The notes under the pieces were generated by a model. That model ran no database searches and was not told the origin of the DNA. It saw only the letters and a list, made by a program, of their open reading frames with translations. The position numbers were made by a program, and so were the translations under genes. Source: Streptomyces sp. 11x1 (GTDB taxonomy: Bacteria; Actinomycetota; Actinomycetes; Streptomycetales; Streptomycetaceae). From it: a stretch of DNA of 64,000 nt. The stretch lies in contig NZ_CP122458.1 of the NCBI RefSeq assembly GCF_032598905.1, forward strand, positions 1,984,001-2,048,000, written 5' to 3'. Below, piece after piece: positions 1-64,000 of the stretch. How positions within the stretch are numbered: the first letter of the stretch is position 1; each line of letters begins with the position of its first letter.

Positions 1-1
1 G

Positions 2-973
2 GTCACCGCTCGCGGCTTCCACGAAGGCGAGCTGCTGCGCCTGGTCGCGGCGGTGGAGCGGGAGTCCGAACACCCGCTCGCCGAAGCCGTCGTACGCCAT
101 GCGGAGGCGACGCAGCACGTGACGGAATTCGCGGCGGGCTTCGCGAGCGTCCCCGGTCACGGAGCCATCGCCACCGTGTCCGGCCACCGGATCGTGGTCG
201 GCAACCGCCGCCTGGCCGAACGCGAGAACGTCGACCTGACGGAACTAGCGGCGAAGCGGGAGGAGTTGGCCGCCACCGGCCGTACGGTCGTGATCGCCGC
301 CGTCGACGGGCGAGCTGCCGGCCTGATCGGCATCGCCGACGCACCCCGGGAGACCTCCGCCACCGCCGTGGCCGAGCTGCACGCCCTCGGCATCGAAGTG
401 GTCATGCTCACCGGCGACAACCGGGCTACCGCCGAGCGGATCGCCGAGCAGCTGGGCATCGACACGGTGATCGCCGAGGTCCTGCCGGGCGACAAGGCCG
501 CCAAGGTCTCCGAACTGCAGGCCACCGGCCGCACGGTCGCCATGGTCGGCGACGGCGTCAACGACGCCCCGGCCCTGGCCCGGGCCGACCTCGGCATCGC
601 CATCGGCGCGGGCACCGACGTCGCCATCGAGACCGCCGACCTGGTCCTGATGCGCTCCGACCCGCTGGACGTGCCCACCGCCCTGCGCATCGGCCGCGGC
701 ACCCTGCGCAAGATGCGCCAGAACCTGGGCTGGGCCATCGGCTACAACGCCCTCGCTCTGCCGATCGCCGCCGGGGTGTTCGAACCCGCCTTCGGCCTGG
801 TCCTCCGGCCCGAGATCGCCGCCCTGTCCATGTCCGGCTCCAGCGTCATCGTGGCCGTGAACGCACTCGCGCTGAAACGCCTGCGTCTGCCGATCGCTCT
901 TCCCGGCCGCGTTCCCGCCCCGCCGGCACCGGCCGCCGTCAGCGCCGACGAGCCCGTCCGCCGAGCCGCCTGA
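2..973 (+). CDS. Metal-transporting P1B-type ATPase, C-terminal part
   Basis: The reading frame is open from the left edge, so the start lies outside the window. Visible are the SEHPLA motif of the nucleotide-binding domain near the edge, MLTGDN, and the hinge motif [13 protein letters not shown] of the phosphorylation domain. Two final membrane segments follow, with a YN pair and MSGSS, as in copper-type P1B pumps. The protein ends in a Pro/Ala-rich tail. The phosphorylated DKTGT and the metal-binding CPx motif would lie upstream, so the metal is not proven. The copper genes downstream make copper the likely substrate. It would use ATP to export metal across the cytoplasmic membrane. It is a second pump besides the complete copA at 6048-8360. 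Confidence 0.93.
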   Translation, partial: VTARGFHEGELLRLVAAVERESEHPLAEAVVRHAEATQHVTEFAAGFASVPGHGAIATVSGHRIVVGNRRLAERENVDLTELAAKREELAATGRTVVIAAVDGRAAGLIGIADAPRETSATAVAELHALGIEVVMLTGDNRATAERIAEQLGIDTVIAEVLPGDKAAKVSELQATGRTVAMVGDGVNDAPALARADLGIAIGAGTDVAIETADLVLMRSDPLDVPTALRIGRGTLRKMRQNLGWAIGYNALALPIAAGVFEPAFGLVLRPEIAALSMSGSSVIVAVNALALKRLRLPIALPGRVPAPPAPAAVSADEPVRRAA

Positions 974-1076
974 CCCGCGCGGCGGCGCTCGACAGCCCTT
1001 CCCTGTCGATCCCGACTCCCCCGAGAGCGCAGGGGTCCCAGCCGCGGATGCGGGCATGGGGCCGCTGATGAAGCTT

Positions 1077-1096
1077 CTACTATGGGGCTGCGTAGT
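1077..1096. promoter_or_regulatory. BlaI/CopY-type operator remnant
   Basis: An inverted pair CTACTA and TAGTG (CTAC at 1077-1080, GTAG at 1092-1095) lies about 20 bases before the BlaI-like start codon at 1118. BlaI-family repressors bind dyads built on ACTAC/GTAGT and usually control themselves. The site is probably the old autoregulatory operator of the truncated gene that follows. The spacing is not a perfect textbook match. Confidence 0.4.
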
Positions 1097-1117
1097 GCAG
1101 CGAAAGGGAGCGACGGC

Positions 1118-1153
1118 ATGCGGCTGGGGGACCTCGAGGCAGAGATCATGTAA
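1118..1153 (+). pseudogene. BlaI-family repressor, N-terminal stub
   Basis: An ATG with a good ribosome site (AGGGAG at 1105-1110) opens the peptide MRLGDLEAEIM and meets a TAA at once. The peptide matches the first residues of BlaI/CopY winged-helix repressors, which run on for about 120 residues. The rest of the gene is gone. Directly after the stop a different coding sequence (NlpC/P60) begins, so this is probably a deletion junction. The family call rests on 11 residues. Confidence 0.5.
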
Positions 1154-1381
1154 CAACGGCCCCGCCAGCGGACGCCCGCACCGCCATCGAGTTCGCCTAC
1201 GCCCAGCTCGGCAAGCCGTACGAGTGGGGGGCGACCGGACCGGGCTCCTACGACTGCTCCGGACTGACGGGCGCGGCGTGGCGTGCCGCCGGAGTTTCGC
1301 TGCCGCACACCGTGCAGCAGCAGTACTCGGCCGGCCGGAAGGTCTCGCGGTCGGACCTCCAGCCCGGTGACATCATCGAAC
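1153..1381 (+). pseudogene. NlpC/P60 peptidase fragment
   Basis: The frame starting at 1153 reads an NlpC/P60 core: ARTAIEFAYAQLGKPYEWG, then YDCSGL with the catalytic cysteine, then LPHTVQQQY and LQPGDII. NlpC/P60 enzymes cut cell-wall peptides. Here both ends are missing. There is no start or signal peptide, and the sequence stops before the catalytic histidine and runs into the 3' side of the CadD-like gene. No function is expected. The fragment is joined directly to the BlaI stub. Confidence 0.7.
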
Positions 1382-1443
1382 GGCCGGATATCGACACCAA
1401 CGCACGACGCCGAAGCACCCGCGCGCTGCGTGTCCCAGGTGCT

Positions 1444-2048
1444 TCACAGCCCGATGGCGCCGCCTTCGATGAGGATGAGCAGGCCGAGGGCGATCAGGAG
1501 CAGCGGCAGCAGGATGTGCCCCCACCGAGCGAGGGCTTTGGCAACGAGGGGGCGGGTCGCGAAGAAGCGGCCGACGAAACACCACACGCCCACCAGAACG
1601 AGGAACACCAGGGCGTACACGCTCATCCCGCCGATGCCGCGGTGGCGAACACCGGCACGTAGACGCCGATGTTGTCGCCTCCGTTGGCGAAGGTGACCGC
1701 GGCGACTTCCAGCGGGCTGGGGCCGCCCTCCTTGGCCTGGGCCTCCTCTTCGTCCGCACTGCCCTCGCGGTGATCCTTCCATGCCTGCCAGGCCGCCTTG
1801 AGGCCGAGGGCGAGAGGCAGCAGGCCGAGACAGGGGATGGCCGACTCGGGCAGGAAGGTCGCTCCGAACGCGGCGGCCACCGCCACGGCGAGGATCGCGG
1901 CGAAGCCCACATACCGGCCCAGCACGATGCGGCGGGTGGAGCCGCGGTGACCGGCTCCCCGGGCGAAGAACAGCGCCAGGATCAGGATGTCGTCGATGTT
2001 GGTGACGGCGAACAGCCCGGCGGCCTGCCCAATGATGCCCAGGTCCAC
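1444..2048 (-). pseudogene. CadD-type cadmium transporter, frameshifted
   Basis: Frame 1 starts at GTG 2048 behind GGGAGGG and reads a CadD-like membrane protein (VDLGIIGQAAGLFAVTNIDD, later NGGDNIGVYVPVFAT) to a stop at 1623. The expected C-terminal half continues in another frame (GMSVYALVFLVLVG to GGAIGL) and stops at 1444. One extra G near the GCGGCATCGG stretch (about 1635-1645) would restore a protein of about 200 residues. CadD-family proteins are small membrane proteins linked to cadmium or other metal resistance. The frameshift is either real decay or a sequencing error. Neighbouring decayed genes favour decay, but the high similarity left on both sides means it is recent. Confidence 0.75.
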
Positions 2049-2274
2049 GAGTGGATGCCCTCCCCTTCGCTGCGAGTGTCCCGGTGACGCCACCGGAAGC
2101 CCGTACCACGCCCTTCGCCCGGCCGAGGCACAGTGCTGCTGCTTCTCGTGAACATCGAACACGACACCGTCAGGGTGCCTCCCGGGCTGCTGAACAGCTG
2201 ATGCCGAAAGTCGGTGAACAAAGCGACGCCGCTTCGTTCGCAGCGATCAGCCGCGTTCCGGGCTTACCCGCCCT

Positions 2275-2300
2275 GTGCCGGCCGGCGGACCGGCCGGCAC
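2275..2300 (-). terminator. Hairpin after the multicopper oxidase gene
   Basis: GTGCCGGCCGG (2275-2285), loop CGGA, then the exact complement at 2290-2300. It lies just beyond the stop codon of the oxidase at 2317 and probably ends its transcript. No U-run follows, which is usual for Streptomyces. Confidence 0.6.
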
Positions 2301-2316
2301 GCGAGACGGCCGGCGT

Positions 2317-3930
2317 TCACGCCTGGTAGGCCACCAGCGCCATCATCCCGACCTCGCCGTGATACGCGTTGTGGCAGTGGAGCATCCACTGGCCGGGGTT
2401 GTCCGCGTCGAACTCCACCGACAGCGTCTTCTTCGGCAGCACGATGGCGGTGTCCTTGCGCGGGCCGCCACCTGCGAGCTGGTAGGTGTGGCCGTGCAGA
2501 TGCATCGGATGCCACATTTCCGTTGTGTTGACGAAGTCCAGCCGGACCCGCCGGCCCTCCTCGACGAGGACGGGGTTCGCGGACGGGTCGTCCATGTCGA
2601 ACGCCCTGCCGTTGATGGCCCAGTTGTATGTGCCCATGCCGCCGGTCAGCTCGATGCGGTGCACCCGGTCCGCCTTCTTCGACGCGAGCCGGACGTCGTC
2701 CGCCGCCTTCAGCTGGGAGGCGGTCAGGATCCTGCCGTTCAGTTCCTTCGGCCGGACGGACGGCTGCGGCGCGCTGCCGGATCCGGTACGGACCAGGGCC
2801 ATACCGCCGGCGTTCTTGCCCTCTGCCACGGCGACCAGCGGGAAGACGCCGTCGCCGAGGGTCACCAGGATGTCGTAGCGCTCGCCCATGCCGATCAGCA
2901 GGGCGTCGACCTGCTGGTGCTCGACCGGGAAGCCGTCGGTGTGGGTGATCGTCAGCTTGTGGCCGCCCAGCGCCACCCGGTACGCGGTGTCGCCGCCCGC
3001 GTTGATGATCCGCAGCCGTACGCGCTTGCCGGGCTCGGCCCGGTAGACGTCCGGGTCCGCGGGGACGCGTCCGTTGACCAGGTGGTACGCGTACTTCACA
3101 TCACCGGCGTCGCCGCCGAGCAGCTCGCTCTCGGCGCCCATCAGCATGAACCTCATGGACATCCCGCCGGACGAGGACGAGGCGGACGGAGAGGCGGAAC
3201 CGTCGCCCATGTCCATCCCCTCCATGTCCCCCATGTCATGGCCACCGTGGCCGCTGCCGGATCCGGAGCCGTCCCCCATGTCCATGGCGCCCATGCCCTG
3301 CCTCAGCTCGGCGAGAACCTCGTCGGGCGTGCCGGTGACACCGTCGACCCAGTCGTCCAGGACGACGACCCACTCGTCGTCGTACGACAGCGGCTCCTTC
3401 GGGTCCTCGACGATCAGCGGCGCGTACAGGCCCCGGTCGAGCTGAACACCGACATGGGGATGGAAGAAGTAGGTGCCGGGGGCATCGGTGAGGAAGCGGT
3501 AGGTGAAGGTGGAGCCCGCCCGCACCGCCTGCTGGGTGACCGGGGGCACGCCGTCCATGTCGCTGCGCAGGGCGAGGCCGTGCCAGTGGATGGACGTGGT
3601 GGTCTTGTTCGGCAGCTGGTTGGAGAGTTCGGCGGCCAGCGTGTCGCCGACGGACAGCCGGATCTCCTTGCCCGGGGTCCGGCCGCTGAAGGCCCAACTC
3701 TTGGCCATGACACCACCGCCCAGGTCGAGCGTGGCGGGCGCGGCGGTCAGGGTCACGTTGCGCACGTTGCCGGTGCTGGGGCGCTTCTTCTCTGCGGCAG
3801 CGACCGCCGAGCCGGAGGGGCTGACCAGGGAAGGCGTACTGCCTGAGCCGGCGCTGCAGGCGGCGAGCGCGCCCGCGCCCGCGACGCCGAGGCCGGCCAG
3901 CAGGACGGAGCGGCGGTTGATGCTGTTCAT
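2317..3930 (-). CDS. Multicopper oxidase, exported lipoprotein
   Basis: The 537-residue protein starts at ATG 3930 with GAGG upstream. The N-terminus has a twin-arginine signal (INRRSVLLAG) and a lipobox (LAAC), so the enzyme is probably exported folded and anchored outside the membrane. Copper ligands are clear: HWHGLALRSDMDG and YFFHPHVG in the first half, HPMHLHGH and QWMLHCHNAYHGEVG at the end. Between cupredoxin domains is a Met/His/Ser/Gly-rich stretch (repeated MDMGDG, GHGGHDMGDMEG), typical of cuprous oxidases that detoxify Cu(I) with oxygen. The DUF6153 gene lies just upstream on the same strand behind a CsoR-type operator, so the two probably form a copper-induced unit. Confidence 0.94.
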   Translation of the reverse strand: MNSINRRSVLLAGLGVAGAGALAACSAGSGSTPSLVSPSGSAVAAAEKKRPSTGNVRNVTLTAAPATLDLGGGVMAKSWAFSGRTPGKEIRLSVGDTLAAELSNQLPNKTTTSIHWHGLALRSDMDGVPPVTQQAVRAGSTFTYRFLTDAPGTYFFHPHVGVQLDRGLYAPLIVEDPKEPLSYDDEWVVVLDDWVDGVTGTPDEVLAELRQGMGAMDMGDGSGSGSGHGGHDMGDMEGMDMGDGSASPSASSSSGGMSMRFMLMGAESELLGGDAGDVKYAYHLVNGRVPADPDVYRAEPGKRVRLRIINAGGDTAYRVALGGHKLTITHTDGFPVEHQQVDALLIGMGERYDILVTLGDGVFPLVAVAEGKNAGGMALVRTGSGSAPQPSVRPKELNGRILTASQLKAADDVRLASKKADRVHRIELTGGMGTYNWAINGRAFDMDDPSANPVLVEEGRRVRLDFVNTTEMWHPMHLHGHTYQLAGGGPRKDTAIVLPKKTLSVEFDADNPGQWMLHCHNAYHGEVGMMALVAYQA

Positions 3931-4026
3931 GTCGATTGACCTCAAATCTCTCTGTACGCATGGGACGACACGTGCGGAGACGGCTCCTCGGCATGAGAAA
4001 GCGGCGAGGAGGCCGTTGGGCACGGC

Positions 4027-4524
4027 CTAGATGCGCAACTGAGAGAGAACGGACAGATCCGGGGGCGCCCGGCCCACCGCCCCGGCCTGCGCCGCACCAA
4101 GGGCGGCGGGGCCGTAAGCGTCGAGGCCCCACGGCACCGTCGAGTCCGCAGGCGGCACGAGGGTGAACTCGCCGACGCTCGCCGGCGCGCAGTGCTGCAT
4201 GGCCATGCCGACACATGGCGCGCTCTCGGTGCCGTCCGCAGCGGGTCCGGCGAGCGCAGCGGCCGCCTGCTCCGCGGCCGCGTCTCGGTGCGTGTGCCGG
4301 GACATCTCCATGGCCCGCAGTGCGGGATTGCCTGCCATCACCATGCCCCCGGGCATCACGTGTACGGCGGACGACGGTGACGAGGCCATGGGCGCGGCCG
4401 CCGCCTCATGGTGAATCAGTACGGCGAGCGCGGCGAACAGGGCGATGACGGCAGCACGGGTCCAGCGGACGACGCCACGGGGGGCGCGAGTCCGCGAGGC
4501 GAGGGCTGCCGGGACTGCCGTCAC
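4027..4524 (-). CDS. DUF6153-like membrane-anchored protein, copper-linked
   Basis: The 165-residue protein is read from GTG 4524. It has an N-terminal hydrophobic segment (AAVIALFAALAVLIHHEAAA), then a Met- and His-containing exterior part with GGMVMAG, EMSRHTHRD and PCVGMAMQHCAPA. The conserved Cys-Met-His-Cys tail and overall plan fit DUF6153 proteins, often found near copper oxidases. Potential Cu(I) ligands (Met, His, Cys) suggest a metal-binding role outside the membrane; this is inference. A CsoR-type site lies 41 bases upstream. The multicopper oxidase follows 96 bases downstream. Upstream in-frame sequence is open but crosses the operator, so the later start is preferred. Confidence 0.75.
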   Translation of the reverse strand: MTAVPAALASRTRAPRGVVRWTRAAVIALFAALAVLIHHEAAAAPMASSPSSAVHVMPGGMVMAGNPALRAMEMSRHTHRDAAAEQAAAALAGPAADGTESAPCVGMAMQHCAPASVGEFTLVPPADSTVPWGLDAYGPAALGAAQAGAVGRAPPDLSVLSQLRI

Positions 4525-4564
4525 TGCACCGGGGGCTTCCTGTCGAGAGTACTGCCGGTCAATA

Positions 4565-4579
4565 TACCCCACGGGGGTA
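4565..4579. promoter_or_regulatory. CsoR-type copper operator
   Basis: TACCCCACGGGGGTA is a near-perfect G-tract palindrome, the known form of CsoR binding sites in actinobacteria. It lies upstream of the DUF6153 and multicopper oxidase genes on the minus strand. CsoR represses until Cu(I) binds it. No csoR gene is in the window, so the regulator must be encoded elsewhere. Confidence 0.8.
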
Positions 4580-4695
4580 AACGGGGGATGAGGTCGACTG
4601 CGCGAACATTCTACGAACATCTTTAGTAGAAAAGCGGCAGGCCGAGGAACACACACCCGAGATTTATTGGAGCAGGGGGCAAGGGCAGGGAAGAG

Positions 4696-5166
4696 ATGGG
4701 CCGGCTCCTGACAGCGGTGATCACGGGCGCCCTCGACGAACCCCTCGCGGGAAATGCGGCGACTGCTCTCGAACGGCTGGCGGAGGCCGAGGACCTCCGC
4801 ACGGCCCTCCTCGACGCCGCACGCAACTGGGTCCACTCAGTGCGCACCAATCGCGAGGTGGCGGCGCTGCGCAATCTCGTGGCCGCCGAGGCGCAGCGCT
4901 TTCCCGAGCTGGGCCGGGCCTGGCAGCAGCACGGACCCGAGGGGCACCATCCCGCGGTCGCGAACGCATTGCGCACCCTGGCGGACCAGGGCCGACTGGT
5001 GATCCCGGATCTGGAGACGGCCATCATCCAGCTCTACGCGCTCCTGGCCTTCCCCCATATGGTCTTCGGCTCCTACGGCACACATATCGACGACGACCTC
5101 ACCGACCGTCTCCTCACCAGCGGCGTCGACATGTTCCTGAGCCACTACAGCCCACGGCCCACGTAA
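4696..5166 (+). pseudogene. TetR-family regulator without its DNA-binding domain
   Basis: The 156-residue frame matches only the C-terminal ligand-binding half of a TetR/AcrR regulator: RTNREVAALRNLVAAEAQRF, then PELGRAWQQHGPEGHHPAV, then DLETAIIQLYALLAFPHMV and SGVDMFLSHY. The N-terminal helix-turn-helix of about 50 residues is missing, and the sequence before 4696 does not encode it in any frame. An intact protein could not bind an operator. It is probably a relic of deletion next to the copper operator. A shortened product with another use cannot be excluded, since GGGAAGAG precedes the ATG. Confidence 0.7.
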
Positions 5167-5543
5167 CGGAACCGCGACCTTCCCTCCCTCAGCCCGCTTC
5201 GCCCCTACACCAGGACGGAGCGAGAGGCGGAGCGCCAGGCAGACGGTACCGGCCGGCAGCAGCGGCGCCTCCCGCCACCCGAGAGCGACCACGGCTCCGC
5301 GGCCGGGCCACGCCATGAAAACGCCACACAGCTCCGGAGACGGCGATCACGGTGCCGACCGCCCGCCACTGTCACCGCTCACCACCCACTACACCTCTCA
5401 CCAAAGCCCTTGCGGCGCACGGCCGCGAGCTTCCCGTTCACTGCGGCGCACATGAAGGGCACGCACACGTCGGTACGCCACGAGCACACGCCTCACCGGA
5501 CCCGCCGGCCTCGTGTGCGTGTGAGTGGGATCACAGGCTCACC
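5167..5543. other. Stretch without a gene
   Basis: About 375 bases between the TetR remnant and the copZ operator. Short open frames exist on both strands but have no recognisable motif, ribosome site or family likeness. Base composition is slightly less GC-rich near 5380-5460 than in the neighbours. It is probably leftover sequence of the same decayed region. Confidence 0.5.
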
Positions 5544-5560
5544 ATACCCCTAGGGGGTAT
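5544..5560. promoter_or_regulatory. CsoR-type operator of copZ-copA
   Basis: ATACCCCTAGGGGGTAT is an almost perfect CsoR palindrome, 80 bases before the copZ start. It is a better match than the copy at 4565. Copper would relieve repression of the chaperone and pump genes. Confidence 0.88.
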
Positions 5561-5640
5561 AGTCTCTGCATCGTCGGGAGGACCGCGGAAGCAGCCCTCG
5601 CGACGGCAGCCCCACGCATCCACACCCTGAGGGAGCACCC

Positions 5641-5937
5641 ATGACCACCCAGACGAATTCCGGATCCTGCTGCTCCTCCGACGGCTCCTGCGGCTCGGGC
5701 ACCGGGACCGACGTCCAGGGCGTCGGCGTCACCACCGTCTACAAGGTCTCGGGCATGACCTGCGGCCACTGCGAAGGCGCAGTCAGTCAGGAGATATCCG
5801 CCCTGGAGGGCGTCACTGCGGTCCAGGCCATCGCCAAGACCGGCGAGGTGACCGTCGCCTCCGCCGTCCCGCTCGACGAGGAGGCCGTCCGGGCCGCCGT
5901 CGACGAGGCCGGCTATGAGCTCGTCGGCCGGGACTGA
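5641..5937 (+). CDS. copZ: Copper chaperone, CopZ type
   Basis: A 98-residue heavy-metal-associated domain protein. The Cu(I)-binding motif MTCGHC sits at about residues 38-43 and the rest follows the ferredoxin-like fold of the family ([26 protein letters not shown]). Unlike most CopZ proteins of about 70 residues it has an N-terminal extension with extra cysteines ([13 protein letters not shown]), which may bind more copper. GGGAG lies before the ATG. It is followed by copA after 110 bases and preceded by a CsoR operator. It should carry cytosolic Cu(I) to the pump. Confidence 0.93.
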
Positions 5938-6047
5938 AGGTCCTGTCCGGGCATCCGGCCCACATACCGCGCATTGCCTCCCGCGCCGGGACGCACCGCT
6001 CCGCTGATACGGACGCCGTGCGTTCCGGCCTCTCCCAGGAGATACGC

Positions 6048-8360
6048 ATGACCAGCACGGCTCCCGAAAACACGTCCCCCCGCGCAGCGTCCACGCCCGC
6101 CTCCGAGGTCGAGCTCTCCATCGGCGGCATGACCTGTGCCTCTTGCGCCGCCCGCATCGAGAAGAAGCTCAACCGGATGGACGGCGTCACCGCGACCGTC
6201 AATTTCGCCACCGAGAAGGCGAAGGTCTCGTTCACGGAGGGCATCGAGGTCGCCGACCTCATCGCCACCGTCGAGAAGACCGGCTACACCGCCGAGGAAC
6301 CGCCGCCCCCGGCCACCGGGAACAGGGCGCAGGACGAGGCCCCGACGGCTGCGGACGGCGAGCTGCTCTCGCTGCGGCAGCGGCTGTTCGTGTCGCTGGC
6401 GCTGTCCGTGCCCGTCGTGCTGATGGCGATGGTCCCGGCCCTGCAGTTCGACAACTGGCAGTGGCTGTCGCTGACTCTGGCCGCCCCGGTCGTCGTGTGG
6501 GGCGCCTTCCCGTTCCACAAAGCCGCGCTCACGAACGCCCGGCACGGTGCCGCGACCATGGACACGCTGGTGTCCATCGGCACCCTCGCCGCACTGGGCT
6601 GGTCGCTGTGGGCGCTGTTCTTCGGGCACGCCGGGATGCCCGGCATGCGGCACGGCTTCGAGTTCACCATCTCGCGTTCGGACGGTTCCTCCGCCATCTA
6701 CCTGGAGGCCGCGGCCGGCGTGACCGCCTTCATCCTCGCCGGGCGTTATCTGGAGGCGAAGTCCAAGCGCAAGGCGGGCGCGGCACTGCGGGCTCTGCTG
6801 GAGCTGGGCGCGAAGGACGTCTCGGTACTGCGTGGCGGCAAGGAAGTACGCATCCCCGTCGGGCAGTTGGCTGTCGGTGACCGGTTCGTCGTACGGCCCG
6901 GCGAGAAGATCGCCACCGACGGCGCCGTCATCGAAGGCGCCTCGGCTGTGGACGCCTCCATGCTCACTGGGGAGTCCGTACCCGTCGACGTGACCGTCGG
7001 CGACGCCGTCACCGGCGCCACGGTCAACGCCGGCGGCCGACTCGTCATCGAGGCCACCCGCGTCGGCGCCGACACCCAGCTCGCCCGGATGGCGAAGCTC
7101 GTCGAGGACGCGCAGAACGGCAAGGCAGCCGTGCAGCGCCTCGCCGACCGGATCTCCGCCGTGTTCGTCCCGGCCGTGCTCCTCATCGCGGTCGCCACTC
7201 TCGGCGGCTGGCTCGGCGCCACGGGCGATGCCACCGCCGCGTTCACCGCCGCCGTCGCCGTCCTGATCATCGCCTGCCCGTGCGCCCTCGGGCTCGCCAC
7301 CCCGACCGCGCTCATGGTCGGCACCGGCCGCGGTGCCCAGCTCGGCATCCTCATCAAGGGCCCCGAGGTCCTGGAGTCCACCCGCCGCGTCGACACCGTC
7401 GTCCTGGACAAGACCGGCACCGTCACCACCGGCCGGATGACACTGCAGGACGTGTACGTCGCCGAAGGCGTCGACGAGCTCGAACTGCTGCGGCTGGCGG
7501 GCTCGCTGGAGCACGCCTCCGAGCACCCGATCGCCCAGGCCATCGCCGCCGGAGCGATCGAGCGGGCCGGCAGCCTGCCGGTGCCCGAGAACTTCGAGAA
7601 CGTCGTCGGCCTCGGCGTCCAGGGCGTCGTCGACGGGCACGCCGTCCTTGTCGGACGCGAGAAGCTCCTCGCCATGGGGGTCCCCCCGCTCGAGCGAAGT
7701 CGAGAGTGGGGGAGGATGATCGAGCTGCCGCGCGAGCTGGCCGAGGCCAAGGCCGCAGCGGAGGCCGAGGGCCGTACAGCAGTCGCCGTCGCCTGGGACG
7801 GCGAGGCTCGCGGCGTCCTGACCGTCGCCGACGCGATCAAGGAGACCAGCGCCGAGGCGGTCGCCGAGCTGCGCAGGCTGGGCCTGAAGCCCGTCCTGCT
7901 GACCGGCGACAACCAGCTCGTCGCCGAGTCCGTGGCGAAGGCCGTCGGCATCGACGAGGTCATCGCCGAGGTCCTCCCCCAGGACAAGGTGGACGTCGTC
8001 AAGCGACTGCAGACCGAGGGGCGTTCCGTCGCGATGGTCGGCGACGGCGTCAACGACGCGGCCGCCCTGGCCACCGCCGACCTCGGCCTGGCCATGGGCA
8101 CCGGCACCGACGCGGCCATCGAGGCCGGCGACCTCACCCTCGTCCGCGGCGACCTGCGGGTGGCGGCCGACGCCATCCGCCTCTCCCGCAAGACGCTGTC
8201 CACCATCAAGGGCAACCTCTTCTGGGCTTTCGGCTACAACGTCGCCGCCCTGCCCTTGGCCGCGGCCGGCATGCTCAACCCGATGATCGCGGGCGCAGCC
8301 ATGGCGTTCTCGTCGGTGTTCGTCGTGACGAACAGCCTGCGCCTGCGCTCCTTCAAGTAG
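6048..8360 (+). CDS. copA: Copper-exporting P-type ATPase CopA
   Basis: A 770-residue pump from ATG 6048, chosen for the AGGAG at 6037-6041; an upstream in-frame start has no such site. Order of parts: N-terminal metal-binding domain with MTCASC (about residues 27-32), membrane helices, TGES of the actuator domain, [13 protein letters not shown] with the CPC metal site, DKTGTVTTG with the phosphorylated Asp, [25 protein letters not shown], and a final helix pair with YN and [10 protein letters not shown]. It expels Cu(I) from the cytoplasm. One oddity: about 13 residues ([13 protein letters not shown]) in the nucleotide domain come from a repeat inserted in frame (7676-7715). Confidence 0.96.
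7676..7715 (+). repeat. Dispersed inverted repeat of about 40 bp, inside copA
   Basis: GGGGGTCCCCCCGCTCGAGC, then GAAGTCGAGAGTGGGGGAGG, is the same element as at 22121-22161 and, reversed, 28825-28864. Its ends pair with each other (CCCCC/GGGGG, CTCGA/TCGAG). Here it lies within a coding region and keeps the frame, adding about 13 codons between LLAM and MIELP of CopA. Confidence 0.85.
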
Positions 8361-8385
8361 GCCCGTGAGCAACCTCGTTGACTGT

Positions 8386-8415
8386 TAGGGGCCCTGCCGG
8401 AAGGCAGGGCCCCTA
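8386..8415 (+). terminator. Strong hairpin after copA
   Basis: TAGGGGCCCTGCC (8386-8398), tetraloop GGAA, and the exact complement (8403-8415): a 13-bp stem 25 bases after the copA stop. It should end the copZ-copA transcript. Confidence 0.85.
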
Positions 8416-8417
8416 CC

Positions 8418-8702
8418 GGCAAGGCGGTCACCAAGGGCAAGGAGCCGGTGCTGGCCTTCCTCTCCTGGAAGACCGCGGACGTCCTCTACGGCATCGGCCC
8501 GGCCGGCGACCTGAACCACAGCACCGACGGCGGCACCACCTGGAAGAAGGTCTCCACCGTGCCGGGCGGCCCGCCCCAGGCGCTCACCGCGGTCGGCGCC
8601 GAACACGTGCTGGCCGCCACCCAGGACGGCGTCCACGAGTCGAAGGACGGCGGCAAGACCTTCCGCAAGCGCCTTGCCGTCGAATCGAGTGGCGGACACT
8701 GA
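8418..8702 (+). pseudogene. BNR-repeat (F510_1955-like) protein, C-terminal fragment
   Basis: The open frame reads GKAVTKGKEPVLAFLSW, then two sialidase-type BNR repeats (HSTDGGTTWKKV and ESKDGGKTFRKRL). That is the end of a secreted beta-propeller protein like the F510_1955 family, often found near copper genes. The N-terminal signal and the other blades are missing. The copA terminator hairpin lies directly before the fragment, so it has no promoter of its own that I can see. A GTG at 8448 could start an 84-residue piece, but without a signal peptide it is unlikely to work. Confidence 0.65.
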
Positions 8703-8831
8703 CCGGCGTATGGCGGAGCCGATCACCAGGGCCGGGCGCCCGGCACAGAGATCGGACGTCAGCCCTGGGGACGCAGGCCGGCCAGGGTCACCGAACGGGC
8801 ATCTCCGCTCGCCCACGCGCAAGGATCGCCG

Positions 8832-9318
8832 ATGCTTCCTGAGGTCCGCCCCCACGTCTCCGCTGCCCTGACCCACCAGTTGGAACATCAATTGGGTCCG
8901 GCTTCGCGTCACGAAGCCGGCCATCTCCTCGGGCTGCCAGCCGCGCCGCCTGCTTCCACCGAGGGAGGAGAAGGCTTCTGGTCGGAGCTGTGGAGGTCTT
9001 CGGGCGCCGCGTACCTGCTACCCGTCGGCATCAAGGCTCTGGTGCTGCGTTCCCTGGCAGGAGAAGGAACCGCCCTGGCCCGACAGATCCTCTCGGCCGT
9101 CGATGAGATGCTCCCGCCCCAGCGCGTCGCGGTCGGGGAGGTGATCGGTCAGGCCCTCGTCGAAGTCCGGCCATCTGCCCGACCTCAAGACACAGGTCAT
9201 CGGAGAACTGTGGCTCCGAGATCTCGAGCTCACCGCCTGGCGCGTGCTGCACGCAGCCCGCAGGTCGGACGTTCCGGCTGGACGGAAAGCCTTCCTCGAC
9301 GCCTGGGCGAGCGTCTGA
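8832..9318 (+). pseudogene. Unknown protein gene broken by a +1 frameshift
   Basis: An ATG with AAGGA eight bases upstream opens a protein-like sequence (MLPEVRPHVSAALTHQLEHQ, then GFWSELWRSSGAAYLLPVG, then LARQILSAVDEMLPP) up to about 9160. The same protein appears to continue one frame later (GHLPDLKTQVIGELWLRDLE, then AWRVLHAARRSD) and ends at TGA 9318. Removing one base near 9160-9170 gives about 161 residues. I do not recognise the family. The product looks soluble, helical and rich in Leu and Ala. Frame change plus normal codon use on both sides points to recent damage or a sequencing error. Confidence 0.5.
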
Positions 9319-9476
9319 ACGTCGGTTCCTCCGAGTTGCACGGTAGCCGCGCCAGACATGCGGCTCCGTGCCCGACGACGCTTGCGGCGACCGAGGTCAG
9401 GAAGGTTCAAGCCGAAGTCGCAGCGGCCCCGGGCCTCCACAGACCAGGGGGCCGCCGCTCGGGCAGGTCTGCGAGG

Positions 9477-9680
9477 TCAGACCAGGTTGATGTTCTCGGC
9501 CTGCGGACCCTTCTGGCCCTGGGTGACGTCGAACGTCACCGACTGGCCCTCCTGGAGCTCACGAAAGCCTGTGGAGTTGATCGCGGAGTAGTGCGCGAAG
9601 ACATCCGGGCCGCCGCCGTCCTGGGCGATGAAGCCGAAGCCCTTCTCCGCGTTGAACCACTTCACAGTTCCCGTTGCCAT
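9477..9680 (-). CDS. Cold-shock protein, CspA family
   Basis: A 67-residue single cold-shock domain with both RNA-binding motifs, KGFGFI and DVFAHYSAI, and the usual start [10 protein letters not shown]. The length matches the family exactly. It binds single-stranded RNA or DNA and acts as an RNA chaperone. The ATG at 9680 has GGAAGG upstream. An 11-codon open frame (9684-9719) ends three bases before it. The gene upstream on the same strand is a MerR-like regulator, 239 bases away. Confidence 0.95.
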
Positions 9681-9683
9681 GCC

Positions 9684-9719
9684 TCATGCCTTCCAGTCGA
9701 TGAACGCCTCCCACTCCAT
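9684..9719 (-). promoter_or_regulatory. Possible short upstream frame of the cold-shock gene
   Basis: ATG to TGA encodes MEWEAFIDWKA and ends three bases before the cold-shock start; its last codons contain the GGAAGG used by that start. Ribosomes ending here could re-initiate. No clear ribosome site precedes it, so this may be chance. The rest of 9681-9919 shows no gene and probably is the long leader usual for this family. Confidence 0.3.
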
Positions 9720-9919
9720 GTGGCAGACGGAGGTGATCGCCCTGGTCCCTGCGGCACAGCACAGCAAAACGCCCACAGCAAAGGCGCGGGCAGAGAATTC
9801 TGAACCACGACAGCTGACGCAGACGTTACACGCCCACACTCCGGGTCACCACAGGAAGTGATCAGCCGCGCACGAGACCGTGCGTGCGGTGCCCGCCGAC
9901 GCTGACGGGCACGCTCATC

Positions 9920-10258
9920 TCATGCTGCTGCCGTCGGGTTCGCCGATTCGGCGGCGCGGCGATATTCGGCGTTGATGCGCTGGGCTTCCTCGAGCTGGTC
10001 TTCGAGGATGATGATCCGGCAGGCGGCCTCGATGGGAGTCCCGTGGTCGACGAGTTCCCGAGCCCGGGCGGCGATGCGCAACTGGTAGCGGGAGTAGCGG
10101 CGGTGGCCACCTGCGGAGCGGAGCGGGGTGATGAGGCGGGCTTCGCCGATGGCGCGGAGGAAGCCCTGTGTGGTGCCGAGCATCTCGGCGGCCCGGCCCA
10201 TGGTGTAGGCGGGGCAATCGTCGTCGTCGAGACGGCCGAACGTGTCGTCTGCTGTCAT
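9920..10258 (-). CDS. Small MerR-like transcription regulator
   Basis: A 112-residue protein from ATG 10258, with GAGAGG eight bases upstream. It has the MerR winged helix: YTMGRAAEMLGTTQGFLRAI, then ARLITPLRSAGGHRRYSRYQ, at about residues 18-60. A helix rich in Ala, Arg and Glu follows (RIIILEDQLEEAQRINAEYR), which could be the dimer coiled coil. No metal-binding cysteines are present, so it is not a CueR or MerR metal sensor. The effector is unknown. It is on the same strand as the cold-shock gene 239 bases downstream. Confidence 0.85.
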   Translation of the reverse strand: MTADDTFGRLDDDDCPAYTMGRAAEMLGTTQGFLRAIGEARLITPLRSAGGHRRYSRYQLRIAARARELVDHGTPIEAACRIIILEDQLEEAQRINAEYRRAAESANPTAAA

Positions 10259-10283
10259 TGCACCTCTCTGTGGAACGCGTCGA

Positions 10284-10316
10284 GGGGCCCTGGCACCGTA
10301 CTGGCACCAGGGCCCC
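10284..10316. terminator. Hairpin in the leader of the MerR-like gene
   Basis: GGGGCCCTGG and its exact complement CCAGGGCCCC enclose 13 bases that repeat TGGCACC. It lies 26 bases upstream of the MerR-like start codon. It could stop transcription coming from upstream or act as an attenuator. Confidence 0.5.
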
Positions 10317-10956
10317 GAAGGAACTACACCATCCGCCGGCCCTGACACTGCACCGGCCCTCTGTTTCCGCAAACCCGACCGAAACGCTGTCGGGGACGCG
10401 GGGATCGCGGTTGCTTGACCGGAGACCACCTCACTGTCGATGTCCTGCGGTACCCGGGTCCAAGACTTCCGCCCGGGCGATCCTGATGGCGCTCGGCTCC
10501 TCCGTTCTCCCTCTTGATCAACTACTCACTGACGGAAACTGCGAATTGCTGGTACCGCAAACTGCTGGTGGCCTCGAACAGCGCCACTCTTCGGCAGCCA
10601 GCCCCGTCGCCCGTCCTTCGTCTGCTCTGGCTTGGAACCCCACTGCCGAACCTCCCGATGCGCGCGCCCGCAGCCGACGCCTTCACCGAGGTACCGCTCA
10701 ATGACCTCACTGCTGGGTACTGCGAACTTGCACTTACGGGTACTGCCACTGCGTACTGCTCATGGCGGCCCCTGATCACTGCGGGCCACCCGGTCCGGTC
10801 GTCAGTCCCGTCGCCGTCCTGCAACCACTCTGGCTTCGGAACTCCACCACCGCACCGTCCTGCGACTGCAACTACTGCACTACTGACCGGCAGTTCATCT
10901 CTGCCAGCCTCGCTCGATCTCGGCTACGAGAGAAACCCTAACCACACCGCAGCCCA
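10317..10956. other. Stretch without a convincing gene, rich in ACTGC
   Basis: About 640 bases. Open frames on both strands have odd composition and no family likeness. ACTGC or TACTGC occurs over and over (for example 10550-10570, 10708-10760, 10865-10890). Two blocks resemble each other: CTCTGGCTTGGAAC near 10627 and CTCTGGCTTCGGAAC near 10849, each preceded by CGTCGCC. GC content is lower than around it. It could be a long leader, an RNA gene or a decayed repeat. Confidence 0.4.
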
Positions 10957-11385
10957 ATGTCTACTCTGGCCAATATAGATTTTCGCGCACTCGAAGACGA
11001 GGTAATCCGCCTCGACCGGGTCTGCGCCGCCCTCGACGATTCCGGGACGATCGAGCAGCTCGTGGAAGTGTGCACTCGGGTGCCGCGATCCGCGGGTCGG
11101 CGCTCCTGCTGCCGCCTCAGCGCCGTACCGAGGATCTGTCTCCTCGTCCGCGGCCACGCTCTCGTGCTCGTCAAGCCGGTGGCATCGTCGCGGATGGGCC
11201 GGTTTCTCGGACCGGCACGGCCCCCGGCCCGAGCAGACCGTGGGCTGCCGAGACACGGGCGCACGGCAGCAGGTGCCGTTATGCCTCGACTGTGGTCCTC
11301 ACCGGGCCTCCGGCGGCAAGACCGTGAGCGCCTGCCTTGCCTGGTGGCGTCACCGCTCAAGCAGCCGGATGGCCGGCGAATATAA
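10957..11385 (+). pseudogene. Possible N-terminal gene fragment, unknown family
   Basis: The first 45 codons look like protein (MSTLANIDFRALEDEVIRLD, then RVCAALDDSGTIEQLVEVC). After about 11092 the frame turns into Arg-rich sequence typical of a wrong frame in GC-rich DNA. It is probably the start of a lost gene joined to other DNA. I do not recognise it. GC content at its start is low (AATATAGATTTTCGC), which hints at foreign origin. Confidence 0.35.
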
Positions 11386-11407
11386 TCTGTGTCGTGTCGA
11401 AGCCTGA
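11240..11407 (+). CDS. Possible small cysteine-containing protein
   Basis: A 55-residue frame from GTG 11240: CRDTGARQQVPLCLDCGPHR, then SACLAWWRHRSSSRMAGEYN, LCRVEA. Five cysteines, including CLDC, could form a zinc site. Its stop overlaps the start of the GvpU-like gene by 14 bases, as in coupled gene pairs. No ribosome site is visible and the start is uncertain. It may be the intact end of an older, larger gene. Confidence 0.3.
   Translation: MGCRDTGARQQVPLCLDCGPHRASGGKTVSACLAWWRHRSSSRMAGEYNLCRVEA
11381..11386 (+). promoter_or_regulatory. TATAAT -10 element before gvpU-like gene
   Basis: A perfect TATAAT ends seven bases before the GTG at 11394, the spacing of leaderless transcripts. No good -35 box is seen near 11358-11363. 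Confidence 0.45.
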
Positions 11408-11750
11408 CGAACTGCTGGTTGACCTCGCCGCCCTGGTGGAGTCCGGCCAGAGCAACCAGATGTCCCTGACCGTGGTCACCGGTGGTGCTGTCATCACCGG
11501 TCGACTGGCTCCCGAAGCAGTGTGGCGACAGAGGGTCTCGGAGGTACTGACGGATTCCGCCCGCTTGGGCGAGTTCGCCGCCGTCTTCAACACTCCCGCG
11601 ACGAAGGGGCCGCCTACACATCTGCACTTCCATGTCGCCCGAATCCTCCAGGGCGCTATGGGGATCCCGGAGACAGGCGGGATGTACCGGGTTGCGATCA
11701 AGGACGTCAGCGCCTGGACCGTGGGCGACTTCAGTTATTCCGACCACTGA
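11394..11750 (+). CDS. GvpU-like gas-vesicle accessory protein
   Basis: A 118-residue protein from GTG 11394. The core NQMSLTVVTGGAVITGRLAP and the ending AIKDVSAWTVGDFSYSD resemble GvpU, an accessory protein of gas-vesicle clusters that also occurs alone in Streptomyces. No structural gvpA or other gvp gene is in the window, so its job here is unclear. There is no Shine-Dalgarno sequence. A TATAAT seven bases upstream suggests a leaderless mRNA. A strong terminator follows at 11780. Confidence 0.6.
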   Translation: MSKPDELLVDLAALVESGQSNQMSLTVVTGGAVITGRLAPEAVWRQRVSEVLTDSARLGEFAAVFNTPATKGPPTHLHFHVARILQGAMGIPETGGMYRVAIKDVSAWTVGDFSYSDH

Positions 11751-11779
11751 GCGACGGCGACGGGAACCCGCTGCACGCA

Positions 11780-11815
11780 GTGTGGGCCCGACCGGCGTAC
11801 CGGTCGGGCCCACAC
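11780..11815. terminator. Perfect 16-bp hairpin after the GvpU-like gene
   Basis: GTGTGGGCCCGACCGG, loop CGTA, and the exact complement at 11800-11815. It is 30 bases past the stop at 11750 and probably works in both directions. Confidence 0.88.
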
Positions 11816-11851
11816 TGGTGGTCAGATGTCGGCTTGTGCCTGTTTACCCGG

Positions 11852-12080
11852 TCAGACCGTCACGGGGGTGCCGAGCATCACGCAGGCGTGCTGCAGCGAG
11901 CCGGGATGCCCAGCGGCGCGACCTTGGGGAGGGCGCGGCGGGTGAAGCCGAGCTGAGTCATGGCCCCGAATGCACGACGGGGTCGGTCAGACAGCGGCGA
12001 ACCAGCAGGTCGACGTTACGGTCCAAGGTGACGGGCCTCGTCCAGCACCGTGATGCCCACGTGGTTCAGCCTGCAGTCGC
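11852..12080 (-). pseudogene. Degenerate coding remnant, unknown
   Basis: On the minus strand short protein-like pieces appear in changing frames: LNHVGITVLDEAR, then LDRNVDLLVRRCLTDPVVHS, then MTQLGFTRRALPKVAPLG, then LQHACVMLGTPVTV before a TGA at 11852. At least two frame changes are needed to join them. I do not recognise the family. The remaining bases to 12367 show nothing that I can support. Confidence 0.35.
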
Positions 12081-12367
12081 CACGGTCACCGCTCCACGCT
12101 GACGTCCCTTCCTCGGTGCTCGGTCCCAGGCCCTCGAATCCGCCCAGCCGACTCCCGAACGTCAGCGGGCAACTCTCGCACCGTCTTCACCGCAACGCAG
12201 GTCACACGCCGCTCACGTCGTCTCCACGCGACGACTGGTACAGGGTTCGAACACACATCCCCGCGTGTCGCACGACCGAACCCGACGGGAAGGGGCGGGC
12301 GAGGCACGGGGCACGGCCGCGTCGGTGACTGCCGGAGGTCGGCGGGGCTTCCGGTAGCGGGGTGTGG

Positions 12368-15067
12368 TCAGTCGTCGTCGGCCGGTCCCAGGACGGTCAG
12401 GGCGCCCACCGGGTCGAGGTCCGGAGTGCCTCTCGGCCACCAGTCGTCGTGGCCCGGTTCGGACTCGTACGCGTACCACAGGCCGTCCTGGCCGAGGCGC
12501 AGTTGCATGTGGCCGTGGGGGTGGGTGAGGTGGTTGCGCCAGGGGCGGAAGGCCGGGAAGTCGGCGGCGAGCAGCAGGGGGCGGGCGCGGTCGAAGCGGC
12601 CGGCCGGCGGGTCCCAGGGCTGCTCCAGCACGGCCAGCCCTTCGAGACCGCCCTGGCGCCAGGCGGCGACCGCGCGGGCCAGGTCGGCCGGGGTACGACC
12701 GGTGGCGGCGACCAGCGAGGAGTAGAGGGCGCGGGTGGTGGCGGTGAGACCGGAGCCGGGGCGGGCGGCGGCGAGCCGCACCGCGTCCTGCCAGAGCGTC
12801 AGTTCGGCCACCGGGTCCCGACCCGTGGTGAGCAAGGCGTGCGCGCGGGCCGCCGCGTCGGTGGCCAGCTGGTCCAGCGCGAACGGGTCGGGGCCGCCGG
12901 GCGCGCCCGGGTAGACCGGCGGTTGTTCCGGGTGCGGCAGTGGGGGCGCCGGGGCGGGCAACGGCGGGAGGGCGCGCGGGGCCAGGGCGTCACGGGCCCG
13001 TACGCCCGGCAGCGGCGCGGGCTCCTGCTCCTGCGCGGCGCGCGCCGCGCGGGCCGCGTTGCGCCGTGACAGCGCGTCGATCAACTCCTGCTCGCCCCGG
13101 CCGCGCAGCAGCAACAGCACGAAGGGGTCCTCGTCCAACAGCCGCGCCGTCTGGTAGCAGAGCGCCGCCGCGTGCTTGCAGGGGTGCCCGAAGTCGGGGC
13201 AGCTGCACCGGGGTTCGAGCTCGCCCGCGCCCGGCAGCAGGCGCACGCCCCGGCCTCCGGATCCGCCTCCTGGCCGGGCCCCGGGCCCGGCCAGGGCGTG
13301 GGGCAGTTCCTTGTCCAGCAACGCGGCGATGTGGCCCGGCTGTTCCGCCGCCGCGTCCAGGAAGCGGTCCCATTCGGCGTCGTCCAGCGTCCGCAGCCGG
13401 AGCTGCACCCGGTACGGCCGGGGTCTGCTGCCGTGCACATACGCCAGCACCAGCCCCGGCGTGACGGTGATCGCGTCGACGTTCCCCTTGTCGGCGTACA
13501 CCCGGCCGCGCGCCAGCCGTGCCGTGTCCAGCGCGCCCTCTTCCAGCGCCGTCACCCACGCGTTGCCCCACCAGCTCTCCGCGAACGCCTCCCCGGCGGA
13601 GGGACGGGGCGGGAACGGGCGGAAGGTGCGCCGCAGTTCACCGTCCCGTGAGGGCGCGGCCATCGTGCGGGGAACGCGGGGGGTGGTGGGGGCGTCCGGG
13701 ACGTGGGCCGCGGGGAGGGCGGGGTCCGGGGGCGGGGTGCCGAGCAGGTCGGGTCCGGAACTCGGGCCAGGGCCGGGAGCGGCGGGGGCGCGCGACGCGC
13801 GGTCGACAGGTGCGCGCTCGTGCGGCGGCACCGGCTCGTCGGCCGCACGGTCCCACCCGATGTTGGTGTCGATGTCGTTGTCAGCGCCGGTGCCAGTGCC
13901 GTTGCCGGTGTACGGCTCCACGGCCGAGGTCTCACCGGGGTCGGTCTCCTCGGCCGGCAACTCGAAGGCACCGGCGAGCAGTTCGCGCAGGTCGCGCGTA
14001 CGGTCGCGCAGGGTTCGGCCTGCGGGGGTGCCTCCCGAGCGGCGCTCCTCGTGGACCCCTCCGGGTGCCCGGCCACGCGGGGTGTCCCACGGAGCCCCGC
14101 GTCCCGCTGCCTCGCCGCCCCCGTCACCGATCCCACCACTGTCGGGGCTCGGCGACGCCCCCCGGTCCGCCCGCGACCGGGCCGACGACGACCCGCCCCG
14201 CCGCGCGGCCCGGCCACCCTGGCCCGCGGCCCCGGCCCGGACGCCCTCCGCCTCGACCCGGGCCCGCTCAGCATCACGCGCCGCCCGCAAAGCCTCCCGG
14301 GCGACGTCACCGGGCCGCCGACCGGCCCTGCCCGCGTCACCCCGCCCGGCGCCGGCCGCATCGCCTTCGCCGGCCCGCACGGCCGCACCGTCATCGGAGT
14401 GAGCGTCGAAGGCACTTGGCTCGCCGGGGACGGCGCTCGGCCTCTCCGGCGAACCGGGCTGTGAGCCAGTGGCACTTGCTGAGCCGGGGACTGCGCCGGA
14501 CGGACCGTCCTCGCCCTCACCGGTGGTGGGCGTGGGTGCGTCCGACGGGCTCGCCTGCGCCGAGGCGTCCTCCGCCGTCCGCGCGCCGGAGGCACTCGCT
14601 CCGCTCAGCGCGGCCACACCCCACTCCTCCGTCGGCCCCTCCACATCCGCCGACCGCGCCCTGCGCAGGGCCTCTCGTGCCACGTCTCCGGGCCGGGCGC
14701 CGGGCCTCGCCGCCGTCCGGACGTCCGCCGCGCTGTTCGGCCCGGCCACGCCGGTACCGGGCGCGGCCGCCGAGCCCTGGCCGTCGCCGGGCTCAGCTCC
14801 CTGCCCGTCCCGTCCCCGTGCCGCCCGCAGCGCCCGACGAGCCGCGTCGGCAGGGCGGGGCCCGGCACCGGAATCAGGCCCGCCCGAACCTGCCGGCTCT
14901 CCCACCTCCGCAGGCTCTCCCATCTCTGCCGCGTCGGACAGCGGCGCATCGTCCGTCTCCGCCGGAGGAGTCCCCTCCACCTCGGCTCCCCGGCCCTCTT
15001 CCCCGCTCCGCGCGCTCGCCCCGGCCCGGCCGGGCACCCCGCCCGGCGTCCCCGTACCCCCGCTCAC
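12368..15067 (-). CDS. SWIM zinc-finger protein
   Basis: An 899-residue protein from GTG 15067, which overlaps the SNF2 helicase stop as GTGA. The first 440 or so residues are low-complexity Ala/Gly/Pro/Arg sequence, with a repeated motif around PGDVAREALRAAR (at least four copies). Then comes the conserved part: FAESWWGNAWVTALE, GNVDAITVTPG, and the SWIM motif CSCPDFGHPCKH near residue 620, which binds zinc. In Streptomyces this family sits with a SNF2 helicase, as here, and the pair probably acts together on DNA or chromosome structure; this is inferred from context. Confidence 0.88.
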   Translation of the reverse strand: MSGGTGTPGGVPGRAGASARSGEEGRGAEVEGTPPAETDDAPLSDAAEMGEPAEVGEPAGSGGPDSGAGPRPADAARRALRAARGRDGQGAEPGDGQGSAAAPGTGVAGPNSAADVRTAARPGARPGDVAREALRRARSADVEGPTEEWGVAALSGASASGARTAEDASAQASPSDAPTPTTGEGEDGPSGAVPGSASATGSQPGSPERPSAVPGEPSAFDAHSDDGAAVRAGEGDAAGAGRGDAGRAGRRPGDVAREALRAARDAERARVEAEGVRAGAAGQGGRAARRGGSSSARSRADRGASPSPDSGGIGDGGGEAAGRGAPWDTPRGRAPGGVHEERRSGGTPAGRTLRDRTRDLRELLAGAFELPAEETDPGETSAVEPYTGNGTGTGADNDIDTNIGWDRAADEPVPPHERAPVDRASRAPAAPGPGPSSGPDLLGTPPPDPALPAAHVPDAPTTPRVPRTMAAPSRDGELRRTFRPFPPRPSAGEAFAESWWGNAWVTALEEGALDTARLARGRVYADKGNVDAITVTPGLVLAYVHGSRPRPYRVQLRLRTLDDAEWDRFLDAAAEQPGHIAALLDKELPHALAGPGARPGGGSGGRGVRLLPGAGELEPRCSCPDFGHPCKHAAALCYQTARLLDEDPFVLLLLRGRGEQELIDALSRRNAARAARAAQEQEPAPLPGVRARDALAPRALPPLPAPAPPLPHPEQPPVYPGAPGGPDPFALDQLATDAAARAHALLTTGRDPVAELTLWQDAVRLAAARPGSGLTATTRALYSSLVAATGRTPADLARAVAAWRQGGLEGLAVLEQPWDPPAGRFDRARPLLLAADFPAFRPWRNHLTHPHGHMQLRLGQDGLWYAYESEPGHDDWWPRGTPDLDPVGALTVLGPADDD

Positions 15068-17940
15068 GACGACCTCCGCAGCGACACCAGGTCGGTCAGT
15101 TCTCGGTCGGTCAGTTCCGTGAGGGCCGCCTCACCGGAGCCGAGGACGGCGTCGGAGAGGGCGCGCTTGGACTCCAGCATCTCGGCGATGCGGTCCTCGA
15201 TCGTGCCCTCGGTGATCAGACGGTGGACCTGGACGGGCTGGGTCTGGCCGATGCGGTAGGCGCGGTCGGTCGCCTGTTCCTCGACGGCCGGGTTCCACCA
15301 GCGGTCGAAGTGCACGACATGGCCCGCGCGGGTGAGGTTGAGGCCGGTGCCCGCCGCCTTCAGCGACAGGACGAGGACCGGTGTCGCTCCGCTCTGGAAG
15401 CGGTCCACCATGTGCTCGCGCTCCCTGACCGGTGTACCGCCGTGGAGCAGTTCGACGGGGACCGCGCGGGCGGCGAGGTGGGCGGTGATCAGCCGGGCCA
15501 TGCCGACGTACTGGGTGAAGACCAGCGCCGAGCCGTCCTCGGCGAGCACCGTGTCCAACAGCTCGTCCAGCAGGGCGAGTTTGCCGGAGCGGGCGGCCAG
15601 GCGGTCTCCGGCGGCGGCTCCCGCCTCCTCCTTCAGATACAACGCGGGGTGATCGCAGATCTGTTTGAGGGCGCCGAGCAGCTTCAGAACGAGACCCCGG
15701 CGGGCGATGCCCTCCGCGGTCTCGATGGCCAGCATCGACTCGCGGACGACGGCCTCGTACAGGGCGGCCTGTTCGCGGGTGAGGGGGACGGGGTGGTCCG
15801 TCTCGGTCTTGGGCGGGAGTTCGGGCACGATGCCGGGGTCCGACTTCTTGCGGCGCAGGAGGAACGGGCGGACCAGACGGGCGAGGCGGGTGACCGCCTC
15901 CTGGTCCTCGCCGTTCTCCACGGCGCGGGCGTGCCGGGCCCGGAAGGACTTCAGCGGGCCGAGGAGCCCCGGGGTCGTCCAGTCCAGGAGGGCCCACAGT
16001 TCGGAGAGGTTGTTCTCGACCGGCGTGCCGGTGAGGGCCACACGCGCGGGCGTCTGGATCGTGCGCAGGGCCTTCGCCGTCGCCGAGTAGGGGTTCTTGA
16101 CGTGCTGGGCCTCGTCGGCGACGACCATGCCCCAGTGCTGGTCGGCCAGGTGCGGGGCGGCCGAGCGCATGGTGCCGTAGGTGGTGAGGACGAAACCGCC
16201 GTCGAGGTCGTCCAGGGAACGGTCGGTGCCGTGGTACCGGCGCACGGGGACACCGGGGGCGAAGCGGGTGATCTCCCGCTGCCAGTTGCCCAGCAGGGAG
16301 GCGGGGCAGACGACCAGCGTGGGCTCGGGGCGGGCCCGGCGCAGATGCAGCGCGATGACCGTGATCGTCTTGCCGAGACCCATGTCGTCGGCGAGGCAGC
16401 CGCCGAGGCCGAGAGAGGTCATGAGGTCCAGCCAGGCCAGGCCCCGGAGTTGGTAGTCGCGGAGGGTGGCCGCGAGGCCCGCCGGTGGTTCGACCGGGCC
16501 GAGGCCGGCCGTCAGGCGGTCGCGGAGGGACGCCAGTGCCCCGACCGGTACCGCCTCCACCGTCTCGCCGTCGACCTCCGCCTGGCCGGTGAGGGCCACG
16601 GACAGGGCGTCCACCGGGTCGAGCAGGCCCAGTTCGCGCTTGCGGGCCTTGCGCACGAGGGCCGGGTCGACGAGGACCCACTGGTCGCGGAGGCGGACGA
16701 TCGGGCGGTGTGCCTCGGCGAGGGTGTCCATCTCGGTCTCGGTGAGCGGGTCGCCGCCGATCGCCAGCTGCCAGCGGAACCGCAGCAGTTCCTCGCTCTC
16801 GAAGAAGCCGGTGCCGTCCGTGGCGGAGCCGGGCGCGGGGCGTACCTCGGCGCGGGCGCTGAGGTCGTGGGCCAGGTCCCGGGGCCAGTGCACCTCGACA
16901 CCGGCCGCGCCGAGCCGGGTCGCGGCGACCCCGAGCAGGTCGGACAGTTCGTCCTCGGAGAGGGCGAGGACATCGGGGACGTCCTGTTCGCAGAGGCGGT
17001 CCAGGGGCGGCCAGACCCGGGCCGCGCGGCGTACGGCGAGGGCGGCGTCCACGCGCGCGCGGGGCCCGAACGCCGCGTCCGCGTCGCCCGCCCAGAGCGC
17101 CGCCGCGTCGACGACGAGGGTGGGGTCGGCGAGGCTGTGCACCTGGACGACGGCGGCGCCCGCGCGCGGGGCCCGCTCGACGTCGTCGAAGAGGTCGTAC
17201 GCCGACAGGTCCAGGCGCAGGGAGATCCGTACGCCCGCGTCCATGCCCGCGGCGACTTCGGCCGCCCAGTCGCGCGCGTGCGGCAGGCGCTGTCCGGCGT
17301 ACGCGGCGAAGGGTTTCCCGGAGACGTAGGGCGCCGCCGGGCCGCGTGGGAGGGTGTCGGCGACCGCGTCCAGGAAGGACCGCATCAGTGCCTCCGGCTC
17401 GGGCAGCCGGAGCGGCCCCTTGCCGGGCAGCGGGACGGCGTGGCCCTCGTACGGCAGGGCCGCGGCGACGGCTCTGAGGTGGGCGATGTCGTCCGGGTCC
17501 AGCGGTCCCGCCCGCCAGGCGTCGTATCCGTCGGCGGTCAGCCCGGGCAGCAGCCTCCCCCGCGCGACCAGCCGCAACGCGTGCAGCGCGGCCGCGCCCC
17601 AGCAGGCCGTGGCGGGGTGGGCGGCGGGGTCGCGGCGGGCTCGGGTGAGCAGGGGAAGGGCCTCGCCGACCGGCAGGCACAGTGCGGGGACGGTGCCCCG
17701 GCGGGCGCCGGAGCCGTGAGGTCGTACGACGGTGAGGTCCTCGGCGGCGCCCGGGGGCGGCTCCGCGCCCGCCGGGTCCCAGAAGGCGAACCTGCTGTGC
17801 CGGGGCAGCGGGGCCGGGAGGAAGACGGCGGCCAGCCGGACGGGGACGGAAGTCCGCTCGGCCACGGCGGGGACGGACGTCCCCGCGGGTACGGCCGTGT
17901 CGGCCTCGGGAACAGCCATGTCCCGCATATCTCCGGTCAC
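15064..17940 (-). CDS. SNF2-family DEAD/DEAH-like helicase
   Basis: A 958-residue protein. The C-terminal half carries the SNF2 motor: DDMGLGKTITVIAL (Walker A, about residues 517-530), VVADEAQHVKNP (Walker B, near 608), LTGTPVENNLSELWALLDW, FLLRRKKSDPG, and in the second lobe LVFTQYVGMARLI and QATDRAYRIGQTQPV. The N-terminal half is the family's own extension. It uses ATP to move along or remodel DNA. Start taken at GTG 17940; ATG at 17928 or 17919 is possible, with GGGAGG nearby. The SWIM protein gene overlaps its end by four bases. Confidence 0.93.
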   Translation of the reverse strand: MTGDMRDMAVPEADTAVPAGTSVPAVAERTSVPVRLAAVFLPAPLPRHSRFAFWDPAGAEPPPGAAEDLTVVRPHGSGARRGTVPALCLPVGEALPLLTRARRDPAAHPATACWGAAALHALRLVARGRLLPGLTADGYDAWRAGPLDPDDIAHLRAVAAALPYEGHAVPLPGKGPLRLPEPEALMRSFLDAVADTLPRGPAAPYVSGKPFAAYAGQRLPHARDWAAEVAAGMDAGVRISLRLDLSAYDLFDDVERAPRAGAAVVQVHSLADPTLVVDAAALWAGDADAAFGPRARVDAALAVRRAARVWPPLDRLCEQDVPDVLALSEDELSDLLGVAATRLGAAGVEVHWPRDLAHDLSARAEVRPAPGSATDGTGFFESEELLRFRWQLAIGGDPLTETEMDTLAEAHRPIVRLRDQWVLVDPALVRKARKRELGLLDPVDALSVALTGQAEVDGETVEAVPVGALASLRDRLTAGLGPVEPPAGLAATLRDYQLRGLAWLDLMTSLGLGGCLADDMGLGKTITVIALHLRRARPEPTLVVCPASLLGNWQREITRFAPGVPVRRYHGTDRSLDDLDGGFVLTTYGTMRSAAPHLADQHWGMVVADEAQHVKNPYSATAKALRTIQTPARVALTGTPVENNLSELWALLDWTTPGLLGPLKSFRARHARAVENGEDQEAVTRLARLVRPFLLRRKKSDPGIVPELPPKTETDHPVPLTREQAALYEAVVRESMLAIETAEGIARRGLVLKLLGALKQICDHPALYLKEEAGAAAGDRLAARSGKLALLDELLDTVLAEDGSALVFTQYVGMARLITAHLAARAVPVELLHGGTPVREREHMVDRFQSGATPVLVLSLKAAGTGLNLTRAGHVVHFDRWWNPAVEEQATDRAYRIGQTQPVQVHRLITEGTIEDRIAEMLESKRALSDAVLGSGEAALTELTDRELTDLVSLRRSS

Positions 17941-18145
17941 CTCCCGCCCCTCGTCGGATGAGCCTTCTCCGGTCCGGCTCCCGTCAGCCGCTCTCGACTC
18001 GGCCGTGCGACTGGACCACGTGGCTCGGCCACGCGGCTCGACGATGCGACTCGATCAGCTGTCTCCGACTCTACGGGCGGGGTCTGACAATCGGCCGCGA
18101 CGAGCGGGCGAAGGCCCGGCCGCGACCGTGTCCGGGCAGGTCAGG

Positions 18146-18727
18146 TCAGGGGACGGTTCGGGACACCACGTACACCATCGGATGGTCCGGGTTGGACCGG
18201 TTCACGACGATGTTGTGGGTGGGCGCGGGGTTCTTCTGGACGTTGACGAGGCCGTACCAGGGGCCGGTCCCGGTGAAGTCCCAGCCGACGATGCCCCGGT
18301 CACGGGCGTTGATCGCCGCCTTGTCCTCGACCAGGTCGCCGGTGCCGACGCCGATCTGGTCGAGGAAGCTCTCCAGGCCCTCGTTGCTCGTGTAGAACTG
18401 CACGTAGAGACGGCTGGTCCGCCAGTTGTTCGTCTCGTAGTACGCGACGTGCTTGGAGTACGGCGGGATCGGCACCTGAAAGAGGCGCTGCTGGATCCGG
18501 GAGGGCCAGTGGGCGGTGAGGCCGGTCGCCGAGTACTTCTTCTCCTTGTCCTTGCCGCTGTCGCGGCTCTGGTTGGCGGAGATCACCAGATAGCCGGCCG
18601 GTACGCCGATGAGCAGCACGATGATCGCCAGGGTGATCGCCCGGCGGCGGATCACGTGACGGCGGTCCTCGGCCGGCCGCTCCGGTTCCTCGGGGGAGGA
18701 GCCCTGGTGGGGCACCACGGCGGTCAT
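18146..18727 (-). CDS. Membrane-anchored protein next to the ROK kinase
   Basis: A 193-residue protein whose ATG overlaps the kinase stop codon (ATGA). Residues 1-28 are charged and cytoplasmic, followed by one membrane segment (AITLAIIVLLIGVPAGYLVI) and an exterior domain of about 140 residues (HWPSRIQQRLFQVPIPPYSK, then YVQFYTSNEGLESFLDQIGV, ending in PMVYVVSRTVP). No known catalytic motif is visible. The overlap with the kinase gene means the two are made together. The function is unknown. Confidence 0.8.
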   Translation of the reverse strand: MTAVVPHQGSSPEEPERPAEDRRHVIRRRAITLAIIVLLIGVPAGYLVISANQSRDSGKDKEKKYSATGLTAHWPSRIQQRLFQVPIPPYSKHVAYYETNNWRTSRLYVQFYTSNEGLESFLDQIGVGTGDLVEDKAAINARDRGIVGWDFTGTGPWYGLVNVQKNPAPTHNIVVNRSNPDHPMVYVVSRTVP

Positions 18728-19869
18728 GCGGTGTCCTGGGTCGTGCGGCGGGCCTCCACGTACCGCGCGTAACGCTCGTACCGTTCCACCCGGCGCCGGT
18801 TGGCGCGGCGGAAGCGGCGGGCGACGAGTCTGGCGAGGTCGGCGGCGCCCACCATGCCGGCCTCGGGCCCGAGCTGGGCGCGGGCGATCCGGGCCTCGGG
18901 GCGGTAGCCGCGGCCGGTGAGATGGCGGCGGAAGGCGTCCCGGGCGGGGCCGATCAGCAGGTCGTCGGCGGCCGAGACACCGCCGCCGATGACGAAGCAG
19001 GACGGGTCGAGGGCGGCGGCCAGGTTGGCGATGCCGACGCCGAGCCACTGGCCGATGTCCTGGAGCAGCTCGATGCACATCGCGTCGCCCTCGCGGGCCA
19101 GCTCGGTGATCATCGGCCCGGTGATGTCGCCGATGTTCCCCTTGACGTGCTCGATGATCCCGTACGCCACCGGGGAGTCGGCCGCCGCGAGTTCGCGAGC
19201 CTCTCTGACCAGGGCGTTCCCCGAGCTGTACTGCTCCCAGCAGCCCCGGTTGCCGCACGGGCAGCGGTGGCCGCCGGGCACGACCTGCATATGGCCGAAC
19301 TCACCCGCGACGCCGAACTTGCCGCGCTTGACCTGGCCGTCCTCCAGGATCGCGCCGCCGATGCCGGTGCCGAGCGTGATCATGACCAGGTGGTCCTCGT
19401 CGCGGCCGGCACCGAACCGCCACTCGGCCCAGGCGGCGGCGTTGGCGTCGTTGTCGACCAGGACGGGCACCGCGAGCCGGCCGGCGAGGCGGTCGCGCAG
19501 CGGCTCGTTGCGCCAGGACAGGTGGGGGGCGAACAGCACGCGGTTGCGGTCCGCGTCCACCCAGCCGGCGGCGCCGATGCCGACGGCGTGCACATCGTGC
19601 CGGTCGGAGAGGTCCAGGACCAGTTCCGTGATGGTGTCCTCGACGACCTGGGGGCTCTTCGACTTGTCCGGGGTCTCCGTGCGGAGCTTCTCCAGGATGT
19701 TGCCGTCGGCGTCCACGACGCCCGCCATCACCTTCGTGCCGCCGATGTCGATGCCGACGGTGGGGACGCGCGGGGCCGTCAGGTGGGAGCGGCGCTCGCG
19801 CGTTCCCACGGTCCGCAGGACGGTGGCCCGCGCGGAGCCGCGGTGGGTGAAGTCGCGGTAAGTGCTCAT
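18724..19869 (-). CDS. ROK-family sugar kinase
   Basis: A 381-residue protein. It has the ATP site VGIDIGGTKVMAG near residue 38, the catalytic region LVDNDANAAAWAEW, ITLGTGIGGAI, GEFGHMQV, and the ROK zinc signature CPCGNRGCWEQYSSG. It probably phosphorylates glucose or a related sugar in the cytoplasm. It is not the housekeeping glkA by context. N-terminal residues 1-33 are extra compared with typical glucokinases, so the true start may be later. The upstream gene on this strand is the GntR regulator, separated by a repeat. Confidence 0.9.
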   Translation of the reverse strand: MSTYRDFTHRGSARATVLRTVGTRERRSHLTAPRVPTVGIDIGGTKVMAGVVDADGNILEKLRTETPDKSKSPQVVEDTITELVLDLSDRHDVHAVGIGAAGWVDADRNRVLFAPHLSWRNEPLRDRLAGRLAVPVLVDNDANAAAWAEWRFGAGRDEDHLVMITLGTGIGGAILEDGQVKRGKFGVAGEFGHMQVVPGGHRCPCGNRGCWEQYSSGNALVREARELAAADSPVAYGIIEHVKGNIGDITGPMITELAREGDAMCIELLQDIGQWLGVGIANLAAALDPSCFVIGGGVSAADDLLIGPARDAFRRHLTGRGYRPEARIARAQLGPEAGMVGAADLARLVARRFRRANRRRVERYERYARYVEARRTTQDTA

Positions 19870-19947
19870 CGGGCCGATTCTGCCTTAGCGCTCCGCTCGG
19901 TGCGGCGTGGGGGCGGGGGGTGCCATGGGTTGTTTTTCGGGTGCGGG

Positions 19948-20023
19948 GCCGGTGGGGGCTGGTCGCGCAGTTCCCCGCGCCCCTGAAAAACAGGGGCTGC
20001 GCCCCGCGCTTTCCAGGGGCGCG
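19948..20023. repeat. Intergenic repeat, copy A (partial palindrome)
   Basis: It begins with CCGGTGGGGGCTGGTCGCGC and continues AGTTCCCCGCGCCCCTG, like copies B, C and D. Here the second arm is cut to AGGGGCGCGG, and an inner hairpin CAGGGGCTGCGCCCCG remains. It lies just after the 3' end of the GntR gene. Confidence 0.85.
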
Positions 20024-20036
20024 GCACGGAGATCTC

Positions 20037-20801
20037 CTACGCCCTCACGAGCAGCTGGAAGTCGAACGAGTAGCGGGAGGCGCGGTAGATGTGGGTGCCG
20101 TATTCGACCGCTCTGCCCGTGTCGTCGAACGTCGTGCGCTGCATGGTCAGCAGGGGGGCGCCCTCGGGTTCGGCGAGGCGGTCGGCCTCCTCCGGGGTGG
20201 CCGTTCTCGCGCCGATGGTCTGGCGGGCGCTGTGGAGAGTGATGCCGGCGGTCCGCATGAGGCGGTAGAGACCGGTGGCCTCCAGCTGGGGCGAGTCGAG
20301 GTCGAGCAGGTCGGGCGGAAGGTAGTTGCACAGGTAGGCCATGGGCTCGCCATGGGCCAGACGGAGTCGCTCGATGCGGTGGACTTCGCCGCCCTCGGCG
20401 ACGGCCAGGGCGGCGGCCACCTCGGCGGAGGCGGTGACGGTGGTGTTGACCAGGACGCGGGTGGCCGGGCGCTGGCCGGCGGCCTCCAGGTCGTCGTAGA
20501 GGCTGCTGAGTTCCAGGGGGCGTTTGACCTGGCTGTGCACGACCTGGGTGCCCACACCGCGGCGGCGTACGAGCAGTCCCTTGTCGACCAGGGACTGGAT
20601 GGCCTGGCGAACTGTCGGCCGGGACAGGCCCAGGCGGGCGGCCAGTTCGATCTCGTTGCCCAGCAGACTGCCCGGGGTCAGCTCGCCGTGCTCGATCGCG
20701 GCCTCCAGCTGCTGGGACAGCTGGAAGTAGAGCGGGACCGGGCTGCTGCGGTCGACGCTGAGCTGGAGCGACACGGTCGGATCCACTTCTGGTTTCGGCA
20801 C
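20037..20801 (-). CDS. GntR-family repressor, HutC type
   Basis: A 254-residue protein from GTG 20801. The N-terminal winged helix reads PLYFQLSQQLEAAIEHGELT and LAARLGLSRPTVRQAIQSLV (residues about 20-80). The C-terminal UTRA effector domain has VHRIERLRLAHGEPMAY and TMQRTTFDDTGRAVEYGTHI. It diverges from a Gfo/Idh dehydrogenase gene. A perfect palindrome TTGTCCGGACAA lies between them and is its likely operator. The ligand is probably a sugar or polyol that the dehydrogenase uses; this is inference. Confidence 0.92.
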   Translation of the reverse strand: MPKPEVDPTVSLQLSVDRSSPVPLYFQLSQQLEAAIEHGELTPGSLLGNEIELAARLGLSRPTVRQAIQSLVDKGLLVRRRGVGTQVVHSQVKRPLELSSLYDDLEAAGQRPATRVLVNTTVTASAEVAAALAVAEGGEVHRIERLRLAHGEPMAYLCNYLPPDLLDLDSPQLEATGLYRLMRTAGITLHSARQTIGARTATPEEADRLAEPEGAPLLTMQRTTFDDTGRAVEYGTHIYRASRYSFDFQLLVRA

Positions 20802-20850
20802 GGGCCGAGCGTAACCGCGGTCCCGGGTGACGGGAAGCCGCGTGGTTCGG

Positions 20851-20862
20851 TTGTCCGGACAA
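20851..20862. promoter_or_regulatory. Palindromic operator between GntR and Gfo/Idh genes
   Basis: TTGTCCGGACAA is a perfect 12-bp palindrome of the size and type bound by GntR repressors. It is 50 bases from the regulator start and ends four bases before the -35 box of the dehydrogenase gene, so a bound protein would block that promoter. Confidence 0.65.
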
Positions 20863-20866
20863 ACCA

Positions 20867-20896
20867 TTGACACGGCGGCAGGTACGACCCCACTTT
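20867..20896 (+). promoter_or_regulatory. Promoter of the Gfo/Idh gene
   Basis: A perfect -35 TTGACA (20867-20872) is followed after 18 bases by CACTTT (20891-20896), a weak -10. The ATG at 20904 is seven bases further and has no ribosome site, so the transcript may be leaderless. Confidence 0.5.
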
Positions 20897-20903
20897 GTTT
20901 CCC

Positions 20904-21914
20904 ATGCGCATCGGACTCATCGGGGCGGGTCGCATCGGGACGTTTCACGCGACCACCCTCAGCCGCCACCGTGATGTCGGCTCCCTCATCATCACTGACG
21001 TCGACCGGGCTCGGGCCCATGACCTCGCGGATCGCCTCGGCGAGACGGCGGCGCCGGGCGTGGACGAGATCTTCACCTGGGGCGTGGACGCCGTGGTGAT
21101 AACGGCCGCGACGTCGGCCCACGGCGAACTGATCGGTCGGGCAGCACGCTCGGGACTGCCGGTCTTCTGTGAGAAACCCATCGCCGTCGACCTGCCGGGC
21201 ACCTTAAGCGCGCTGACCGAGGTCGACGCGGCGGGGACGGTGCTGCAGATGGGCTTCCAGCGGCGCTTCGACTCGGGCTATGTCACGGCGCGGGAGGCGG
21301 TGCGCGCGGGCCGGCTCGGACGGCTGCACACCGTACGGGCGCTGACTGCCGATCAGACGCCGCCGCCCCCGGAGTATCTGCCGGTCTCCGGCGGGATCTA
21401 CCGGGACTGTCTGATCCACGACTTCGACATCGTGCGGTGGGTGACGGGGCGCGAGGTCGGCACGGTGTACGCGACCGGGTCGGACGTCGGGCACCCGATG
21501 TTCCGGGAGGCGCACGATCTCGACACGGCGGTGGCCGTGCTCACGCTGGAGGACGGCACGCTCGTCTCGGCCACAGCGGCGCGGGTGAACGGGGCCGGGT
21601 ACGACGTACGGCTGGAGCTGGCCGGGGAACTGGACACGGTGGTGGTCGGGCTGGACGACCGTACGCCGGTCGCGTCCGCCGAGCCGAGCGGGCCGCCGCC
21701 GGCGGACAAGCCGTGGACCGGTTTCCTGGAGCGGTTCGCGGCCGCGTACGAAGCCGAGATCGGCGCGTTCGTGGAGGTGGTGCGCGGGGAGCGGGCGAAC
21801 CCGTGCGACGGCCGTGAGGCCCTGCAGGCCCTGCGGGTGGCGGAGGCGTGCGAGCTGTCCCGGCGGGAGCATCGGCCGGTCAACCTGGGGGAGATTCCTG
21901 GGGGTCGGGAGTAG
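20904..21914 (+). CDS. Gfo/Idh/MocA oxidoreductase, inositol dehydrogenase-like
   Basis: A 336-residue protein. It opens with the NAD(P)-binding motif MRIGLIGAGRIGTFHA. The conserved EKP motif (FCEKPIAVD), QMGFQRRFD and the catalytic region GGIYRDCLIHDFDIVRW follow, as in inositol 2-dehydrogenases. It probably oxidises myo-inositol or a similar cyclic polyol or sugar. An upstream TTG in frame is possible, but ATG 20904 fits the family start. Expression is probably controlled by the divergent GntR regulator. Confidence 0.9.
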   Translation: MRIGLIGAGRIGTFHATTLSRHRDVGSLIITDVDRARAHDLADRLGETAAPGVDEIFTWGVDAVVITAATSAHGELIGRAARSGLPVFCEKPIAVDLPGTLSALTEVDAAGTVLQMGFQRRFDSGYVTAREAVRAGRLGRLHTVRALTADQTPPPPEYLPVSGGIYRDCLIHDFDIVRWVTGREVGTVYATGSDVGHPMFREAHDLDTAVAVLTLEDGTLVSATAARVNGAGYDVRLELAGELDTVVVGLDDRTPVASAEPSGPPPADKPWTGFLERFAAAYEAEIGAFVEVVRGERANPCDGREALQALRVAEACELSRREHRPVNLGEIPGGRE

Positions 21915-21957
21915 CGCGACGTCTCTGGGAGGTTCGCGTGTGATCGCGGCTGCCGGC

Positions 21958-22083
21958 CCGGTGGGGGCTGGTCGCGCAGTTCCCCGCGCCCCTGAAAAAC
22001 AGGGGCTGCGCCCCGTGCTTTTCAGGCCCGCAGGGCCTGGGGCTTTTAGGGGCGCGGGGAACTGCGCGACCAGCCCCCACCGG
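21958..22083. repeat. Long palindromic repeat, copy B
   Basis: Two perfect 36-bp arms (21958-21993 and 22048-22083, beginning CCGGTGGGGGCTGGTCGCGC) enclose an inner loop with smaller hairpins. It lies between the convergent dehydrogenase and P450 genes and probably ends both transcripts. Copies A, C and D share the arms. Confidence 0.92.
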
Positions 22084-22120
22084 ACGGACGCTTGGGGTCG
22101 AAGGGGCGCAGCCCCTGGGT

Positions 22121-22161
22121 GGGGGCACCTCCCGCTCGAGCGAAGCCGAGAGTGGGGGAGG
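22121..22161 (+). repeat. Dispersed inverted repeat of about 40 bp, second copy
   Basis: GGGGGCACCTCCCGCTCGAG, then CGAAGCCGAGAGTGGGGGAG. It interrupts the tail of palindrome B, which in copy C (near 32724) is uninterrupted. It matches the element in copA at 7676-7715. Confidence 0.88.
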
Positions 22162-22195
22162 GACGGGTAGGGGCGGCGGGGGCGAGGAACCCGCC

Positions 22196-23386
22196 TCACC
22201 AGCGCACCGGCAGGCTCCGAACTCCCCGTATCAACATCCCCGGCAGCCACTCCCCCGGCACCCCGTCCATCGCGAGCCCGGGACACCGCCCCAGCAGCGC
22301 GCGCAGAGCCACCCGCGCCTCCAGCCGGGCGAGCGGCGCACCGAGACAGAAGTGGATGCCATGGCCGAAGGCGAGATGACCGCGCGTGTCGCGGTGGATG
22401 TCGAAGCGGTCGGGGCCGGGGTAACGGGCGCCGTCCCGATCGGCCGCGGCCAGCCCGATCAGCACCGAGTCCCCCGCCGGGATGACCGTGCCCCCTATCT
22501 CCAGCGACTCGGCGACGAAGCGGAACGTCGCGTTCTCCACCGGCCCCTCATGGCGCAGCGTCTCCTCCACGACGGCGTCCACGAGGCTCATGTCGCCCCG
22601 TACCTCGGCGAGTTGCCCGGGATGCGTCAGGAGGGCGTGAACGGCACCGGTGATCAGGTTGACGGTGGTCTCGTGGCCGGCGATCAGCAGGATGAAGGCC
22701 ATCCCGCGCAGCTCCGCGGGTGACAGACGGTCGCCGTCCTCGTCGGTCGTCCGGATCAGCGCGCTCAGCAGATCGTCGGCCGGCGGTGCGCACCGCTTGG
22801 CCTCGACCAACTCCTCCAGGTAGGCGGCGAGTTGGACGAAGGCCGCGTACTCGCTCTCCCCGCTGGTGGGTGCCACCGCCTCCGTCGACAGCTTGCGGAA
22901 GGCCGCCCGGTCGATCTCGGGCACCCCGAGCAGTTCGCAGATGACGGTGAGGGGCAGCGGGTACGCGAAGGACTCGACCAGGTCGGCGTGGCCGCGCGGC
23001 AGCATCTCGTCCAGCAGCGCGTCGGTGATCTCCTGGACCCTCGGCCGCAGGCGCTCGACCCGGCGCCCGGTGAACTCCCGGGCGATCAGCCCGCGCAGCC
23101 GGGTGTGCTGGGGCGGGTCGGCCACCAGCAGGTACTTGCCGATCAGCTCCTCGTCGAGGAAGGTCACCCCGATCGTCGAGCCGTCCTTCGACAGCCGGGG
23201 GTCGGCGAGTGCCGCCCGCGCCTCCTCGTACCCGACGACGAGCCAGGCCTCGTGGTGCGCGTCATGCTTGGGCAGCCGGACCCGGTGGACGGGACCGCGC
23301 GCCCGCAGTTCGGCGTAGACGGGATGCGGGTTCTCGGTGAACCCCGGTCCGTACTCACCGAGATCGATCACCTGCTCATGCCCCAT
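22196..23386 (-). CDS. Cytochrome P450
   Basis: A 396-residue soluble bacterial P450 from ATG 23386, with GGGGAG upstream. The oxygen-binding helix reads LIAGHETTVNLI, the ExxR motif is EETLRHE, and the haem loop FGHGIHFCLGAPLAR carries the cysteine ligand. Length and motifs match CYP105/CYP107-like enzymes. It would hydroxylate an unknown substrate with electrons from a ferredoxin. No ferredoxin gene is next to it and no biosynthetic cluster is evident, so the substrate cannot be guessed. Confidence 0.95.
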   Translation of the reverse strand: MGHEQVIDLGEYGPGFTENPHPVYAELRARGPVHRVRLPKHDAHHEAWLVVGYEEARAALADPRLSKDGSTIGVTFLDEELIGKYLLVADPPQHTRLRGLIAREFTGRRVERLRPRVQEITDALLDEMLPRGHADLVESFAYPLPLTVICELLGVPEIDRAAFRKLSTEAVAPTSGESEYAAFVQLAAYLEELVEAKRCAPPADDLLSALIRTTDEDGDRLSPAELRGMAFILLIAGHETTVNLITGAVHALLTHPGQLAEVRGDMSLVDAVVEETLRHEGPVENATFRFVAESLEIGGTVIPAGDSVLIGLAAADRDGARYPGPDRFDIHRDTRGHLAFGHGIHFCLGAPLARLEARVALRALLGRCPGLAMDGVPGEWLPGMLIRGVRSLPVRW

Positions 23387-23421
23387 GGCTCCCCCTTCAC
23401 CCGTCCAACGCCCGCCGTCGC

Positions 23422-23496
23422 TCAGGAGTGCCCGCCTCGGTCAGGAGTGCCCGCCGTGGGTCAGGGGTGCCCGCCGTCCGTCAGGGGTGCCCGTCC
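23422..23496. repeat. Four tandem copies of a 20-bp unit
   Basis: Units starting at 23422, 23441, 23461 and 23481 read TCAGGAGTGCCCGCC or TCAGGGGTGCCCGCC plus a variable end. On the minus strand each contains GGGCACYCCTGA. The last unit encodes the C-terminus and stop of the response regulator; the others fill the gap upstream of the P450 start. Confidence 0.9.
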
Positions 23497-24155
23497 TCCT
23501 CCAGCAGCCCGGCGTCGTAGGTCAACAGGGCGATCTGCACACGGTTGTTGAGGCCGAGCTTGGCTAGGACGCGGGAGACATGGGTCTTGACCGTGGCGAC
23601 GCTCATGAAGAGCTCGGCGGCGATCTCGGCGTTGGAGGCGCCGCGGCCGACAGCCACGGCGACCTCGCGTTCGCGGTCGTTGAGGGCGGCGACCCGCGAA
23701 CGGGCGGTGGCGCGGCGGGTCTCGGGGCCGGGGCCCGCGGCATGTGCCATGAGCTGGCGGGTGACGGCGGGCGAGAGCACGGGGTCGCCGGCCGCGACCC
23801 GCCGTACCGCCTCGGCGATCTCGGCCGGAGCGGTGTCCTTGAGGACGAAGCCGGCCGCACCGGCCCGCAGAGCACGCAGGACCTGGTCGTCGGCGTGGAA
23901 GGTGGTGAGGACGACGACCTCGGGCGCGTCCGGGCGGGCGCGGAGCCGCTCGGCGGCCGAGAGACCGTCGAGGGTCGGCATCCGGATGTCCATGAGGACG
24001 ACGTCGGGGCGCGTACGGTCGACGAGGGCCTCCACCTCGTCGCCGTCGGCGCCCTCGCCCACGATCTCGATGTCTTCGGCGCCGCCCAGCATGAGCGAGA
24101 GGCCTCTGCGCACGAGGGGGTCGTCGTCGACGAGGAGCAGTCGGATCGCGGTCAT
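23481..24155 (-). CDS. NarL/LuxR-family response regulator
   Basis: A 224-residue protein from ATG 24155. The receiver domain has the acidic pair DDDP, the phosphorylated Asp in LMDIRMP near residue 54, and the Lys in FVLKDTAP. The C-terminal LuxR helix-turn-helix reads LNDREREVAVAVGRGASNAE and SVATVKTHVSRVLAKLGLNN. Its sensor is probably the histidine kinase at 26466-27728, on the same strand but separated by two genes. The stop codon lies in the last unit of a tandem repeat. Confidence 0.93.
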   Translation of the reverse strand: MTAIRLLLVDDDPLVRRGLSLMLGGAEDIEIVGEGADGDEVEALVDRTRPDVVLMDIRMPTLDGLSAAERLRARPDAPEVVVLTTFHADDQVLRALRAGAAGFVLKDTAPAEIAEAVRRVAAGDPVLSPAVTRQLMAHAAGPGPETRRATARSRVAALNDREREVAVAVGRGASNAEIAAELFMSVATVKTHVSRVLAKLGLNNRVQIALLTYDAGLLEEDGHP

Positions 24156-24279
24156 CGGCCCACCGTTCGGATGTCGGTCATGGAGCACCACCGTAGGGCG
24201 CTTCGCCCGGACCGCCGCGTCGCCTCGGCCCGACCCGTTAGTGTCGGCCGGTACGGCATTCAACTGACGGAGGTTTTGG

Positions 24280-25308
24280 GTGCGTTACCGACTCCTGGGC
24301 CGGACGGGGCTGCGGGTCTCCGAGCTGTTCCTGGGCGCCATGACGTTCGGGGAACAGGGCGGGGTGGGGGCGCCCCCGCAGGAGTGCGCGCGGATCCTCG
24401 ACGTGTACGCGGAGGCCGGCGGCAATGTGATCGACACGGCGGTCAACTACCGGGGCGGGGAGAGCGAGCGGATCGTCGGTGAGCTGCTCAAGGGGCGGCG
24501 CGACCGGTTCGTGCTGTCCACCAAGTACACCGTGTCCCGGGACGGCGCCGACCCCAACGCCGCGGGCAACCACCGCAAGAACCTCGCCCTGTCCCTGGAG
24601 ACGAGTCTGCGGCGCCTCGGGACGGACTACATCGACCTCTACTGGGTGCACATCTGGGACCGCAACACCCCCGTCGAGGAGACGATGCGCGCCCTCGACG
24701 ACGCCGTACGGTCCGGGAAGGTGCTGTACGTCGGCATCTCGGACGCCCCGGCGTGGGTGGTGGCGCGCGCCAACACGCTGGCCGAGTGGCGGGGTTGGTC
24801 GCCGCTGTCGGCGCTCCAGGTGCCGTACAGCCTGCTCAACCGGGACATCGAGCGGGAGCTGCTGCCGATGGCGGAGGCGTTCGGCATGTCGGTGGCGGCG
24901 TGGAGCCCGTTGCAGAACGGCGTGCTGTCCGGCAAGTACACCCGTCCGGGCGGGGTGGCGCCGGGCACGGCGACCCGGCTGTCCGCCGAGGCGATCGGCG
25001 CGCGCGAGCGGGCGGTGGCGGAGGCCGTGCAGTCCGCCGCGGACGAACTCGGCGCCACCCCGGCCCAGGTGGCCATCGCCTGGACCATGGCCCACTCCCC
25101 CGCCGTGCACCCCGTCCTGGGCGCCCGCCGCGTCGAACAGCTGATGGACAACCTGGGCGCCGCCCGGCTGGTCCTCCCGGAGGAGGTCCTGGCCCGGCTG
25201 GAGGAGACCACCGACTTCCGCCTGGGCTTCCCCGGCGACTTCATCGACGAGGCGTCGGCGTGGGTGTACGGGTCGGTGGGGCAGCGCGTGGTACCGCGTA
25301 CGGCGTGA
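24280..25308 (+). CDS. Aldo/keto reductase
   Basis: A 342-residue TIM-barrel enzyme from GTG 24280 with a strong GGAGG. The catalytic tetrad is visible: Asp in NVIDTAVNYRGGES, Tyr in the same stretch, Lys in FVLSTKYTVS, and His in DLYWVHIWD. It resembles the AKR11/12 and YcsN-type group that reduces aldehydes or sugars with NADPH. The gene lies between the response regulator and its likely kinase but on the opposite strand, so it is a separate unit. The substrate is unknown. Confidence 0.92.
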   Translation: MRYRLLGRTGLRVSELFLGAMTFGEQGGVGAPPQECARILDVYAEAGGNVIDTAVNYRGGESERIVGELLKGRRDRFVLSTKYTVSRDGADPNAAGNHRKNLALSLETSLRRLGTDYIDLYWVHIWDRNTPVEETMRALDDAVRSGKVLYVGISDAPAWVVARANTLAEWRGWSPLSALQVPYSLLNRDIERELLPMAEAFGMSVAAWSPLQNGVLSGKYTRPGGVAPGTATRLSAEAIGARERAVAEAVQSAADELGATPAQVAIAWTMAHSPAVHPVLGARRVEQLMDNLGAARLVLPEEVLARLEETTDFRLGFPGDFIDEASAWVYGSVGQRVVPRTA

Positions 25309-25340
25309 CCCGGGCCGGGGCCGCCCGTCAGGGCCGCCCG

Positions 25341-26315
25341 TCAGGCGCGCAGTCGTACGCCGTGGCGGGTGCGCAGCCGGCGTATCTCCCACCACGCGAC
25401 GGCCGTCACCGAGGCCGGGCCGCCGACGAGGGCGGCGAGCTGGACCGGCGGCGGGCCCGGCGGCAGTCCGCCGACGGCCAGGTTGATGGCGGAGAACTCC
25501 CAGACCAGGGCGCCGGTGAGCAGCGCGGGGAGCGCGGGGTGCACATCGACGGTGTTGAAGGCGCTGCGGACGGCGGGCCCGGTGGCGAAGACGATGAAGA
25601 GCAGCACCCAGAGCAGCGGGACGAGGAGGGCGAGGGGCGACCACAGGTTCATGTCGGGTGCCAGGTGGACGCGGGTGTAGTAGATCGCCCCGCAGAGGAG
25701 CGGGACCGTCGTGAAGGCGCCGACGTACCACACGGCGGATCTCCCGGCGGTGCGCAGCGGGGCGCGCATGGCCCGGCGCGCGTCGGGCGACGACCAGCGG
25801 AACAGGGCCGCGACGACCACGGGTGCGCTCAGGAGCAACAGCCAGGGGCTGATGGTCAGCCGCATCATGAACTGCTGCTGGGCCTGGTCGACGTCCTCGG
25901 GCTTCCCGTACACCGCCAGGATCAGCAGTGACATGAGGGTGGCCGTCCAGGCGCGTCTGCGCTGCAACCGCGTCACGTCGTCGTCCGGGGGGCGGTGGCG
26001 GGAGCGGGAGGGGAAGATCCGCCGGGCGGGGCGGCGCGCCGAGCGGGCCAGCGGGTAGCCCACCAGCAGACCGACGACCATCGGCCACGCGCACATCGCG
26101 GCCAGCACCCACAGGCAGCCGTGCAGCCGGAGCCCGCTGAGGAACTCCCTGAGCGGCGGCCATTCGTCCTCGCGCAGCCTTCGCACGAGGGTGGGCGGCA
26201 GGCCGTAGGGGGGATGCGGTGGGAAATGCGGGAGGTGAGGGGGATGCGGTGGGTACGGTCCGTCGTCCGGTGGCGGCCAGGATGGCTGATACGGATTCCG
26301 TCCCCCGAAACTCAC
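25341..26315 (-). CDS. Multi-pass membrane protein with Pro/His-rich N-terminus
   Basis: A 324-residue protein. Residues 1-45 are almost all Pro and His (GPYPPHPPHLPHFPPHPPYG). About six or seven hydrophobic segments follow, for example CLWVLAAMCAWPMVVGLLVG, SPWLLLLSAPVVVAALF, LALLVPLLWVLLFIVFA. I do not recognise the family. It lies between the response regulator and the sensor kinase genes on their strand and may belong to that signalling unit. The His-rich start could bind metal, but such stretches are common in Streptomyces membrane proteins. Confidence 0.8.
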   Translation of the reverse strand: MSFGGRNPYQPSWPPPDDGPYPPHPPHLPHFPPHPPYGLPPTLVRRLREDEWPPLREFLSGLRLHGCLWVLAAMCAWPMVVGLLVGYPLARSARRPARRIFPSRSRHRPPDDDVTRLQRRRAWTATLMSLLILAVYGKPEDVDQAQQQFMMRLTISPWLLLLSAPVVVAALFRWSSPDARRAMRAPLRTAGRSAVWYVGAFTTVPLLCGAIYYTRVHLAPDMNLWSPLALLVPLLWVLLFIVFATGPAVRSAFNTVDVHPALPALLTGALVWEFSAINLAVGGLPPGPPPVQLAALVGGPASVTAVAWWEIRRLRTRHGVRLRA

Positions 26316-26465
26316 TCCGCTGTCCCCTCCCGTCCCGTTCCCGGGACGCTCCAGTGCTGTGTGCCGTACGTGCCGAGGCGGTCGTACGGGTCAACTGGCC
26401 ATCATGGGGCAGGAGATGGTGCGGCGCACCCCGATAGTGGTGTCCGGTCGGGGTGGTGCCCGGGG

Positions 26466-27728
26466 TCAGTCCCAGGGCAGGCTGGCGCGCACCGCGAAGC
26501 CGCCGTCCTCCTCGGGGCCGTGGTCCAGGCGGCCCCCGGCCAGCGTGGCGCGTTCGGTGAGGCCGATGAGGCCCTGCCCGGAGCCGGGCACCGGCGGGAC
26601 CTCCCCCGGGGGCGCGCAGTTGCGTACGGAGAGGGTGAGTCCGTCGCCCGGGGCGCCCGTGACGGTGACGGTGACCTCGGCGCCGGGGGCGTGCTTGCGG
26701 GCGTTGGTCAGGCATTCCTGGGCGATGCGGTAGGCGGTGCGGCCGACGGAGGTGGGGACGGCGGCGCGGTCGGTGACGTGCTGGTCGAGGACGACCTTCA
26801 TCCCGGCCTCACGGCACTCGGAGACGAGGGTGTCGAGCGCGGCCAGGGTCGGCTGGGGACGGCCCGCGTCGTCGGCATCGCCCGCGCGGAGCACCCCGAT
26901 GATCTCCCGCAGGTCCTGAAGCGCCTCGTGGGCGCTCTCCCGGATGACGCCCGCCGCGCGGACGATCTCGGCCCGCGGCGCGTCGGGCCGGAACTCCAGC
27001 GCGCCCGCGTGGACGCTCAGCAGCGTCAGGCGGTGCGCCAGGACGTCGTGCATCTCGCGCGCGATGGCCTCCCGGGCGAGCCGTTGCGCCTGTTCGGCCC
27101 GGAGTGCCGCCTCGGTCTCGGCACGTCGGGCGCGGTCCCGGAAGCTCAGCATGAGCTGCCGCTTGGAGCGCACGAACATGCCCCAGCCGACGATCGCGGC
27201 GGTGAGGACGAAGACGAGGAGGACCGCCCAGGGGTAGGGGACGTCGGGGTCGGGGCGCAGCCAGAAGAAGAGCGGGGTCAGCAGCAGGGACACGCCGCCG
27301 ATCCAGGCCACGTACCGGAAGGGCCGGTGCACGGTGAGGGTGAAGAAGGCGATCAGACCGGCGCCGCCCGCGGTGTTCGACACGAAGCAGACGGGGACCA
27401 TCGCCACGGCGAGGCCGACCGTCCAACGTCTGCGCAGCCAGACGGCGGCGCAGGCGAGCGCGCCCAGCACCTGGTCGAACGCGGCGAAGGCCGGCGGCAG
27501 GTCGGGTTCGTTCCTGACGGTGTCCGCGCCCAGGAGGCCGAGGAACACGGCCAGCAGGAAGCAGGTGAAGTCGACGGCCCAGTCGCGGGCGGTGCGTCTG
27601 GGCGGCCGTCCGGGTCGGCCGTCCGCGGTGTCGGGGCCGGAGTCGAGGAGGGCCGACGGCAGCAGCCAGTTCCGCCCCGGGAAGTTCGGGGGCTCGGGTA
27701 CCGTCTTGTCACCGCTCACGGTCGACAA
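26466..27728 (-). CDS. Sensor histidine kinase, HisKA_3 (NarX/DesK) type
   Basis: A 420-residue membrane kinase. Five or so hydrophobic segments (residues about 50-195) precede a dimerisation helix with the phosphorylated His in REMHDVLAHRLTLLSVH. The ATP domain has CLTNARKHAPGAEV and GQGLIGLTERATLAGGRLDH. It pairs by type with the NarL-like regulator at 23481-24155. The start is unsure: TTG 27728 or GTG 27719 (SGDKTVPEP); neither has a clear ribosome site. The signal it senses is unknown. Confidence 0.92.
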   Translation of the reverse strand: MSTVSGDKTVPEPPNFPGRNWLLPSALLDSGPDTADGRPGRPPRRTARDWAVDFTCFLLAVFLGLLGADTVRNEPDLPPAFAAFDQVLGALACAAVWLRRRWTVGLAVAMVPVCFVSNTAGGAGLIAFFTLTVHRPFRYVAWIGGVSLLLTPLFFWLRPDPDVPYPWAVLLVFVLTAAIVGWGMFVRSKRQLMLSFRDRARRAETEAALRAEQAQRLAREAIAREMHDVLAHRLTLLSVHAGALEFRPDAPRAEIVRAAGVIRESAHEALQDLREIIGVLRAGDADDAGRPQPTLAALDTLVSECREAGMKVVLDQHVTDRAAVPTSVGRTAYRIAQECLTNARKHAPGAEVTVTVTGAPGDGLTLSVRNCAPPGEVPPVPGSGQGLIGLTERATLAGGRLDHGPEEDGGFAVRASLPWD

Positions 27729-27898
27729 ATCTATGGGGAGCCGGGTCCCGCCACCTCCCCTACGGCGGTGATCACGACCGAAGTCGTGGCGCCGTCGACT
27801 TTCGGCTGTGCGTCGCGCCGAGGATCGGTACTCCCGTCGCGCGGACCTCGCCCCGCGGCCGATGAACGTGGGGGGACCGCGGGGCGAGGATCCTGGAC

Positions 27899-28102
27899 AT
27901 GAAGGAGCTGTTGGAGTTTCTCGGGTTCATCGCCCTGCTGCAGGGCACCGGCGGTCTGGTGTACGAACTCACCGGCAAGCTGAGGTGGGGGGTGACGCAG
28001 CGGTGGAGCGCCCTGGAAGGCTACGAGATCTATGTGAGCATCGCGCTGATCGTCCTGGCGATCGCCCTGTTCGCGGCGGCGGAGAGCCGGAGGTCCCGTT
28101 GA
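27899..28102 (+). CDS. Small two-helix membrane protein
   Basis: A 67-residue protein from ATG 27899 with two hydrophobic segments (FLGFIALLQGTGGLVYEL and IYVSIALIVLAIALFAAA) and a positive end (ESRRSR). No conserved motif is recognised. A perfect 18-bp hairpin just after the stop supports it as a real gene. It diverges from the histidine kinase. Confidence 0.7.
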   Translation: MKELLEFLGFIALLQGTGGLVYELTGKLRWGVTQRWSALEGYEIYVSIALIVLAIALFAAAESRRSR

Positions 28103-28109
28103 CCGGTGA

Positions 28110-28155
28110 CCGCGCGACCGTCCGTCCGGTGGGGGAAGGACGGACGGTCGCGCGG
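28110..28155. terminator. Bidirectional terminator, 18-bp stem
   Basis: CCGCGCGACCGTCCGTCC, a 10-base loop, and the exact complement at 28138-28155. It lies between the convergent small membrane protein and RNase genes. Confidence 0.92.
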
Positions 28156-28172
28156 GGTGTTGGCCGGCCTGG

Positions 28173-28559
28173 TCAGCAGTCGTGGTCGACCAGGTCGAAG
28201 GACGCGTAGTGGTCGGCGGTGTAGTAGTCCTCCTCGTGGGCCTGACCGGTGACGATGCGGCGGGCGCCGCGGGTGGAGGAGCCGGGGGTCTTCACCGTGT
28301 ACTCGTGGTAGTAACCGGTGGACCGCGACGGTAGGACGCGCTCACGGTTCTGGAAGACGCTGCCGTCCTGCGCGTACGGGTAGGGGCCGCCCCGCGCGAT
28401 CAGGTCGAGCGTGGTGTGCGCCTGCGACGGCAGGTCGCTGTAGCAGATGCTGCCGACCGCCGCGGCCGCCGGTGTGGCCGTGACGGTGCCGCCGACGAGG
28501 AGGGCGGACAGGAGGGCGGCCGCCACTCCGATGCGTGGTGCTCGTGGGGGGAATCGCAT
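28173..28559 (-). CDS. Secreted guanyl-specific ribonuclease, RNase Sa type
   Basis: A 128-residue precursor. A signal peptide (VAAALLSALLVGGT, cut near PAAAA) precedes a mature enzyme of about 96 residues. It matches RNase Sa closely: DLPSQAHTTLDLIARGGPYP, VFQNRERVLP, the catalytic Glu in YYHEYTV, the Arg pair in ARRIV, and the catalytic His in ADHYASF. The two outer cysteines (SICYS and HDC) would form the usual disulfide. It cuts RNA after guanosine outside the cell. No barstar-like inhibitor gene lies next to it. Confidence 0.95.
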   Translation of the reverse strand: MRFPPRAPRIGVAAALLSALLVGGTVTATPAAAAVGSICYSDLPSQAHTTLDLIARGGPYPYAQDGSVFQNRERVLPSRSTGYYHEYTVKTPGSSTRGARRIVTGQAHEEDYYTADHYASFDLVDHDC

Positions 28560-28704
28560 GGCCTCATGATGACGCGCGTAGACAGTGACATGTCAATGAC
28601 AAGTTCCATGATTTTCCGGGCACGTCCGTTAAGTTTTCCGGGAGTTAACCGGGACCGACGGGCCTGCCCGCGACCTTCACACCGCTGGCCGCGGGCGGGC
28701 CGGG

Positions 28705-28920
28705 CTAGGCCCTGTCGTCACATTCCCGCCTGCCCCGCGACGCCATGCACGCGCTCTCGACGCACCGTGCACCGACCCGAGTACGTCCGGTACGCGGGTC
28801 AGTGCCCGGCACGCCGATAGCACGCTCCCCCGGTCTCGGCTGCGCTCGACCGGGAGGTACCCCCACGACGCCGCCAGGCCGCCCTTCGGGCGACGACGGG
28901 AAGTTGACGACAGGGCCTAG
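28705..28920. mobile_element. MITE-like element with terminal inverted repeats
   Basis: CTAGGCCCTGTCGTCA (28705-28720) and its exact complement (28905-28920) bound 216 bases. The match extends to about 24 bp with two mismatches (TTCCCG). Inside is a copy of the 40-bp dispersed repeat. There is no transposase frame. The terminal CTAG supplies the stop codon of alc. A non-autonomous transposon is the simplest reading; the other bases of this intergenic stretch show no gene. Confidence 0.7.
28825..28864 (-). repeat. Dispersed inverted repeat of about 40 bp, third copy
   Basis: Read on the minus strand: GGGGGTACCTCCCGGTCGAG, then CGCAGCCGAGACCGGGGGAG. It differs from the copies at 7676 and 22121 by paired changes (CGGTC with GACC in place of CGCTC with GAGTG) that keep the stem. 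It is nested in the MITE-like element. Confidence 0.85.
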
Positions 28921-30047
28921 CCGCCCAGTTCCTGGTGGCGGGTCGACAGGCGGGTGCTGCCCTGGTCCGTCAGGGAGCCGAAGAGGCGGAGGCGGGAGAT
29001 GCCGCCGTCGGGGTAGATGTCGACGCGGGCGTGGGTGGCCAGGGCGGGGGCCGCGAGGACGAAGCGGTGGTTGGTGTCGGGCTGGAGGCGGGTGCGCGGG
29101 AGGACTTCCGTCCACTCGCCGTCGTCCCCGTCCCTCACCGAGACCGTGGCCCAGCCAGCCGCGTTGCCCTTGAGGTACGCCGTGTCGATCTCCAGGGCGC
29201 GGATCTCGGCCTGGGCGGCCAGGCGGTAGCGGATCCAGTCGTTGCCCTGGTCGCGACGGCGCCGGGTCTCCCAGCACTCGTGCATCACCCGGGCGCGGCC
29301 GGGCTGGATGGTGTTGGTGGCGGGCGAGTAGAAGAGGTTGGAGGCGTCCTCGGCCCGGCCGCCGTTCTCCAGGGCGACCACGTCGAAGGTGCCGAGAGCC
29401 GCGAGCCAGGCCGGGTCCGGTACGACCTCCCCGTGGACCCGGAGGCGGGCGATGCCGCCGTCGGGGTGCTGGTTCAGGCGGAGGTGGGTGAAGCGCTGCT
29501 CGACGGAGACGGCGAAGCCGTTGGCGGCGTGGCCGCCGACCGGGGTGCGCGGGACGAGCGTCGTCCACTTCACGTCGTCGGCGAGCAGTTCCTCCGGCGA
29601 CGGGGAACCGGCCACGCAGGCGCCCTCGACGGACACCGCCTGCGGGTAGTTGCCGCGGAAGTGGGCCGTGTCGACGACGATTCCCCGGATCACCCCGGGC
29701 GCGCCCAGGCGGATCAGCGCCCAGTCGTGGTCCTCGGCCGTCGGCCAGGGATGCTCGGCGGAGGCACCCCGGCGGCGGCGCGTCTCCCAGCCGTCCATGA
29801 CCTTGCCCTTGTGCCCGAAGTGCTCGGGGTCGAACTCGGCGCGCTCGGGCACCAGCAGGTTCTCCCGGTGGGCGAAGAACTCGTCGTTGGCGGCGATCAC
29901 ACCCGCGCCGAGCCTGCGGTCGGCGAGGTCGGCGTACTGGGTGAAGGGGAAGTCGGCGGTGCGGTAGTCCGCGTACGGGTCGCCGCCGCCGTAGGGGTTC
30001 GCGTCGCCGGTGAAGCTCGCGAGCGGGGTGTGGTGCTGCGCCGTCAC
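28917..30047 (-). CDS. alc: Allantoicase
   Basis: A 376-residue enzyme made of two related halves; each carries the family pattern (VMDGWETRRRRG in the first, VMHECWETRRRRDQGNDW in the second; DTAHFRGNYPQAV and DTAYLKGNAAGWA). It hydrolyses allantoate to ureidoglycolate and urea in purine breakdown. GTG start at 30047. allB lies 50 bases upstream on the same strand, so they form an operon. The stop codon lies in the inverted-repeat end of a MITE-like element. Confidence 0.96.
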   Translation of the reverse strand: MTAQHHTPLASFTGDANPYGGGDPYADYRTADFPFTQYADLADRRLGAGVIAANDEFFAHRENLLVPERAEFDPEHFGHKGKVMDGWETRRRRGASAEHPWPTAEDHDWALIRLGAPGVIRGIVVDTAHFRGNYPQAVSVEGACVAGSPSPEELLADDVKWTTLVPRTPVGGHAANGFAVSVEQRFTHLRLNQHPDGGIARLRVHGEVVPDPAWLAALGTFDVVALENGGRAEDASNLFYSPATNTIQPGRARVMHECWETRRRRDQGNDWIRYRLAAQAEIRALEIDTAYLKGNAAGWATVSVRDGDDGEWTEVLPRTRLQPDTNHRFVLAAPALATHARVDIYPDGGISRLRLFGSLTDQGSTRLSTRHQELGG

Positions 30048-30097
30048 GATGATCAGGTCTGCCTTTCGGTGGTGGCCGCCGCGGGTGCGTGGGTGAA

Positions 30098-31435
30098 TCA
30101 GGGTGTGCGGGTGAGGAGTTGTCCCTTCGGTTCGGTGAACTCGCCGTCGGCGACGATGCGTTCACCGTGCAGCCAGGTGGACTTGACCACGCCGTACAGG
30201 GTCTTGCCGGCGTAGGCGGTGACCCGGTTGCGGTGCTGGAGCGCGGCCGGGTCGACGGTGAAGGTCTCGTCCGGGGCGAGGACGGCGAAGTCGGCGTCGC
30301 GGCCGGGCTCGATGGCGCCCTTGCGGTCCAGTCCGACGAGGGCGGCCGTGCGGGTGGACATCCAGCGGACCACGTCCTCCAGGCCGTGGCCGCGCCTGCG
30401 GGCCTCCGTCCAGACCGCCGCGAGGCTCAGCTGCAGGCCGGAGATGCCGCCCCAGGCGGTGGCGAAGTCGTCGGTCTTGAGGTCGGCGGTCGACGGGGAG
30501 TGGTCGGTGACCACACAGTCGATGGTGCCGTCCGCGAGGGCCTGCCAGAGGAGGTCCTGGTTGGCGGACTCCCGGATGGGCGGGCAGCACTTGAACTCGC
30601 TCGCCCCGTCCGGGACTTCCTCGGCCGTGAGGGTGAGGTAGTGCGGGCAGGTCTCCACGGTGATCCGTACGCCCTCCCGCTTCGCCTCGGCGATCAGCGG
30701 GAGGGCGTCGCTGGAGGAGAGGTGGAGCACGTGGACGCGTGCGTCGAGCCGCCGGGCCTGGGCGACGAGGGCCGCGATGGCGGTGTCCTCGGCGTCACGC
30801 GGGCGGGAGGCGAGGAAGTCGGCGTACCGGGGGCCGCCCTGCTGGGGAGCCGCGTCGAGGTGGTGGGGGTCCTCGGCGTGGACGATCAGCAGTCCGCCGA
30901 AGCCCGCGATCTCGGCCAGGGAGCGGGCGAGTCCGTCCTGGTCGAGGTGCGGGAACTCCTCCACGCCCGACGGCGACAGGAACGCCTTGAAGCCGAAGAC
31001 CCCGCTGTCGTGCAGCGGGCGCAGGTCCTTGACGTTGTCGGGCAGGGCGCCGCCCCAGAAGCCGACGTCGATGTGGGCCTTGTCGGCGGCGACCTCGCGC
31101 TTCGTACGGAGGTGGTCGACCGTGGTGGTCGGCGGGAGGGAGTTGAGAGGCATGTCGACGAGGGTGGTGATGCCTCCGGCCGCCGCCGCGCGGGTGGCGG
31201 TCCAGAAGCCCTCCCAGTGGGTGCGTCCGGGGTCGTTCACATGGACGTGGGTGTCGACGAGGCCGGGCAGCAGGACGTGGTCGCCGAGATCCTCCAGGCG
31301 CGCGCCGGACGGTATGTCGGCGTCGTGGGGGAGTACGGCCGTGATCCTGCCGTCGGCGACGGCGACCGCGGCGGGGCGCGATCCGTCGGGGGTGATGACG
31401 CGCGTCGAGCGCAACACCAATTCAGCCTCGGACAC
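30098..31435 (-). CDS. allB: Allantoinase
   Basis: A 445-residue cyclic amidohydrolase from GTG 31435, chosen for GAGAGGGG upstream. Metal ligands are all present: [10 protein letters not shown], the carboxylated Lys in [27 protein letters not shown] and the Asp in CVVTDHSPS. It opens the ring of allantoin to allantoate. It is co-transcribed with alc. Upstream are a tandem 20-bp repeat and a composite operator also found before aceB, so the divergent IclR regulator AllR probably controls it. Confidence 0.96.
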
Positions 31436-31463
31436 CGGGACCCCTCTCGCCGTACCGCTCTTC

Positions 31464-31516
31464 ACTTCCGCTTAACGGTATTTACTTCCACGTAACGGAA
31501 TTCAACGTTCTGTTGA
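31464..31516. promoter_or_regulatory. Composite operator before allB
   Basis: Two 20-bp direct repeats (31464-31483, 31484-31503) share ACTTCC-N4-AACGG. The second contains the dyad TTCC-N7-GGAA (31486-31500). One base further is the inverted repeat TCAAC-N5-GTTGA (31502-31516). Read toward allB, TCAAC-GTTGA comes first, then TTCC-GGAA, in the same order as upstream of aceB (34015-34046). Confidence 0.7.
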
Positions 31517-31709
31517 AGGAGTTTTCACCCGCCTCGCGCCCCCGTCAAGGGCACACCCTCCACTCTGCCTCCCACGGCACGCATCCTGGTTGTTTTCACA
31601 AGACGGAATTACCATTCCACTGAGCAGAACTTAATGACGTACGAGCTCGTAGTCAACGAACTGCCGGGTAGGCTGCGACCTCGCCCGCCATCTCGAAAGG
31701 ACCGCGCCC

Positions 31710-32513
31710 GTGCCGATGTCCAGCGCCAGCGCCCACACGACCGACTCCGCCAAGTCGTCCTCCGGTGGTGTCCAGTCCCTCGAGCGCGCCTTCGATCTGC
31801 TGGAGCGGATGGCGGACGCCGGCGGCGAGGTGGGCCTGAGCGAGCTGTCCGCGAGCAGTGGCCTGCCGCTGCCGACGATCCACCGGCTGATGCGGACGCT
31901 GGTCGTCTGCGGCTACGTACGCCAGCAGTCCAACCGGCGCTACGCCCTCGGCCCGCGCCTGATCCGCCTCGGCGAGTCCGCGTCCCGGCTGCTCGGCACC
32001 TGGGCCCGCCCGTACCTGGCACGTCTCGTCGAGGAGACCGGCGAGACGGCGAACATGGCGCTGCTGGACGGCGACGAGATCGTCTACGTCGCCCAGGTGC
32101 CGTCCAAGCACTCGATGCGGATGTTCACCGAGGTGGGCCGCCGCGTCCTCCCCCACTCCACGGGGGTCGGCAAGGCGCTCCTCGCCGGCTTCCCGGCCGA
32201 CGAGGTGCGCGCGCTGCTGGCCCGTACGGGCATGCCGGCGGCCACGGACAAGACGATCACCACGCCCGAGGGCTTCCTGAGCGCCCTGGAGGACGTCCGC
32301 CGGCTGGGGTACGCGGTCGACGACAACGAACAGGAGATCGGCGTCCGCTGCCTCGCCGTCTCCGTCCCGGACTCCCCCACCGCCGCGGCTATTTCGATCT
32401 CCGGCCCGGCGGGACGCGTCACGGAGACGGCGACGGAACGAATCGTGCCGGTGCTGCAGCAGGTGGCGGTGGAACTGTCGGAGGCGCTGGCGAGTTCGGG
32501 CGCGGGCAGCTGA
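31710..32513 (+). CDS. allR: IclR-family regulator of allantoin use
   Basis: A 267-residue protein from GTG 31710 (AAAGGA eight bases upstream; ATG at 31716 is possible). The N-terminal winged helix is QSLERAFDLLERMADAGGEV and LSELSASSGLPLPTIHRLMR; the effector domain has RRVLPHSTGVGKALLAGF and DDNEQEIGVRCLAVSV, typical of IclR proteins that sense small acids such as glyoxylate or allantoate. It diverges from allB-alc. A regulator of this type, AllR, is known to repress allantoin genes in Streptomyces coelicolor. The ligand here is inferred. Confidence 0.92.
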   Translation: MPMSSASAHTTDSAKSSSGGVQSLERAFDLLERMADAGGEVGLSELSASSGLPLPTIHRLMRTLVVCGYVRQQSNRRYALGPRLIRLGESASRLLGTWARPYLARLVEETGETANMALLDGDEIVYVAQVPSKHSMRMFTEVGRRVLPHSTGVGKALLAGFPADEVRALLARTGMPAATDKTITTPEGFLSALEDVRRLGYAVDDNEQEIGVRCLAVSVPDSPTAAAISISGPAGRVTETATERIVPVLQQVAVELSEALASSGAGS

Positions 32514-32574
32514 GCGGCGGGCCGTCGGTCACGTCGGCGGGGGCGCCTTCGGGAACCTCGTCGGGTGCGGGTGC

Positions 32575-32691
32575 GTGGGCTGGTCGCGCAGTTCCCCGCG
32601 CCCTGAAGGATTCAGGCCCGGCGGGCCTGAAAAGGCTGGGGCGCAGCCCCGTCTTTTCAGGGGCGCGGGGAACTGCGCGACCAGCCCCCAC
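32575..32691. repeat. Long palindromic repeat, copy C
   Basis: Arms GGGCTGGTCGCGCAGTTCCC and the complement GGGAACTGCGCGACCAGCCC lie between the convergent allR and DUF5955-like genes. Arms are slightly unequal in length. The tail after it (to about 32760) matches the tail of copy B but lacks the 40-bp repeat. Confidence 0.9.
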
Positions 32692-32772
32692 CGAAGGGAC
32701 GTCTGGGGGTCAAAGGGGCGCAGCCCCTGAGGATGGGACGGGCAGGGGCGGCGGGGGCGGAAGAAGCGACGG

Positions 32773-33087
32773 TCACCGACGAGGCGGCTCCCCGAACAAC
32801 TCCACCGCCGTACGCACATCCGCCAACCCCTTCGCCAACGCACTCACCGACCCGATCGACCCCGCGATCAGCAACAGCGAGCGCCGCAACCGCGGAACCT
32901 CCGGCATCCCGGTGACGGCCATCGCCGCGAGCGCCGCCAGCTCGTCCTCCGCTATGCCCCGGTCGGGAAACTCCGCCGGATGCGCGGCCAGTTCACGACG
33001 CAGCCGGGACACGGCCGAGCTCAGCTCCGCCACTCTCGGATCCTCGTCACCGCCGGTCACTGGCCTCTGCCCCAAGCTCCGCAACAC
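32773..33087 (-). CDS. DUF5955-like small protein
   Basis: A 104-residue protein from GTG 33087, chosen because GGGGAGAGGG directly precedes it; ATG 33129 has no such site. The conserved part is DPRVAELSSAVSRLRRELAA, IAEDELAALAAMAV, then a hydrophobic SLLLIAGSIGSVSALAKGLA. It fits the Streptomyces DUF5955 family by memory of its sequence. No enzymatic motif is visible. The function is unknown. Confidence 0.75.
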   Translation of the reverse strand: MLRSLGQRPVTGGDEDPRVAELSSAVSRLRRELAAHPAEFPDRGIAEDELAALAAMAVTGMPEVPRLRRSLLLIAGSIGSVSALAKGLADVRTAVELFGEPPRR

Positions 33088-33323
33088 AGCCCTCTCCCCC
33101 CCTCGCCCACGCCTTCGTGCACGAGTCATGGCCGTGCGACGGCGCACGGCCGCCCGCCCCGTGGCGTCGGTCGGGCGCCGGGGGTGGCGCGGGCCAGTAA
33201 ACGCCAATCGGTGTGGCGAGCGCCACCACGGGGACCGAAATTCAGTCCCCGGGCACCACAAAGACGGCACCCGGTCCGTGGGGCTTCACGGGACGCCCCC
33301 GCCCGGTCGGGTATGCAGGGGAC

Positions 33324-33965
33324 ATGACGCACCACCAGTCCCGTGACACCGCCCCTGACCCGGCCCGCCCGGCGTCCGAGAGCGTGATCGTCGGCCTGCT
33401 GCTGGCCGCCGGTGGCGGGCGGCGCCTCGGCGGTCGCCCCAAGGCCCTGCTCACCCACCGCGGCCGCCCGTTGGTCGAACACGCGGTCGGCGTACTGCGG
33501 GCGGGCGGCTGCACCCGGGTCCATGTGGTCCTCGGCGCGGAGTCGTCGGCCGTGCGCGCCCGCGCCGACCTGCCCGGCTGCGTGCTGGTCGACAATCCGG
33601 ACTGGGCCGAGGGGATGGGCTCCTCGCTGCGAGCCGGACTGGAGTCACTGACGGGGACGGGAGCGGACGCCGCCCTGGTGTCGCTGGTGGACCAGCCGGG
33701 CATCGGGCCGGAGGCGGTGGCCCGCGTCCTCGCCGCGCACGGTTCGCGCGGGTCGCTCGTGGCGGCCGCGTACGACGGCGTGCGGGGCCACCCCGTCCTC
33801 TTCGGCGCCGACCACTGGGCCGGCATCACCGCCACCGCCACCGGCGACCGAGGGGCCCGCGTCTATCTGAAGGAGCACGGCGACACGATCACCCTCGTCG
33901 AGTGCGGGGACGTGGCACGGCCGTACGACATCGACACCGAGGCGGACCTCGTCCACCTTGAGTGA
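33324..33965 (+). CDS. MocA-like nucleotidyltransferase
   Basis: A 213-residue GT-A fold protein. It has the NTP motif GLLLAAGGGRRLGGRPKALL, DNPDWAEGMGSSLRAGL and LVSLVDQPG with the metal-binding Asp, then GVRGHPVLFG. This is the pattern of MocA, which adds CMP to molybdopterin for xanthine dehydrogenase-type enzymes, and of MobA relatives. The neighbouring purine-catabolic genes would make MocA sensible, but no xanthine dehydrogenase is in the window. ATG 33324 has AGGGGA upstream. Confidence 0.85.
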   Translation: MTHHQSRDTAPDPARPASESVIVGLLLAAGGGRRLGGRPKALLTHRGRPLVEHAVGVLRAGGCTRVHVVLGAESSAVRARADLPGCVLVDNPDWAEGMGSSLRAGLESLTGTGADAALVSLVDQPGIGPEAVARVLAAHGSRGSLVAAAYDGVRGHPVLFGADHWAGITATATGDRGARVYLKEHGDTITLVECGDVARPYDIDTEADLVHLE

Positions 33966-34014
33966 ACAGGGTGACACTCAGCGCCACCCTGCCTCGACCC
34001 GAAGAATCTCGACA

Positions 34015-34046
34015 TCAACAAAACATTGAACTTCCACCATGAGGAA
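34015..34046 (+). promoter_or_regulatory. Composite operator before aceB
   Basis: TCAAC-N5-ATTGA (34015-34029) and, two bases later, TTCC-N7-GGAA (34032-34046). Sequence, order and spacing match the site before allB in the direction of transcription; shared text is TCAACARAACRTTGAA then TTCC. AllR probably acts here too. Confidence 0.65.
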
Positions 34047-34152
34047 ACTACTATCCACAGCTCAGAAGGGTCCCGCCCATCCGGGGGCGCCCACAGCCCG
34101 ACCCGGGTCGACTGACACCCGGTGCCACGCCCGCTGAAGGAAGTGACAGCTC

Positions 34153-35793
34153 ATGTCCGCACCAGCGCCGTCCCCGCTGGCCATCGTCGACGCCGAGCCC
34201 CTGCCCCGTCAGGACGAGGTCCTCACCCCCGCCGCCCTCGCCTTCGTGGCCGAGCTGCACCGCCGGTTCACCCCCCGACGTGACGAGCTGCTGGCCCGCC
34301 GCGCGGAGCGGCGCGCCGAGATCGCCCGCACCTCCACGCTCGACTTCCTCCCGGAGACCGCCGCGATCCGCGCCGACGACTCCTGGAAGGTGGCCCCCTC
34401 CCCGGCCGCCTTGGACGACCGCCGTGTCGAGATCACCGGCCCCACCGACCGCAAGATGACGATCAACGCCCTGAACTCGGGGGCGAAGATCTGGCTCGCG
34501 GACTTCGAGGACGCCTCCGCGCCCACCTGGGAGAACGTGGTCCTCGGCCAGGTGAACATGGCCGACGCCTACACCCGGAACATCGACTTCACCGACGAGC
34601 GCACCGGCAAGTCCTACGCGCTGCGCCCGAACGAGGAGCTGGCGACGGTCGTCATGCGCCCGCGCGGCTGGCACCTCGACGAGCGCCACCTCGTCGACAG
34701 CGTCGGCGACGGCCGGGCGGTGCCCGGCGCGCTCGTCGACTTCGGGCTGTACTTCTTCCACAATGCCCAGCGCCTGCTGGACCTCGGCAAGGGCCCGTAC
34801 TTCTACCTCCCCAAGACGGAGTCCCACCTGGAGGCCCGCCTCTGGAACGAGGTGTTCGTCTTCGCGCAGGACCACCTCGGCATCCCCCAGGGCACGGTCC
34901 GCGCCACCGTCCTCATCGAGACGATCACGGCCGCGTACGAGATGGAGGAGATCCTCTACGAACTCCGCGACCACGCCTCGGGGTTGAACGCGGGCCGCTG
35001 GGACTACCTCTTCTCCATCGTGAAGAACTTCCGTGACGGCGGCGCCAAGTTCGTCCTCCCGGACCGCAACGCGGTGACGATGACCGCCCCGTTCATGCGC
35101 GCGTACACCGAACTCCTCGTCCGCACCTGCCACAAGCGCGGCGCGCACGCGATCGGCGGCATGGCCGCCTTCATCCCGTCGCGCCGCGACGAGGAGGTCA
35201 ACAAGGTCGCGTTCGAGAAGGTCAAGGCCGACAAGGACCGTGAGGCGAACGACGGCTTCGACGGCTCCTGGGTGGCCCACCCTGACCTGGTCCCGATCGC
35301 CATGGCCTCCTTCGACGCCGTCCTCGGCGACAAGCCCCACCAGAAGGACCGCCTCCGCGACGACGTCGACGTCAAGGCCGGCGATCTGATCGCCGTCGAC
35401 TCCCTCGACGCCAGGCCGACGTACGCCGGACTCGTCAACGCCGTCCAGGTCGGCATCCGTTACATCGAGGCCTGGCTGCGCGGCCTCGGCGCCGTCGCCA
35501 TCTTCAACCTGATGGAGGACGCGGCCACCGCCGAGATCTCCCGCTCCCAGATCTGGCAGTGGATCAACGCGGGCGTCGAGTTCGAGCGCGACGGACAGAC
35601 GGTGAAGGCCACGCCGGAGCTGGCCCGCGAGGTCGCCGCCGAGGAACTCGCCAACCTGCGGGCCGAGTTGGGCGAGGAGGCGTTCGCCGCCGGGCACTGG
35701 CAGCAGGCCCACGACCTCCTGCTGGAGGTCTCCCTCGACGAGGACTACGTCGACTTCCTGACCCTGCCGGCGTACGAGCAGCTCAAGGGCTGA
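34153..35793 (+). CDS. aceB: Malate synthase A
   Basis: A 546-residue enzyme; length and motifs match the A-type family: [76 protein letters not shown] and [19 protein letters not shown]. It joins glyoxylate and acetyl-CoA to malate. Beside the allantoin genes it uses the glyoxylate released from ureidoglycolate. GGAAGTGA precedes ATG 34153. An AllR-like composite operator lies about 110 bases upstream. Its stop is one base from the stop of the convergent SelW-like gene. Confidence 0.97.
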
Positions 35794-35794
35794 G

Positions 35795-36082
35795 CTACGA
35801 CCCGCCGATCCTGTCCGAGTGGCCCAGGGACCTTCCCGGGGCCACTCGGTCGCGTACGGCCTGCTTCACGGCGGTGGGCTCGGGGAAGCCCTGGTCACGG
35901 CGGTCCCAGACGACCTCGTCGCCCACCCGGACCACGAAGACGCCGCCCGTGCCGGGCTTGAGGGACAGCTCCGTCAGTTCGGTCTCGAAGGTCGTCAGCA
36001 GCTCCTGGGCCAGCCAGGCGGCCCGGGGCAGCCAGCGGCACTGGGTGCAGTACTCGATCTCGACCCGCTGTGTCCGCGTCAT
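35795..36082 (-). CDS. SelW/SelT-like (Rdx family) thioredoxin-fold protein
   Basis: A 95-residue protein from ATG 36082, overlapping the stop of the HipA-like gene as ATGA. The redox pair is CTQC in VEIEYCTQCRWLPRAAWLAQ at the start; GTGGVFVVRVGDEVVWDRRDQGFPE completes the Rdx fold. In selenoproteins W and T one Cys is selenocysteine; here both are Cys. It is a small redox protein of unknown partner. The tail (VAPGRSLGHSDRIGGS) is encoded by a terminator hairpin. Confidence 0.88.
   Translation of the reverse strand: MTRTQRVEIEYCTQCRWLPRAAWLAQELLTTFETELTELSLKPGTGGVFVVRVGDEVVWDRRDQGFPEPTAVKQAVRDRVAPGRSLGHSDRIGGS
35815..35849 (+). terminator. aceB terminator inside the convergent gene
   Basis: CCGAGTGGCCC, a 13-base loop and the exact complement (35839-35849). 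It is 22 bases past the aceB stop and within the coding end of the SelW-like gene. Confidence 0.75.
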
Positions 36083-36993
36083 CCCAGGTGCACCGACCAA
36101 TCCTGTTCCGCCGCCGGCTTGCCGTGCAGGTCGGGTACCCGCTTCAGCCAGTCCGGTCGGCCTCGCTGTGTTCTCGCCGCGCGGAGGGCCTCCTCGGCGG
36201 CGAGTTCCTCCCGGGTGGGGAAGTCGGTGGGGAGCCAGTCGGCGGAGGCGGCCACGCGCGCGTGGAGGTAGCGCACATAGGCGTCGCGGACCTCGTCGGG
36301 CGAGGTGAAGCCGTCCTCGACGGGCAGCCAGCCGTCCGGGACCTCCGCGACGATGCGCCGCAGCAGGTCCTCGGTCACCTTCGGCGCGAGCTCCGCGTCG
36401 GCCGCGCGCACGTCCGGGGCGTAGTGGCCGAGGGCGTGGTGGCGGAAGTCGTAGGCCTTGGTGGGGTCCGAGGCGTCCCAGCGGTGGTGGAAGACGAGGG
36501 CCGCGCCGTGGTCGATCAGCCAGAGGCGCGGGGGCGCGATGCCGAGGGTGGGCCAGATCATGAGGTTCGAACTGTGCACGGTGCGGTCGACGTTGACCGT
36601 GAGGGCGTCGAGCCAGACGATCCGGCCGGCTTCCAGCGGGTCGACGCGGAACTCCCGCGCGATCTCCGGGGTGAAGTCCGCGGCGCCCGGCAGATAGTCC
36701 ATGCCGAGGTTGAGGCCGGCGCTCGCCGCGTGCAGTTCCCGCACCTCCTGGTGCGGCTCGCTCTCGGCGATCACCGGGTCGAAGCGCGCCAGGACCAGCT
36801 CCGGGAACCGCATCCCGAGCGCCCGTGCCAGCTCCCCGACGATCACCTCGGCGACCAGCGCCTTGCGGCCCTGCGCCGAGCCCGTGAACTTGACGACATA
36901 GGTGCCCAGGTCGTCGGCCTCGACGACGCCGGGCACGGAGCCACCGGCACGCAGGGGGGCGACGTAGCGGGTCGCGGTGACCTCTCTCAACAT
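36079..36993 (-). CDS. HipA-like kinase family protein
   Basis: A 304-residue protein from ATG 36993 (GGGAG upstream). It resembles the HipA-like kinases common in actinobacteria: GTYVVKFTGSAQGRKALVAE (nucleotide-contact Lys), RIVWLDALTVNVDRTVHSSN (catalytic loop D-x-N) and PRLWLIDHGAALVFHH (metal-binding Asp). No HipB antitoxin is next to it, so it is probably not a toxin. The coupled partner is a SelW-like redox protein. The substrate is unknown. Confidence 0.8.
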   Translation of the reverse strand: MLREVTATRYVAPLRAGGSVPGVVEADDLGTYVVKFTGSAQGRKALVAEVIVGELARALGMRFPELVLARFDPVIAESEPHQEVRELHAASAGLNLGMDYLPGAADFTPEIAREFRVDPLEAGRIVWLDALTVNVDRTVHSSNLMIWPTLGIAPPRLWLIDHGAALVFHHRWDASDPTKAYDFRHHALGHYAPDVRAADAELAPKVTEDLLRRIVAEVPDGWLPVEDGFTSPDEVRDAYVRYLHARVAASADWLPTDFPTREELAAEEALRAARTQRGRPDWLKRVPDLHGKPAAEQDWSVHLG

Positions 36994-37057
36994 CTTCCGC
37001 TCCCGGCCTTCGGTATGAAGGCACATAGTAACCAGGCGCCGTCGCCCGCCCGGCGGA

Positions 37058-37086
37058 CCCCGGTCACGGCGTCGCCGTGACCGGGG
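37058..37086 (-). terminator. Hairpin after the IF-1 paralogue
   Basis: CCCCGGTCACGGC, loop GTC, and the exact complement (37074-37086), 35 bases past the stop of the IF-1 gene. Confidence 0.85.
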
Positions 37087-37120
37087 CTCGGGATCGGCTA
37101 CCGGCGGGTGCCGACCGCGG

Positions 37121-37345
37121 CTAGTTCCGGTACCGGAACACGATCCGGCCGCGGGTCAGGTCGTACGGCGGGAGTTCCACCAGCACCCGGTCCTCCAGCA
37201 TGATCTTGATGTAGTTCTTGCGGATCTTCCCGCTGATGTGGGCGAGCACCTGGTGGCCGTTCTCCAGCTCCACGGTGAGCATGGCGCTGCGCAGGCACTC
37301 GACGACCCTGCCCTCGACCTCGATGACGTTCTTGTTCCTCGTCAT
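37121..37345 (-). CDS. infA: Translation initiation factor IF-1, second copy
   Basis: A 74-residue S1-type OB-fold protein: [40 protein letters not shown] and [14 protein letters not shown] are typical of IF-1. It differs from the usual Streptomyces IF-1 (which begins MAKKQGAIEIEG and has [15 protein letters not shown]), and it is not in a ribosomal operon, so it is probably a paralogue. Its ATG overlaps the stop of the acetyltransferase gene. It would bind the ribosomal A site during initiation. Confidence 0.92.
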
Positions 37346-38133
37346 CGCACCAGCTCCAGGTTGCTGCCGGCCCGCCGGGCGCCGACGCTTTCGAACAGCG
37401 CCGAGGCGGCGTGGTTGGACTCCTGCACCTCGGTCCACGCCTCGGTGAACCCGGCGCGGTGCAGGGTGTCCAGCGCGTGCGCGAGCAGCGCTCGCGCGAT
37501 GCCCCGGCGCCGCTCGCCGGCCCGGACCGCGAGCAGCCCGATCCGCGGCCGGATCGGGATCACCACCCGGATCAGCCCGAGGTAGCGGTCCGGTGCCGCG
37601 GCCACCGTGTACGTCGACGGGTCGACGACGGTGTCGCCGTCGGGGCCGTGCACCACCTCCGCGGGCATCGAATGCCACCCGACGGTCGCCTCGACCTCGT
37701 CACGGATCGCGCGGTCCACCGCCCGCAGCAAAGCCTCGTCCGCCCGACCGGCGGGGACGATCGTCACGCCGGGAGGCGGCAGGACCTCGTCGAGCCCTGT
37801 GGCCCGCGGGTCGGTCGGCACGACGTACTCCCACTCGCGGCGCCGGATCGTGAATCCGGCCCGCCGCAGGCGGGCCGTCAGCTCCACGTCGGCCTCGTCC
37901 ACCACGGTGTGCAGCGGCGCCGGCAGGTCCGCCGACATCGCCTCGGCGAGCCGGTCGAAGGGCTCGTCGTGCCAGGCGTCGATGCTGACGTACAGCCGTC
38001 CGTCGGGCCGGTGCCGTGCGTGCCCGCGGCCGACCACCAGGTCGTCTTCCAGTGCGTGCCATTGCCCGTCCGCGACGCGCGTGATCATCACGGCGTTCTC
38101 GCCCGGACCGGCAATGCGGGGTTTCGCTCTCAT
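37342..38133 (-). CDS. GNAT-family acetyltransferase
   Basis: A 263-residue protein from ATG 38133, chosen for the GGAGGGA upstream. The C-terminal half is a GNAT domain: [20 protein letters not shown] (acetyl-CoA loop RxxGxA) and [20 protein letters not shown]. The N-terminal half ([40 protein letters not shown]) is like a degenerate GNAT repeat. It probably acetylates an amine of a small molecule or protein. It is translated together with the IF-1 paralogue, a pairing that raises the question of ribosome-linked use. Confidence 0.88.
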
Positions 38134-38255
38134 CGGAGTCTCCCTCCAGGAGTGCCTCGATCTCAGGCGCTCCCGGCGACACCGAACGTCAGCCGCCGGA
38201 CCGTGACGAGTTGAGGGAGCACCCACGGGTGACTGGGTTCACGGGGCTCACCTCC

Positions 38256-41066
38256 CTACGACGACTTCACGGTCCGCCACGAACCTAGCAACCGGGAGCC
38301 GTCCCGCTCAAAGCATTTATCCGGCTCGGCCGGGTGGCTGCCCGCCGGTCGGAGTCTGCGCACCACGCGGGTGGCGACCGTGGCGTATCCGATGCCGACC
38401 GCCAGGGAGGCGAGGAGGGCGAGGACGGGGAAGTCGTCGCGGAGGAAGGGGTAGACCTGGAAGTGGGTCAGATAGATGTAGAGGGAACTGCTCGCCAGGA
38501 CGCCGGCGACGCGGTTGAGCGGACCCAGGCTCGGCAGTGTCGGCACCCAGATCAGCAGGGTCAGGCCCGCGACGACCAGGAGCGTGCGCTGCGGCTGGTC
38601 CTGGAACAGGCCGGGCGTGGTGAGCAGGAGCACCGCGGTCAGCAGGAGCCGTTGCCGCGCGCTCGTCGCCCGTGCGGCCGCCCAGCCCAGCGCGAACAGC
38701 CAGAACACCACGGCCGGGCCCAGGTGGAAGCGGGCGGGCGCCAGGCCCAGCAGGTCGTAGCGGCCGACCAGGCCGATCGCCACCAGCGCCAGCGGGACTC
38801 CGAACGGGTGGCGCCGCTCCAGCCGGTCCAGCAGCGGCACGGCCAGCAGCGCGCCCAGCACGACCAGGAAGTAGACCAGCGCCTCCACGAACCAGTAGTG
38901 CCACTCGTGACGCTCGGTGCCCTGGTCGAGGAGGCTGTTGACCAGCAGGGCGTTGGCCGGGTCGTACAGGCCGGTCAGCAGGACCGCGCAGGAGATCCAC
39001 ACCATGCTGGGCAGGGCTATGCGGGCGACGCCGCGCCACAGGTGGCGTACGCGGTCGCGGTGGGCGGCGGCGGTCAGGTGGAAGCGGGCGAAGTTGTAGC
39101 CCGCGACACCGATCAGGATGTGCGCGCTGCCCTGGAGCGTGAAGACGGGGATGTGCGAGCCGACGACGAGGACGATCCCGATCGCCCGTAGCGCGATCCC
39201 GGTCTCCACGGAACGCCGGGCACCTCGGGAGCAGGTCTCGCGCGCCCCGGTGTCCTCCGCCCGGTCCCCCGACTCCGTTGCCAGGGAGGCGAGTTCGCGA
39301 ATCGGCCGCGCGGGCCAGTCCGTGGGGAGGGTGCCCAGGGCCTCCTCCAGCCGCAGGGACATCTCCACGTAGCAGAGCGAGTCGCCGCCCAGAGCGACGA
39401 AGCTGCTGTCGTCGGTGACGTCGTCGCGGTCGAGTATGTCGGCGTAGAGGCTCCGCAGCGCGGCTCCCGGGTCGGTGCTCCACGGGGCGGCGTCCGGGTC
39501 CGCGCCCGCCTCGCCGGCCGCGCCCGCCGGGTCCGCCGCCGGGGATCGCGGACGCGTGAGACGGCGTACGGCCTCGTGGTCGGGCTTTCCGCTGGCCAGG
39601 CGGGGCAGTTCCGGAACGACGCGCACCCGGACGGCTCGCGGCGGGATCCCGCACTCCTGTGCCACCAGGCGGCGCACGCGTGTCTCGTCGGAGTGGCTCT
39701 CGACGCCGTCCGTCAGCGCCGCCACCGCCAGCGCGTCCCCGTCGCCCACGCAGAACGCGGTGATCCCGTGCCGTTCCAGCAGGGCCTCCACGCGCTGGGG
39801 GTCGATCCGCAGGCCGCAGATCTTCGCGAACCGGCTGCGGCGCCCGACTATCTCGTACAGCCCGTCGGGCGCGCGTCGTGCCAGGTCGCCCGTGTGCAGT
39901 TCATGGACCGTGCGCCCGAGGGCGAGGTCGGCCGGGCCCTGCGCGTAGCCGAGCATGACGTTCGGGCCGGAGTAGACGAGTTCGCCGACGTCGTCCGCGT
40001 CGGGGTTCTGGGCGGTGTCCGGTTCGGTCGGCGTGTCGACGGGTGCCAGGCGGAAGGAGCCGCCGGGGATCGCCACGCCGACGGCTTCCGGGCGGGCCGC
40101 GGCGAGGTGCGGCGGCAGATAGGCCATGCGGGCCGTCGCCTCGGTCTGCCCGTACATCACGAAGAGTTCCCAGCCCGCCCGGCGCCCCTGCTCGGCGTAG
40201 CGGGCGACCCGTTCGGGCGCCAGCCGGCCGCCCGCCTGGGTGACGCGGCGCAGGTGCGGCAGCTCCATGTCGGCGAACCCGACGCGGTCGAGGAGGTCGA
40301 AGGTGTACGGCACGCCGGCCAGCGAGGTGCCGCGGGCGGCGCGGAACTCCTCCCAGAAACCGGCGTCCGCCACCGACCGGTCGGTGAGGATCAGCCCGGC
40401 GCCGCGCACCAGGTGGCTGTGGATGACGGAGAGGCCGTAGCAGTAGTGCGGAGGCAGGGTCGTGGCCGCGCGGTCGGTGTCGGTGATGCCGAGGTACCCG
40501 GCGATGGACGCGGCGTTCGCCTGCACGTTGTCGTGCGACAGGCGTACGAGCTTCGGGGAGCCGGTCGAGCCCGACGTGCTCAGCAGCAGCGCGAGGTCCG
40601 GGTGGAGGGTGTGGGCGGTGCCGGGCCTGCGTTCGTGGAGGGTGACGTGGCCGCGCTCGTCCTGACGGGCCACCACGTCCGGGTCGTACGCCTCGGTCAG
40701 CGCGTCGATCGTGCTGTCGCTGTCCCCGGGGACGAGCAGGACCGGGTGCCCGGCGGACAGGGCGGCGAGATGGACGACGAGGGCGTCGACGCGGTTGGCC
40801 CCGGCCAGCAGGACCAGACGGCGGACGGGACCGAGGCGCTTGGCCGTGGCACTGACCCGCCGGGCGAGCTCTCGATAGCTGAGTTCACCCGAAGGCGTGA
40901 TGAAGGCGACGCGGTCGCCGTGGGCGGCCAGTTGGCGCGCGAAGGTCACTCCGTGCGGTCCGGCGGAGGGCCGGACCGGCGGTGCCGACAGGGGGATCGG
41001 AGTCGAGAAAGGGCTCGCGGCCGGGGGCCGGGAGGGAGCGCGAAGGGGCTCGGGCGGTGAGATCAC
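38256..41066 (-). CDS. Acyl-AMP ligase, carrier domain and membrane acyltransferase in one protein
   Basis: A 936-residue protein from GTG 41066 (AAAGG upstream; a TTG at 41099 lies nearer the iron box). Residues about 35-515 form an adenylating enzyme: LSTSGSTGSPK (162-171), YGQTEA (305-310), TGDLA, SRFAKICGLRIDPQRVE and the catalytic Lys of LASGKPD. A carrier domain follows with ALGGDSL (Ser near 563 for phosphopantetheine). The rest (about 625-905) is a multi-helix acyltransferase-3 domain (SLYIYLTHFQVYPFL). It should activate a carboxylic acid, hold it on the carrier and pass it to an acceptor at the membrane. An iron box lies just upstream, shared with a ferric ABC transporter. Confidence 0.88.
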   Translation of the reverse strand: MISPPEPLRAPSRPPAASPFSTPIPLSAPPVRPSAGPHGVTFARQLAAHGDRVAFITPSGELSYRELARRVSATAKRLGPVRRLVLLAGANRVDALVVHLAALSAGHPVLLVPGDSDSTIDALTEAYDPDVVARQDERGHVTLHERRPGTAHTLHPDLALLLSTSGSTGSPKLVRLSHDNVQANAASIAGYLGITDTDRAATTLPPHYCYGLSVIHSHLVRGAGLILTDRSVADAGFWEEFRAARGTSLAGVPYTFDLLDRVGFADMELPHLRRVTQAGGRLAPERVARYAEQGRRAGWELFVMYGQTEATARMAYLPPHLAAARPEAVGVAIPGGSFRLAPVDTPTEPDTAQNPDADDVGELVYSGPNVMLGYAQGPADLALGRTVHELHTGDLARRAPDGLYEIVGRRSRFAKICGLRIDPQRVEALLERHGITAFCVGDGDALAVAALTDGVESHSDETRVRRLVAQECGIPPRAVRVRVVPELPRLASGKPDHEAVRRLTRPRSPAADPAGAAGEAGADPDAAPWSTDPGAALRSLYADILDRDDVTDDSSFVALGGDSLCYVEMSLRLEEALGTLPTDWPARPIRELASLATESGDRAEDTGARETCSRGARRSVETGIALRAIGIVLVVGSHIPVFTLQGSAHILIGVAGYNFARFHLTAAAHRDRVRHLWRGVARIALPSMVWISCAVLLTGLYDPANALLVNSLLDQGTERHEWHYWFVEALVYFLVVLGALLAVPLLDRLERRHPFGVPLALVAIGLVGRYDLLGLAPARFHLGPAVVFWLFALGWAAARATSARQRLLLTAVLLLTTPGLFQDQPQRTLLVVAGLTLLIWVPTLPSLGPLNRVAGVLASSSLYIYLTHFQVYPFLRDDFPVLALLASLAVGIGYATVATRVVRRLRPAGSHPAEPDKCFERDGSRLLGSWRTVKSS

Positions 41067-41120
41067 GGGCGCGCAACCTTTCTGCGGCAGCGTCCGCAAA
41101 GAGCACAGATCCCTTGACGC

Positions 41121-41139
41121 TTAGGCAAGGTTTACCTTA
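41121..41139. promoter_or_regulatory. Iron box (DmdR/DtxR type)
   Basis: TTAGGCAAGGTTTACCTTA matches the 19-bp palindromic consensus TTAGGTTAGGCTAACCTAA at nearly all positions. It lies between the divergent ligase-acyltransferase gene and the ferric ABC operon. Iron-loaded DmdR would repress both. Confidence 0.88.
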
Positions 41140-41243
41140 TTCATAGCATGTTCACAGTTGGCTTGAAAACATCAGTTCCCCACCCGCCGACCGACCCCGC
41201 ACCCAGCGGCTCGCCGGTGGCTCCCGCAGGAAGGCACACCACC

Positions 41244-42293
41244 ATGCGACGCCCCCTGGCTCGCCGGATCACCGCGCTCGTCGCGGCCGGCCTGCTGCTC
41301 CCCGCCCTCGCCGCCTGCGGCTCCGACGACGACACGAGCACAGCCGGGGAGGGGGGCGACTCCACCCTCGTCATCTACTCCGGACGCAACGAGAAGCTGG
41401 TCAAGCCGCTGCTCGACAAGCTGGAGAAGGCGGTGGGCACCAAGGTCGAGGTGCGCTACGGCGACAGTGCGGAGCTCGCCGCCCAGATCCTGGAGGAGGG
41501 CGAACGCACGAAGGCGGGACTGTTCTTCTCCCAGGACGCCGGCGCCCTGGGCGCCCTCTCCAAGGAGGGGATGCTGAAGAAGCTCCCGCAGTCCTCGCTC
41601 GACGGGGTGGACGAGGCCTACCGCGGCGGCGACGGCGATTGGGTGGGTCTGTCCGGACGCGTCCGGGTGATCGCCTACAACCCCGACGACCTCACCGAGG
41701 ATCAGGTTCCGGACAGCGTCCACGACGTGGTGAAGCCGCAGTGGAAGGGCAAGGTCGGCTTCGCGCCCACCAACGCCTCCTTCCAGGCCTTCGTCACCGG
41801 CATGCGCGTCCTGGAGGGCGACGACGCCACCCGTGAGTGGCTGACGGACCTGAAGGCCAACGGCGCGAAGACCTACGCCCACAACCTCGCCACCCTCGAC
41901 GCGATCGAGGCCGGTGAGGTCTCGCTCGGCCTGGTCAACCACTACTACTGGTACGAGCGGGTCGCCGAGAAGGGCGAGGACAAGGTCAACGCCAAGCTGC
42001 ACTTCCTGCCCGGCGGGGACCCCGGCGCGCTGATCAACGTGGCGGGCGCGGGCATCCTGAAGGACAGCGGACAGACCGAGGCCGCGCAGAAGGCCGTCGA
42101 CCACCTCCTCTCCGAGGAGGCGCAGACCTACTTCGCCGACAAGACGAAGGAGTACCCGCTGGCCGCGGGTGTCACCAGCACCGTCGAGGGGCTGCCGCCG
42201 TTCGAGTCCCTGGAGTCCCCCGACATCGACCTCGGCAAGCTGGACTCCCTCCAGGAGACCCTGGCGATGCTCCAGGACGTCGGGCTCGTCTGA
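41244..42293 (+). CDS. Ferric-ion ABC transporter, binding lipoprotein (FbpA type)
   Basis: A 349-residue lipoprotein from ATG 41244 with GGAAGG upstream. Signal and lipobox LPALAACGSD precede the binding domain: STLVIYSGRNEKLVKPLLDK, FFSQDAGALGALSKEGML, FAPTNASFQAFVTGMRVLEG, and the Tyr pair in LVNHYYWYERV that binds Fe(III) in FbpA. It captures ferric ion outside the membrane. It is first of three genes and lies downstream of an iron box. FbpA-like proteins bind free or weakly chelated iron, not typical siderophores. Confidence 0.93.
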   Translation: MRRPLARRITALVAAGLLLPALAACGSDDDTSTAGEGGDSTLVIYSGRNEKLVKPLLDKLEKAVGTKVEVRYGDSAELAAQILEEGERTKAGLFFSQDAGALGALSKEGMLKKLPQSSLDGVDEAYRGGDGDWVGLSGRVRVIAYNPDDLTEDQVPDSVHDVVKPQWKGKVGFAPTNASFQAFVTGMRVLEGDDATREWLTDLKANGAKTYAHNLATLDAIEAGEVSLGLVNHYYWYERVAEKGEDKVNAKLHFLPGGDPGALINVAGAGILKDSGQTEAAQKAVDHLLSEEAQTYFADKTKEYPLAAGVTSTVEGLPPFESLESPDIDLGKLDSLQETLAMLQDVGLV

Positions 42294-42298
42294 CACTC

Positions 42299-43900
42299 GT
42301 GAACACCACCGCATCCACGGCACCCCCGGCCGGCGCGGACGCTCCGGCCGGGCGCCGACGGGTCCGCGCCGCCCGGGGGGCCACCTCCGACGCCGGGCGC
42401 CGACCGCCGCTCGTCCTGCTCGTCCCCGCCTGCGCCGCCGCGCTGTTCGCGCTGCTGCCGCTCGGCTACCTCGCCGTGCGCGCCCTCGAACGCGGGCCCG
42501 CCTTCGCCTGGGACGTCGTCGCCGACGAGCGCACCCTCGCCCTCCTCGGCCGCAGCCTCGGCCTCACCGTCGTCGTCGTGGCGGCCTGTCTGGTGCTCGG
42601 CGTCTCCCTGGCCTGGCTGACCGTGCGCACCGCGCTGCCCGGCGCCCGCGCCTGGTCGGTGCTGGCCACGCTGCCGCTCGCCGTGCCCAGTTACGTGGCC
42701 GCCTTCGCCTGGCTGGCCGCCGAGCCCGACCTCGCCGGTTTCGGCGGCGCCGCGCTCGCCCTGACCCTCGTCAGCTTCCCGTACGTCCTCCTGCCGGTCG
42801 CCGCCGCGCTGCGCGGCACGGACCCGGCGCTGGAGGAGGCAGCCCGCTCCCTCGGACACGGACCCCTGCGGACGTTCTGGCGCGTCACCCTGCCCCAGCT
42901 GCGTCCCTCGGCGGCGGGCGGCGCCCTGCTCGTCGCGCTCTACGTCCTCTCCGACTTCGGCGCGGTCTCCCTCATGCGCTACGACACGTTCACCCGCGCC
43001 ATCCACACCTCCTACCGCGCCTCCTTCGACCGCACCCCGGCAGCCGCGCTCAGCGTCGTGCTGGTGGTGATGACGGTGACCCTGGTCGCCGCCGAGGCCC
43101 GTACGCGCGGACGTGCCGGGCACGCGCGGACCGGCAGCGGGACCGCCCGCCCGGCCGCCGCGCTCCCCCTCGGCCGGTGGCGGCCGGTCGCCCTGCTGTG
43201 GTGCGCCGCCGTGGCCGCCGTGGCTGTCGTCTTCCCGCTCGCCACCCTCGGCTACTGGCTGGCCGCCGGCACCTCCGCCACCTGGGACCTGCCCCTGCTC
43301 ACGGACACCGCCCTGGCCACCCTCGGGGTCGCCGCCGCGGGTGCCGCCCTCACCACGGTCCTCGCCCTGCCGGTCGGGGTGATCGCGGCCCGTCACAAGG
43401 GGCGCGGGGCGCGGCTGTTGGAGCAGTCGGCCTACGCGGGCCACGCGCTGCCCGGCATCACGGTCGCCCTGTCTCTGGTCTTCTTCGCGGTCCGCTACGC
43501 CTACCCCCTCTACCAGAAACTGCCGCTGCTGGTCGGCGCGTACGCCGTCCTCTTCCTGCCCGTCGCGGTCGCCGCGACCCGCGCCGCCGTCCTCCAGGCA
43601 CCGCCCGTGCTGGAGGACGTGGCCCGCTCGCTCGGCCGGCGCCCCTGGCAGGTGCTGCGCGAGGTCACCGTGCCGCTGGCCGCGCCCGGTGTGGCGGCCG
43701 GGGCGGCCCTCACCTTCGTGGTCTGCATGAAGGAGCTCCCGGCCACCCTCCTTCTCCGGCCGACGGGCATGGACACCCTGGCCACCCGGCTGTGGACCGA
43801 GACGGGCGCCGGCTCGTTCGCGGCCGCTGCCCCCTACGCGGCCACGCTGATCCTGCTCGCGGCCGTTCCCTCCTACCTCCTTGGCAGGCACCGCCCATGA
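42299..43900 (+). CDS. Ferric-ion ABC transporter, permease (FbpB type)
   Basis: A 533-residue protein from GTG 42299, five bases after the binding protein gene. It has two permease halves, each about six helices; the conserved EAA-like loops are EEAARSLGHGPLRTFWRVTL and EDVARSLGRRPWQVLREVTV. Such fused permeases are the rule for FbpB. Its stop overlaps the ATPase start (ATGA). Confidence 0.94.
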   Translation: MNTTASTAPPAGADAPAGRRRVRAARGATSDAGRRPPLVLLVPACAAALFALLPLGYLAVRALERGPAFAWDVVADERTLALLGRSLGLTVVVVAACLVLGVSLAWLTVRTALPGARAWSVLATLPLAVPSYVAAFAWLAAEPDLAGFGGAALALTLVSFPYVLLPVAAALRGTDPALEEAARSLGHGPLRTFWRVTLPQLRPSAAGGALLVALYVLSDFGAVSLMRYDTFTRAIHTSYRASFDRTPAAALSVVLVVMTVTLVAAEARTRGRAGHARTGSGTARPAAALPLGRWRPVALLWCAAVAAVAVVFPLATLGYWLAAGTSATWDLPLLTDTALATLGVAAAGAALTTVLALPVGVIAARHKGRGARLLEQSAYAGHALPGITVALSLVFFAVRYAYPLYQKLPLLVGAYAVLFLPVAVAATRAAVLQAPPVLEDVARSLGRRPWQVLREVTVPLAAPGVAAGAALTFVVCMKELPATLLLRPTGMDTLATRLWTETGAGSFAAAAPYAATLILLAAVPSYLLGRHRP

Positions 43901-44952
43901 ACGCTCTCCGGATCGAGGGCCTGACAAAGTCCTACGGCCCCGACGCACCCGTCCTGCGCGGCCTCGACCTCACCGTGCCGTCCGGCAGCCTGGTCGCGGT
44001 CCTGGGCCCCTCCGGCTGCGGCAAGACCACCATGCTCCGGGTCGTCGCGGGCTACCTGCGCGCGGACGCGGGCACCGTACGACTCGGCGAGCGGGTCGTC
44101 GGCGGCCCCGGGGTCCACCTGCCGCCGGAGCGCCGCCGGATCGGCATCGTGCCCCAGGAGGGCGCGCTGTTCCCGCACCTCAGTGTGGCCCGCAACGTGG
44201 CCTTCGGCCTCAAGGGCGCCGACCGGACCGAACGCCGGAACCGCACGGAGGAGATGCTGGACCTGGTCGGCCTCGCCGGCTACGGCGACCGCATGCCGCA
44301 TGAACTCTCCGGCGGCCAGCAACAACGCGTCTCCCTGGCCCGCGCCCTGGCCCCGCGGCCCCAACTGGTCCTCCTCGACGAGCCGTTCAACGCCCTGGAC
44401 AGCGCCCTGCGGGCGGGAGTGCGGGCGGATGTGCGCGCGGCGCTCCGGGCAACGGGCGCGACGGCGGTTCTGGTCACCCATGACCAGCAGGAGGCCCTGT
44501 CCACCGCGGACCTCGTCGCGGTCGTCCACGCGGGCCGGGTCGTCCAGTGCGCCACACCCCAGGACCTCTACCGCCGGCCCGCGGACCCCTGGGTGGCGGC
44601 GTTCGTCGGGGAGGCGGTGCTGCTCCCCGCCACCACCGGCGGCGACAACACGGCCGACACGGCACTGGGCCGCGTCCCCCTCACCGGCCGGCCCACCGGC
44701 ATCCGAAAAGGCACGGTCCTCCTGCGCCCCGAACAACTCCGGCTCACCGCCCCGGACACCGAGGGCGCCGTCCGGGGCGAGGTGACGGACATCCGCTACT
44801 ACGGCCACGACGCCATGGTCACCGTGACCGTCCCGGACCACGGCTCGCCCATCGAGATCCGCGTCCCGGGCCAGCCGCCGGTGAGGCTCGGGGAGGAGAC
44901 GGGCGTACGGGTCACGGGCGAGGCGACACTGCACGCGAACGTCACGTCGTGA
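43897..44952 (+). CDS. Ferric-ion ABC transporter, ATPase (FbpC type)
   Basis: A 351-residue protein. Walker A is GPSGCGKTTM, the Q-loop PQEGALFPHLSVARNV, the ABC signature ELSGGQQQRVSLARAL, Walker B LVLLDEPFNALD and the H-loop VLVTHDQQEAL. A C-terminal OB-like regulatory domain (LLRPEQLRLTAPD, RYYGHDAMVTV) completes the FbpC/PotA type. It powers the permease. Last gene of the iron-box operon. Confidence 0.94.
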   Translation: MNALRIEGLTKSYGPDAPVLRGLDLTVPSGSLVAVLGPSGCGKTTMLRVVAGYLRADAGTVRLGERVVGGPGVHLPPERRRIGIVPQEGALFPHLSVARNVAFGLKGADRTERRNRTEEMLDLVGLAGYGDRMPHELSGGQQQRVSLARALAPRPQLVLLDEPFNALDSALRAGVRADVRAALRATGATAVLVTHDQQEALSTADLVAVVHAGRVVQCATPQDLYRRPADPWVAAFVGEAVLLPATTGGDNTADTALGRVPLTGRPTGIRKGTVLLRPEQLRLTAPDTEGAVRGEVTDIRYYGHDAMVTVTVPDHGSPIEIRVPGQPPVRLGEETGVRVTGEATLHANVTS

Positions 44953-45022
44953 GGCTCCCTTGCCGGAACCACCCCCCGACGTCGACGTGCGCTTCGCCGA
45001 CGTCATGTGCGCGACGTGGCGG

Positions 45023-46627
45023 TCACCGGCCGCCGCGACCGGGCGGTCGGCGGAACGGATTGGGCAGGGGGAGGTAGCGCGCAGCCGCGCCGTCCGCCCC
45101 CGTCCATCTGAGCAGCAGGTTCGTCTTGCCCGGCAGTGTGGGCGAGTCGAGCAGGTCGGCGACCTCCGGCACGTGGCCGTGGCGCTCCAGCTCTCGTCGT
45201 ACGGCGGGCCGGGGGTCGAGCGCCGGGTGGTGCTCGGTCAGGGCCGCCGCGATCTCCAGGAGGTTGTTGACGAAGAGGCAGTAGACCAGCCGTTCCCAGC
45301 CGGCCGCGCGCGTGACGTCCGGGAGGAGCTTCACCCCCTCGGCGTCGCGGTAGACCACCTGGACGGGGGTGCCCGAGGCGTCGCAGGCGACGACCGTGTT
45401 CTGCAGGTGGGCCTCCAGCACGACGCCGTGGCCGTGGAACGCGGCGAGGGCCGGGGGGACGACCGCCCGCAGATACGCGTCCCACCAGGCCTCGGGGTCG
45501 GTGGCGCGCAGGAGCGGGTTCCCCGGGAAGGCCCCGGCGCTCTCGGTGAGGGCGGCGGCGAGGACGGGTGTCGTGCCGGGGGGCACATGGCCGCCCAGGC
45601 CGTCCCGCACCAACACCGCCAGCTCCTCGAACGCGAAGGCGGCGGTGCGGTAGCCGCGGTCGCTCAGCCAGGCACCCGGCGATCCGGCGAAGGCCCCCGT
45701 GACCGCCCGGTCGGTGCGGCGCAGCCTGAGCAGGTCGTGCCGCCACAGCCGGCGGATGTCGTTGGTGATCCGCACATCGAGGCTGAACTTCAGGAAGAGG
45801 TCGGAGCCGGGACCGCCGACGGCCTCAGGTACCGCCTCTGGTCCCGCCTCGGGCACGTACACCGTGCGGATCGCCGCCGTCGGCCACGTCTCCCCCCGCG
45901 TCCGGCCCAGCCGTACGAGTCGACCGTCCGCGAACGCCTCGGTCAACTCGTCGCCCACCAGGTCGAGTTGCCAGGGGTGGGCCGGAAGAAGCCGATAGCC
46001 GGGCGGGGCCGAGCCCAGGGTGTCGAGGGCGGTGGTGTCGCCCTCCTCGACCACCGCGTCCTCACGGACGCCGAGGAGGGTCAGCGGAAACCGGACATAC
46101 GCCTCCGGCGCGTACGGCAGCCAGGCGGTGGCCGGCCCGCCGCCGCGCGCCTTGGGCGCGGGATGGTACGGATGACCGGTGATCAGGGACTGTTCGGAGC
46201 GCCGGTACGGGTCCTCCGGCACCGGCGCGTGGGCGCGCCGGGCCAGGAGGGCGGCCACGGCCTCTCGGCTGTCCAGCATCTCGGCGGGCAGTTCGGAGTT
46301 GGCGAGGCCGGCGAGGGCACGCAGTTCCTCGGCGACGAGTTTGACGAGGTCGGTGTGGGTGAGAGCGTGCCAGCCGCCCTCCGTGCGCACCTCGGGGTGG
46401 GTGGGACGGCGGGAGCCGCGCACCCGCAGGAGGCGGCCGCTGCCCCTGAGGCGGTGCACCACGGTCACGCCCGACGACCCGGCCGGCTCTCCGTCCGGCC
46501 CTCCCTCCGGCGCACGGGCCGACTCCCCCGCCTCCCGCAGAAGGCAGTTGAGCAGGGGTGCGGCGGCGTGGGCGTCGGCGACGGCGCCGATGCTGTCGCG
46601 GGGCGGGTTGGCGTCCACGGGGTCCAT
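45023..46627 (-). CDS. IucA/IucC-type (NIS) siderophore synthetase 1
   Basis: A 534-residue protein from ATG 46627 (AAGGAACG upstream; a GTG 18 bases earlier is less likely). NIS motifs: ITGHPYHPAPKARGG, YRLLPAHPWQLD, LKFSLDVRITNDIRRL, VVLEAHLQNTVV and VVYRDAEGVKLL. These enzymes use ATP to join a carboxylate such as citrate to an amine or alcohol in siderophore assembly. It diverges from a second, different NIS synthetase. No iron box is visible in the 222 bases between them. Confidence 0.92.
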   Translation of the reverse strand: MDPVDANPPRDSIGAVADAHAAAPLLNCLLREAGESARAPEGGPDGEPAGSSGVTVVHRLRGSGRLLRVRGSRRPTHPEVRTEGGWHALTHTDLVKLVAEELRALAGLANSELPAEMLDSREAVAALLARRAHAPVPEDPYRRSEQSLITGHPYHPAPKARGGGPATAWLPYAPEAYVRFPLTLLGVREDAVVEEGDTTALDTLGSAPPGYRLLPAHPWQLDLVGDELTEAFADGRLVRLGRTRGETWPTAAIRTVYVPEAGPEAVPEAVGGPGSDLFLKFSLDVRITNDIRRLWRHDLLRLRRTDRAVTGAFAGSPGAWLSDRGYRTAAFAFEELAVLVRDGLGGHVPPGTTPVLAAALTESAGAFPGNPLLRATDPEAWWDAYLRAVVPPALAAFHGHGVVLEAHLQNTVVACDASGTPVQVVYRDAEGVKLLPDVTRAAGWERLVYCLFVNNLLEIAAALTEHHPALDPRPAVRRELERHGHVPEVADLLDSPTLPGKTNLLLRWTGADGAAARYLPLPNPFRRPPGRGGR

Positions 46628-46849
46628 TCGTTCCTTACGGTGCACTCGTGATCAGTATGTCTGCCCCTCACGCCTCGTCGCGAAGCAGCCATGAGGCGTC
46701 CGCCCGCGATGCCGTCACGCGTCGCGGAGGAGGCGGACGGGCAGTGGTCGTACGCCGACGCTCGAACCGACATCCCCGTCGCCACCCGTACCCGCCCGAC
46801 ACCGCGCCCGCACTCGTCGTCCCTGCACCCGCACCCGAGGAGCCCCTCC

Positions 46850-48379
46850 GTGGCCCGTCCCCCCGCGATCGACGCCGAAGCCGACGCCGAGGCCTCGCTC
46901 GGCGCCGAGTTGGGCGCCGTACGCCCTGATCTGACGCTGCCGTACACGACCGCGCTGCCCGGCGCCCGGGCGGCGGTGCTGACCCGGCTGTGGCGCGGCC
47001 TCGTCCACGAACCGCTGCCCTGGGTGGTGCGGCGGGAGACGGCCGGAGCGGACGGGGTCACGCTCCACCTCGCCGACGGCCGGCGGCTGCACGGCCCGGC
47101 CGTGGACCCGTACGGCACCGCGGCGCGGGTCGAACAGGTGTGGTTCGACGAGCGCCCGTACGACCGTCCGGCACGGCTGATGAGCGCGCTCGCCGTCCCG
47201 CACAGTGCCGCCTTCGCCGCCGAACTCGACCACAGTGTGGCCTCCTTGGCCCTGTCGCGCGCCAACCGGGGTGCGCAGCTCACCCCCTTGGCTGTCCCGG
47301 CCCCGAGGGCGGGCTGGGAGTGGGAGCAGGCGATCGTCGACGGTCACCCCTTCCACCCCAACTGCCGTTCCCGGCCCGGCTTCTCGGTCGGCGACCAGCT
47401 CGCCTACGGGCCGGAGCACCGGCAGGTGGTACGGCTGGGGCTGGCGCCCGTCGACGACGCGCTGGTCGTCGGGGCGTGGCCGGACGTGCTGCGGGACGGC
47501 GGACGGGTACTGGTCCCGGTGCATCCGTGGCAGGCGGCCCATGTCCTCAAGTGCCCCTTGGGGGAGGCGATCGAGGCGCATCCGCTGATGTCGCTGCGCA
47601 CCCTCGCCCTCGCGGACGGCGGTCCGCACGTCAAGACCGCGCTGAGTGCCCGGCTGACCTCCTCCGTGCGGGACATCTCGGTCTACTCGATCGAGACCTC
47701 GGCGATCGTGTCGGACTTCATGGCCGAGGTCGCGGCCCGCACCGAAGGACTGCTGCACGTCACGCGCACACTCGGCGCGGTCACCGCCGGTTCGCCGGAT
47801 CTCGCGGCGGTGCTGCGCGAGTCACCGGACACGTACGCGGACACGGCGGCCGGTGAACGGATCCTGCCGGTGGCGGCCCTGGCGACGACCGAGCTGCCGC
47901 GGTCGCCGTCCTGGCTGACGGACTTCACCCGTCTCGCGCTCACGGTCTCCCTCCGGCTGCTCGACGTGGGTGTGGCCCTGGAGGCGCATGGCCAGAACCT
48001 CCTGGTGGTCCTGTCCCCGTCGGGTGCCCCCCGCCGTCTCGTCTACCGCGACCTCGCGGACATCCGGGTCAGCCCGGCACGCCTCGCCCGGCACGGCATC
48101 GCGGCGCCCGCGATGACCGGCCGCATCGTCACGGACGACGAGAGGACCCTGCGCCGCAAGCTGTTCGGCGCCCTGATCACGGGCACGCTCGGTGCGACGG
48201 CCGGTTCGACGCCCGTCCTGCGCGAGGCGCTCGCCGCCGCCGTACGGGAGCTGCCGCGCACCGCGGATCTGGGTACGTTGCTGGAGGGGCCGGTACCGAC
48301 GAAGGCGTTGACGCTGATGCGACTTTCGCCGGAGCGGCCCGGCGACATCTGGGCGGATGTGCCGAGTCCGCTGCGGTGA
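46850..48379 (+). CDS. IucA/IucC-type (NIS) siderophore synthetase 2
   Basis: A 509-residue protein from GTG 46850, chosen because GAGGAG lies seven bases before it; an open frame from ATG 46691 would add 53 low-complexity residues. NIS motifs: IVDGHPFHPNCRSRPGF, VLVPVHPWQAAHVL, VKTALSARLTSSVRDISVYS, ALEAHGQNLLVVL and LVYRDLADIRV. It differs strongly from synthetase 1, so the two probably make successive bonds, as paired NIS enzymes do in aerobactin or petrobactin pathways. Confidence 0.9.
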   Translation: MARPPAIDAEADAEASLGAELGAVRPDLTLPYTTALPGARAAVLTRLWRGLVHEPLPWVVRRETAGADGVTLHLADGRRLHGPAVDPYGTAARVEQVWFDERPYDRPARLMSALAVPHSAAFAAELDHSVASLALSRANRGAQLTPLAVPAPRAGWEWEQAIVDGHPFHPNCRSRPGFSVGDQLAYGPEHRQVVRLGLAPVDDALVVGAWPDVLRDGGRVLVPVHPWQAAHVLKCPLGEAIEAHPLMSLRTLALADGGPHVKTALSARLTSSVRDISVYSIETSAIVSDFMAEVAARTEGLLHVTRTLGAVTAGSPDLAAVLRESPDTYADTAAGERILPVAALATTELPRSPSWLTDFTRLALTVSLRLLDVGVALEAHGQNLLVVLSPSGAPRRLVYRDLADIRVSPARLARHGIAAPAMTGRIVTDDERTLRRKLFGALITGTLGATAGSTPVLREALAAAVRELPRTADLGTLLEGPVPTKALTLMRLSPERPGDIWADVPSPLR

Positions 48380-48441
48380 ACGGCCCGTGGACAGCGGGTC
48401 TCGTTTTGAAGCACGGCCCCCCGGATCAATAGGATCCGCCG

Positions 48442-49710
48442 ATGATCACAAGACAACGGCTGGCAGCAGGGGTGCTCGCCCTGCTCGCCGCCCTGACGGC
48501 CGGGATCGCGGTCCCGTCCACGGCTGTCGCCGACGAGACCACGGCCACCGCGCCCAAGGTCAACCTCCTGTTGGACGTCAGCGGTTCGATGCGGGCCAAG
48601 GACATCGACGGCGAGTCCCGCATGGCCGCGGCGAAGCAGGCGTTCAACGAGGTGCTGGACGCCACGCCCGAGGAGGTCCAGCTCGGCATCCGCACGCTGG
48701 GCGCCAACTACCCGGGCGACGACCGGAAGACGGGCTGCAAGGACACCGCGCAGCTCTACCCGGTGGGGCCGCTGGACCGCACGGAGGCGAAGACGGCGGT
48801 GGCGACGCTCACGCCGACCGGCTGGACCCCGATCGGCCCCGCGCTGCTGAAGGCGGCCGACGACCTGGAGGGCGGCGAGGGCACCAAGCGGATCGTGCTG
48901 ATCAGCGACGGCGAGGACACCTGTGCCCCGCTCGACCCGTGCGAGGTGGCCCGTGAGATCGCGGCGAAGGGCATCGGCCTGACCATCGACACGCTCGGCC
49001 TGGTCCCGAACGCCAAGCTGCGCGTCCAGCTCAGCTGCATCGCCGAGGCGACCGGCGGCACGTACACCTCGATCGAGCACCGGGACGAACTCACCGACCG
49101 GGTCAACCAGTTGGTCGACCGAGCCGCCGACCCCGTGGTGGTGCCGAAGGCCGTGGAGGGCGCCGAGGCGTGCGCGCAGGCGCCCACGCTGACGTCCGGT
49201 CTCTACACGGACCGCCAGGAGTTCGGGCAGCAGCGCTGGTACCGCGTGGACGTGGAGCCGGGCCAGGAGCTGCGGGCCTCGGTGAGCGTCGCGGCGGACC
49301 GTGACGTCAACCCGGACTACGGGGTGCTGCTGCGCGCCGTGACCACGAAGAACCGCGAGATCGTGCGCGGCGAGGCGGCCGACACCGGCCGTACCGACGT
49401 CATCTCCGCCGGTCTGCGGCACCCGAAGCCGGAGGCCGACGGCGAGGAGGACGAGGACGTCGCCGAGACCGTCTGTCTCCAGGTGACCCACTCCTACTCG
49501 CCGGCGAGCGGTGTGAAGACCACGCCCGGTCTGCCGCTGGAGATCACCGTCGATGTCGTGGACGGGCCCGACCAGGCCGCCGACGTGGCCTCCTTCGGCC
49601 TCGGCCGCGGCTGGTGGCTGCTCGGTGTGTTGGTGCTCGTCGGGTTCCTCGCGGGTGTGCTGTGGGGCTGGCTGTCACGTTGGCGGGTCGCGGTCTGGAG
49701 GACCAACTGA
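48442..49710 (+). CDS. Secreted, membrane-anchored VWA-domain protein
   Basis: A 422-residue protein. A signal peptide (LALLAALTAGIAVPSTAVA) leads to a von Willebrand A domain with the metal-ion site DVSGSMRAKD, the Thr of GWTPIGPAL, and ISDGEDTCAPLDPCEVAREI. A beta-rich region (SGLYTDRQEFGQQRWYRVDV) and a C-terminal membrane helix (GWWLLGVLVLVGFLAGVLWG) follow. VWA domains bind protein partners through a metal ion. The next gene overlaps by one base (TGATG) and encodes a protein of like layout, so the two probably form an extracellular complex. Confidence 0.88.
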   Translation: MITRQRLAAGVLALLAALTAGIAVPSTAVADETTATAPKVNLLLDVSGSMRAKDIDGESRMAAAKQAFNEVLDATPEEVQLGIRTLGANYPGDDRKTGCKDTAQLYPVGPLDRTEAKTAVATLTPTGWTPIGPALLKAADDLEGGEGTKRIVLISDGEDTCAPLDPCEVAREIAAKGIGLTIDTLGLVPNAKLRVQLSCIAEATGGTYTSIEHRDELTDRVNQLVDRAADPVVVPKAVEGAEACAQAPTLTSGLYTDRQEFGQQRWYRVDVEPGQELRASVSVAADRDVNPDYGVLLRAVTTKNREIVRGEAADTGRTDVISAGLRHPKPEADGEEDEDVAETVCLQVTHSYSPASGVKTTPGLPLEITVDVVDGPDQAADVASFGLGRGWWLLGVLVLVGFLAGVLWGWLSRWRVAVWRTN

Positions 49711-50522
49711 TGCGGATCACACGTGTGTTGAGCGCGGCCCTGCTGGCGCTGGGCCTGGCCGTCTCCCCGGCGGTCGCGGACTCCACGCCGTCCGCGAGCC
49801 CCTCGGACGGCGGTGACGCGCCCACCGAGGCGGGCACGTCCTTCCGTACGGCCGGGGAGTTCGAACAGGGGCAGACCGCGACGGCGAACGCCTCGACCGG
49901 TGACTACCTGTACTGGTCGTTCCCGGCCGACGCGGGGCAACGGCCCACCGTGCGGGCGACCGTCAAGCTGCCCGAGGGTGCCGAGTCCTCCTCGACCTGG
50001 CAGATCGACGTGTACGACGGGCTGCGGCGCCGCCAGGCCTGCCAGTACGGGGCGCAGACCCGGACCGCCGGAGCGGGGGCGGGGTCCGTCGAGTTGTCCT
50101 GCACCCTGCGGACGGTCCGCGCGTGGTCGGAGGAGTGGGCCGACGACCCGCTGCCGGGCACGTACTACCTCCGGCTCACCACGACCCGGCTGGCCACGGC
50201 CGATCTGGGGCTGCCGGTCGGCGCCGAGGTCGAGGTCGACTCCAAGGACATCGGCGGGTCGGCGGCGGTCGACGGGTCGCTGGCCCAGCCGCTGGTCCCG
50301 GGGATCGCGGTGACGTCCCGGCAGGAGGACGACGAGGACTCCTCGGCCGAGGCGGTGCTCTCGTCCCTCGAACCCGACGACGGGTGGGCCTCCGGCTGGT
50401 GGAGCGACCGGTGGGTGTGGACCGCGCTGGGGGCGGTGCTGGCCGCGCTGGCGGGTATCGCCGGGTACTCGCTGACGCGGGGGTCGGGCCGCCCGGGTCG
50501 CGTCCCACCGCCGGGCGCCTGA
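49710..50522 (+). CDS. Secreted, membrane-anchored partner of the VWA protein
   Basis: A 270-residue protein. Signal peptide (VLSAALLALGLAVSPAVA), Ser/Pro linker, a beta-rich domain (GEFEQGQTATANASTGDYLY, ending near PGTYYLRLTTTRL), an acidic stretch (EDDEDSSAEAVLSSLEPDD) and one C-terminal helix (VWTALGAVLAALAGIAGYSL). Two cysteines (QACQYG, LSCTL) may form a disulfide. Its ATG overlaps the VWA stop codon. The beta domain resembles the second domain of the VWA protein in pattern (EFxQGQ, YWxF). The function is unknown. Confidence 0.8.
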   Translation: MRITRVLSAALLALGLAVSPAVADSTPSASPSDGGDAPTEAGTSFRTAGEFEQGQTATANASTGDYLYWSFPADAGQRPTVRATVKLPEGAESSSTWQIDVYDGLRRRQACQYGAQTRTAGAGAGSVELSCTLRTVRAWSEEWADDPLPGTYYLRLTTTRLATADLGLPVGAEVEVDSKDIGGSAAVDGSLAQPLVPGIAVTSRQEDDEDSSAEAVLSSLEPDDGWASGWWSDRWVWTALGAVLAALAGIAGYSLTRGSGRPGRVPPPGA

Positions 50523-50578
50523 CGCGCCGTCCGGTAGGGAGTTCGCCGGGCCGCCCCACCGATCTCGTCCGCGGCCCG

Positions 50579-50738
50579 GTGGGGCTTCTCGCGCAGTTCC
50601 CCGCCCCCCTGAAAAGCAGGGGCTACGCCCCTCGCTTTTCAACCCCCAAGCCCCCTGCCGGTTCAAGCCGACAGCCCCCGCCCCCCTTCAGGCCCGCAGG
50701 GCCTGAAGGGGGGCGGGGAATTGCGCGAGAAGCCCCAC
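50579..50738. repeat. Long palindromic repeat, copy D (variant)
   Basis: Arms GTGGGGCTTCTCGCGCAGTT and AATTGCGCGAGAAGCCCCAC. Compared with copies A-C, GGTC is TCTC in the left arm and the right arm carries the matching change, so the stem is kept. It lies between the convergent VWA partner and HxlR genes. Confidence 0.88.
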
Positions 50739-50773
50739 GCACCCGAAGCTCACCCACGGCGCTCGACAACCCC

Positions 50774-51439
50774 TCACACCTCCCGCAACTCCTTGGCCAG
50801 CGCCCCCTCCCCTTCCACCTCGACCCGCCCGGCCCGCACCGCATCCCCCAGCCCCAACTCCCCCCGGCCGAGCGCACCGCAGGTGTCCGTGTCGAGGGTC
50901 AGCCGTACGTCCGCCTCCCCGGGCGCGGGCCCGTCCCCGTACACCGGCCCCTCCTCCGCCTCCGCCCCGGCCCACACATGGAACGCCCCTTCCTCCAGCC
51001 GGACCTCGACGAGGCCCGCACCACTCCCGGCCAGCTCGCGCAGCCCCCGCAGCAGCGGCAACGCGAACCAGTGCGCCCGAACCGCGTCCGTGGCCCGGCG
51101 TTCCCCGAGCGCCGACTCCCCCCACGCCCCCAGCGCCTGCAGCACCGGCAGCAACTCCCGTCCCCGGCCGGTGAGTTCGTACACGTACGCCGCTCCCGGC
51201 GGCGGCAGCCGGCGTCGTGTCGACAGACCGTCCCGTTCCATGTCCTTCAGTCGCGACGCGAGCACGTCCGTGCTGACGCCCGGCAGGTCCGCGTGCAGAT
51301 CCGTGTAGCGGCGCGGCCCGGCCAGCAGTTCGCGCACGATCAGCAGGGTCCAACGGTCACCGACGAGGTCGAGCGCCCGCGCGGCGGAACAGTACTGGTC
51401 GTAGCTTCGGCGAGGTGACATGGGACGCAGTCTAGACAT
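50774..51439 (-). CDS. HxlR-family transcription regulator
   Basis: A 221-residue protein. The HxlR winged helix occupies the first 110 residues: YDQYCSAARALDLVGDRWTL, LLAGPRRYTDLHADLPGVST and VLASRLKDMERDGL. The rest resembles a sterol-carrier-like domain (GLVEVRLEEGAFHVWAG, VRLTLDTDTCGALGRGEL). Start ATG 51439 has GGAAAG upstream; ATG 51421 (MSPRRSYDQ) is equally possible. It diverges from an aminotransferase gene. Two small palindromes in the gap are likely operators. Confidence 0.9.
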   Translation of the reverse strand: MSRLRPMSPRRSYDQYCSAARALDLVGDRWTLLIVRELLAGPRRYTDLHADLPGVSTDVLASRLKDMERDGLSTRRRLPPPGAAYVYELTGRGRELLPVLQALGAWGESALGERRATDAVRAHWFALPLLRGLRELAGSGAGLVEVRLEEGAFHVWAGAEAEEGPVYGDGPAPGEADVRLTLDTDTCGALGRGELGLGDAVRAGRVEVEGEGALAKELREV

Positions 51440-51443
51440 GTCG

Positions 51444-51478
51444 TTGGACTTTCCAAGCACCTACTTGGTAAAACCAAG
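51444..51478. promoter_or_regulatory. Paired palindromes between HxlR and aminotransferase genes
   Basis: TTGGACTTTCCAA (51444-51456) and CTTGGTAAAACCAAG (51464-51478) are centred 21 bases apart, two helical turns, and share TTGG/CCAA arms. They are the probable binding sites of the HxlR regulator and overlap the promoter region of both genes. Confidence 0.6.
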
Positions 51479-51507
51479 CATCACAACGAACCGGAGGGCG
51501 AGGGCGC

Positions 51508-52716
51508 ATGGAGTTCCGGCAGTCGAGCAAGCTCAGCGAGGTCTGTTACGAGATCCGCGGCCCCGTGATCGAGCACGCCAACGCGCTGGAGGAGGCGGGA
51601 CACAGCGTCCTGCGCCTCAACACCGGCAACCCCGCGCTCTTCGGCTTCGAGGCGCCGGAGGAGATCATCCAGGACATGATCCGGATGCTCCCGCAGGCCC
51701 ACGGCTACACGGACTCGCGCGGTGTCCTCTCGGCCCGCCGCGCGGTCGCCCAGCGCTACCAGGAGCGGGGCCTCGACGTCGACGTGGACGACGTCTTCCT
51801 CGGCAACGGCGTCTCCGAGCTGGTCTCCATGGCCGTACAGGCGCTGATCGAGGACGGCGACGAGATCCTGATCCCCGCCCCCGACTTCCCCCTGTGGACG
51901 GCGGTGACCACCCTCGCCGGCGGCAAGGCGGTCCACTACCTCTGCGACGAACAGGCCGACTGGTACCCGGACCTCGACGACATGGCGTCGAAGATCACCG
52001 ACCGCACCAGGGCCGTCGTCATCATCAACCCGAACAACCCCACCGGCGCGGTCTACCCCAAGGAGATCATCGAGGGCATCCTCGACCTCGCCCGCCGTCA
52101 CGGCCTGATGGTCTTCGCCGACGAGATCTACGACCAGATCCTGTACGACGACGCCGTCCACCACTCGGCCGCCGCGCTCGCCCCCGACCTGGTCGTCCTG
52201 ACCTTCTGCGGTCTGTCCAAGACGTACCGCGTCGCGGGCTTCCGCTCCGGCTGGCTGGTCGTCACCGGCCCCAAGCAGCACGCCCGCAACTACCTGGAGG
52301 GCCTGACGATGCTGGCCTCCATGCGGCTGTGCGCCAACGCGCCCGCCCAGTACGCCATCCAGGCCGCGCTCGGGGGGCGGCAGTCGATCACCGACCTCAC
52401 CACCCCCGGCGGCCGCCTCCACGAGCAGCGCAACGTGGCGTGGGAGAAGCTCAACGAGATCCCCGGCGTCTCCTGCGTGAAGCCCAAGGGCGCCCTGTAC
52501 GCCTTCCCCCGGCTCGACCCCAAGGTCCACAAGATCCACGACGACGAGAAGTTCGTCCTGGATCTGCTCCTCCGCGAGAAGATCCAGGTCGTCCAGGGCA
52601 CCGGCTTCAACTGGCCGGCCCCCGACCACTTCCGCATCCTCACCCTCCCCCACGCCGACGACCTGGACGCGGCGATCAGCAGGATCGGCCGCTTCCTGAG
52701 CGGGTACCGGCAGTAG
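51508..52716 (+). CDS. PLP-dependent aminotransferase, alanine/aspartate type
   Basis: A 402-residue class I/II aminotransferase. PLP contacts: VFLGNGVSELVSMAVQAL, NPNNPTGAVYP, MVFADEIYDQILYD, and the Schiff-base Lys in FCGLSKTYRVAGFRSGW. It resembles AlaA-like alanine:pyruvate/glutamate transaminases (MEFRQSSKLSEVCYEIRGPV is a typical start). It probably makes alanine from pyruvate and glutamate. GGAGGG lies before the ATG. The divergent HxlR regulator may control it. Confidence 0.94.
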   Translation: MEFRQSSKLSEVCYEIRGPVIEHANALEEAGHSVLRLNTGNPALFGFEAPEEIIQDMIRMLPQAHGYTDSRGVLSARRAVAQRYQERGLDVDVDDVFLGNGVSELVSMAVQALIEDGDEILIPAPDFPLWTAVTTLAGGKAVHYLCDEQADWYPDLDDMASKITDRTRAVVIINPNNPTGAVYPKEIIEGILDLARRHGLMVFADEIYDQILYDDAVHHSAAALAPDLVVLTFCGLSKTYRVAGFRSGWLVVTGPKQHARNYLEGLTMLASMRLCANAPAQYAIQAALGGRQSITDLTTPGGRLHEQRNVAWEKLNEIPGVSCVKPKGALYAFPRLDPKVHKIHDDEKFVLDLLLREKIQVVQGTGFNWPAPDHFRILTLPHADDLDAAISRIGRFLSGYRQ

Positions 52717-52777
52717 CCGACGGCCGGAACCGGTGGCCGTCGACGGCGGGTGGCCGTGGACGTCGGTACGGCACCGT

Positions 52778-52809
52778 CGCGTACGCCGACCGGGGTGTCG
52801 GCGTACGCG
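52778..52809 (+). terminator. Hairpin after the aminotransferase
   Basis: CGCGTACGCCGAC, six-base loop, exact complement at 52797-52809; about 60 bases past the stop. Confidence 0.75.
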
Positions 52810-52854
52810 GGCGTCCGGGCATCGGTGCCCACCCGGCATGGGTAGCCCTTCCCC

Positions 52855-53388
52855 ATGACTGAGCGTCCGCTGCTCCTCCTCGACGTCGACGGCCCCCTGA
52901 ACCCGTTCGGCGCCCGCCTGTGGCGTCCTCGCGGCTATGAGTCCCACCGGGTGCGCCCGGCCTACTGGTCCTCCCGGCAGAAACCGGGCTCCCGGCGGCT
53001 GCGCCGGGGCCTGCGGATCCGGCTCAATCCGGCGCACGGCGAGCGACTGCTCGCGCTGCCCTACGAGTTGGCGTGGGCGACGACCTGGATGCACGAGGCC
53101 AACGAGATGATCGGCCCGGTGATCGGGCTGCCCCGCGATCTGCCGGTCATCGAGTTCGCCGACCTCTTCGCCGAGGACCCGGACGGGCTGTACTGGAAGA
53201 CCCGGCAGGTTCTGGAGTGGGCGGCGGGACGGCCGTTCGTCTGGGTCGACGACATGATCACCGACCTCGACGTCAGGCATGTGGCCGAGCACCACGACAC
53301 CGCCGCGCTGCTGCTGCGGATCGATCCGCGCCGGGGGCTACGGGAGGCGGAGTTCACGGAGTTGGAGCGGTGGGCCCGTGCCCTGTGA
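52855..53388 (+). CDS. HAD-like hydrolase family protein
   Basis: A 177-residue protein. The HAD nucleophile motif is LLLDVDGPLNPFG at the start, and the acidic motif near the end is FVWVDDMITDLD. The middle, with LNPAHGERLLALPYELAWAT, resembles actinobacterial HAD-domain proteins of unknown substrate. The motif-II Thr (TWM) follows. A cytosolic phosphatase is the best guess. No ribosome site is seen; the mRNA may be leaderless. Confidence 0.82.
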   Translation: MTERPLLLLDVDGPLNPFGARLWRPRGYESHRVRPAYWSSRQKPGSRRLRRGLRIRLNPAHGERLLALPYELAWATTWMHEANEMIGPVIGLPRDLPVIEFADLFAEDPDGLYWKTRQVLEWAAGRPFVWVDDMITDLDVRHVAEHHDTAALLLRIDPRRGLREAEFTELERWARAL

Positions 53389-53432
53389 GGCGCGGGACGC
53401 CGTCGGGCGCCGCGGACTCGTAGCCTGGGGGC

Positions 53433-54032
53433 ATGGGTGATCTTCTTCTTGTGCGGCACGGTGAGACCGAGTGGTCGGTGTCCGGGCAGCACACCGGCTG
53501 GACCGACATCTCACTGACGGACCACGGCCGCGAGCAGGCACGCGGCCTCGCCCCGCTGCTCGGCTCGCACCGCATCGGAGCCGTGTTCGTGAGCCCGCTC
53601 AAGCGCGCCCGGGAGACCGCCGACCTGGCCGGACTCACCGGAGCGCGCGTCGACGCCGACCTCGTCGAATGGGACTACGGCGGGTACGAGGGCGTCACCA
53701 CCGTCGAGATCCACCGCACGCGGCCGGAGTGGTTCCTCTTCACGGACGGCGTGGCGCCGGGGCCTCCGGAGCACCCCGGGGAGAGCCCGGAGGAGGTCGG
53801 AGCCCGTGCCGACCGCATGCTGGCCAAGGCCCACGCGGCGCTGGCGAACACGGAGGGCAGCGTGGTGTTCGTGGCCCACGGTCACTTCCTGCGCGTGCTC
53901 ACCGCCCGCTATCTCGGGCTGCCCGCCTCCGGCGGCGCGCTGTTCCAGCTGGCCACGGGCACGGTCTGCCGGCTCGGCACGGAGCACGGGCGTCCGGTCC
54001 TCGCGGGGTGGAATGTCAGACCCCCCTCGTAG
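53433..54032 (+). CDS. Histidine phosphatase family protein
   Basis: A 199-residue phosphoglycerate-mutase-like enzyme. The catalytic His is in LLLVRHGETEWS, followed by TGWTDISLTDHGREQARGLA, SPLKRARETADL, the acid Glu in VEWDYGGYEG, and the second His in VVFVAHGHFLRVL. It removes phosphate from a small metabolite. TAGCCT lies seven bases before the ATG, the pattern of a leaderless transcript. Confidence 0.93.
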   Translation: MGDLLLVRHGETEWSVSGQHTGWTDISLTDHGREQARGLAPLLGSHRIGAVFVSPLKRARETADLAGLTGARVDADLVEWDYGGYEGVTTVEIHRTRPEWFLFTDGVAPGPPEHPGESPEEVGARADRMLAKAHAALANTEGSVVFVAHGHFLRVLTARYLGLPASGGALFQLATGTVCRLGTEHGRPVLAGWNVRPPS

Positions 54033-54084
54033 TCTCCGTATCCGTAGGCGTGACCCATGGCCGGTTCGGGTGAGGGAGGGTGCC

Positions 54085-54741
54085 GTGACACGACCGCCGA
54101 CCGCCGCCCAGCGGCGCATCATCGACGCCGCCGAGCCCGTGACCGGGCGGCTGACGGGTACGGAGCACCAGCTCGCGGCCCTGGTGAAGCGGGGCCTGGC
54201 CTTCCGGCATCCGCGCCCGCCGCACGACCACTTCCTCACACCGGCCGGGCATCGCATACGGGAGACGGCACCGGCACCGGTCCCGGAGACGGCCCCCCGG
54301 GAGCAAGCCCGGACGGACACCCCTCCCGCCGGAACCGGCGTCTTCGCCGCGCGAGTCGGCGGTGAGGAGGCCGCCGCCACCGGACCGGCTCGGGCCCGGG
54401 AGGTCCACAGCGCCTGGCAGGGGCTTCTGGAACTGCGCCGGATGACGAACACCGGCGGCGCCACGGACCGCCCCTGCGGCTGGGAGCGCACGCATCTGGT
54501 GCAGGCCGCCGCGCTGGCACTGGAAGCCGCGGGCCACCCGCCCGCCGGAACGGACCCGGCGGGCGGCGGTTACCGCGTGCGGGCCACGCCCCAGCCCGAG
54601 GCCGTCGCCGTACGGGAGCCCGACGCGCAGGCGCTGCGGGCCTGCAGGGCGACGCTGGAAGAGGCGGGCTGGCACGCGGGCGAGCACACGGATCCCCGGA
54701 CGCGCGAGCGCTATCTGTTGGCTTCGCCGAGACGCGTCTAG
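54085..54741 (+). CDS. Hypothetical protein
   Basis: A 218-residue protein from GTG 54085 with GGGAGG upstream. The start (TAAQRRIIDAAEPVTGRLTG, then LAALVKRGLAFRHPRPPHDH) looks like a small winged-helix module that reads as a repeat of 'root' and 'turn' helices. A Pro/Ala linker and an Arg/Glu-rich C-terminal part (LRACRATLEEAGWHAGEHTD) follow. I do not recognise the family. Codon use is normal for the region, so it is probably expressed. Confidence 0.75.
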   Translation: MTRPPTAAQRRIIDAAEPVTGRLTGTEHQLAALVKRGLAFRHPRPPHDHFLTPAGHRIRETAPAPVPETAPREQARTDTPPAGTGVFAARVGGEEAAATGPARAREVHSAWQGLLELRRMTNTGGATDRPCGWERTHLVQAAALALEAAGHPPAGTDPAGGGYRVRATPQPEAVAVREPDAQALRACRATLEEAGWHAGEHTDPRTRERYLLASPRRV

Positions 54742-54849
54742 CGGATCGAGCCGGGGTGAGGCGGGGGTCGGGGCGGGGCGAGGCGGGGTCGACTGAGCAA
54801 GCGCTCAGTACGCTAGGGGGCGTTCCGTTCGCCTCAGGTAGGGGGAGTC

Positions 54850-55272
54850 ATGGCCGAGCCGTTTTACGTTCCGGTGACCGTGCGCGGGTACGAGACCGAT
54901 GTGCAGGGGCACCTGAACCAGAGCGTGTACCTCCAGTACGGCGAACACGCGCGGTGGTCTCTGCTGCAGGCCGCCGGGATACGTCAGGCCGATCTGCTGG
55001 CGAAGGGGGTCGGACCCGTTGCGCTGGAGACGACGGTCCGCTACCGGCGCGAGCTGCTGGCCGGTGACGAGGTCGAGGTGACGTGCGTGTTCGTGTGGGG
55101 CGAGGGCAAGACGTTCCGCATCGAGCAGACCGTACGCAGGACGGACGGCACGGTGGCCGCCGAGATCACGGGTGTCGGCGGGCTGATGGATCTGAGGATC
55201 CGCAAGCTGGTGGCCGACCCCCGGGAGTACTTCCGGGTCCTGGCGACGGACCCCACCCTGTTCGGGCTGTAG
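54850..55272 (+). CDS. Acyl-CoA thioesterase, hotdog fold (4HBT type)
   Basis: A 140-residue protein: RGYETDVQGHLNQSVYLQYG carries the active-site Asp of the 4-hydroxybenzoyl-CoA thioesterase family (usual DxxGHxNN/xxxY), here with Gln-Ser in place of Asn-Asn. LLAGDEVEVTCVFVWGEGKT and AAEITGVGGLMDL follow. It would hydrolyse an acyl-CoA; the natural substrate is unknown. GGGGGAG lies before the ATG. Confidence 0.9.
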   Translation: MAEPFYVPVTVRGYETDVQGHLNQSVYLQYGEHARWSLLQAAGIRQADLLAKGVGPVALETTVRYRRELLAGDEVEVTCVFVWGEGKTFRIEQTVRRTDGTVAAEITGVGGLMDLRIRKLVADPREYFRVLATDPTLFGL

Positions 55273-55358
55273 GCCCGGCGACGGACCGCCCCGCCGACCG
55301 GGGCTCGACAGGGTCGCGGTCCCGGCGTCGCCGACCCGGGCTCGACGAGACGACGGGT

Positions 55359-55406
55359 CCCGGCGTCGTGGGCCGAGGGCTGGCGCTCCCGGTCCACGAC
55401 GCCGGG
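55359..55406. terminator. Hairpin between convergent thioesterase and peroxidase genes
   Basis: CCCGGCGTCGTGG and the exact complement at 55394-55406 enclose 22 bases. A second, weaker pair lies just upstream (55310-55350). Confidence 0.65.
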
Positions 55407-55426
55407 GACTCACGGCCGGTGGCCGC

Positions 55427-57115
55427 TCAGCCCAGCGGGTTCAGCAGCTCCGGGTCGTTCTCGAAGGCGAAGAGCAGCAGGTCCGCCATGGTGAACCTGC
55501 CCTTCCGGTGGGACGGGAGGCTCGGGCGCCAGCCCGGGTGCTTCACGATCGACCTCCGGCTGCCCTCCATCGCCCGGTGGAAGACCTCCGCCACGAGGGT
55601 GCCGCCGACCCCGGTGAGGCTGCCGGGGCGCGCTTCGTTCACCTCGGCCTCGCGCAGCACGTAGAACCAGAGCGGGGTGTGCTCCACGAGCTGGGTGCGC
55701 TCGGCGTCGGTGAAGCCCTCCAGCGCGGCTCCGCCGTTGCCGCGCAGGATCTGGTCCTCCGTCAGGGGCTTGAAGCCCATCTGGGCGGCCAGTTGCGGCC
55801 CGGTGGCCAGCTCGACCATCGAGGCCCGCACCAGGTTGCGGAACGCGAGGTTGCGCTGGATGGGCGGCGGGGCCGGGCGGCCCCGGCCGTCGAAGGTGCC
55901 GGTGGGCAGCGTGGACAGGGGGTCGACGAGCAGGGTGTCCAGCCGCTTGGCCACGTTGAACTCGCGCTCCGGCACGACCAGGTCGTCCCGGCCGATCTCG
56001 CCGAAGTCGAACAGCCGGCGGAAGTCGACGATCCAGTTGCTCGGCAGCCGCAGGTTCTCGCCGGAGTCCGGGTCGTCGAGGTCGCTCAGGTCGTCCGGTC
56101 CCGGGGTGAGGTTCCCCGCCGTCCCGCTGAAGCGGAACAGCAGCCCGAGCGAGGCGATCGGACCGGGGCCGCCCGCGCGGAACACGCTGTTCCACTGGTA
56201 GGCCCCGCGCACCATGCTGTGGCCGAGGCGGTAGGCCGCCACCGAGAACTCGATGGGCATCGTCGGGAAGTCGCCGGGGCGGACGTACCCGGGGCGTTCG
56301 AAGTGCCTGCGTCCGCGTTCGAAGACCCGCTCGACGATGTCCGGGTCGACGATGCGCGGCAGGAAGTCGGTGCGCAGCACCCACTGGTAGTGCTTCACGA
56401 CGAGCTCCCGGGCGGCCTGGAACAGCCGGTGCTCGGGCACTCCGCGGTCGGCGAGGTGGTCGACGACCCGGTTGTGGAAGCGGATGAAGGCCAGGTGGAG
56501 CTGGCCGACCGCGAGGTTCTCGTCGTTGCGTGTGTCCGGGATGAGCGGGGCGCGCTGGTCGGCCCGGGTGCCGCCGGCCGCCTCGCCGGCCCTCGGCAGA
56601 TCGAAGCCCTCGCGGTCGATGTTGGACGTCGACTCGGGCGGGAAGTCCACGCCGAGCGTCGTGCCCATGCGCAGGCGGCCGCCGGGCTCGTAGAAACGGG
56701 CGCTGCCCGCGTGGCGCGGGCCCATGCCGTAGAGCGAGTCCAGGTCGAGGGCGGGGCTGCGCCCCTGCACCAGGTCCTCGACCGGGACCGGCTCGCCCAG
56801 GCCCACCTGGGTGCGGTCCAGGGTCAGGTCGTGGTCGACGAACTGACCGAGATACGTGAACCCTGCCGGGATCGACGCGCCGGGCTCCCCCGAGTCCGGG
56901 TCGGCGCCGCCGGTGCCCGTGGTCATGGCCACGGCCAGCTTGCCGAGCAGTTCCTCGTCGAGCTGGACCCCCTTCTCACCGAACCGGGAGAAGCGGAAGG
57001 CCATCTGCTGCTCGGTCGCGCTCGGCACGCGCGCGACCGCCGCCCCCTTCTCGAACTCCAGGATCCGGCCCTCGTTGACGACGTAGTAGGTCTCGCGATG
57101 GTGTCGGTGCACCAT
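55427..57115 (-). CDS. Animal-type haem peroxidase
   Basis: A 562-residue protein from ATG 57115 (GGGGAC upstream). It carries the marks of the peroxidase-cyclooxygenase superfamily: distal His in FTYLGQFVDHDLTLDRT (about residues 91-96), TRNDENLAVGQLHLAFIRFH, and the proximal His in YRLGHSMVRGAYQWN near residue 295. There is no signal peptide. Bacterial members oxidise halides or phenols with H2O2. Its role here is unknown. Confidence 0.92.
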   Translation of the reverse strand: MVHRHHRETYYVVNEGRILEFEKGAAVARVPSATEQQMAFRFSRFGEKGVQLDEELLGKLAVAMTTGTGGADPDSGEPGASIPAGFTYLGQFVDHDLTLDRTQVGLGEPVPVEDLVQGRSPALDLDSLYGMGPRHAGSARFYEPGGRLRMGTTLGVDFPPESTSNIDREGFDLPRAGEAAGGTRADQRAPLIPDTRNDENLAVGQLHLAFIRFHNRVVDHLADRGVPEHRLFQAARELVVKHYQWVLRTDFLPRIVDPDIVERVFERGRRHFERPGYVRPGDFPTMPIEFSVAAYRLGHSMVRGAYQWNSVFRAGGPGPIASLGLLFRFSGTAGNLTPGPDDLSDLDDPDSGENLRLPSNWIVDFRRLFDFGEIGRDDLVVPEREFNVAKRLDTLLVDPLSTLPTGTFDGRGRPAPPPIQRNLAFRNLVRASMVELATGPQLAAQMGFKPLTEDQILRGNGGAALEGFTDAERTQLVEHTPLWFYVLREAEVNEARPGSLTGVGGTLVAEVFHRAMEGSRRSIVKHPGWRPSLPSHRKGRFTMADLLLFAFENDPELLNPLG

Positions 57116-57431
57116 GTGTGTCCCCGTTCTGTCCCCCGGCTCCGCGAACGGCCACAACCGGACTTACTGGTTCTCCCCGCCGGTACCGGCCCTCACCGGA
57201 CGCAAAGCGATCATTCAGATAAATCCCTGTTTTCCGACAACGCGTCGGTCGCGAGGAGCGGTTCCCGAACCAGGAAATCTACTCATATTGGTGTAGGAAG
57301 CGGCCGTTCACGTCGGGTTCTCCCCCGTGTGGCCGCGTGTCCGCGCACAAGTGGGGTGTCGGCGGGTATTCCTCCCACGGCGTACCCCCACCCATCGCCC
57401 CCCACCGCCCCCACCGCACCCCGGAGACACC

Positions 57432-59630
57432 ATGCCGCTCGCCCGCCGTGCCCTGCTCACCGCGTTCGCCGCCGGTTCCACCGCCGCCTGCACCTCGGCC
57501 CGCGCGATTCCCTCGGACGACGCGCCCCGCACCGACAAGGCACAGCGCACGGCCTCGGTGGCGGCCAGAAGGCTGCTGCCGGACCACTGGCGGCAGATCA
57601 CCTTCCTGGAGGGCAGGGAGAAGGACACCTTCCGCGTGTCGGGGAGCACGGGCCGCATCACCGTCGCCGGTGACACGCCGGCCACGCAACTCACCGGCCT
57701 CAACTGGTACTTGAAACACGTCGCGTACGCCGACATCAACTGGGCGGGCGAGCAGACGGACCTCCTGCCGCGCGAGCTGCCGGGCCTCGACCAGGCGGTG
57801 AGCCGCCGGGCGAACGTCGTCCACCGCTTCGCCCTCAACGACACCAACGACGGCTACACCGGCGCGTACCTGGACTGGGGGTACTGGGAGCGCGAGCTGG
57901 ACGTGCTGGCGCTGCACGGCTACAACGAGGTCCTCGTCTACGCGGGCGCGGACGCGCTGTACCACCGGGTGTTCCAGGAGTTCGGGTACGGCGAGGAGGA
58001 GCTGCGGGCGTGGGTGCCGGGCCCGGCCCACCAGCCGTGGTGGCTGCTGCAGAACCTCTCCGCCTTCCCCTCCCCCGTCTCCCGGCAGCTCCTGGATGCG
58101 CGGGCCGTCCTCGGCCGCCGGATCGCCGACCGGACCCGGGAGCTGGGGATGACACCGGTGTTCCCCGGTTACTTCGGGACGGTCCCGGCGGGCTTCGCGG
58201 AGCGGGTCCCAGGGGCACGGACCGTGCCGCAGGGCGAGTGGATGGGCTTCGCGCGCCCCGACTGGCTGGACCCGCGCGGGGCCGAGTTCGCCACGGTCGC
58301 GGCGGCCTTCTACCGGGTGCAGGACGAGATGTTCGGTCCGTCGACGCTGTACAAGATGGATCTGCTGCACGAGGGCGGCGACCCGGGCGACGTCCCCGTG
58401 GCCGACGCGGCGAAGGGCGTCGAGCGCGCGCTCCAGCGGGCGCGTCCGGGGGCCACCTGGGTGATCCTCGGCTGGCAGCACAACCCGCCGCGGGCGATCG
58501 TCGACGCCGTCGACAAGGAGCGCATGCTCGTCGTCGACGGCCTCTCCGACCGCTTCCCCACGGTCACCGACCGCGAGGCCGACTGGGGCGACACCCCGTA
58601 CGCCTTCGGTTCCATCTGGAACTTCGGCGGGCACACCGCGCTCGGCGCCAACACCCCCGACTGGGCCGCGCTGTACGAGAAGTGGCGCACGAAGGACGGC
58701 AGCCGGCTCCAGGGGATCGCCCTGATGCCGGAGGCGGCGGACAACAACCCGGCCGCCTTCACCCTGTTCTCGGAACTCGCCTGGCGGGAGGGCGAGTTGG
58801 ACCTGAAGACCTGGTTCGCCGAGTGGGCGCACGCCCGGTACGGCGCCCTCGATCCGCACGCCGGGGCCGCCTGGGACATCCTGCGCCGCACCGCGTACGG
58901 CACCACACGCGCCGACTCCTGGAGCGAGGGTGCCGACGGCCTGTTCGGCGCCCGGCCGGCCCTGAACGTCGTACGGGCCGGACGCTGGTCCCCCAAGCAA
59001 CTCCGCTACAGCGCGGCCGAGTTCGAGCATGCCCTGGACGAACTGCTGCTGGTGCGGACCGGCTTGCGGGTCTCGGCGGCGTATCGCCGCGACCTCCTCG
59101 ACGTGGCCCGCCAGGCCCTCGCCAACCGCAGCCGGGTGATGCTGCCGCAGATCAAGGCGGCCTACGACGCCGAGGACGCGGCCCTCTTCGCGAGGTCGAG
59201 CGCGGACTGGCTGTCGCTCATCGATCTGCTGGACGAGCTGGTGGCCACCGACTCCCGCCATCTGCTGGGTCGTTGGGTGGCACAGGCCCGCTCCTGGGGC
59301 GCGGACGCCGCCGAGCGGGACCAGTTGGCGTACGACAGCCTGTCGCTGCTGACCGTGTGGGGAACACGGAAGGGAGCGGACACGGGGCTGCGGGACTACG
59401 CCAACCGGGAGTGGGCGGGACTGGTCGGTGGGCTGTACCGGTTGCGCTGGTCGACGTACTTCGAGGAGCTGAGGGTCGCGCTGGCCGCGGGCCGGGCACC
59501 GGCGAAGATCGACTGGTTCGCCCTGGAGGACCGCTGGGCGCGGAACCCGGGGACCCTCGCGACCGAGCCGACCGGCGACACGTACACGGTCGCGACCCGG
59601 GTCCGGGACCGGCTCGCGGCCCTCTCCTGA
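57432..59630 (+). CDS. GH89 alpha-N-acetylglucosaminidase, exported lipoprotein
   Basis: A 732-residue protein from ATG 57432 (GGAGA upstream). An Arg-containing signal (LARRALLTAFAAGSTAACTS) with a Cys suggests a lipoprotein. The three parts of GH89 are seen: an N-terminal domain with TQLTGLNWYLKHVAYADINW, the barrel with WERELDVLALHGYNEVLVYA, MGFARPDWLDP and WVILGWQHNPPRAIVDAV, and the helical end with ALMPEAADNNPAAFTLFSEL. It is related to human NAGLU and removes terminal alpha-GlcNAc from glycans outside the cell. Confidence 0.94.
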   Translation: MPLARRALLTAFAAGSTAACTSARAIPSDDAPRTDKAQRTASVAARRLLPDHWRQITFLEGREKDTFRVSGSTGRITVAGDTPATQLTGLNWYLKHVAYADINWAGEQTDLLPRELPGLDQAVSRRANVVHRFALNDTNDGYTGAYLDWGYWERELDVLALHGYNEVLVYAGADALYHRVFQEFGYGEEELRAWVPGPAHQPWWLLQNLSAFPSPVSRQLLDARAVLGRRIADRTRELGMTPVFPGYFGTVPAGFAERVPGARTVPQGEWMGFARPDWLDPRGAEFATVAAAFYRVQDEMFGPSTLYKMDLLHEGGDPGDVPVADAAKGVERALQRARPGATWVILGWQHNPPRAIVDAVDKERMLVVDGLSDRFPTVTDREADWGDTPYAFGSIWNFGGHTALGANTPDWAALYEKWRTKDGSRLQGIALMPEAADNNPAAFTLFSELAWREGELDLKTWFAEWAHARYGALDPHAGAAWDILRRTAYGTTRADSWSEGADGLFGARPALNVVRAGRWSPKQLRYSAAEFEHALDELLLVRTGLRVSAAYRRDLLDVARQALANRSRVMLPQIKAAYDAEDAALFARSSADWLSLIDLLDELVATDSRHLLGRWVAQARSWGADAAERDQLAYDSLSLLTVWGTRKGADTGLRDYANREWAGLVGGLYRLRWSTYFEELRVALAAGRAPAKIDWFALEDRWARNPGTLATEPTGDTYTVATRVRDRLAALS

Positions 59631-59718
59631 CGGACCCGGCGCGTGCGGCCCGCCCGGGACGGCCCGCCCGGGACACCGTTCCGGGGCGCGCAGGCGCGTG
59701 AGCGCCCCGGAGACGGCT

Positions 59719-59745
59719 GCCGTGGACCTCACCGAGGTCCACGGC
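59719..59745. terminator. Bidirectional terminator
   Basis: GCCGTGGACCTC, loop ACC, exact complement (59734-59745), between the convergent GH89 and 8-oxoguanine deaminase genes. Confidence 0.85.
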
Positions 59746-59785
59746 TCTGGCCGAGGGCCGTCCCCCTCGACCAGAGCTCAGCAGG

Positions 59786-61165
59786 TCAGGCCCCGGCGGC
59801 GATCCGCGCCAGCCGCCGCGCCTCCTGCCGCGTCGAGCGGGCGATCGCGTCCTCGTCGACGTGCAGCAGGCGGTTGTTCGCAACGATCTGCCGGCCGTTC
59901 ACGAACGACGCCGTCACCGGGGCCGCCGCGCCGAGGACCAGGGCGGCCACCGGGTCGGCGATCGAGGCGTGCGCGAGCGTGTCGAGCTTCCAGAGGACCA
60001 GGTCGGCGAGCTTGCCGGGCTCCAGGGAGCCGATCTCCCGCGCCCGGCCCAGGACCTGGGCGCCGCCGAACGTGCCGAGCCGGAGGGCCTGGCGGGCGGT
60101 GAGGGCGGCCTCGCGGTGGGCGCCGAGGCGGTTGATCAGGAGCGCGTTGCGCAGCTCGGTGTGGAGTTCTCCGGACTCGTTGGAGGCCGTGCCGTCGACG
60201 CCGAGGCCGACCGGGACGCCGGCCGCCAGCATGTCGGGGACCCGTGCGATCCCCGCCGCCAGCCGGGCGTTGGACGACGGGCAGTGGGCGACACCCGTCT
60301 TCGTACGGGCGAAGGCCTCGATGTCGGAGTCGTTCATATGGACGCAGTGGGCCATCCACACGTCCTCGCCGAGCCAGCCCGTGGACTCGAAGTAGTCGGT
60401 CGGGCCCATGCCGAACAGCTCGTGGCAGAACTTCTCCTCCTCGACCGTCTCCGAACCGTGGGTGTGCAGCCGCACCCCGAGGCGACGGGCCAACTCGGCT
60501 CCCTCACGCATCAGTTCGGTGGAGACCGAGAACGGCGAGCAGGGCGCGACGGCCACCTGGGTCATCGCGCCGAAGGAGGCGTCGTGGTGCTCCTTGACGG
60601 TGGCCTCGGTCGCCGCGAGGGCGCCTTCGAGGCTCTCGACGGCGAAGTCCGGGGGCAGGCCGCCGTCCTTCTCTCCGCGGTCCATGGAGCCGCGGGCCAG
60701 GGTGAAGCGGACGCCCGTCTCGCGGGCGGCGCGGATGATCGCTCCCGACAGGTCGCCCGAGTCCTTCGGGTAGACGTAGTGGTGGTCCATCGCGGTGGTG
60801 ACGCCGCCGCGGGCCATCATCGCCAGGGAGCCCTGGGCCGCCGCGTGGACCATCTGCTCGTCGATGCGGGCCCAGGTCGGGTAGAGCGCGACGAGCCAGT
60901 CGAAGAGGTTGTGGTCGGTGGCCAGGCCCCGGGTGATCCACTGGTAGTAGTGGTGGTGCGTGTTGACCAGGCCGGGGGTCACGAGGTGGCCTGTCGCGTC
61001 GATACGGCGTACGACGTCCGCCAGGTCCTCGGGGGCCCGCCCCCTGCCGAGCGACTCGATGCGGTCGCCGGCGATGACGAGATGGCCGGTGGCGTACTCG
61101 GTGTCGTCGGCGTCCACGGTCGCGATCGAACAGTTCTCGATCACGATGCGCTGAACTGATGTCAT
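59786..61165 (-). CDS. 8-oxoguanine deaminase
   Basis: A 459-residue amidohydrolase. Metal ligands: GLVNTHHHYYQWITRGL, RLHTHGSET, MAHCVHMNDSD and the Asp in GLGVDGTASNESGEL. The family form and the place directly after uricase (10-base gap) fit 8-oxoguanine deaminases, which turn 8-oxoguanine into uric acid. That gives a substrate for the next enzyme in the operon. Other deaminases of the ATZ/TRZ family (guanine, isoguanine) cannot be excluded by sequence alone. Confidence 0.88.
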   Translation of the reverse strand: MTSVQRIVIENCSIATVDADDTEYATGHLVIAGDRIESLGRGRAPEDLADVVRRIDATGHLVTPGLVNTHHHYYQWITRGLATDHNLFDWLVALYPTWARIDEQMVHAAAQGSLAMMARGGVTTAMDHHYVYPKDSGDLSGAIIRAARETGVRFTLARGSMDRGEKDGGLPPDFAVESLEGALAATEATVKEHHDASFGAMTQVAVAPCSPFSVSTELMREGAELARRLGVRLHTHGSETVEEEKFCHELFGMGPTDYFESTGWLGEDVWMAHCVHMNDSDIEAFARTKTGVAHCPSSNARLAAGIARVPDMLAAGVPVGLGVDGTASNESGELHTELRNALLINRLGAHREAALTARQALRLGTFGGAQVLGRAREIGSLEPGKLADLVLWKLDTLAHASIADPVAALVLGAAAPVTASFVNGRQIVANNRLLHVDEDAIARSTRQEARRLARIAAGA

Positions 61166-61175
61166 GGTGCGCCCT

Positions 61176-62069
61176 TCAGAGGTTTGTCAGGTCCGCCGGG
61201 ATCCTCGCCTCGCACCCGTCCCGCAGGACGGTGGCCTCGATCAGGCCGTAGGGGCGGTCGGCGGCGAAGTACACCTCGTTGTCGTTCTTCAGCCCGAAGG
61301 GGGCCAGGTCCACCAGGAAGTGGTGCTTGTTCGGGAGGGAGAAGCGGACCTCGTCGATCTCCGCGCGGTGGTCGATGATCCGTACGCCCATCTGGTAGAG
61401 GGTCTGCTGGAGCGAGAGCGAGTACGTCTCGGCGAAGGCCCGGAGCAGGTGCTGCTTCACCTGCTCGTAGGAGGTCTCCCAGTCGGGCATCGGCTGCTCG
61501 TCGTCGGTCCAGTTGAAGCGCCAGCGGCCGGAGACCTCGGTGGCGAGGATGCGGTCGTGCGCCTCGGGCAGGGTCGTGTACTTGTCCTTGACGTAACCCC
61601 AGAACTCGGAGTCGGTCGAGTTCATGACCGTGAGGTCCTTGAGACCGGAGACGACCTCCCACGACGAGCCGTCGTGGGTGATCTGGGTCAGCCGGGTCTC
61701 CTGGCCCTGCCGGACGAAGGAGTGCGCGCCCTCGCCGCCGTGCTCGATGCGCTCCCAGGCGTACTGCTCGATACGGATACGGGCCCGGTGGATGGCCGGC
61801 TGGGAGGTCACGAAGTGCCGGGCGAGATGGATGCCGAACTGTTCGGCGGACTCGATGCCGTGCTCCTTGGCGAAGGCGTACACGGTGTTCTTGGTGGTGT
61901 CCGTCGGCAGGACGTTCGCGTTCGACCCCGAGAGGTGGACCTCGTCCATGTCGCCGCTCAGCGAGACCGAGACGTTGAGGTCCTTGATGTGGTGGGTGGC
62001 GCCGTCCCGCGTGATGCGTACGACGCGGTTCTCGGCCTTGCCGTACTGGTTGGGTCCAAGGATGGGCAT
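61176..62069 (-). CDS. uox: Urate oxidase (uricase)
   Basis: A 297-residue cofactor-free oxidase. Two T-fold halves carry the catalytic Lys (NQYGKAENRVVRI) and Thr (LPTDTTKNTVYAFAKEHGI), then FVTSQPAIHRARIRIEQYAW and FSLPNKHHFLVDLAPFG. It oxidises uric acid to 5-hydroxyisourate with O2. The next gene upstream is its partner HIU hydrolase (two bases away). No peroxisomal tail, as expected in bacteria. Confidence 0.96.
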   Translation of the reverse strand: MPILGPNQYGKAENRVVRITRDGATHHIKDLNVSVSLSGDMDEVHLSGSNANVLPTDTTKNTVYAFAKEHGIESAEQFGIHLARHFVTSQPAIHRARIRIEQYAWERIEHGGEGAHSFVRQGQETRLTQITHDGSSWEVVSGLKDLTVMNSTDSEFWGYVKDKYTTLPEAHDRILATEVSGRWRFNWTDDEQPMPDWETSYEQVKQHLLRAFAETYSLSLQQTLYQMGVRIIDHRAEIDEVRFSLPNKHHFLVDLAPFGLKNDNEVYFAADRPYGLIEATVLRDGCEARIPADLTNL

Positions 62070-62071
62070 AG

Positions 62072-62485
62072 CTAGCTCCCTCGATAAACGGAGTAGCCGA
62101 ACGGGTTGAGCAGCAGCGGTACGTGGTAGTGCTCGCCGGGCGTCACCGTGAAGGTGATGACGACCTCGGGGAAGAACACGGCACCGCTGTCCCGAATCGC
62201 GGGGGCGTCCTGCTGCGCATCGGCTTGCTTGTGCACGGTCTGTGCGGCGTTCCGGGCGAGGTACGGCTCGACCTCGAAGTCGAGTCGCACCTGTGTGGTG
62301 CCCTCCGGCAGGGCCGGGAGGTCCTTGCAGCGGCCGTCGGCGTCGGTCGCCGAGCCGCCGAGCACCCGCCAGTCCGCTTCCCGTCCGGAGCGGGCGGCGA
62401 CGTGGACGGCGACGCCCGCGGCGGGGCGGCCGACGGAGGTGTCCAGGATGTGCGTGGACACCGAGGCGGTCGTGCTGGTGCTCAT
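62072..62485 (-). CDS. uraH: 5-Hydroxyisourate hydrolase
   Basis: A 137-residue transthyretin-like protein. STHILDTSVGRPAAGVAVHV is the N-terminal signature and the C-terminus is the diagnostic YRGS (GYSVYRGS). HIU is hydrolysed to OHCU. The His and Arg of the active site are in place. Its start overlaps the uraD stop by four bases (ATGA). Confidence 0.96.
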   Translation of the reverse strand: MSTSTTASVSTHILDTSVGRPAAGVAVHVAARSGREADWRVLGGSATDADGRCKDLPALPEGTTQVRLDFEVEPYLARNAAQTVHKQADAQQDAPAIRDSGAVFFPEVVITFTVTPGEHYHVPLLLNPFGYSVYRGS

Positions 62486-63015
62486 GATCGGGCTTCCTCT
62501 TCGACGTCGACGAGCCGGGCCAGGCGGATGCGGTTGATCTTGCCCAGTTCGGTGCGGACGATCTCGCGTTCCCGCTCCGGCGCGTTGCCGATCCGGTCCC
62601 GGACCGCGTCGCGCATCTGCTCGCCGGTCCGGCCGGTGGCGCAGATCAGGAAGACATGGCCGAACTTCTCCTGGTAGGCCAGGTTCAGTTCGAGCATCTC
62701 CGCCCTGAGCTCGTCGGAGGCGCCGGCCATGCCGCGCTGCTCCCGGGCCGAGGTCGGGTCGCCCGGCTTCGGGCGGCCGATCGGGGGGTGCCCGGCCATG
62801 GCCTGCGTCAGGTCTTCCTCGCCCAGTTCGGCCATGGCCGCGTCACTGGCGGCGAGGAGGTCCTCGACGGCGGCGTAGGGGCGGCCGGCGAGGAGTCTGC
62901 GCCCCCATGCGTCCGAGGCGCACGCCTCGTGGAGCGCGGCGACGGCCACGTGCTCCTCCAGGGCGTTGAAACGGGCGAGGCCCGGTGTCGAGGAACGCGA
63001 AGTACGCGAAGTCAC
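62482..63015 (-). CDS. uraD: OHCU decarboxylase
   Basis: A 177-residue all-helical protein from GTG 63015. The catalytic His is in AGHPPIGRPKPG; the substrate loop KFGHVFLICATGRTGEQM and LGKINRIRLARLVD are typical. It converts OHCU to S-allantoin, which AllB then opens. First gene of the uricase operon. The repeat TCAAC-N5-GTTGA lies 65 bases upstream. Confidence 0.95.
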   Translation of the reverse strand: MTSRTSRSSTPGLARFNALEEHVAVAALHEACASDAWGRRLLAGRPYAAVEDLLAASDAAMAELGEEDLTQAMAGHPPIGRPKPGDPTSAREQRGMAGASDELRAEMLELNLAYQEKFGHVFLICATGRTGEQMRDAVRDRIGNAPEREREIVRTELGKINRIRLARLVDVEEEARS

Positions 63016-63079
63016 GGGAGCCTCCGTGCCGTGGTGCTGGACTGGCTACGGCAAGCTAACGCCCCGCGACGACATTGCG

Positions 63080-63094
63080 TCAACAGTTTGTTGA
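63080..63094. promoter_or_regulatory. Inverted repeat before the uricase operon
   Basis: TCAACAGTTTGTTGA has 6-bp arms and matches the repeat before allB (TCAAC-GTTCT-GTTGA) and aceB (TCAAC-AAAAC-ATTGA). No TTCC-N7-GGAA follows here. It is a probable operator of the same regulator. Confidence 0.6.
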
Positions 63095-63126
63095 AAAATC
63101 GCGGTTACGGCACTCGCTCGCGGGAC

Positions 63127-63495
63127 TCAGGCCTCTTTGTCACGGTTGAGGTAGTTGTAGACGGTGAAGCGACTGACCCCGAGGGCGCTCGCGACGGTCT
63201 CCACGCCGTGGCGCACCGAGAAGGCGCCGCGCGCCTCCAGCGTCCGTACGACCTCCTGCTTGGCCTTGCGGTCGAGGTCGGCGAGCGGCCTGCCCTTCTG
63301 GCGCTCCATCGTGGCAAGGATGTGATCCAGCGACTCGGCGAGCTGCGGCAGCCGTACGGCGACGACGTCCGCACCCGCCCAGGCCAGGACGACGTCGTCG
63401 GGGCCGGCCTCGTCCGGCGGGAGCATGAGACCGCCCATGGCGTCGACCAGCGGCTTGACCGCCGCGACGAAACGCTCGTCGTCGGCGCCGGTCAC
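63127..63495 (-). CDS. Helix-turn-helix protein next to the uricase genes
   Basis: A 122-residue protein from GTG 63495, overlapping the stop of the next gene (GTGA). The C-terminal DNA-binding part reads HGVETVASALGVSRFTVYNY. Before it lies DHILATMERQKGRPLADLDR. The N-terminal part (FVAAVKPLVDAMGGLMLPPD, then DDVVLAWAGADVVAVRLPQL) resembles a sensor domain. In other Streptomyces similar small regulators sit beside urate genes. It may control the operon that starts 112 bases downstream. Confidence 0.82.
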   Translation of the reverse strand: MTGADDERFVAAVKPLVDAMGGLMLPPDEAGPDDVVLAWAGADVVAVRLPQLAESLDHILATMERQKGRPLADLDRKAKQEVVRTLEARGAFSVRHGVETVASALGVSRFTVYNYLNRDKEA

Positions 63496-63743
63496 TCGCC
63501 GCCCTCCCCGACAACATTGACCTGGAGCGAGATCCGAGTGGCGCCGGACTCCAGCGTCCGGCGCAACAGGGCGTCCACGGCCGCCAGCACGGCGTCGGCC
63601 CGCCCCTCCGCCGTGTTGCCGAACGGGCCGACGTCGACCGCGTCCAGGTCGGCCGCCTCGACGACCTCCCGCGCCACGAGCGCGTGCGCCGGGGCCTCGT
63701 CGAGGTCGAAGGGCTCGGTCGTGAACTCCACTCTCAATCGCAC
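63492..63743 (-). CDS. Thiamine-binding (YkoF/MTH1187)-like small protein
   Basis: An 83-residue protein from GTG 63743 (GGGGG upstream). The pattern VRLRVEFTTEPFD, then DVGPFGNTAEGRADAVLAAV, ending in ISLQVNVVGE is that of the MTH1187/YqgV family, which binds thiamine or a similar ligand as a ferredoxin-like dimer. It is coupled to the helix-turn-helix gene and may give it a ligand sense. The family call is by pattern only. Confidence 0.55.
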   Translation of the reverse strand: MRLRVEFTTEPFDLDEAPAHALVAREVVEAADLDAVDVGPFGNTAEGRADAVLAAVDALLRRTLESGATRISLQVNVVGEGGE

Positions 63744-63781
63744 TGTGCCCCCAAGGCAAACACTCTGACCTGCACCTTCCC

Positions 63782-64000
63782 TCAACCCTCCGATGGAGAG
63801 GGCACAGCGGGGGCACCTTCGCCCGTCACCGTACGGAGAGCCCGGTCCACCGCCGCCCTTGTCCGCTCGTCCGACTCAGGGAAGAGATGGCTGTAGACGT
63901 TCAAGGTCATCGCGGCGTCGGTGTGCCCCAGCCGCTCCGACACGACCTTAACGGACTCCCCCGCAGCGATCGGCAGAGACGTGCAGGAGTGCCGCAAGGC
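63782..64000 (-). CDS. Tyrosine integrase, C-terminal part
   Basis: Read from the right edge; the start is outside. LRHSCTSLPIAAGESVKVVS, ERLGHTDAAMTLNVYSHLFP hold three catalytic residues: the Arg and His of LRHS, the His of RLGHT, and the Tyr of NVYSH. It is the end of a phage or plasmid-type integrase, probably of an element that lies to the right. No tRNA or obvious attachment site is seen in the 38 bases before the next gene. Confidence 0.9.
   Translation of the reverse strand, partial: ALRHSCTSLPIAAGESVKVVSERLGHTDAAMTLNVYSHLFPESDERTRAAVDRALRTVTGEGAPAVPSPSEG

What the first reader, a model, noticed from the sequence alone, without database searches (positions are those of the whole stretch)
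31464..63094. Shared operator links urate, allantoin and glyoxylate genes
TCAAC-N5-RTTGA occurs upstream of allB (31502-31516), aceB (34015-34029) and uraD (63080-63094). Before allB and aceB it is followed, in the direction of transcription and after one or two bases, by TTCC-N7-GGAA. On the coding strands the common text is TCAACARAACRTTGAA then TTCC. AllR (IclR family) is encoded beside two of the sites. This suggests one regulon that runs from uric acid to malate, with the uricase operon lacking the second half of the site.
Basis: partly seen in the sequence, partly recalled or inferred. Interest (0 to 1): 0.75.

Follow-up and report, generated by a model that had tools for sequence, protein, structure and literature searches.

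The report
Two operators in Streptomyces urate catabolism
The repeated DNA site before the uric-acid, allantoin and glyoxylate genes is real and conserved, but it is probably read by an unstudied regulator encoded beside the uricase genes rather than by AllR, whose likely site next to it marks a second, overlapping set of genes.

Summary
Confirmed: TCAAC-N5-RTTGA stands exactly at the three stated places and is conserved before orthologues in other Streptomyces (allB 77 of 79, aceB 72 of 74; uraD 30 of 30 loci fetched). Corrected: it is probably not one AllR operator with two halves. TTCC-N7-GGAA is a separate element that also precedes hyi-glxR and gcl, which lack an exact TCAAC site; at allB it is absent within 25 bp in 20 of 77 loci that keep TCAAC.

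A natural experiment separates the candidate binders. Of 8 Streptomycetaceae that lack the HTH_22 regulator encoded beside uraD (63127-63495) but have AllR, 7 have no exact TCAAC site at allB or aceB, while TTCC stays before aceB in 7. With both regulators, 14 of 15 chosen genomes keep an exact site. Two genomes without detectable AllR carry TCAAC before uraD.

Best reading: the HTH_22 protein, with a Thiamine_BP-like partner (63492-63743) that is fused to it in other actinobacteria, represses uraD, allB and aceB; AllR acts through TTCC on allB, aceB, hyi and gcl. Binding, sign of control and effector are inferred.

The parts
31502..31516 (-). Operator 1 (TCAACAGAACGTTGA on the allB strand) before allB
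   Evidence: Exact match; exact in 77 of 79 named allB upstreams
31486..31500 (-). Operator 2 (TTCCGTTACGTGGAA on the allB strand) before allB
   Evidence: Exact match; within one mismatch and at a 1-bp gap in 48 of 77 named loci
31466..31480 (-). Possible second, imperfect operator-2 copy, 20 bp from the first
   Evidence: Read by eye; not tested further
34015..34029 (+). Operator 1 (TCAACAAAACATTGA) before aceB; its right half overlaps the predicted -35
   Evidence: Exact match; exact in 72 of 74 named aceB upstreams
34026..34054 (+). Predicted aceB promoter TTGAAC-N17-TACTAT
   Evidence: Conserved in the consensus of 72 loci; a prediction
34032..34046 (+). Operator 2 (TTCCACCATGAGGAA) before aceB, inside the predicted promoter spacer
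   Evidence: Exact match; at a 2-bp gap in 73 of 73 named loci that have the TCAAC site within one mismatch
63080..63094 (-). Operator 1 (TCAACAAACTGTTGA on the uraD strand) before uraD; its right half overlaps a predicted -35 TTGACG
   Evidence: Exact match; exact in 30 of 30 named loci fetched
63127..63495 (-). HTH_22 regulator, proposed reader of operator 1
   Evidence: PF13309, 75 bits against a cut-off of 29.6; presence follows operator 1
63492..63743 (-). Thiamine_BP-like small protein, overlapping the start of the HTH_22 gene; proposed partner
   Evidence: PF01910 just below cut-off, 23.0 against 24.9 bits; adjacent in 33 of 34 HTH_22 loci
62482..63015 (-). uraD, OHCU decarboxylase
   Evidence: PF09349
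62072..62485 (-). HIU hydrolase
   Evidence: PF00576
61176..62069 (-). uricase
   Evidence: TIGR03383 above cut-off
59786..61165 (-). 8-oxoguanine deaminase-like protein, last gene of the apparent urate operon
   Evidence: NF006055 above cut-off; operon membership inferred from spacing
30098..31465 (-). allB, allantoinase (the true start is probably near 31435, by eye)
   Evidence: TIGR03178 above cut-off
28917..30047 (-). allantoicase, downstream of allB
   Evidence: TIGR02961 above cut-off
31710..32513 (+). allR, IclR-family regulator, proposed reader of operator 2
   Evidence: PF01614 and PF09339
34153..35793 (+). aceB, malate synthase A
   Evidence: TIGR01344 above cut-off

Best explanation
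Two separate operators make two overlapping regulons. Operator 1, about TCAACARANNRTTGA, is bound by the HTH_22 protein encoded just upstream of uraD, most likely as a dimeric repressor: it overlaps the predicted -35 of uraD and aceB and lies just after a weak predicted promoter of allB. Its signal, probably urate or a product close to it, would be sensed with the help of the Thiamine_BP-like partner protein. Operator 2, TTCC-N7-GGAA, often in pairs 21 bp apart, is bound by AllR and controls allB, aceB, hyi-glxR and gcl. So uraD would answer to the HTH_22 system alone, hyi and gcl to AllR alone, and allB and aceB to both. Shown here: positions, conservation, separability, co-occurrence with the HTH_22 gene, gene pairing and fusion. 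Inferred: who binds, repression, partnership and effector.
For: Operator 1 is conserved before all three genes. Elements 1 and 2 vary independently. Without HTH_22 but with AllR, an exact operator 1 at allB or aceB is found in 1 of 8 genomes; with both, in 14 of 15; Fisher p 2.5e-4, not corrected for kinship. Operator 2 within one mismatch stays before aceB in 7 of those 8. HTH_22 genomes without detectable AllR (G243, G249) carry exact operator 1 before uraD. All 17 family genomes with HTH_22 that were examined have it before uraD. In G087 of another family the identical 15-mer lies between an HTH_22 gene (54% identical over the matched part) and uricase. In G467, which lacks HTH_22, the uraD -35 and -10 remain while the other half-site is eroded. 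All 14 genomes with gcl and all 12 with hyi have AllR.
Against: No binding data. G274 lacks HTH_22 and uricase yet keeps an exact operator 1 before aceB; G247 has HTH_22 but no site before aceB and none within one mismatch before the allB near its HTH_22 gene; nor have allB of G246 and G243, or G253. Exact sites at aceB alone give 8 of 15 against 1 of 8, p 0.09. The 23 genomes are related and not corrected for kinship. HTH_22 and the Thiamine_BP-like gene go together, so co-loss does not say which one matters. TTCC-N7-GGAA is common by itself (108 places, control 47), and a match within one mismatch somewhere in about 370 bp is not rare by chance. G467 lost both elements at aceB. That the allB promoter lies upstream of its site rests on a weak match.
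Confidence: 0.7

Rival explanations
1. One reading: AllR binds TCAAC-N5-RTTGA with TTCC-N7-GGAA as its second half, in one regulon from urate to malate.
For: AllR is encoded between the two double sites; spacing at aceB is constant (2 bp in 73 of 73 loci).
Against: Seven of 8 genomes with AllR but no HTH_22 have no exact TCAAC site at allB or aceB; G243 and G249 without detectable AllR carry it before uraD; hyi and gcl have TTCC without exact TCAAC.
Confidence: 0.12
2. Operator 1 is bound by a third regulator that tends to be lost together with the HTH_22 gene.
For: Co-loss cannot single out one gene.
Against: The HTH_22 gene lies directly before the uraD site and the same 15-mer sits between HTH_22 and uricase in another family, G087. 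In G467 uraD, HIUase and uricase, allB, allR and aceB remain while the HTH_22 gene is not found, which narrows the candidates. The SenRc site predicted before SCO6209 is a different sequence (PMC4991794, passages).
Confidence: 0.12
3. The HTH_22 protein binds operator 1 but as an activator.
For: A site just upstream of and touching the -35 also suits a class II activator.
Against: The aceB promoter is near consensus; at allB the site appears to lie after the promoter; G467 keeps the uraD genes and core promoter without the regulator.
Confidence: 0.2

Closest known systems
AllR allantoin regulon of Streptomyces coelicolor (Navone et al. 2015, 10.1128/AEM.02098-15; title seen in reference lists; paper not held, content recalled)
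   Same: Same regulator, allantoin and glyoxylate genes; recalled: AllR represses them, including hyi, and is released by allantoic and glyoxylic acid.
   Different: The uricase operon, a second operator and a second regulator are added here. Which motif Navone et al. reported for AllR I could not check.
E. coli IclR and AllR operators (motifs in PMC8222616, passages)
   Same: A/T-rich palindromes built of GGAA and TTCC blocks, used by IclR-family proteins.
   Different: Here the blocks stand in the opposite order (TTCC-N7-GGAA), often in pairs 21 bp apart.
HTH_22 (PF13309) regulators, YheO/DauR-like (family lore recalled)
   Same: C-terminal HTH_22 domain.
   Different: No PAS_6 domain was detected; instead a Thiamine_BP-like partner is encoded next to it or fused to it.
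Known bacterial urate-responsive regulators (MarR-type HucR/UrtR, PucR; recalled)
   Same: Local regulators of urate catabolism with palindromic operators.
   Different: Different protein family: only HTH_22 was found in the candidate.

Membership tests
AllR operator (for operator 1, TCAAC-N5-RTTGA) | Present where AllR and its target genes are present | tested here: not met
   No exact site at allB or aceB in 7 of 8 genomes with AllR but without HTH_22
AllR operator (for operator 1, TCAAC-N5-RTTGA) | Bound by AllR | not testable with these tools
   No binding data
AllR operator (for operator 2, TTCC-N7-GGAA) | Shared by the allantoin and glyoxylate genes | tested here: met
   aceB 73 of 73, hyi 13 of 13, gcl 8 of 16 loci, with 6 of the other 8 close downstream of hyi; allB 48 of 77 next to the TCAAC site
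AllR operator (for operator 2, TTCC-N7-GGAA) | Bound by AllR | not testable with these tools
   No binding data; Navone et al. 2015 not held
HTH_22 regulators | PF13309 domain above cut-off | tested here: met
   75 bits against 29.6
YheO-type HTH_22 regulators | N-terminal PAS_6 sensor domain | tested here: not met
   Only HTH_22 found at E up to 0.001
Thiamine_BP (MTH1187/DUF77) | PF01910 above cut-off and DUF77 fold | tested here: inconclusive
   Window protein 23.0 against 24.9 bits; fused relative L143 41.2 bits, whose model matches DUF77 structures, best E 2e-5
Thiamine_BP (MTH1187/DUF77) | Binds thiamine or a similar ligand | not testable with these tools
   No ligand data
MarR-type urate regulators | MarR domain | tested here: not met
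   No MarR match in the HTH_22 protein at E up to 0.001

The most novel reading that the evidence does not exclude
The Thiamine_BP-like protein and the HTH_22 protein form a split sensor-repressor, one chain in other actinobacteria, that senses urate or an adjacent intermediate with a thiamine-binding-type fold: a kind of purine sensor I found no description of. Through allB and aceB it couples uric-acid use to carbon recovery independently of AllR.
Probability: 0.4. Interest if true: 0.65.

Novelty: new variant of a known kind. Interest (0 to 1): 0.52.

Why it matters
It replaces a one-regulator picture of purine breakdown in Streptomyces with two overlapping regulons, proposes a regulator and operator for the urate operon, and gives a widespread, apparently unstudied actinobacterial protein type (Thiamine_BP plus HTH_22) a testable function. 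The AllR branch matters because hyi has been linked to antibiotic production in S. coelicolor (recalled from Navone et al. 2015).

Tried and rejected
A wider TCAAC regulon: the other exact places in the genome were read only as 255-bp stretches (7 loci) and by ORF listing for one (L006); several look coding and none was recognised as a purine promoter, so no wider regulon is claimed. The search with up to 2 mismatches gave 77 and 89 matches on the two strands against 39 and 33 for the reversed control; its list was cut and the places were not annotated. TTCC-N7-GGAA alone is not specific: 108 places against 47 for the control. SenR as binder of the uraD site was dropped because the predicted SenRc site is another sequence (PMC4991794, passages). 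Literature searches for a urate regulator of this type or for the AllR motif showed none in the listings; the library lacks most subscription papers, so this is weak evidence of absence. Of the 11 genomes without HTH_22, three (G325, G490, G267) have no AllR at the threshold and were not examined for sites. The third protein (L187) was an off-frame stretch and says nothing. Distant HTH_22 matches (E 4e-6 to 1e-7) in G298, G325, G274 and G407 were taken as paralogues without further test. Whether the other members of genus g101 keep HTH_22 near AllR, as G246 does, was used only informally; the stretch where it would lie in G274 has none of the query genes (L253).
Full report
Observation. The exact pattern has 11 distinct places in the 10.67-Mb genome; three or more in 64 kb is unlikely by density alone (P about 5e-5). 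The organism is a Streptomyces by its nearest AllR locus (L012, Streptomyces sp. MNU76, 99%).

Conservation. In 80 named AllR loci (the best 80 of 480 confirmed) allB was found in 79 and aceB in 74. The site is exact before allB in 77 of 79 (misses L032 and L079) and before aceB in 72 of 74 (L017 one mismatch, L068 two). UraD was then sought in 40 of those 80 records; 39 were held, all 39 had it, loci were fetched for the best 30, and all 30 have an exact site before uraD. Among 15 Streptomyces HTH_22 loci of a separate draw, uraD lies beside it in 14, and all 14 have the exact site (own genome included).

Promoter geometry. In the consensus of 72 aceB loci the right half-site belongs to a near-consensus promoter, TTGAAC-N17-TAGTAT (two of its bases vary), and TTCC-N7-GGAA fills its spacer. 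At uraD it belongs to TTGACG, followed after 17 or 18 bp by TTAGCT in 29 of 30 loci. At allB the site lies just after TTGACG-N17-AAnACT, a weak promoter match. These are predictions.

Two elements, not two halves. TTCC-N7-GGAA also precedes hyi-glxR and gcl, outside the window at about 2058 and 2085 kb of contig 1. In 13 hyi loci (own genome included) 12 have two copies, each within one mismatch, exactly 21 bp apart, and one (G087) has a single copy; none has an exact TCAAC site in the 300 bp scanned and one (L232) has it with one mismatch. In 16 gcl loci (own included) 8 have TTCC within one mismatch at promoter positions, six of them as pairs 21 bp apart; none has TCAAC within one mismatch. 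Of the 8 without, one (L251) has a match inside what reads as coding sequence; six (G236, G237, G238, G239, G245, G087) lie close downstream of hyi on the same strand and the other two are in G094, which was not searched for hyi. At allB the TTCC element is 1 bp away in 48 of 77 named loci, 15-25 bp away in 9 and absent in 20. In G087 the uricase promoter carries TCAACAAACTGTTGA and, further downstream, TTCCGCATCACGGAA. The elements thus vary independently.

Which regulator reads which. The HTH_22 gene was found in 17 of 197 genomes of the class, 15 of them among the 16 of the genus, and in 286 of 297 Streptomycetaceae. Of the 11 without it, 8 have AllR at E up to 1e-50. Among these 8, an exact TCAAC site at allB or aceB is found in G274 only. 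In the other seven the best aceB match has three or more mismatches, and the four that have allB in the locus show two to four mismatches there. TTCC within one mismatch stays before aceB in 7 of 8, not G467. For comparison I chose 17 of the 286 genomes with HTH_22, 13 from other genera and 4 small Streptomyces; 15 have AllR, and 14 of these have an exact site at allB or aceB. The exception is G247. Fisher p is 2.5e-4 without correction for kinship.

Results that weaken this. At aceB alone exact sites are 8 of 15 against 1 of 8, p 0.09; six of the seven others have two mismatches, five of them as a GCCACA-type variant directly before the TTCC element. G274 keeps an exact aceB site although HTH_22 and uricase are not found. 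allB has no site within one mismatch in G246, G247 and G243 and none in G253, so allB is not always in the set. The genomes without HTH_22 come from five genera, three of which (plus the window's own genus) also contain genomes with it, which points to several losses, but no tree was built.

The reverse case. G243 and G249 have HTH_22 but no AllR at the threshold and carry an exact site before uraD. In G249 aceB has no TCAAC within one mismatch and only a G+C-rich TTCC-N7-GGAA match. All 17 chosen family genomes with HTH_22 have an exact site before uraD (16; G328, whose regulator lies about 4 kb away). The four genomes without HTH_22 that keep the urate operon (G467, G192, G242, G254) have no exact site before uraD. 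In G192, and perhaps G242 and G254, remnants resembling the Thiamine_BP-like gene lie near uraD (by eye), so the site may have gone in the same deletion; these are not independent evidence. G467 is cleaner: its uraD promoter keeps TTGACG and TTAGCT while the other half-site is eroded (one mismatch), and at allB the conserved upstream stretch remains while the site reads TCGACAGCACGGCGA. The four small genomes with the gene (4.8-6.0 Mb) keep a site, so genome size alone does not explain the loss.

The partner. The gene overlapping the start of the HTH_22 gene resembles the Thiamine_BP (MTH1187/DUF77) family, just below Pfam's cut-off. It lies beside HTH_22 in 33 of 34 loci; the exception is the distant L144. 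In L143 the two are one 190-residue protein with both domains above cut-off. A search with it gave 1025 homologues among the 7996 candidates scored; 114 of the best 120 carry both Pfam domains in one chain, with names from Pedococcus, Phycicoccus, Knoellia, Marmoricola and Amycolatopsis. The predicted model of the fused protein (mean pLDDT 86.6, pTM 0.50) matches DUF77/MTH1187-type structures in all 14 hits with E up to 0.001. That this part senses a ligand for the HTH_22 part is inferred from fusion and adjacency.

Mechanism. A repressor whose operator overlaps the -35 (uraD, aceB) or lies after the promoter (allB) fits best; activation is not excluded. AllR as a repressor released by allantoic and glyoxylic acid, acting also on hyi, is recalled from Navone et al. 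2015, which is not held; a citing paper mentions AllR and allantoic acid (PMC11438217, passages). A table row in PMC6629963 (one passage) shows SCO6209, SCO6247 and SCO6248 changing in the same direction, consistent with shared control but no proof.

Verdict. The one-operator, one-regulator interpretation is replaced by two operators and, most likely, two regulators.

Noticed in passing
L006 1501-1543 (G000:C1:4461433-4461475): Two exact TCAAC-N5-GTTGA places 28 bp apart directly before an ORF (L006 1547-2305) that looks Clp_N-like by eye; probably another regulator's sites.
   Followed up: no
L143 1168-1740; P0001-P0120: Fused Thiamine_BP plus HTH_22 proteins are common in actinobacteria and carry no functional name beyond domain names in the listing.
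   Followed up: partly
L172 2133-2161 (G241, near a contig end): A second exact TCAAC site at 2147-2161, close to the contig end; its gene was not identified.
   Followed up: no
L222, L230, L232 upstream of hyi: Degenerate TCAAC-like sequence before hyi in some genomes (one mismatch in L232, more in the others by eye), so hyi may join operator 1 in some lineages.
   Followed up: partly
L238, L239, L245, L248-L252 (gcl loci): Gcl comes in a 76-88% and a 49-55% identical form in related genomes.
   Followed up: no
Second UraD match in the 39 named genomes: Each of the 39 genomes has a second UraD-like protein, 34-42% identical, elsewhere in the genome.
   Followed up: no
63800-64000: The window end reads like the end of a phage-type integrase on the minus strand (by eye only).
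   Followed up: no
35795-37024: ORF next to aceB with a SelW/Rdx-family domain at its C-terminal end.
   Followed up: no
57262-57276: A third exact TTCC-N7-GGAA in the window, G+C-rich and not assigned to a promoter.
   Followed up: no
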